From a virus, in the IMG/VR virus record IMGVR_UViG_3300027170_000007, positions 1 through 20,332 of that record: a stretch of DNA of 20,332 bases. One strand, written 5' to 3'. Made by a program: the position numbers and the translations under genes. Shown here piece after piece: positions 1 to 20,332 of this stretch; positions within the stretch are counted from its first letter, which is position 1, and each line of letters begins with the position of its first letter. Below the pieces are notes generated by a model. The model was not told the origin of the DNA. It saw nothing but the letters and a program-made list of their open reading frames with translations, and made no database searches.

Positions 1-126
1 TAAGAACTGAGGGTAGAGGTTTTTCCAATCCTCTGTGCCGTACTCTATGTAGTCCCTTCCTCTTACTTCCTGTACAATTGGTGCAGTTGAAGTTTCTAAA
101 TTAATGCTTAATATTGAGTCTTTCAT
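1..126 (-). CDS. Probable phage portal protein, N-terminal part (cut by window edge)
   Basis: The first 42 codons of a gene that runs off the left edge. It starts at the ATG at 126, two bases after the stop of the LamG-like gene. The visible residues include VRGRDYIEYG at 21-30 followed shortly by NLYPQFL. A YG...N.YP.(Y/F)L pattern near the N-terminus is what I know from portal proteins of Bacteroidota phages, where the next residues usually read as an acidic or aromatic helix. A portal would form the dodecameric ring at the head vertex through which DNA is pumped. Head genes lie upstream and no other portal candidate is present in the window, which supports the call. The evidence is a short motif and context only; another head protein is possible. 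Confidence 0.6.
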   Translation of the reverse strand, partial: MKDSILSINLETSTAPIVQEVRGRDYIEYGTEDWKNLYPQFL

Positions 127-128
127 AT

Positions 129-815
129 TTATAAGTTTGATAAATAAGTATTTACATCAGCTGTAAGTGCTGTGCTTTCTGTATCATACATTTGTATTTC
201 GCTAATAGTTCCATCATAATGATTTACGTTTACTGCTCTTACTCCTATTGAGTCCATATTTACTGTTCCTGCTAATGTTTCAGTATCAGCTTGTGCTACT
301 CCATTAAAATAAAGTGTAACTAAGTCAGATGAATTTCTTGTAATAACTAAATAATTATCTGCTAGAAAACTACCACTATCTAACCCCATATCTACTTGTG
401 AGCCATCTGTTTTAAATCTTAAATTATTCGTTGATGTAATTTTAAAAAATTCGTTTTGTCCTGAAGTGTTATCACCTAAGACCACTGCATTTGATGCTGA
501 AGGAAAGAGCTTTATTCCTATAGTAAATACACCTGAGAAAATTATATCTGAAGCAGTACTTAAACTTTGAGAAGCAGAAGCATCAAAATCAATATCTCCT
601 GAATTATACGAAGGTTGTTCACTTTCTGTAGCTTGTACCATATCAAAACTATTAGAAGAACTATCAGCCCAAGCAGAAACATCAGAACCATTTAAAGTAA
701 TTCCTGTTTGATATTTATACCACGCTTCTAAATTTCTTTCATTAGAAGGTTGCCAAGCACCCCCAACTTGTTTGATAGTTGGTAAACTTAAAGCTAATCC
801 TAGTTTTTGTACCAT
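129..815 (-). CDS. LamG / concanavalin A-like structural protein (228 aa)
   Basis: The body of the protein has the look of a LamG or concanavalin A-like jelly roll. It has an opening NLEAWYKYQTG with W..SS, then alternating beta-type segments such as FTIGIKLFPS and NYLVITRNSSDLVTLYFNG, and the closing YDGTISEIQMYD typical of such domains (about residues 27-228). There is no signal peptide or membrane segment. Such domains usually bind carbohydrates and occur in phage virions as decoration or adsorption proteins. The gene sits between small structural genes and the portal candidate, with a 3-base gap to the former and a 2-base gap to the latter, so it is probably part of the particle. Whether it sits on the head or tail cannot be told. 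The domain call is from pattern recognition, not a profile search. Confidence 0.65.
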   Translation of the reverse strand: MVQKLGLALSLPTIKQVGGAWQPSNERNLEAWYKYQTGITLNGSDVSAWADSSSNSFDMVQATESEQPSYNSGDIDFDASASQSLSTASDIIFSGVFTIGIKLFPSASNAVVLGDNTSGQNEFFKITSTNNLRFKTDGSQVDMGLDSGSFLADNYLVITRNSSDLVTLYFNGVAQADTETLAGTVNMDSIGVRAVNVNHYDGTISEIQMYDTESTALTADVNTYLSNL

Positions 816-818
816 ATC

Positions 819-1091
819 TTATGTAGTTACTCCCTCGTGATAACCTATACCAATTCCACTAGTCAAAGTAATTGCAGTTACATTCATAAACAAAGTTGTT
901 CCCGCAGGTAATGTCGTTTGTAAAGCAGTTTCTCCTGTTGCATCTGCTGCTGCTATTGAAGCTACTACGCTTTCAACAGGGAAGTAAATACAATACCAAT
1001 CTTTTGAAGTTTGAGCTGCTGTAGTGAACACTTCTGTGCTACCATTTTTTCCTAGTTGCTCAGTTAATAATTGTTGTACATTTTCTATCAT
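819..1091 (-). CDS. Small structural protein of unknown function (90 aa)
   Basis: I do not recognise a family. The product starts with a short charged helix (MIENVQQLLTEQLGKNG) and continues as a small, Thr/Ala/Gly-rich, probably beta-type domain with WYCIYFPVESV and a Gly-rich end. It has no signal peptide or clear membrane helix. The start at 1091 is preceded on the coding strand by repeated AAAAT units (ATAAAATAAAATAAAATG), an A-rich initiation region without Shine-Dalgarno. It lies 11 bases after the 160-aa gene and 3 bases before the LamG-like gene, so the three are almost certainly cotranscribed. A small head decoration or capsid-associated protein is a reasonable guess only. Confidence 0.6.
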   Translation of the reverse strand: MIENVQQLLTEQLGKNGSTEVFTTAAQTSKDWYCIYFPVESVVASIAAADATGETALQTTLPAGTTLFMNVTAITLTSGIGIGYHEGVTT

Positions 1092-1102
1092 TTTATTTTA
1101 TT

Positions 1103-1585
1103 TTATTGTCCGTAATATATGTAATTTGTTTCTGTCGGTGCTTCTCTTTGTGTGTATTGAACTTGCTGCGTTCCGTCTTTTTCAGATAGGTTCATTTTAC
1201 CTTTAGTTACAAGTCCTTGTACTACTCCTTTATCGTTAGCTACAGGACTTAAAACATCATCTTCAGTTGCAGGTGCATTACCTGACGAGACTGTTACTGT
1301 TCCTATCCAACTAACCTCGTAAATTTCGTACTTATAATATCCCGCAGGAAATAACTTAATAACGCCTGTATAAATATTAGGTGTAGTTCCGTAAGAAATA
1401 TTAATATTAGTAAACCTGTCTTTTATAAGCTCAGTATTACCATAAGCATAATAAACAGACTTATCTAAGTCATTAGTGAATTTTACTAAGTGCCTTATTT
1501 GAGTAGAAGCAACAGAAGTATTGATACGATTATCCTCAGTTTGTACATATATCTTAATTTCTGTTTCTGTTATTGCTTGTATCAT
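1103..1585 (-). CDS. Structural protein, beta-rich, unknown function (160 aa)
   Basis: The first gene after the terminator at 1646-1674, and preceded by a copy of the palindromic element at 1596-1611. It therefore probably opens a short transcription unit with the 90-aa, LamG-like and portal genes. The sequence is soluble and beta-type. Alternating segments such as ETEIKIYVQTED and GYYKYEIYEVSW suggest an Ig-like or similar sandwich (about residues 5-110). After this come a flexible Ala/Pro/Asp-rich linker and a C-terminal stretch with KMNLSEKDGTQQVQYTQ that ends in YIYYGQ. Proteins of this look occur in the structural modules of flavobacterial phages without assigned function. I cannot say whether it belongs to the head or the tail. 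Confidence 0.65.
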   Translation of the reverse strand: MIQAITETEIKIYVQTEDNRINTSVASTQIRHLVKFTNDLDKSVYYAYGNTELIKDRFTNINISYGTTPNIYTGVIKLFPAGYYKYEIYEVSWIGTVTVSSGNAPATEDDVLSPVANDKGVVQGLVTKGKMNLSEKDGTQQVQYTQREAPTETNYIYYGQ

Positions 1586-1595
1586 AGTTAGTTTG

Positions 1596-1611
1596 TCTGT
1601 TATATAATAGA
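1596..1611 (-). promoter_or_regulatory. Palindromic late-gene element, copy A
   Basis: On the coding (minus) strand this reads TCTATTATATAACAGA, within a 17-base block TTCTATTATATAACAGA shared exactly with copies B and D. It is a 16-bp inverted repeat with one mismatched pair (TCT.TTATATAA.AGA). It ends 10 bases before the ATG at 1585 and lies 34 bases downstream of a rho-independent terminator. A new promoter is expected at such a place. A further small inverted repeat (CTGAAT...ATTCAG, 1618-1637) lies just upstream of it. Confidence 0.6.
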
Positions 1612-1645
1612 AATAAGCTGAATTTATTTGTATTCAGTTAGTAAT

Positions 1646-1674
1646 AAAAAGAAAAAGGTGAGCCTAAGCCCACC
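1646..1674 (-). terminator. Rho-independent terminator after the 193-aa gene
   Basis: On the minus strand the transcript would fold GGTGGGC-TTAG-GCTCACC, a 7-bp stem with one G-U pair and a 4-base loop (1674-1657), directly followed by TTTTTCTTTTT (1656-1646). It lies 28 bases downstream of the stop codon of the 193-aa gene. On the plus strand the same stem has an A-C mismatch and no T tail, so the direction is clear. It would end transcripts coming from the capsid genes. Confidence 0.85.
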
Positions 1675-1701
1675 CTAATCAAGAAATATATAAGAAAACT
1701 A

Positions 1702-2283
1702 CTAAGATGTAACTATTGTTCCCATTGTAAATGCTCCATTATCAAATGGTACTGTAGTGTAATCTGCTACCATTGGGAACGGTTCAGCTTCCATACCATC
1801 GAAGGTAAGAGTGTAACCATTTTTATCTCCCCAAGCAGCACCACTATCCATAGTACCTGCATTTAATTCCATTCCGTTTACTCTACCAAGACAAACGATA
1901 ACATCGTGTCCGTTAGCTAACTGTTGGTTTAATTGAGCAAAGATAACTACTTTTGTAGCTCCTAGCAATTTAACCTGATTTTGATCTTCTTTGGTAAGTC
2001 TGTTAAATAATACTTGAACTGTTGGTGTATAGTAGATTGTTCCGTTTTCTCTACTTCCAACAATTGTGTCCGTTAAAGAAGCTACACCTAAAGGCATAGC
2101 ATATCTGTAAAGAACATTAGAACCCATTTCAATATCAGTAACTTCTCCTGAAGCTTCAACTATTCCTGTTCCGTCAATTGGTGCTGTAAATTGGTCGTAA
2201 ACTCCGAAATAAATAAATTTCACGCCCCCCGAGATGCGATTGCAATCGAGCCCTCTTCCTTTTGTAAGTGCTGTACAAGCCAT
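1702..2283 (-). CDS. Phage structural protein, tail-tube candidate (193 aa)
   Basis: The product begins MACTALTKGRGLDCNR and has long beta-type stretches. An example is the segment from RENGTIYYTPTVQVLFNRLT (residues about 78-97) to GYTLTFDGMEAEPFP (about 156-170). Proteins with this start and this GYxLTFDGMEA motif occur in many Bacteroidota phages and prophages next to the major capsid gene. The terminal beta strand followed by an E-x-x-P segment resembles tail-tube proteins, but I cannot exclude a head protein. It is the last gene before the terminator at 1646-1674 and is separated from the capsid gene by 66 bases, which contain a purine-rich imperfect hairpin. The start at 2283 is preceded by AAAATAAAATAAAATG on the coding strand, an A-rich initiation region suited to strong expression in Bacteroidota. 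Confidence 0.6.
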   Translation of the reverse strand: MACTALTKGRGLDCNRISGGVKFIYFGVYDQFTAPIDGTGIVEASGEVTDIEMGSNVLYRYAMPLGVASLTDTIVGSRENGTIYYTPTVQVLFNRLTKEDQNQVKLLGATKVVIFAQLNQQLANGHDVIVCLGRVNGMELNAGTMDSGAAWGDKNGYTLTFDGMEAEPFPMVADYTTVPFDNGAFTMGTIVTS

Positions 2284-2349
2284 TTTATTTTATTTTTTTA
2301 GGTTAAGGGAGGAAGGGTTTTACCCCCTCCTTCCGTATTATTTATTTTA

Positions 2350-3255
2350 TTATGATTGTCTTACGATATCAGCTCCTGTTCCTGTTTGAACACCTGCTGA
2401 GTAACGAGCAACTAATCTCATATTATCAGAACCTGTAAACGCCATATCGATTAAATCTATACGAGTTTTATCGCTTAGCAAATCAGTCCCAAAAAATAAA
2501 TTAGATTTTTGTGCTATCACTAATTCATTTTCGTTCATTCCATTGCAAACGGCGATTTTGTAGCCTTCAAACATTGGCACATAATCTCCATTCATATTGT
2601 AAGCATTAACATATCCTAAAGTCGATACTGCTGAAATGTAGTATTGGTAAGTTCTTTGACTCATATAAATATGTAAGTCTTCTTTTCCTAAAACTGCACT
2701 AGGTATTGAAGCAACTGCTCCTTGTAATTCTGCAATAATTGTAGCTGCTGTATAAGCTCCTGCTGCTGCATCTTGAACAACTGTTGCATCAACTCCCGGT
2801 AATAAAAGCCCTGTACCTGCTCCTAAGAAACCATTGAATTTCCCTGCTACAGCAGTTCCACTCCAAATTGAATTTTCTGTTGCTTCTGCTATAATTTCTC
2901 CCATATAAGAGATAACATAGTCATCAAAAGATGCAGGTGGTGGTGCTCCTGCTCCTGCTCTCATTTGTAATGCTTCCCAAGAGTCAAGTAAAGTTTTCTT
3001 GCATAATTCAAGATTAACTTGTAGGTTCTTAGGTTCTAAGACCTTTTCTGTAAGCGCAAGAGTTCCTGCAGAAGTAAAGTCGCACGTAGCATCTGCCACT
3101 GAACTGACAGTATTATTCATTGCCTGTATGTTACTTTTAAATTTGATATTTTCTATCATTGTTAGATAATCTAACGAGTTTGATGCTTTTAAAGCTGCTG
3201 AGATGTAAAATCCTGCTGCTTTTCCTGCAAAGTTTGATGTTGTAGTAAACGCCAT
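2350..3255 (-). CDS. Major capsid protein, HK97-fold type (301 aa)
   Basis: The length fits a small HK97-fold capsid protein without a long delta domain. An N-terminal helix-rich arm (about residues 5-60) is followed by an extended E-loop-like Ala/Gly-rich part. A spine helix candidate with CKKTLLDSWEALQ (about 84-97) comes next. Then comes a P-domain/A-domain pattern that includes the dipping segment LHIYMSQRTYQYYISAV and, further on, the typical VPMFEGYKIAVCNGM, where a target peptide is followed by the G-Y-K-I-x strand. The C-terminus ends in IRLDLID-like and MRLVARYSAGVQ strands. It directly follows the scaffold-like gene (24-base gap). It has an unusually A-rich translation leader, as expected for the most abundant virion protein. 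Assignment is by motif pattern, size and position. Confidence 0.85.
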   Translation of the reverse strand: MAFTTTSNFAGKAAGFYISAALKASNSLDYLTMIENIKFKSNIQAMNNTVSSVADATCDFTSAGTLALTEKVLEPKNLQVNLELCKKTLLDSWEALQMRAGAGAPPPASFDDYVISYMGEIIAEATENSIWSGTAVAGKFNGFLGAGTGLLLPGVDATVVQDAAAGAYTAATIIAELQGAVASIPSAVLGKEDLHIYMSQRTYQYYISAVSTLGYVNAYNMNGDYVPMFEGYKIAVCNGMNENELVIAQKSNLFFGTDLLSDKTRIDLIDMAFTGSDNMRLVARYSAGVQTGTGADIVRQS

Positions 3256-3275
3256 TTTTTTGTTTTTTTTTAATT
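3256..3275 (-). promoter_or_regulatory. A-rich translation initiation region of the capsid gene
   Basis: The 20 bases before the ATG at 3255 are nearly all A on the coding strand, with one C interrupting two A runs. There is no Shine-Dalgarno core (GGAGG or AGGA). Bacteroidota ribosomes are known to start on A-rich, Shine-Dalgarno-free leaders. The leader fits high expression of the capsid protein and points to that host phylum. Confidence 0.5.
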
Positions 3276-3279
3276 AATA

Positions 3280-3984
3280 TTATTTATTTAAATCGTGTAA
3301 GAATTTCTCTCTTCTTGTCATTTTGTTGTATTCTGCTCTTGAAACAGGTTTTCTGTCTGAACTGAATTTATTAGTATCTAAAGGAGCTGAAGCAGGTTGT
3401 GCTGCTAACTCAGTTTTAAGTTTTTCGTTTTCAGCTCTTAACTTAGTTAATTCATCTTCTGCTGAGAATTCAACTACTTCTGTAGTTTTTATAGACTTAG
3501 GAGTTGTTCCTCTTTCTTCAGTTTCTTCAGACATTTCTTCGACTTCATCATCACCTCCAACTTTTCCTTCTTTAAGTTTAGCTACAGCGATTTCTAAGTT
3601 TTCAATTCTTTTCTCCATACCTTTCCAATCAGCTACATCAGCTTCTTCTTCATAGTCTTTTTTATCTTCTTCTTCTTCAGCTAGTTCTTCTGAAGCTTCA
3701 ACTTCTTCTTCAACTACTTCTTCAGTTTCAGTTTCCATAACTTCAGCAACAATACCTTCTTCTTCAACTCTAAAAGTAACTCCTGTGTCAGTCTTGTAAG
3801 TTCCGATTGGTAATAAAATTGTAGTACCATCTTCAGTTAATACTGAGATGTCTACTCCTGCTTCTAATTCCTCAGCAGTTGAAACGAAAATAGTTCCATC
3901 TTCTGATTTTGCTTGCCACTCTAATTTGATTGTTGCTTCTTTGTCAAGTCCAAGTGCTACTAAAATTTGCGTCTTTAAATCCAT
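3280..3984 (-). CDS. Acidic coiled-coil protein, capsid scaffold candidate (234 aa)
   Basis: The N-terminal 85 residues look like a small beta domain (ATIKLEWQAKSEDGTIFVST; GTYKTDTGVTFRVEEEG). A very acidic, Glu-rich stretch (about 85-120) follows. Next come a predicted coiled coil (MEKRIENLEIAVAKLKEG, about 123-140), a second coiled-coil segment (ELTKLRAENEKLKTELAAQ, about 178-196), and a basic C-terminus with KPVSRAEYNKMTRREKFLHD. Acidic middle, coiled coils and a basic capsid-binding end are the usual design of phage scaffolding proteins. The position between prohead protease and major capsid gene is the classic scaffold position. A copy of the palindromic element (4001-4016) lies in the 55-base gap before it, so it probably heads a scaffold-capsid transcript. 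Confidence 0.7.
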   Translation of the reverse strand: MDLKTQILVALGLDKEATIKLEWQAKSEDGTIFVSTAEELEAGVDISVLTEDGTTILLPIGTYKTDTGVTFRVEEEGIVAEVMETETEEVVEEEVEASEELAEEEEDKKDYEEEADVADWKGMEKRIENLEIAVAKLKEGKVGGDDEVEEMSEETEERGTTPKSIKTTEVVEFSAEDELTKLRAENEKLKTELAAQPASAPLDTNKFSSDRKPVSRAEYNKMTRREKFLHDLNK

Positions 3985-4000
3985 AGTTTAATTTTTAAGT

Positions 4001-4016
4001 TCTGTTATATAATAGA
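4001..4016 (-). promoter_or_regulatory. Palindromic late-gene element, copy B
   Basis: Coding strand TCTATTATATAACAGA, identical over 16 bases (17 with the leading T) to copies A and D. It lies in the 55-base gap between the protease stop and the scaffold start, 16 bases before the ATG at 3984. The spacer reads ACTTAAAAATTAAACT, again A-rich without Shine-Dalgarno. Confidence 0.6.
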
Positions 4017-4039
4017 ATAGTTATTTATTTGTTTGATTT

Positions 4040-5119
4040 TTACAATAATGATATTAATTTCTTTAAGATTTTAGCAGCTTCTGTAGTTGCAGGTATTTTA
4101 ACATCTAAGTCTTTTGCAGCTTTTTCTAACTTATCTGTTTTCTTTTCTAAACTAGTTTTTAATTTTGAAGCATTACCTCTGTTCTTATCTAACCTTGTTT
4201 CAAGTTCATCTATGCTCTTCAAAGTATTATCACGATAAAATATTGCGTCATTTGCTTCTCTTTCTGCTGTATCATAGGCATCTTGTGCCTTTTCAAGTTT
4301 ATTTTGAAGGTCAAAGTATTTTCCCTCAGCCTTTTCATAAGCAGCATTCTTCTTATCAACTTCTTTATACGCTTTTAATTCATCTTTTTCATAACCCTTA
4401 ATAGCTTTGACATCTCTTGTTAAATCAGGAATTAAATCTTTAGCCTGTTGTATAAGTTTTTCTACATCATCAGTTAGTCCTAGTTCAATTCTATTAGCTT
4501 TGCTCATTGTAGTAATTTTACCTTCCCTTACTAATTCATTAAAAGCACTTAGTATTTGTTCTGTAGTTGGTTGTTTTTTATTCATTTGTTCAAATTTATT
4601 AGTAAAGTAGCCTTCAATTGAAAGACCTTTTAATTCTCCTTCTTTTATCTTAGACCAAATTTCATCATTTGAAATAGATAGCTTAACCATCCAAGTTCCC
4701 ACAGGAAGTGAATATCCGTAAAGTGTAGACTTGTCTAACTTAGTATCTTCTATAATCCAACTTTCAACTGTAAGTATTCCTGAAACTCTATCTTGATGTT
4801 GGTATGTAGCTTTATGGTGATTGTTATGTTTCAAGTATAATTCAGAAGCTTTCCTAACTGTATCAGGACTAAAGTAAACATAGTAATCACTATCCGTATT
4901 TGGGTCGTGTCTGAATATTTGTTTGTTCGGAATAAGTGCAGGACTAACTAGCATTCTTTTCTCCTCATCTACTTTTGCAAATGTTAAGTTATTCTTTTCT
5001 TTCCCAAAGTAAACAAAGTCTTGTTCAATCGCAGGTGAAGTTACTAAACTGATAGCATCAATAGCTAGTTCTTGACTATCGTCTGCAATTACTAATTCTA
5101 CTATTTTAGTTGGTGTCAT
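4040..5119 (-). CDS. Prohead protease, XkdF-like (Peptidase S78_2 type), with C-terminal coiled coil (359 aa)
   Basis: Residues about 1-175 match my memory of the XkdF-like putative phage serine protease family. The pattern is LVSPALIPNKQIFR (57-70), YFSPDTVRKASELYLK (82-97), YQHQD with His108, the SWIIED and GTWMVKLSI segments, and GLSIEGYF with Ser167. His108 and Ser167 are the likely catalytic pair. This enzyme would process scaffold and capsid proteins during head maturation. Residues about 205-359 form a separate Lys/Glu-rich coiled coil that opens with MSKANRIELGL and ends with AKDLDVKIP. That same frame of motifs is seen in the 163-aa protein encoded just upstream. The second part could be an intrinsic scaffold. 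Met205 (ATG at 4507) could even act as an internal start, as in lambda C/Nu3. The gene ends 23 bases before element B and starts 8 bases after the 163-aa gene. Confidence 0.8.
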   Translation of the reverse strand: MTPTKIVELVIADDSQELAIDAISLVTSPAIEQDFVYFGKEKNNLTFAKVDEEKRMLVSPALIPNKQIFRHDPNTDSDYYVYFSPDTVRKASELYLKHNNHHKATYQHQDRVSGILTVESWIIEDTKLDKSTLYGYSLPVGTWMVKLSISNDEIWSKIKEGELKGLSIEGYFTNKFEQMNKKQPTTEQILSAFNELVREGKITTMSKANRIELGLTDDVEKLIQQAKDLIPDLTRDVKAIKGYEKDELKAYKEVDKKNAAYEKAEGKYFDLQNKLEKAQDAYDTAEREANDAIFYRDNTLKSIDELETRLDKNRGNASKLKTSLEKKTDKLEKAAKDLDVKIPATTEAAKILKKLISLL

Positions 5120-5127
5120 ATTATTTA

Positions 5128-5619
5128 TTAAAATATATTATAAAGTTTCTCAATAGCTTGATTTATTTTTTGACTTTCTTTTATAAAATCTTTTGCAGAT
5201 AGTAATTTATTTCCTAAATCTGTTTTAGGTATTTCTACACCTAAATCTTTAGCATCTTTTTCTATACTTTCACCCATTTTAATTACCTGCTCCCATTTTC
5301 CTTTTTGCGTCTTATAATCTTGCTGAGTTTTAGACATAGCTTTTATTAAAGAGCTAGAAGTTCCTTCCCAATTATCTAATGACTTTTCAAATAGTTTTTT
5401 AAAATCATCAATAGCACCCAATTCAACTCTTTCAACTTTACTCAAGTTATATTCCTTTAATTCTTTTTCGTATTGCTCGTAAGTCTTTCCTAATGGTGTT
5501 GGTCTCATTTTATTATAGTTTTTTTTATTAGCTTTTTCACAGGCTTCTTTGGAGTCGTATTTACATTCTCCTGTTTTACCCCATTTATATTTTCCGTTTT
5601 CACATTTTGTGCAAGGCAT
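5128..5619 (-). CDS. Cys-rich N-terminus plus coiled coil, head-module protein (163 aa)
   Basis: The first 30 residues hold four cysteines (3, 6, 19, 27) in a small Lys-rich segment, MPCTKCENGKYKWG onward, which may bind a metal. Similar openings are common in flavobacterial phage proteins of unknown function. Residues about 59-163 are helical. They run from LSKVERVELGAIDDFKKL through a coiled coil to AKDLGVEIPKTDLGNKLL. This order of motifs (SK..R.ELG..DD..KL, then AKDL.V.IP) is repeated in the C-terminal region of the neighbouring prohead protease, so the two share a domain by duplication. A role in head assembly, perhaps as scaffold or protease partner, is inferred from that and from position. 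A diverged copy of the palindromic element lies 9 bases before its start. Confidence 0.6.
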   Translation of the reverse strand: MPCTKCENGKYKWGKTGECKYDSKEACEKANKKNYNKMRPTPLGKTYEQYEKELKEYNLSKVERVELGAIDDFKKLFEKSLDNWEGTSSSLIKAMSKTQQDYKTQKGKWEQVIKMGESIEKDAKDLGVEIPKTDLGNKLLSAKDFIKESQKINQAIEKLYNIF

Positions 5620-5628
5620 ATTATTCTG

Positions 5629-5644
5629 TTTGGTATATAATAGA
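5629..5644 (-). promoter_or_regulatory. Palindromic late-gene element, copy C (diverged)
   Basis: Coding strand TCTATTATATACCAAA. It keeps the 11-base core TCTATTATATA of all copies, but the right half is altered. The ACAGA half-site seen in copies A, B and D occurs four bases later (TATATACCAAACAGA). It lies in the 47-base gap between the tape measure stop and the ATG at 5619, at the boundary from tail to head genes. Confidence 0.5.
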
Positions 5645-5666
5645 TATATAGTTAATATATTTGATT

Positions 5667-7238
5667 TTAGATTGTAGCCCTTCTTCTAATATTGGCTAAT
5701 TGGTTTTGACTATTTGTCATTTCATCTGTAACTACATAAGCTTTAGTTGGTTCAGGTTCTACTCCTCCTGATATATCAAAAGCTCCTGACATCATTTGTG
5801 GTGCAGGTGGTGCAGGTGCTGACATTCCTCCTCCTCCTCCTCCTCCTCCTCCTCCTCCTACATCTGTTTGCATAATTGTATTTACATTTGCTAGACCTGT
5901 AGCAATTACTGCTGCTGCTGCTATAAAGTTTAATGGTGGAGGTGCTGATGACATTGCTTTATTTGCTCCAACAAAAGTGTCAATAACAGCTGAAGCTATA
6001 GCTAACTCTTTATTCTCACCTGCCAACCCTATTAACGCAGAAGCAAGATTTCCATACGCTTCTATTTGGTCATCTACAGTAGCTTTAACAACTAAAGCCT
6101 TTTGCTTTTCATATTGCTTAGTAATAGCTGTAGTGTCCATTCCTGACTTCCTAGCCATCTCTTTCTTTAACTCATAAGCAGTTTTAAGTTCTTCTAATTC
6201 CCTTTGTAGACCTGAAAGTCCTTCTGCTCTTACTTCATTTTGAGTTTCTAAAAGTTCTTTTTCTAAAGCTACTGCATTAGTCTTTTGTTCTGATAACTGC
6301 CCTGTAATAGTTTCTTCAAGTTCAAGCATTCTTATTTTTTCTTCTTGTAATGCTATATAGTTTTCTTCACTTGCGTTTATATTATACTGTTGCTGTGCTG
6401 CTTCTATACCTATTTGAACTTGCTCTCTTTGAAGTTCTTGCTGTTCTGCAAGTATTTCATTTAACTTATTATTAGCTTCTATTCTTTCTGCAAAAGTCTT
6501 AGTTTCATCATCTCTTATTTGTCTTTGTATCTCAGCATCTTTTAAGTACTGAGCGTTTAACTTAGCAAACTCTACTGCTGCTCTGTTTGCTGCTTTCTGA
6601 GTTTCTGTTATTGCTGCTGCATTGTCTAAGACTTTTTTAGAATAATCAACAATTGCGTCAGCTGCATCAGTAACTATATCAACTGTTTTATCAAATGAAT
6701 TATCTATTCCTGTTGCTACATCTACCATTTCCTTACCTGCTAGTTTTGCAAATTCTGCTGCTTCTCCGAAATTTCCTTTAAATAAAGATGTTAAAGCACT
6801 TCCTACATAACCGAAAGTATCTAAAAGACTATTAAACCTTTCTATAAGGTTATTCTGTATCATATCACCAAAAGCCTTTAAAGACTCTTGTGGGTTTTCA
6901 AATATATCTTTAAAGAAACCTGTAAAAGCTCCAATATTATCATTTAGAAAATTAAACAAGTCGTTAAAAGCAATATTTAAAGCCGTCATTCCTGTTTCAA
7001 AAGCGTCTAAAACTTTTTGGTTGTTTCTAAAGACATCCATTAGTTTTACTAATAAAGCAACAACAAGACCTATCCCTGCTGCTTTTAATGCTGAACCTAC
7101 ACCTTTAATAGCTGTTCCAATTCCTTTAAAACCTTTCTGACCTTTTTTAGCAGCTCCTTCAAGTTTTTCAGTTTGTTCTACTACTTTACCAATATCTGAC
7201 TTTACATTTAATACAATTTCTTCTTCTCCTTGTGCCAT
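5667..7238 (-). CDS. Tail tape measure protein (523 aa)
   Basis: This protein would set tail length and be ejected with the DNA. Visible features: an N-terminal charged segment; a Gly/Ala/Lys-rich amphipathic and hydrophobic stretch (GTAIKGVGSALKAAGIGLVV, 41-60, then ALLVKLMDVF to 70); long helical, Gln/Glu/Ala-rich coiled coil (about 170-390); a second hydrophobic stretch (about 437-456, with NFIAAAAVIATGLANVNTI); an eleven-glycine run at 461-471; and a Pro-rich linker with a C-terminal TKAYVVTDEMTNSQNQL. These are the hallmarks of Bacteroidota phage tape measures. At about 1.5 angstrom per residue the length would suggest a tail somewhat under 80 nm. It is separated from the tail assembly chaperone gene by several genes, whereas in most siphoviruses the two are adjacent. 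It starts 10 bases after the fibre-like gene. Confidence 0.8.
   Translation of the reverse strand: MAQGEEEIVLNVKSDIGKVVEQTEKLEGAAKKGQKGFKGIGTAIKGVGSALKAAGIGLVVALLVKLMDVFRNNQKVLDAFETGMTALNIAFNDLFNFLNDNIGAFTGFFKDIFENPQESLKAFGDMIQNNLIERFNSLLDTFGYVGSALTSLFKGNFGEAAEFAKLAGKEMVDVATGIDNSFDKTVDIVTDAADAIVDYSKKVLDNAAAITETQKAANRAAVEFAKLNAQYLKDAEIQRQIRDDETKTFAERIEANNKLNEILAEQQELQREQVQIGIEAAQQQYNINASEENYIALQEEKIRMLELEETITGQLSEQKTNAVALEKELLETQNEVRAEGLSGLQRELEELKTAYELKKEMARKSGMDTTAITKQYEKQKALVVKATVDDQIEAYGNLASALIGLAGENKELAIASAVIDTFVGANKAMSSAPPPLNFIAAAAVIATGLANVNTIMQTDVGGGGGGGGGGGMSAPAPPAPQMMSGAFDISGGVEPEPTKAYVVTDEMTNSQNQLANIRRRATI
5826..5858 (-). repeat. (GGA)11 trinucleotide repeat in the tape measure gene
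   Basis: Eleven perfect GGA codons in a row (TCC on the plus strand) encode Gly461-471. All eleven use the same codon, so this is a true DNA microsatellite and not merely a glycine-rich linker. Changes in unit number would keep the frame and alter the length of the linker before the C-terminal domain. Confidence 0.95.
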
Positions 7239-7248
7239 AATTTTATTT

Positions 7249-8100
7249 TTAAAGTGCTACTCCTGTTTTAATTTGTGTAAATCTTATATTACTAGCCCAT
7301 TCTATTGTTACATCTGTTGCTCCTCTAACATCTATAATAAAGTTAGTTCCATCAACTGTTGCTGTAGGTCGCCAAGCACTTGCTGTACCTGAACTTTTAA
7401 TAGCGTCTCTTTCTCTTTCTATACTTAGCGTTCCTGATTTATTTATTACTACTCCTCTTTCAACCCAACTTGCAAAATCACCTGCTGATCCTGTACCTGA
7501 ACCACCAACTCTTACAGCTAATACATCAGCGTGGAAATACATAGCAGTATTATCAGGAATAGTAAAGTAATTACCTGATATATTATTTAAGTAACTATCT
7601 ACTGTACCCCCTGCTGTTGTTTGTGTTCCATACATTAAATGAATAGATTGCCTTTCAGATAAATTATCTGTTGGAGCATTACCCCCTAACACTATTGAGT
7701 TATTAGCTGTAGCTTCTCCTAAAGTGCCATAAACAAAAGCATTGTTTACACTATTAGCAATCTCATTTTGATTTCCTACTATAATGTTGTTTCTTGATAA
7801 ACCTCTTACTGTATTGTTTTCTCCTATTACTGTACTATTGTCTGTTCCTAATTCAAATGTGTTTCCATTTCCCTTTGCAGTATTACTTACATTAGCACTA
7901 TCTAATCCCATTGTAAAAGACTGTGCCCTACAAACTCCTTCAGCTCTATCGTAAGTATATCCGTAACCTTCACATTGTAGTTGATTAGGTGTTATATTTT
8001 CATTAGTACCATCAGTAAATGTTACAATCCCTGTAGCATCTATTTCATAAGGAGCTAAGTCAAAGCCATTTCTAAAAGGTATTGTTGTAAGTCTAGGCAT
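7249..8100 (-). CDS. Tail fibre-like protein with YadA-head-like repeats (283 aa)
   Basis: Residues about 60-150 contain irregular short repeats rich in Asn, Gly and Ser, such as NTVRGLSRNNIIVGNQNEI, then SVNNAFVYGTLGEATANNS, then IVLGGNAP. They resemble the head repeats of YadA-type trimeric adhesins and the left-handed beta-rolls of phage fibres. The C-terminal 100 residues are beta-type, with SGNYFTIPDNTAMYFHADVL and TNFIIDVRGATDVTIEW. Two cysteines (C43, C57) lie in the N-terminal domain. The gene overlaps the hub-like gene by one base (TAATG) and precedes the tape measure gene, so it is inside the tail module. I infer a trimeric fibre or appendage, perhaps involved in host recognition. 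No catalytic motif is visible. Confidence 0.6.
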   Translation of the reverse strand: MPRLTTIPFRNGFDLAPYEIDATGIVTFTDGTNENITPNQLQCEGYGYTYDRAEGVCRAQSFTMGLDSANVSNTAKGNGNTFELGTDNSTVIGENNTVRGLSRNNIIVGNQNEIANSVNNAFVYGTLGEATANNSIVLGGNAPTDNLSERQSIHLMYGTQTTAGGTVDSYLNNISGNYFTIPDNTAMYFHADVLAVRVGGSGTGSAGDFASWVERGVVINKSGTLSIERERDAIKSSGTASAWRPTATVDGTNFIIDVRGATDVTIEWASNIRFTQIKTGVAL

Positions 8101-11100
8101 TATGGTATAAGTATAAATTCAACTATTGCTAAGTCGTTAGGTTTGTATTCTATTTTATTCACTCTAAATTCTCTGTTCTTTATCATTACCGTATCAAAGA
8201 AATTGAATGTGTTGATGTCAGCAGGACTTAGATTTACTTTTAAAGTCATTATTCTAGTATCAGGATTGTATAGCTCATAATAATAAGGCGACCAATATGT
8301 ATTAAAAAGGTTATTCATAGCTGTATTCCCAAGTCCCGGCATATATTGACATTCTCCAAAATTAAAATCTACTGTTGAAGATGAAACACTTGGCACTTCT
8401 GATAAGTGGGTAAATTGTAAATATTCATCTTTTATTCCATTACCCACTCCATTTTGTGCAGGAATATAATAAGTACAACTTGAAAGCGTTTTTATTCCGT
8501 TATCATACATTATTCTAGGTGCGTTTTCAAAACCTTCACTAGTTTGGTCATCAGCATTATAAGAATAGATAGCAGGAGTAATTAAATCAGGGAATTGCGA
8601 CATTAAAGGTTTAGGTACTGTAGCTGCAAAAGGTTCTGCAACTATTTCATCTTTTCCTGTTAATATTGTAAAAGTTGAAGCATCAAACTCTTTACTTCCG
8701 TATAAATGACCACTTACTGAAGTTTTATATTGATTAAAAGCATAATCATCATCATCTTCTACAAACTTAAAAATTGTTTCTTTATTTAAGTCTGTCAGGG
8801 GTTTAAGTTTTATTTCTGTAACGTCTATCTTGTCCGTCCAATCGTGTGCGATACCTCTTGAAGCTAAACTTAAATCTGAAGTTGTGCCACTTGCTGTATT
8901 ATTAATAAAAACATCTGCATAAGGTTCAAATAAAATATTATTAGGGTTATCTTTATCAGGAATTGAAACTAGGTTAAACATTGTTATAATTCCTTTTAGG
9001 AAATCCCATTGCGTTAATTCTCCTCGTAAACTTTGTAAAATAGCGTTTTTAATAGCCCCCTGCATATTTATAGACATATTAATCATTACAGGAAAAGGAG
9101 CTCCTACTCCATTACCTGCCCAAGGATAGTTATTTATTTTAGCTGAACCTGCAATATTACTTCTCCATTGTAATTCTAATTTATCTCCTGCGTTCATTGT
9201 TTGATTAAGAGTTCCACTATGATAACCATTTCTACCAAGATTTTGATTATCTCCGTTAATTAAAATATCAGGGGAAAAATAATAACCACTACCTTGGTTA
9301 GTAATTGTAACTGAAGTAATAGGTCCGGGAAAAGTTCCGTTTGCTATACACGTAAACCCTGTACCATTTCCATTAAGTGTAATAGTAGGAGCTGTATTAT
9401 AATAACCACCATAACTTACACCCATACCAAAAACATTCCCGTGGGGGTAACCAACAATAGCTGTAGTCAATACAGCAGTACCAAATGCATCTTGTGATTG
9501 GTAAGCTAGTGGCACAGGAGTTCCACCTGAAGGTGTGTATAACCATCTAAATTCTAATATATTATCAACTGAAGAAAATGTATTAACCCATCCATAAAAT
9601 TCATAGTTGGCATTTGATTGCCCTGCAGGGCTAGTAAATACATAAGTACCATCATTATAGCCAAAATCTGCGGAAAATGAGTTAGTAGTTAAGGGTACAT
9701 TTGTGTAAGTTGTAGTAACCAAAGTATCAGGTCCTGAAGTCTCAAACAGACCTGAAGCTGAAGTATTAATAGAATTAGGGTTTTCATCTCCACCCCAATT
9801 GAAATCCATATAAAGCTTGTCAAAATCAAAACTACCACCTGTAGCAATAGATGTATTAAAAAAATCACTTTCATAAGTAAAAGGGCTTTCATCAAATATT
9901 CTGTCAATTAAATACTTAATATTTATAAAAGGTCTAAAGGAGCTTTCCAAATTAGGCAATATAGGAAATCCTGTGGAAGCGTCTGCTGTGTAATTATGCG
10001 ACCAATCTACAAAAGGGAATTTTATAGTGTTATTATCATCTCTGAACCCTGAAGCATTAGCGTTAAGAAATGTAGGTCCTGTTCCTCCATTATTCCAACT
10101 CCTTGTTATATTTGTTTTAGTGTAGTCCATTTCTAATTCAACAAAAGAAACGTCTGCTAAAGTCTTAGTATCAAGAACATCTTTTAATGCTACTACCTCA
10201 GAATAAAGATTTACATTGTAGCTTATTTCGCCTTCTTTGTCTGATATATCTATAAGTCTAAGATAACCTTCAAATAATAAAAAACCATCTTGCTTTAAAA
10301 CGCATTGTGTCTTTACGTAAGGATTAAAATTAAGACCTGTATCTGTTCTTGTTATTTCAAATATATTATCAAATATTAGATTGTTTCTTTTTGTAGCAGG
10401 TAAATTAAAAGCTTTTGAGTATGACTGTACTTTCTCAGCTACATTTTTAAAGTCATCAACACTTAATGTTAAAGGTATATCTTCATCTTCATATAAATCG
10501 CAAATTACTTGCCCGTCTTCTAAGTCTGTGTAAATTAGTGTTGGTGTTACCCCTTGTTCTGAAACACTTATTTTACTTATACTGATAGTGTCATTAACAT
10601 AGTTGAGATAACTTATAATGATTGTATCATTTGTAGTTGCAGCTGTCCAAGTAAAAATAATCTGAGGATCTGATGCTGAGTGCCACGGTTGTGAAATCAG
10701 ACTAGTGCCATTAAAAGCACCTGTAAATACGTTCCCTGCTGCTGATGTTTGGTCTAAATCTATCACCATTTCATAAGTCGTTCCTACAACTAAGTTAGAA
10801 AGCCTTTGATACACTCCACTTAATGAACCTCCAATTGCGGACTCTAATACCAAATTTCCTGAAGTTTCTATAGGTAAGTCAGGAGTTCCTGCTGATGTAC
10901 TTCTAAAACGATACCAAGTATTAAAATACGAAGGGGGTGCGTTAGTCAAAGTATCTATTATAACACCCCCTGAAGCACTATCGTAACTACTTGAAGTGTT
11001 TATTTGAGTAAAGTTAAAACCATCTACAACAAACTCATTTGCAAATGAAGCTATTGAATTGTATTGACCATTATAGCTTTGTGGGTATAATATTAATTGT

Positions 11101-11108
11101 ACACTCAT
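8100..11108 (-). CDS. Large tail / baseplate hub-like protein (1002 aa)
   Basis: The largest gene in the window. Residues about 1-190 look like a carbohydrate-binding-type beta sandwich (WYRFRSTSAG; GTTYEMVIDLD; DTIIISYLN). Then comes a segment (about 200-300) with DLYEDEDIPLTLSVDDFKN and YSKAFNLPATKRNN. I know this from conserved large tail proteins of Bacteroidota phages. Residues about 555-620 carry an inserted repeat of the type found in secreted and tail proteins (GVSYGGYYNTAPTITLNGNG and NQGSGYYFSPDILING). The C-terminal third (about 680-1002) is again of the conserved tail type and ends in FRVNKIEYKPNDLAIVEF. A baseplate or hub role is inferred from size and position between the 470-aa protein and the fibre. 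It overlaps both neighbours by one base (TAATG), so translation is probably coupled. Confidence 0.6.
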   Translation of the reverse strand: MSVQLILYPQSYNGQYNSIASFANEFVVDGFNFTQINTSSSYDSASGGVIIDTLTNAPPSYFNTWYRFRSTSAGTPDLPIETSGNLVLESAIGGSLSGVYQRLSNLVVGTTYEMVIDLDQTSAAGNVFTGAFNGTSLISQPWHSASDPQIIFTWTAATTNDTIIISYLNYVNDTISISKISVSEQGVTPTLIYTDLEDGQVICDLYEDEDIPLTLSVDDFKNVAEKVQSYSKAFNLPATKRNNLIFDNIFEITRTDTGLNFNPYVKTQCVLKQDGFLLFEGYLRLIDISDKEGEISYNVNLYSEVVALKDVLDTKTLADVSFVELEMDYTKTNITRSWNNGGTGPTFLNANASGFRDDNNTIKFPFVDWSHNYTADASTGFPILPNLESSFRPFINIKYLIDRIFDESPFTYESDFFNTSIATGGSFDFDKLYMDFNWGGDENPNSINTSASGLFETSGPDTLVTTTYTNVPLTTNSFSADFGYNDGTYVFTSPAGQSNANYEFYGWVNTFSSVDNILEFRWLYTPSGGTPVPLAYQSQDAFGTAVLTTAIVGYPHGNVFGMGVSYGGYYNTAPTITLNGNGTGFTCIANGTFPGPITSVTITNQGSGYYFSPDILINGDNQNLGRNGYHSGTLNQTMNAGDKLELQWRSNIAGSAKINNYPWAGNGVGAPFPVMINMSINMQGAIKNAILQSLRGELTQWDFLKGIITMFNLVSIPDKDNPNNILFEPYADVFINNTASGTTSDLSLASRGIAHDWTDKIDVTEIKLKPLTDLNKETIFKFVEDDDDYAFNQYKTSVSGHLYGSKEFDASTFTILTGKDEIVAEPFAATVPKPLMSQFPDLITPAIYSYNADDQTSEGFENAPRIMYDNGIKTLSSCTYYIPAQNGVGNGIKDEYLQFTHLSEVPSVSSSTVDFNFGECQYMPGLGNTAMNNLFNTYWSPYYYELYNPDTRIMTLKVNLSPADINTFNFFDTVMIKNREFRVNKIEYKPNDLAIVEFILIP

Positions 11109-12520
11109 TATACTGATTGTGTTCTTAGTGTTTTACTCTTTTCTACTTCAAATGAATACTGAATTAACTTGTCATTAGCTACTGTCTTTCTTGTAAAACT
11201 TGAAGTCGTAAGTCTTGCAGGTGTTACGTAAGTATTTAATAAAGCGTTTGGATTGTCCGTTTGGAAGCCATCTAAGATATAAACTTCAGGACTGTTTATT
11301 AATTCTTCAAACATTGTATTATAATCTGCACTTACAAAGTCAGTGTTCATTTTAATTTTCTCAGTAGCATTAACTCTGAAAGATTTTTTACCTCCTTTAT
11401 AGCCATCAGATCTGTAAGTGCTTCCATTCCAAGTTCCTGCTAATTGATTGTATGTAGAACCTTTTGTTGATATGCTTCTTGTAGATTTCTTATTGAATGT
11501 AAAGTAATCCCAAGCACCATATTGATTTAACCAACAAAGTCTGATAGGTTCAAATCCTTTACTATCAGGACAATTTATATCAATTGTGTAAGTCTTTGTC
11601 ATTTGACTACCACTATTTGAAGCATAAAGGTGAATTTTACCACCCTGTATAGTTCCTGCTGAAATTAAATTTTGAAAAGTTGTACTCCAATTTTGTAAAT
11701 TAGCAGGGAAACAACCAACAAACAATATTTGCTTATTAGCTTTACCGTCATAAGTATTATAAGCACCATTAGAGGAAGTTAAATCTATACTATCACCACC
11801 TATAATACTACCAATACTATTTTTAAAAATGAATATTACACTAGTTATTTCATCAAGTACATCTTGTATTTGAGGTTGTATAAAAGCCATTGTTCCATAA
11901 TCTTCTAAGTTAGCTGATTGGACAAAAGGAGCATTTGTTAAAAATCTTTGAGTTGCAACATCTAGCAAAAAATCATCTCTCCAATCCCACCCAAAGTTCT
12001 GATTTGCACCTCCACCATATTCTAATGCATCTGTTTCTTTTAAGTACCCATTAAACAACAGGAAATCGTCTGTATTTACTGAATTACCTGAAGCGTTACT
12101 AACAACATTAGGGTAGTCAGTATCTGCTCCTAAGTATTCAATCTGAAATCGTATTGCTAGATACCTAACAGTATTAAAATTCCTAGAGTAGTTATCAATC
12201 AAATGAATAGGAAATGGCACATCACTAGCAAGTTCGTCTTTATATTTAGCAGTATCAAAAGCCATATTATCTGCTTTAACATAATTTTCTACAACATTAC
12301 TGAAGTCAAACATTCCAACCCCTTTATTATTAGGTGTAGTCTTAAATGTTGCTACCAAATCACTTGCTGTAGGTGGTTGTCCTGAGCTTATACGAACCTG
12401 TGCTACAAACTTTACTTTTAATTGAGTTGCTACTATAGTTGCATTTGAAACTGCAAATATTATATCTTGACCTACAGGAAGTACATTATATTTGGGTTTT
12501 TGTTCTATTATATTTGGCAT
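11108..12520 (-). CDS. Tail / baseplate structural protein (470 aa)
   Basis: A soluble, beta-rich protein without signal peptide or membrane segment. It opens with QKPKYNVLPVGQDIIFAVSN and later contains the conserved-looking FEPIRLCWLNQYGAWDYFTF (about residues 327-346). A further stretch, KTYTIDINCPDSKGF, lies just before it. The phrase LCWLNQYGAWDYFTF occurs in tail proteins of flavobacterial phages and prophages that are usually annotated only as structural. It lies directly before the 1002-aa hub-like gene with a one-base overlap and 11 bases after the gp10-like gene. It is therefore likely to be a distal tail or baseplate component that works with the hub protein. I do not know its precise role. 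Confidence 0.6.
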   Translation of the reverse strand: MPNIIEQKPKYNVLPVGQDIIFAVSNATIVATQLKVKFVAQVRISSGQPPTASDLVATFKTTPNNKGVGMFDFSNVVENYVKADNMAFDTAKYKDELASDVPFPIHLIDNYSRNFNTVRYLAIRFQIEYLGADTDYPNVVSNASGNSVNTDDFLLFNGYLKETDALEYGGGANQNFGWDWRDDFLLDVATQRFLTNAPFVQSANLEDYGTMAFIQPQIQDVLDEITSVIFIFKNSIGSIIGGDSIDLTSSNGAYNTYDGKANKQILFVGCFPANLQNWSTTFQNLISAGTIQGGKIHLYASNSGSQMTKTYTIDINCPDSKGFEPIRLCWLNQYGAWDYFTFNKKSTRSISTKGSTYNQLAGTWNGSTYRSDGYKGGKKSFRVNATEKIKMNTDFVSADYNTMFEELINSPEVYILDGFQTDNPNALLNTYVTPARLTTSSFTRKTVANDKLIQYSFEVEKSKTLRTQSV

Positions 12521-12531
12521 AATTTATTTTT

Positions 12532-13074
12532 CTAGCTAATTATTTTTTGGTCTTTCAAACTATCTATTATATCTTCTTTAATTCCTTCTAGGAACTTACC
12601 TCTAAATTGTTGCATTCCTAACATTAAAGGTCTTTGGAAGAAACTTATTCCTTGTATTCCTTTCTTACCAATACTTCTAGCAATTAAAAACTTTATGCTT
12701 TTTCTTGACATAAACTTTCCCTTTTCATCTCTTGGAGCTATTCCTTTTTTTACTACCCATTTATCAAGTGCCTTAGTAGGTGGCTGTGAATGTCCTTTAG
12801 CTTTTGTATAACGAAAAGGACTTACAAGAGTCTTGCCCTTATAATCTGTATACTTTCTTTCTTTTTCTGTTCCTGAAACGCCCTTATCTACAAACTTACC
12901 ATAAGAGTCCATCTTGAATTTTATAGTTACTAAACCCTTTTGAGCTGTAGCAAAAAAACTAATAGACTTTTCTAATGCTCCGCCCTTATCAGCTGAAGCT
13001 AAGTTTTCTTTTGCTTGATTTACTACTTGCCTTCCAAAGCTATCAAGATATCTTTTAAGAGCGTCTAATTTCAT
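12532..13074 (-). CDS. HK97 gp10-like tail-completion protein (180 aa)
   Basis: The pattern is that of the HK97 gp10-like family. It has an N-terminal helix with RYLDSFGRQVVNQAKENLAS (8-27), a short strand, then YGKFVDKGVSG (about 58-68), where the G-x-FVDKGV motif is typical. A basic loop with SPFRYTKAKGHSQPP and a C-terminal helix with GISFFQRPLMLGMQQFRG complete it. Such proteins act at the head-tail joint or as tail-completion factors. The product is very basic. It overlaps the 149-aa gene by one base and lies in the row that follows the tail assembly chaperone. The usual family length is about 110-180 aa, so this is a full-length member. Confidence 0.65.
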   Translation of the reverse strand: MKLDALKRYLDSFGRQVVNQAKENLASADKGGALEKSISFFATAQKGLVTIKFKMDSYGKFVDKGVSGTEKERKYTDYKGKTLVSPFRYTKAKGHSQPPTKALDKWVVKKGIAPRDEKGKFMSRKSIKFLIARSIGKKGIQGISFFQRPLMLGMQQFRGKFLEGIKEDIIDSLKDQKIIS

Positions 13075-13523
13075 TATACTAACCCTGCAAAGACTTCTAC
13101 TTGAACATCAGTTGATGCTGAAGGTCTAACCTCTACAGTAACTAAATCCTCTAATGTAGGAAAGTTAGGAGTAGTGTCTGCTTCAGCAATCATTACTTCT
13201 TCTGCTTGAAATAATAGATGAGAACCTCCTGCTCTTACAGTTACTTGATAGTTTGTAGCTGCTGTTACAAAAGCTACTTTCATATCTTGGTCTGCACTCA
13301 AGTTAGTTATTCTCAAGTACTTACAGTTCTCTACATCTAAAGCACCATCAGCTCCATAAGGAGTTGAATTAAATACTGCTACTGTTGTAGTCTGTGAATG
13401 AGTACAAGTTAGTATTCTTTCAAATACATCTACTATACCTGTAGTTGTAATTGTGTTTGTTGTTCCTCTTACTGAGCCATTTAAGGTAACTCCTTCTGAG
13501 ATCGTTGTGATTAAGTTTGCCAT
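13074..13523 (-). CDS. Small beta-rich structural protein (149 aa)
   Basis: No family is recognised. The product is short, acidic and beta-type, with a Thr/Gly-rich N-terminus (TISEGVTLNGSVRGTTNTIT), a middle with YLRITNLSADQDMKVAFVT, and a C-terminus with LVTVEVRPSASTDVQVEVF that reads like a pair of outer strands of a sandwich. No signal peptide or membrane helix is visible. It lies between the terminator-like 181-aa protein and the gp10-like gene, overlapping the latter by one base, so a minor tail or neck component is most likely. The start at 13523 is preceded by an A/T-rich, Shine-Dalgarno-free leader. Confidence 0.55.
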   Translation of the reverse strand: MANLITTISEGVTLNGSVRGTTNTITTTGIVDVFERILTCTHSQTTTVAVFNSTPYGADGALDVENCKYLRITNLSADQDMKVAFVTAATNYQVTVRAGGSHLLFQAEEVMIAEADTTPNFPTLEDLVTVEVRPSASTDVQVEVFAGLV

Positions 13524-13531
13524 ATTAATTT

Positions 13532-13606
13532 TTATATTTTTATTGTTATTTTAAATTTCTTCCACCCTATGTGAACTATTAGTCTTCCTATCTTAAATTT
13601 TAGCAT
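13532..13606 (-). CDS. Possible very small basic peptide gene (24 aa)
   Basis: The ATG at 13606 shares its A with the TAA of the preceding 181-aa gene (TAATG), the same coupled junction used elsewhere in this tail cluster. The frame stays open for 24 codons and fills most of the 82-base gap. The peptide (MLKFKIGRLIVHIGWKKFKI and four more residues) is basic and amphipathic, with alternating hydrophobic residues. No family is known to me. It may be chance in AT-rich DNA; the coupling and the otherwise tight packing of the region are the only support. Confidence 0.35.
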   Translation of the reverse strand: MLKFKIGRLIVHIGWKKFKITIKI

Positions 13607-14151
13607 TAGTAACCTGCACCTCTAGCATTAACAGGAATATCACAAGTTTGAAAATCGTTCTGAACTAATACGCCTATATTAAATACATATCCACAACACA
13701 AATTGTCAAATCTTTCCTGAAACGGTTCTATTGTAAATTGGTCTTGCGTAAAATAGATAGGTTCGTTTATATCATCAACACCCCCCAAAGACTGCCTTAC
13801 ACTATGTCTAAGCATACCTATTATATCTGTACAAATGTGTAATGTTTGATTGAATACTTCCTGCTCGTTATTTTCAGTATTTACAAGTTTAGTTAAAAGC
13901 TCGTGCTGTCTAGTTTGCCAATCTGACTTTTCAGAAACCATATCCATAATAAACACTTGAAAGTTGTATGTCAATTGACTATCACCTGTAGTTACTGAAG
14001 TGGGGTTTACGTGCATTAAAGGAAACTTCTCCATCTTCTCAAGGTTGAGGTCATATATGTCTCCTACTGAAGTTGTGCTAATTTGGTCGTGATACTCACC
14101 AAGTCTAAGTAAAGTGTTTACTACATTATTATATGTCTTATTATTAACCAT
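13606..14151 (-). CDS. Tail terminator / tail-completion candidate (181 aa)
   Basis: An alpha/beta protein. An N-terminal helix (TYNNVVNTLLRLGEYHDQIS) is followed by strands around FPLMHVNPTS and QLTYNFQVFIMDMVSEKSDW, a long central helix (about 90-118), and terminal strands around YVFNIGVLVQNDF. The order helix, strand with P-L-x-H-V, then strand-D-helix resembles tail terminator proteins of the lambda gpU type that cap the tail tube before joining to the head. Its start overlaps the frameshifted end of the tail assembly chaperone by eight bases, which ties it to tail assembly. The call is structural guesswork from the sequence pattern. A role as another neck protein is possible. Confidence 0.5.
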   Translation of the reverse strand: MVNNKTYNNVVNTLLRLGEYHDQISTTSVGDIYDLNLEKMEKFPLMHVNPTSVTTGDSQLTYNFQVFIMDMVSEKSDWQTRQHELLTKLVNTENNEQEVFNQTLHICTDIIGMLRHSVRQSLGGVDDINEPIYFTQDQFTIEPFQERFDNLCCGYVFNIGVLVQNDFQTCDIPVNARGAGY

Positions 14152-14392
14152 TTCTATTTACTTTGTTTTGTGAGTTTAAGTCTGTTTCATAACTTAACCA
14201 AGTCAAGCATTCTAACAATCCTAAATTCGTTATTCTTTCTAAGTTTACTATTTCAGCATTACACAATCTATAAAAAACCCCAAACCACGACCACTTCTCT
14301 GCAAAGCTTTCTGTTGCTATTGCGTCTTCATTCCCTTCAGCTGCTCCATCAAATATAATGGCAAAATCTCCGATAATTCTTTCCCTAAAACA
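14144..14392 (-). CDS. -1 frame extension of the tail assembly chaperone (GT-like second domain, 82 codons)
   Basis: No ATG-started ORF of useful size covers 14152-14316 on the minus strand, yet the -1 frame relative to the chaperone is open from the T9 run to the TAA at 14146-14144. It encodes a protein-like sequence with FAEKWSWFGVFYRLCNAEIV, then LERITNLGLLECLTWLSYE. The FAEKW.W...IY.L..GDI..(F/L)E.VT.L.L.ECL pattern is the one I know from second-frame tail assembly chaperone parts in Bacteroidota phages. A ribosome that slips -1 at T_TTT_TTT (14398-14392) after Phe175 would make a 257-aa fusion. It ends overlapping the start of the 181-aa gene by eight bases. Confidence 0.75.
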   Translation of the reverse strand, partial: CFRERIIGDFAIIFDGAAEGNEDAIATESFAEKWSWFGVFYRLCNAEIVNLERITNLGLLECLTWLSYETDLNSQNKVNRNG

Positions 14393-14916
14393 AAAAAAAA
14401 CCGTAAAGCACTTTGTACCTGTTCTGCTGACATCTTTTTCATTTCTTCCGTCCTAAGCCGAATATCTCCATCATAAGCATCAATAACATAAATACCATTC
14501 TTCTTTTCTTTTATCGGTCTATACAGAACAGCCATTATTTCAGGTAAATGCTTTTCTATTCCACCTTTGATAAAGGTCTCGATATCGGCATATTCCCCGA
14601 GAGTAATTGAGTCCAAATCAGGGTGAAAACCATACTCAACACCATCTATTTCAATTATCCTTTTTAGCTTTGTATCTTGCTCTTGTTGTAGCTTTGCTAT
14701 CCTACTCATTATTACTGCTACATCTGATAAAGCTAATTCCTTTACTAACTGCTTAGGAATATTAGATAAAGCCGTTATTGTTTGCTCTGCTTCTTCTGTT
14801 TTACTAGCTGTTTCTAAATCAACAAGTTGCAACCATTTTTCAAGAGTTACATCTTCCCAACTACTAATCAATTTGAACTCTTTTACCTTACCTTTCTTTT
14901 TGACTTTTACTTTCAT
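14317..14916 (-). CDS. Tail assembly chaperone, zero-frame product (gpG-like, 199 aa)
   Basis: The product has a basic N-terminus (MKVKVKKKGKVKEF), a helical body with SWEDVTLEKWLQLVDLET (about 19-36), and a middle with DLDSITLGEYADIETFI. The SW.dVt..kw..l and SITLGEYADIE motifs are characteristic of tail assembly chaperones of Bacteroidota phages, which coat the tape measure protein during tail assembly. Codons 173-175 are three TTT in a T9 run. The zero frame continues only to the TAG at 14319-14317, while the -1 frame continues as a conserved-looking domain. This gives the G/GT pair known from lambda. The gene follows the large terminase after 32 bases that carry element D. That element touches the start codon, so its mRNA could be leaderless. 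Confidence 0.75.
   Translation of the reverse strand: MKVKVKKKGKVKEFKLISSWEDVTLEKWLQLVDLETASKTEEAEQTITALSNIPKQLVKELALSDVAVIMSRIAKLQQEQDTKLKRIIEIDGVEYGFHPDLDSITLGEYADIETFIKGGIEKHLPEIMAVLYRPIKEKKNGIYVIDAYDGDIRLRTEEMKKMSAEQVQSALRFFFVLGKELSEILPLYLMEQLKGMKTQ
14392..14400 (-). other. Slippery T9 site for -1 frameshifting
   Basis: The coding strand reads CGG TTT TTT TTT GTT in frame. The T_TTT_TTT heptamer allows both tRNAs to re-pair after a -1 slip. No strong downstream hairpin or pseudoknot is evident to me. A ten-T run would fuse the two frames directly, so the exact run length matters. Confidence 0.7.
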
Positions 14917-14931
14917 CTGTTATATAATAGA
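14916..14931 (-). promoter_or_regulatory. Palindromic late-gene element, copy D
   Basis: Coding strand TCTATTATATAACAGA. Its last A is the first base of the ATG at 14916, so element and start codon overlap. It lies in the 32-base gap after the terminase large subunit. If the TATATA part is a -10 element, transcription would start at or next to the ATG and the chaperone mRNA would have no leader. Confidence 0.6.
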
Positions 14932-14948
14932 AATTTGTTGTTTTTAGT

Positions 14949-16259
14949 TTACTGCACATAATACTTACCAAAGTTGCTGTCTATCTCATAATACATTCTC
15001 ATAGCTAAAGCATCAGCATAATCAGGAGAACGCCCTAAAATAGACTTGACTGTATCTTTTGGAATAATTTGTAGTTTGTTATCTTTATCAGCGTCCTTAG
15101 TTCTTACTTGTTCCAATTCTTCCGTTATGTAATTCTTAATATTTACATCAGAACAACTAACACCTATTTGTCCTTTGTTTATTTGGTCTGCTAATTTGTA
15201 ATAACATTGTGTTTTTAGGTTCTGATAATTCTCACCTTTTAAAGCTCTTGCGTTATTGGTAAAGCCTTGACATCTTAGATAATCTTTTACACCTCCACCA
15301 ACTCCGTCCTCATCAACTATAATATTTCTTAGATTAACTCCATTCTCTTGTTGTAGTTTCTTGATTTCGTCTACAACCTCATTTATAGCCGATTTAAGCA
15401 ATGTTCTTATGTATCTAATGTGTAACCCTTGCCAAAGCATTATAACCGTCTTATCGCTTCCAAATCGTGCGACATCACAAGTTATATATTTATCACCTTC
15501 TATTCCTTTTTGACTGAACATACTCATTATAGAATTATAATCTATTAAACTATCAGCGGTTGCGTCATACTCCCAATTACCAAATAGAAGTCTTTGCTTA
15601 CTTAGTTCATCTAATTGTGATAGCTGAGTTTCATAGTGTTTAGATATATAGGTGTTATCTATAACTAAAGATTGGATAAACTTTCTGTAGTGCTTTATTG
15701 TATTTTCCTGTGCAGGTCTGTAATACTCTGAATAAACCCAATTCTTTGCAGGGTTACAAGTCATTAGTAATTTAGGAATTAAATTGTTTTCATCAAGTTT
15801 GTATCTAAGTCTTGAAGCTACAACATTCTTGGCTTTCTCGGTTATTTGATTTGCTTCATCAATAAATGCTCCTGTTATTTCAAGTGAACCTAAGCTATCA
15901 AAGTTTCTGTCTGATGGGTATAAGAACAAGTCTTTTAAAATTATCTCAGAACCATTGTAAAAGGTTATTACATTACTTGAGCCGTTAAAGGTGTAATCCT
16001 TTATAGCTTTTAAATTCCAAGCAGTACATACTTCAAAAAATGTATTTAGTGTAGTCTTTTTTAATGCATCTAATTTAGACCTACCCATAAGATACCTAGT
16101 CTTAGGATATTGAAGGCACATTAAGATTAAATAACTTACACCAACCCAAGACTTACCTCCACCTGCTGCACCTCCAAATAGAACTTCTTTAGTGCTATCG
16201 TCAAATAGATATTTCAAACACTCCTTTTGCTTAGGTGTAAATTCAGGACTAATCTCCAA
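14949..16259 (-). CDS. terL: Terminase large subunit (436 aa)
   Basis: This is the ATPase and nuclease that packages DNA into the prohead. It shows Walker A GGAAGGGKS at 29-37 and Walker B ITGAFIDEA with Asp134-Glu135. The motif III region is LLMTCNPAKNW (164-174). The C-terminal RNase H-like nuclease carries likely metal ligands at Asp262 (CDVARFGSDKT), Asp316 or Asp318 (IIVDEDGVGGG) and Asp413 or Asp416 (SPDYADALAM). The length is normal for a compact TerL. It overlaps the small-subunit gene by 11 bases. The ATG at 16259 gives a start just before the conserved F-T-P-K-Q-K-E segment. All key residues are present, so the enzyme should be active. Confidence 0.95.
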   Translation of the reverse strand: MEISPEFTPKQKECLKYLFDDSTKEVLFGGAAGGGKSWVGVSYLILMCLQYPKTRYLMGRSKLDALKKTTLNTFFEVCTAWNLKAIKDYTFNGSSNVITFYNGSEIILKDLFLYPSDRNFDSLGSLEITGAFIDEANQITEKAKNVVASRLRYKLDENNLIPKLLMTCNPAKNWVYSEYYRPAQENTIKHYRKFIQSLVIDNTYISKHYETQLSQLDELSKQRLLFGNWEYDATADSLIDYNSIMSMFSQKGIEGDKYITCDVARFGSDKTVIMLWQGLHIRYIRTLLKSAINEVVDEIKKLQQENGVNLRNIIVDEDGVGGGVKDYLRCQGFTNNARALKGENYQNLKTQCYYKLADQINKGQIGVSCSDVNIKNYITEELEQVRTKDADKDNKLQIIPKDTVKSILGRSPDYADALAMRMYYEIDSNFGKYYVQ

Positions 16260-16602
16260 GATTTATATTAATTTTAATTCTTTCATCACCTGAAGTAAGG
16301 TCTATTTCTTGTTTCTCATTATAACCACGCTTACGACCTCTTGTTCTTAAAAAAAATGTAGTGGCTGTAGTGTTACCTTCTTTTATTTGTTTCTTTAGAC
16401 TTGTTTCAGCAAAGTCAATAAACTTACTATCAATTTCATCTACAGACTTTTTGTATTCTTCATCACTATTATACCAAGCATAGTGTCTGCTTCTTGTTAT
16501 GTCTGCTTTCTCACAGGCTTCTGTTACTATACCTAATGATACTTCTAGTGCAGCTAGTAGTTTCTTTTTACCCTCCTGTGTCCTCTTTTGTTCTTTTTCC
16601 AT
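16249..16602 (-). CDS. terS: Terminase small subunit (117 aa)
   Basis: The N-terminal part is basic and helical, with LLAALEVSLGIVTEACEKAD then ITRSRHYAWYNSDEEYKKSV (about 15-54). This is the helix-turn-helix type used by many terminase small subunits to bind the packaging site. The C-terminal half has a helix (FIDFAETSLKKQIKEGNTTA) followed by TTFFLRTRGRKRGYNEKQE, the arrangement seen in Bacteroidota phage TerS proteins, and ends with a short beta segment (IKININL) that may contact the large subunit. It lies directly before and overlaps terL. It is the first late gene: a core copy of the palindromic element fills the 15-base gap after the NinB-like gene and reaches to two bases from the ATG. 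Confidence 0.85.
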   Translation of the reverse strand: MEKEQKRTQEGKKKLLAALEVSLGIVTEACEKADITRSRHYAWYNSDEEYKKSVDEIDSKFIDFAETSLKKQIKEGNTTATTFFLRTRGRKRGYNEKQEIDLTSGDERIKININLGD

Positions 16603-16604
16603 AC

Positions 16605-16615
16605 TATATAATAGA
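16605..16615 (-). promoter_or_regulatory. Late-gene element, copy E (core only)
   Basis: Coding strand ATTTCTATTATATA, which shares 14 bases with copies A and D. The right half (ACAGA) is replaced by GTATG, in which ATG is the terS start codon. Only two bases separate the core from the ATG. It sits exactly at the change from recombination genes to packaging genes. Confidence 0.5.
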
Positions 16616-16617
16616 AA

Positions 16618-17001
16618 TTATTCGTATTCATTTGGAAGCATTAGTCTGATACCCAAGTCAGTTAAAGCCCATACTCTTATTTGTTCTGTGTATTCCTCAA
16701 AGGATTTAGTATTTAAAGCTGTTGTACTTCCTATTTTATTTATTGCTATTTGATTATCGTTAATACTTATCATTTCATATTCAGACAAGAACCTAGCCCT
16801 TAAAGCATCGTGCATCTCATTAGGGAAATATCCTAGTTCTTCTGCTAATCCTTGTACGATACATTTCCAATAATAACTGTTCTGCATATTGCTTCTTGTG
16901 TTTCTTTGTTTCTTTACACTTACTATGTAATCGTTCTCTAATTCTTTTAGGTAACTGAATAGGCTTTGCTTATCTCTTTTGTCTTTTATTACAAACTTCA
17001 T
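16618..17001 (-). CDS. NinB-like recombination protein (127 aa)
   Basis: The pattern is that of the lambda NinB (Orf) family. A strand-rich N-terminus is followed by RSNMQNSYYWKCIVQGLAEE at 36-55, then LGYFPNEMHDALRARFL (56-72), and a C-terminal helix with EEYTEQIRVWALTDLGI. NinB binds single-stranded DNA and helps RecFOR-type or phage recombination. Length is close to the usual 120-150. The start at 17001 follows the stop of the 85-aa zinc-ribbon candidate with no gap (TAAATG). It is the last gene of the early or middle block and is followed at once by element E and terS. The NinG-like gene lies further upstream, as in the lambda nin region. Confidence 0.8.
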   Translation of the reverse strand: MKFVIKDKRDKQSLFSYLKELENDYIVSVKKQRNTRSNMQNSYYWKCIVQGLAEELGYFPNEMHDALRARFLSEYEMISINDNQIAINKIGSTTALNTKSFEEYTEQIRVWALTDLGIRLMLPNEYE

Positions 17002-17259
17002 TTAGTAGTCTTCATTTATTCCTCTTTCGCCTATTAGCTTTTCCTTTGCTCCTGCCCAAAGCTTATCACCTCTTTTTTTTTTACTTAATGAAGCTTCAGT
17101 TCTTTTAAGACTAGGCATACCTTCTGTTGGTTTGCTATCCATATACTTACCACAACTGCATTGAGCTTCTTTGCATACCCACTTTTTATCTCTTAGGACT
17201 ATTGTAGCTTTACCAACTTCCTTTTCTTCTTTTCCACATTCGCATTTATATAGTGTCAT
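17002..17259 (-). CDS. Small zinc-ribbon-like protein (85 aa)
   Basis: Five cysteines are placed like metal knuckles: C6 and C8 (YKCECGKE), C29, then C34 and C36 (CKEAQCSCGKY). CxC and Cx4CxC pairs about 20 residues apart suggest a zinc ribbon in the first 40 residues. The rest is basic, with KKKRGDKLWAGAKEKLIGER, and may contact nucleic acid. Short proteins of this type stand next to NinB-like genes in flavobacterial phages, but no function is known to me. The gene has one run of ten A on the coding strand at 17073-17082. The start at 17259 follows the 75-aa gene by one base, with an A-rich leader (GAATAAAATG). Confidence 0.6.
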   Translation of the reverse strand: MTLYKCECGKEEKEVGKATIVLRDKKWVCKEAQCSCGKYMDSKPTEGMPSLKRTEASLSKKKRGDKLWAGAKEKLIGERGINEDY

Positions 17260-17260
17260 T

Positions 17261-17488
17261 TTATTCTATTATTTTTAAATCCCTTCCTTCATTCTTAGCT
17301 ATTCGGATTATTGTTTTAAAAAGCTTCTTTCGTTCTAAGCTAGTTTCACACCATATAAATTGAGTGTCGTTCATACCATCTAAAGTTAATTGCAACCCAA
17401 ATCTAGTTCCTTTATTTTCTCCTTCTTTATATCCATATTTTTTAACTACTCCTTTCCAAGTAACTAATTCTATTGTGTCTTTCATCAT
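17261..17488 (-). CDS. Small protein of unknown function (75 aa)
   Basis: No family recognised with confidence. The product begins MMKDTIELVTWKGVVKKYGY and continues FGLQLTLDGMNDTQFIWCET, a beta-type half, and ends with a basic helix containing KKLFKTIIRIAKNEGRDLKI. The small beta-plus-helix build and the position among recombination genes suggest a nucleic-acid-binding role, but this is only inference. The first ATG overlaps the stop of the DUF3310 gene (ATGA). A second ATG directly follows, so the true start may be either 17488 or 17485. The gene ends one base before the zinc-ribbon-like gene. Confidence 0.55.
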   Translation of the reverse strand: MMKDTIELVTWKGVVKKYGYKEGENKGTRFGLQLTLDGMNDTQFIWCETSLERKKLFKTIIRIAKNEGRDLKIIE

Positions 17489-17694
17489 TTCTTTAATTTA
17501 TCTAATTCAAACTCTAAATGGTTTATTGCTTTCTGTATACACTCAATAGGACTTGCGTGTTTTCTTTCAGCTCTTAACAAGTAAGTAACAGCCGTTCCTG
17601 TATTGTAGCTAAGATCAAAATCTTCTATAACCTTACGAGCTTCTATCTTATATCTTTTGCCTATATAGTAGCTAGGTATTCTATTCGTCTTCAT
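17485..17694 (-). CDS. DUF3310 family protein (69 aa)
   Basis: The sequence fits DUF3310 well: YKIEARKVIEDFDLSYNTG at about residues 15-33, TAVTYLLRAERKH at 34-46, and the terminal IQKAINHLEFELDKL. The family's signature is an E-x-x-x-V-I-E-D-(F/W) helix, an (F/Y)NxG(T/N)AxxYLxRAxxK segment and a K-A-x-x-x-L helix. DUF3310 proteins are frequent in phages, sometimes fused to nucleotide kinases or pyrophosphohydrolase-like domains, and have no proven activity. A role in nucleotide metabolism has been suggested from such fusions. The start lies inside the end of the 44-aa membrane protein gene (14-base overlap). Confidence 0.8.
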   Translation of the reverse strand: MKTNRIPSYYIGKRYKIEARKVIEDFDLSYNTGTAVTYLLRAERKHASPIECIQKAINHLEFELDKLKK

Positions 17695-17815
17695 AGTATT
17701 TATTTATGTTATCAATTAAATCTTTATTGTTATTAATTGCTATTCTGTTTTCTATAATAGTATTTACAAGTAATAATATTATAATAATTGCGATTATTAT
17801 TGCTAAGATCATCAT
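17681..17815 (-). CDS. Small single-pass membrane protein (44 aa)
   Basis: The ATG at 17815 overlaps the stop of the 56-aa gene (ATGA), as is usual in this block. Residues 3-20 (ILAIIIAIIIILLLVNTI) form an unbroken hydrophobic helix. A charged, Asn-rich C-terminal tail with NKDLIDNINKYYEDE follows. A short N-terminus with a C-terminal soluble tail fits an inner-membrane protein. No family is known. Small phage membrane proteins of this kind may act on the host membrane, in exclusion, or as lysis helpers, but nothing here decides. The frame ends at TAG 17683-17681, overlapping the DUF3310 start. It is too short for most ORF thresholds and easy to miss. Confidence 0.65.
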   Translation of the reverse strand: MMILAIIIAIIIILLLVNTIIENRIAINNNKDLIDNINKYYEDE

Positions 17816-17982
17816 TTGCTTAAAAGTTTAAGTAACTGATGCGGTGTGTATATTCTACTATCACCATCATAGTTTTCAAAGATACAAGTAAAGTTGTCAT
17901 TCTCCCAAGTCCAAAGGCTTCTGACATTCTTTTTAATGTGGTTGTTTAATACCCACTTGATTGTTTTATAAGTTCTTTCCAT
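17812..17982 (-). CDS. Small soluble protein of unknown function (56 aa)
   Basis: The frame opens at ATG 17982 and ends at TGA 17814-17812, which overlaps the start of the membrane protein gene. The product (MERTYKTIKWVLNNHIKKNV, then LWTWENDNFTCIFENYDGD, then a terminal helix HQLLKLLSK) has normal amino-acid composition, and it fills a stretch that would otherwise be a 180-base gap in a tightly packed cluster. I do not recognise a family. Upstream lies the 79-base spacer with the inverted repeat. The ATG follows TAACTTAAATAAATAGAA, a 12-base part of which is repeated 58 bases further upstream. Confidence 0.6.
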   Translation of the reverse strand: MERTYKTIKWVLNNHIKKNVRSLWTWENDNFTCIFENYDGDSRIYTPHQLLKLLSK

Positions 17983-18001
17983 TTCTATTTATTTAAGTTA
18001 T

Positions 18002-18079
18002 GAATACGCTAAGGGTTCAGAAAAAAATAAGAAAATAACCGCATTGTTATTTAAGTTAAGTTTAGCCCTTAGCATATTC
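18002..18079. repeat. 14-bp inverted repeat with nested hairpin in an intergenic spacer
   Basis: GAATACGCTAAGGG (18002-18015) is the reverse complement, with one mismatch, of CCCTTAGCATATTC (18066-18079). The latter is the coding end of the 134-aa gene. Inside the 50-base loop a second perfect stem pairs AAATAAC (18033-18039) with GTTATTT (18046-18052). TTATTTAAGTTA also occurs twice as a direct repeat (17989-18000 and 18047-18058). There is no U-tract directly after the stem on the coding strand, so it is not a standard terminator. The only frame inside is 11 codons long (18009-18044). Confidence 0.75.
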
Positions 18080-18466
18080 TTTATATAGTTTTTTTATTCC
18101 ATCAAAGCAAGTTGATATACAAGAGCCACAATTAGTCCTTACATTGTATGAAGTATTAAAAATGGTATTGTATGTTTCTATCATTCTTTTTTTAGCTGCT
18201 TGATCTTTTGCTCTGCCTGTTTTTAAGTCTTTCCACATATCTAATATTTCTTCTACTATTTCCTGTGGCAAAGTATCAGGCGTTTCTACTTCTGTTGTTT
18301 TATCCCAATACTTCTGAGGACAAGCCATAGGTGCTATTCGTGCTTTCACTTTCATAAAGCATTTACAAATGGAGCAATTTCCTAATAAAGATTTATAGTA
18401 AACACATCCCTTACAAATTGCTATTCTATCTTCATAGACTTCGTTAGGTACAAAGAACTTATTCAT
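18062..18466 (-). CDS. Cys-rich zinc-binding candidate protein (134 aa)
   Basis: The N-terminal domain carries cysteines at 18, 21, 31, 34, 36 and 49: RIAICKGCVYYKSLLGNCSI, then CKCFMKVKARIAPMACPQKYW. The R..iC..C...C..C.C..KAR...CP...W pattern is widespread in phages and resembles a zinc-ribbon. A middle helix (EEILDMWKDLKTGR) and a C-terminal domain with NTIFNTSYNVRTNCGSCIS, then CFDGIKKLYKEY, hold three more cysteines (113, 116, 120). This whole arrangement is common in Bacteroidota phages next to sigma-like genes, without known function. The start overlaps the end of the sigma-like gene by eight bases. Its last codons form one arm of the inverted repeat at 18002-18079. Confidence 0.6.
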   Translation of the reverse strand: MNKFFVPNEVYEDRIAICKGCVYYKSLLGNCSICKCFMKVKARIAPMACPQKYWDKTTEVETPDTLPQEIVEEILDMWKDLKTGRAKDQAAKKRMIETYNTIFNTSYNVRTNCGSCISTCFDGIKKLYKEYAKG

Positions 18467-19004
18467 TCAATTCCTTTTTAAGTATATCTCTTACTTTATC
18501 TATTGTAGTAAATAAACTGTTTCTGCTTATTCCTGTTTTCTTTGCTAGACTGTCAAGCGTTTCTCCTGAGTAGTAAAGCTCAAATATCTTTTTATCATAC
18601 CAAGTTTGCTTATCTAATACTTTGTCTATTTCTTCTAGCTTCTCCCATTTGTAGTTATCCTGTGTTTCTTCAGGTAAGTTATAGATACTTTTATGATATG
18701 CGTTCTGACTTGATGTTGCTGTGTAAACTCCTACTAAATTAGTATAGTATTTTTTATACTTATAATAAAAAGGACTTCTTACACTTGTTAAACTTCTTCT
18801 TAATACAACTGCTCCGTAACCCTTAATCCCTTTCACTCCATCTTTTTCGTAAATGTCCTGCAAAGTCTGAGGGTTCATCTGAAGGAAGTATATCATAAGT
18901 TCCTGTACAGCATCATTAATAGCTTCTTCATCTTGCGTTATACCATAACACATCTTCCTAAAGAAAGAACTTAGCTTAGATATTTCTGCATATATCTCAG
19001 TCAT
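18459..19004 (-). CDS. Phage-encoded sigma-factor-like protein (181 aa)
   Basis: The length and layout fit a small sigma-70-family (ECF-like) factor. A region-2-like helical part (about 10-80) has EEAINDAVQELMIYFLQMNP and GIKGYGAVVLRRSLTSVRS. A linker follows, then a region-4-like helix-turn-helix (about 128-178): KIFELYYSGETLDSLAKKTG, then ISRNSLFTTIDKVRDILKKE. The E-L-Y-Y-x-G-x-(T/S)-L-x-x-(L/I)-A-x-x-T-G-I-S signature is what I recall for putative sigma factors of flavobacterial phages. It could redirect host RNA polymerase to the late promoters, for which the repeated palindromic element is a candidate. A helix-turn-helix regulator that does not bind core polymerase is the alternative. 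It overlaps its neighbours by eight bases on both sides. Confidence 0.7.
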   Translation of the reverse strand: MTEIYAEISKLSSFFRKMCYGITQDEEAINDAVQELMIYFLQMNPQTLQDIYEKDGVKGIKGYGAVVLRRSLTSVRSPFYYKYKKYYTNLVGVYTATSSQNAYHKSIYNLPEETQDNYKWEKLEEIDKVLDKQTWYDKKIFELYYSGETLDSLAKKTGISRNSLFTTIDKVRDILKKELNE

Positions 19005-19353
19005 TTATTTGCTCTAATGCGTCTATTTTATCTGTTACATCATAAACCATTTCATCTAGTACAGTTTTGTATGCTCTAAGAGTAGCTGCATTACCTTTTG
19101 TTTCAAGCCCTGCAAAGAAACCATTTGTAGCTACTGATAAATTTATTGGAATAATCATTAACCAATCGTACCAATTATTCTTTTTTACTCCTTTGCCGTA
19201 ATTATTATGATATTCAAGTATAATGTCTAACACCTCTAAGTAGTTGTTGTATCTTGCTTTTGTGCTTACTTCTTTTGAGAACTCAGTACACATTAAAATA
19301 TATGTTTCTATTATTTGTTTGTGTTCCTCACTTGCGTAAATCGGTTCTATCAT
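18997..19353 (-). CDS. Protein of unknown function (118 aa)
   Basis: I do not recognise a family. The product is mostly helical and slightly acidic. Segments include HKQIIETYILMCTEFSKEVS (about 11-30), YNNYLEVLDIILEYHNNYGKG (about 35-54) and a C-terminal helix with DEMVYDVTDKIDALEQI. The middle has WYDWLMIIPINLSVATNGFF (about 61-80), which is moderately hydrophobic but interrupted by Pro and Asn and is not a convincing membrane helix. The gene overlaps the sigma-like gene by eight bases and starts 22 bases after the end of the NinG-like gene, so it is part of the same transcript. Confidence 0.55.
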   Translation of the reverse strand: MIEPIYASEEHKQIIETYILMCTEFSKEVSTKARYNNYLEVLDIILEYHNNYGKGVKKNNWYDWLMIIPINLSVATNGFFAGLETKGNAATLRAYKTVLDEMVYDVTDKIDALEQIND

Positions 19354-19375
19354 ACGCCAAACTTAATAAAAAAGT

Positions 19376-19786
19376 TTACTCAATTCCTTTTTCTTTTTTT
19401 AACTTATCAACAAGTGATTTGTAATAACTTATCTTTTCTTCATATTCAACTCTAGAAATCTTTAATGTTGTTCTAGCTAAAAATTGTAACTCCTCAGCAG
19501 TACCTTCTCCATACTTTGAGTCTAATGCTAGACTGAACTTATACTGCTCACCCCAAGCATAAACATTACACTTAACACATTGCACCTGACAATTCTCCTC
19601 ATCAAATCTTGTAGACAAATGTTTCCTAGACTGAAAGTGTCCGTTTTGCATACCGTCTTTGTAGTGCCTGACCACTCCACAGGTGAAGCATTGGCACATC
19701 CCGTATTCGTTAGCTTCCCTAAGTCTAATGTAAAGACTAAACCACTTGTCAAGTTCCTTTTTTAATTTACTGACTGTCTTCTTCAA
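19376..19786 (-). CDS. NinG-like recombination protein (136 aa)
   Basis: The pattern of the lambda NinG (Rap) family is clear. Cysteines at 31, 33 and 36 stand in CQCFTCGVVRHYKDGMQNGH (31-50), followed by FQSRKHLSTRFDEENCQVQC (51-70) and VKCNVYAWGEQYKF, with Cys66, 70 and 73 and His50 as likely zinc or active-site ligands of an HNH-like fold. A G-E-G-T-A-E-E-L segment follows at about 93-100 and a coiled-coil C-terminus closes the protein. NinG proteins act as Holliday-junction-targeting endonucleases in phage recombination. This copy is shorter than lambda NinG (about 200 aa) because the N-terminal extension is short, but the core is complete. Its start overlaps the nuclease gene by 20 bases. 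Confidence 0.85.
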   Translation of the reverse strand: MKKTVSKLKKELDKWFSLYIRLREANEYGMCQCFTCGVVRHYKDGMQNGHFQSRKHLSTRFDEENCQVQCVKCNVYAWGEQYKFSLALDSKYGEGTAEELQFLARTTLKISRVEYEEKISYYKSLVDKLKKEKGIE

Positions 19787-20195
19787 TTCTTATTAGGTTT
19801 TTAATTAATACTTTAACAATTTGTTCTTGATCAAAAGTACTTCCTTCTCTTACTTTCCTACCGCCATAATAAAATATTCCCTTCAAGTTATTTATTCTTT
19901 CATAGACAATAGCATTATTAAAAGCCCATATAATAGCTACAGGCTTCCCACTATTAACTTGAAGCTGTTGTGCTTTAACTATCTTACGCATTGCTACAAT
20001 AACATCTTGTTTGTCCTCTATATTTTTATGAACTCCTTTTACTTCTGCAAAACCTGTTATCTTTCCTTTGTTATAAAGGACTGCATCTATGTGAGCATAT
20101 TCCTCGTGTGAGCCATAAGTCAAACCAAAGTGCTTACAGAATTGTTTAAGAGCTTTGTTCTGTCTTTCTCTATGTTCCTTTCGTTCAAATTTCAT
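19767..20195 (-). CDS. PD-(D/E)xK-type nuclease (142 aa)
   Basis: The middle shows the nuclease core: AHIDAVLYNKGKITGFAEVKG, with Asp37, Glu51 and Lys53 (D-x13-E-V-K) as the likely metal and catalytic residues. A helical QVNSGKPVAIIWAFNNAIVY segment follows, as in VRR-NUC or Holliday-junction-resolvase-like proteins. The N-terminus is basic (MKFERKEHRERQNKALKQ). I chose the ATG at 20195; an in-frame TTG at 20201 two codons upstream is possible but less likely. The gene overlaps the 29-aa membrane ORF upstream and the NinG-like gene downstream, so a joint function in recombination or resolving branched DNA is probable. Substrate and exact family remain open. Confidence 0.7.
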   Translation of the reverse strand: MKFERKEHRERQNKALKQFCKHFGLTYGSHEEYAHIDAVLYNKGKITGFAEVKGVHKNIEDKQDVIVAMRKIVKAQQLQVNSGKPVAIIWAFNNAIVYERINNLKGIFYYGGRKVREGSTFDQEQIVKVLIKNLIRIEEDSQ

Positions 20196-20274
20196 CTTCA
20201 AACTTAGAACAAAATACAGCTTCTAAAATACATAGTACAATTATTATTCCCCATACGATTGTTAATATCTTCAT
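20185..20274 (-). CDS. Possible tiny membrane protein (29 aa)
   Basis: The ATG at 20274 shares bases with the TGA of the partial gene upstream (ATGA), and the frame ends inside the start of the nuclease gene. The product (MKILTIVWGIIIVLCILEAV followed by a short acidic tail) is almost entirely one hydrophobic helix of about 17 residues. Two cysteines (15, 22) are present. The tight coupling on both sides supports it as a real gene; its size and AT-rich composition leave doubt. The same frame is open upstream to the window edge, so a longer start cannot be excluded. Confidence 0.5.
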   Translation of the reverse strand: MKILTIVWGIIIVLCILEAVFCSKFEDEI

Positions 20275-20332
20275 CTTAATAATTTTATTGGTTCTTGATA
20301 CCATAAGGTCTTTTCCTTTGGCTTTCCTAAAG
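20271..20332 (-). CDS. C-terminal end of an unidentified gene (cut by window edge)
   Basis: The last 19 codons of a gene that enters from the right edge, ending at TGA 20273-20271. The visible end reads LGKPKEKTLWYQEPIKLLR. Its stop overlaps the ATG of the 29-aa membrane ORF, the junction type found all through this block. The remaining sequence is too short to assign a family. Confidence 0.5.
   Translation of the reverse strand, partial: LGKPKEKTLWYQEPIKLLR

Follow-up and report, generated by a model that had tools for sequence, protein, structure and literature searches.

Putative late promoters of two-part structure and a predicted ECF-type sigma factor in a group of marine Bacteroidota phages

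Phage ECF sigma factors with late promoters of their own, and late sigma factors split into separate proteins, are already known, the former from phiEco32 and the latter from T4. In the enterobacterial podoviruses phiEco32 and SU10 (Kuravirus), a small ECF factor, sigma-36, is made from a host-type promoter and serves a handful of middle/late promoters with the AT-rich -10 motif tAATGTATAtA (PMC4281155). In T4, a diverged, phage-encoded sigma redirects the host core polymerase to late genes, but domain 2 (gp55) and domain 4 (gp33) reside in different proteins and a sliding clamp is needed (PMC2988020). A different strategy is seen in the RinA, ArpU and Ltr late activators, which bind repeats upstream of a late promoter and are not sigma factors (PMC13123087). 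Neither late promoters in Bacteroidota phages nor the element described here were found reported in the open-access papers searched.

The DNA analysed (the window) is a 20.3-kb virus record, IMGVR_UViG_3300027170_000007, of a Bacteroidota-type phage. Among cultured phages its terminase is closest to that of Flavobacterium phage 11b (54%), while by capsid protein the nearest is Nonlabens phage P12024L (25%). All called late genes lie on the minus strand, together with five copies of a short element. The initial annotation had placed three identical copies of TTCTATTATATAACAGA on the coding (minus) strand at nt 1596-1612, 4001-4017 and 14916-14932, and two further copies of its core, TCTATTATATA, at nt 5634-5644 and 16605-16615, each before a start codon. 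All of these positions proved to be right. Alignment of the element across 157 related loci (1.4 Mb), rather than the five window copies alone, revealed a second conserved box upstream of each core, which had been overlooked. The features are as follows.

16605..16616, minus strand: putative late promoter P1, core of -10 type TTCTATTATATA; terS ATG (16602) 2 nt downstream
16627..16635, minus strand: P1 upstream box CCAAATGAA, within the 3' end of a ninB-like gene
14921..14932, minus strand: putative late promoter P2, core; ATG of the 199-aa gene (14916) 4 nt downstream
14943..14951, minus strand: P2 upstream box TAAACTAAA
5634..5645, minus strand: putative late promoter P3, core ATCTATTATATA, upstream of the 163-aa gene (ATG 5619)
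5656..5664, minus strand: P3 upstream box TCAAATATA, the weakest box
4006..4017, minus strand: putative late promoter P4, core, before the scaffold and capsid genes (ATG 3984)
4028..4036, minus strand: P4 upstream box TCAAACAAA
1601..1612, minus strand: putative late promoter P5, core, upstream of the 160-aa gene (ATG 1585)
1623..1631, minus strand: P5 upstream box ACAAATAAA
1655..1676, minus strand: rho-independent terminator directly upstream of P5, closing the P4 block (scaffold, capsid, 193 aa)

A chance origin of the five sites is excluded. When TTCTATTATATAACAGA was searched with up to 3 mismatches, 7 matches (plus-strand readings included) were found against 0.38 expected, and none of 100 shuffled sequences reached 7. 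A bipartite matrix was also trained on 18 sites taken only from a diverged sub-clade, in which the sigma-like protein SIG (see below) is about 55% identical to that of the window, the window itself being excluded. With this matrix the five sites score 22.6-35.9 and occupy the top ranks, the next best position in the window reaching 10.0 and the highest-scoring of 200 shuffled sequences 17.5.

The structure of the element was examined in 50 dereplicated sites, from which near-duplicates had been removed. These were gathered via core similarity, so that the invariance of the core is partly by construction, but the upstream box was not used in gathering them. The conserved unit is directional and has two parts, TnAA(A/C)(T/C)AAA-N10-TTCTATTATATA, with invariant spacing. 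In the 50 sites the AA and AAA of the upstream box are nearly or fully invariant, the core reads (T/A)TCTATTATAT(A/T), and the spacer is exactly 10 bp long and weakly conserved in sequence; each of the five window boxes is likewise exactly 10 bp from its own core. This bears on the suggestion that the sites form a symmetric operator for a dimeric phage regulator. The 16-mer is indeed an inverted repeat with one mismatched pair, and the three identical window copies present a near-perfect 16-bp dyad, as had been reported. The two half-sites are not both conserved, however: the right arm (AACAGA) is kept neither in the 50 dereplicated sites nor in the 55% sub-clade and varies freely in relatives (ATATG, GTGTATG, CTATG, ACAGATG), and the element is always oriented with the coding strand. 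An asymmetric upstream box at a fixed distance points to the geometry of a sigma-read promoter instead, and a dimer-binding operator is therefore considered very improbable indeed.

The initial annotation also stated that the element does not match the Bacteroidota -7 consensus, and this holds for the conserved form, since CTATTATATA differs from TANNTTTG. A host-type promoter at the late sites was considered and is not supported, matches to TANNTTTG being found elsewhere. A generic sigma-70 scan was uninformative (74 matches vs 77.9 expected).

Across the related loci (1.4 Mb) the core occurs 250 times on the coding strand and 10 times on the other. In 18 long relative records (22.8-31.6 kb), which were read whole, the matrix finds 79 sites, all 79 on the coding strand and none opposite, and all 79 in gaps with none inside genes. 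The sites stand at fixed gene positions, typically five per record, each opening a late block and preceding only its first gene: before terS, the 199-aa gene, the 163/protease genes (which follow the tape measure gene), the scaffold and the 160-aa gene. In some relatives the first site precedes an inserted methyltransferase-type gene ahead of terS. Exact cores number 0 upstream of SIG in 418 kb, compared with 156 downstream in 681 kb; the motif thus stands before late blocks only and is absent from early genes, as in systems of the phiEco32 and T4 kind. The same element accompanies a SIG of only 55% identity, and a blind DNA-pattern scan of IMG/VR returned at least 77 new loci, of which 76, among the matches listed, encode proteins of this phage group; behind the pattern in the single exception there is no open frame. 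The outcomes that had been named as refuting a promoter set (equal frequency inside genes or on the opposite strand, lack of conservation in relatives) were looked for, and all the results favour such a set. A phage-specific late promoter set, confined to one strand, to gaps and to late blocks, and kept in every relative examined, is thus strongly supported, while the dyad and its dimeric protein are not.

The phage group carrying the element is abundant, uncultured and marine, and is known only from contigs. Three of its records of about 28 kb (G001, G009 and G013) carry direct repeats of 127, 123 and 65 nt at their ends, suggesting that these are closed circular assemblies of near 28 kb; their gene order is unusual in that a portal-like gene comes after the tail and capsid genes. 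Two contigs, L199 and L200, lie within MAGs labelled Pseudooceanicola and Euryarchaeota. Since they belong to this phage group, these labels probably reflect binning contamination.

A predicted sigma factor gene is situated at the border between early and late genes, within a small operon.

18459..19004, minus strand: SIG, ECF-like sigma factor of 181 aa and candidate reader of P1-P5
18997..19353, minus strand: 118-aa gene, first of the SIG operon, overlapping SIG
19358..19365, minus strand: host-type -7 element TAAGTTTG; first ATG of the 118-SIG-134 operon (19353) 4 nt downstream

SIG matches the sigma70-ECF model TIGR02937 (E=3e-9 over residues 10-179), at 36.6 bits in the window, which is below the curated cutoff of 42.9, and at 51.4 bits, above it, in the 55% relative from L199; the match is that of a group 4 (ECF) factor with domains 2 and 4. 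The AF2 model, of moderate confidence (pLDDT 70), has two helical domains joined by a disordered linker (87-120) and lacks domain 3, the fold of group 4 factors. Its best PDB matches are ECF sigma factors, namely MtSigL (E 1.8e-3, prob 1.0), RpoE, SigW and SigH, none of them reaching E 0.001, and viral structure models annotated as RpoE-like and sigma-70 match as well. A sequence search of SIG against the PDB gave only designed coiled coils and MraZ and was of no use, and tblastn against cultured phages found no convincing homologue. The operon starts with a conserved host-type TANNTTTG: 95 of 97 relatives have it at a distance of 3-5 nt from the ATG of the 118-aa gene, compared with 31 of 2433 other genes. 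Taken together, profile and model make SIG most likely an ECF-type sigma factor.

That SIG reads the element is inferred from co-occurrence, position and geometry. Bacteroidota hosts possess many ECF sigma factors, and one of these might read the late promoters instead. The phage group nevertheless has an ECF-like gene of its own where early genes give way to late ones, without any site ahead of it, and the pattern retrieved by the blind viral scan belongs to this group (76 of the at least 77 loci, among those listed), so that a host alternative sigma seems quite improbable. SIG could also be a late activator of the RinA/ArpU/Ltr type, the element comprising its binding site and a host promoter. 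It shares the genomic position of the Ltr activators, at the end of the early genes before terS (PMC13123087), and shows a weak match to PHROG_36, 'transcriptional regulator'. Against this, a host TANNTTTG element was not noted at any of the five sites. Ltr proteins have their sites upstream of the promoter, as direct repeats spanning -76 to -32 (PMC13123087), while here there is a lone -33/-10-like unit, and both profile and fold match full-length ECF sigma factors with both domains. The activator reading is accordingly judged unlikely.

The fifth site adds evidence of another kind. A hairpin of terminator type, having a T tract and a stem of variable sequence, is found 50-140 nt before it in the window and in 17 of 17 relative records with a testable junction, compared with 6 of 760 random windows. 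Genes behind a terminator need a promoter, and a function of P5 at the DNA level is therefore favoured. Elsewhere in the P4 block, the gap between the capsid and 193-aa genes contains a G-rich/C-rich inverted repeat without a T tract (nt 2284-2349, GGAAGGAGGGGGTAAAACCCTTCCTCC). In loci with an alternative TerS (MDKRINNGGARKGAGRKSK...), such as L092 at about nt 4530-4560, the stretch from the late promoter to the start codon contains a conserved inverted repeat, GGATTGAATAATCAATC (or CTTGATTAATCAA), possibly a site of TerS autoregulation or of packaging. Near P2, around the end of terL, an antisense TATATTTG-like host promoter candidate recurs (G001, G008, G009, G011, G012), which may simply be a coding constraint of the terL end.

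Because the sites occur only after SIG, SIG has the profile and fold of an ECF factor, its operon has a host-type promoter, and a terminator precedes P5, the most likely reading of the five sites is as late promoters recognized by an ECF sigma of the phage, as with sigma-36 of phiEco32. In the scheme proposed, Bacteroidota-type promoters (TANNTTTG) would serve for transcription of the early genes, the 118-SIG-134 operon among them, by host RNA polymerase with the host primary sigma. SIG would then bind the host core polymerase, its domain 4 reading TnAA(A/C)(T/C)AAA near -33/-25 and its domain 2 reading CTATTATATA near -12/-3. Five late blocks would be switched on in this way: terS-terL (or the methyltransferase gene and terS), tail, protease/163, scaffold-capsid, and 160-90-228-portal. 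Where the core is 2-5 nt before the ATG, the transcript would begin on the start codon or no more than a few nt from it and be leaderless; elsewhere a leader would be present. The start positions are deduced from the layout of the sites. For this scheme as a whole, from host sigma to SIG to two-part promoters and leaderless messages, we estimate a probability of about 0.8.

The distance from core to ATG is bimodal, being 2-5 nt at 55 of 78 sites, 12-34 nt at 23, and 6-11 nt at none; at the terS sites of relatives it is exactly 2 nt in 62 of 64. Leaderless genes have been recognized genome-wide by a -10 element situated about 10-12 bp ahead of the start codon (PMC3160421), and the short-spacing class has its core in this position. 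If the core is a -10 element, this class could be translated only from messages that begin on the AUG or no more than a few nt away, and the late mRNAs concerned are thus predicted to be leaderless. For the 2-nt class the start must fall within about 3 nt of the core. This is tighter than at the sigma-36 promoters of phiEco32, where the motif is 6-8 nt upstream of the start (PMC4281155), and is the main doubt on the scheme. It also counts against the scheme that 87% of Flavobacterium johnsoniae mRNAs have leaders of more than 10 nt (PMC6847099). In that species transcription starts 4-5 nt after the -7 element (PMC6847099), by which rule the SIG operon would be leaderless too.

The same proximity raises the alternative that the element acts in RNA, as a translation initiation signal or processing site beside the start codon; it is very often 2-4 nt from the ATG, and Bacteroidota lack Shine-Dalgarno sequences (PMC6847099). 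Such a signal would not readily explain copies at 12-34 nt, a rigid spacer of 10 nt of free sequence, restriction to the first gene of each block, or a copy (P5) directly behind a terminator, and an RNA-level role is in our judgement improbable.

A parallel to the proposed late promoters exists in a cultured phage. Phages P12024L and P12024S (Inhavirus), for which no published promoter analysis was found in the open-access papers searched, resemble the window group in having an ECF-like gene before terL and an AAA(C/T)AAA box followed by a -10-like element and then ATG. In P12024L the gene is gp35, annotated with a sigma-70 region 2 and matching ECF models, just before terL. Seven gene blocks open with an AAA(C/T)AAA-type box, a spacer, a CGTTAATA-type element and an ATG a few nt on, and in IMG/VR relatives (sigma 47-67% identical) the orthologous genes that follow the sigma gene are arranged in the same way. 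The late-promoter plan therefore recurs with a different -10 element. Unlike the window group, the -10 is CGTTAATA rather than CTATTATATA, the box spacing is off by about 2 nt, and the sigma shows only weak similarity to SIG (hhalign 66%, N-terminal only). Upstream of gp04, gp07 and gp44 of P12024L (L418), the opposite strand has a -7-like element of host type (for example TATATTTG) that overlies or borders the upstream box of the late promoters, an arrangement in which host-read and phage-read promoters would stand back to back. Cultured flavophages compared by terminase or host and without a close SIG relative (Flavobacterium 11b, Cellulophaga phi10:1, Polaribacter P12002L, Riemerella RAP44, Flavobacterium 6H) have no such set, both element types being absent.

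A broader reading is that a late programme (terminase, tail, head protease) and its sigma operon are expressed from leaderless mRNAs, their start fixed at the AUG by where the promoter lies, within a host phylum that lacks Shine-Dalgarno initiation and whose own mRNAs mostly have leaders, and that the same plan, with a changed -10, operates in a second, distantly related marine flavophage genus. We consider the odds of this to be about even. Leaderless late structural genes behind phage sigma promoters were not found described in the open-access papers searched, and the prediction is directly testable in the cultured Nonlabens phage P12024L. The scheme would provide a regulatory map for the phage group, with host promoters for the early genes, a single phage sigma, about five late promoters and one conserved terminator. 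The two natural sigma/promoter pairs, CTATTATATA and CGTTAATA, would permit study of how ECF -10 specificity changes while the upstream box is kept, and are possible orthogonal promoters for Bacteroidota genetics.

Among described systems, the SIG scheme is like that of sigma-36 in phiEco32 and SU10 in its small phage ECF factor, host-type promoter and handful of late promoters, and CTATTATATA resembles the phiEco32 -10 motif in make-up (PMC4281155). It differs in belonging to marine Bacteroidota phages and in its extra fixed upstream box, five late-only sites and ATG beside the core. With T4 it would share the redirection of host core polymerase to late genes by a phage sigma (PMC2988020), although SIG appears to hold both domains in a single protein.
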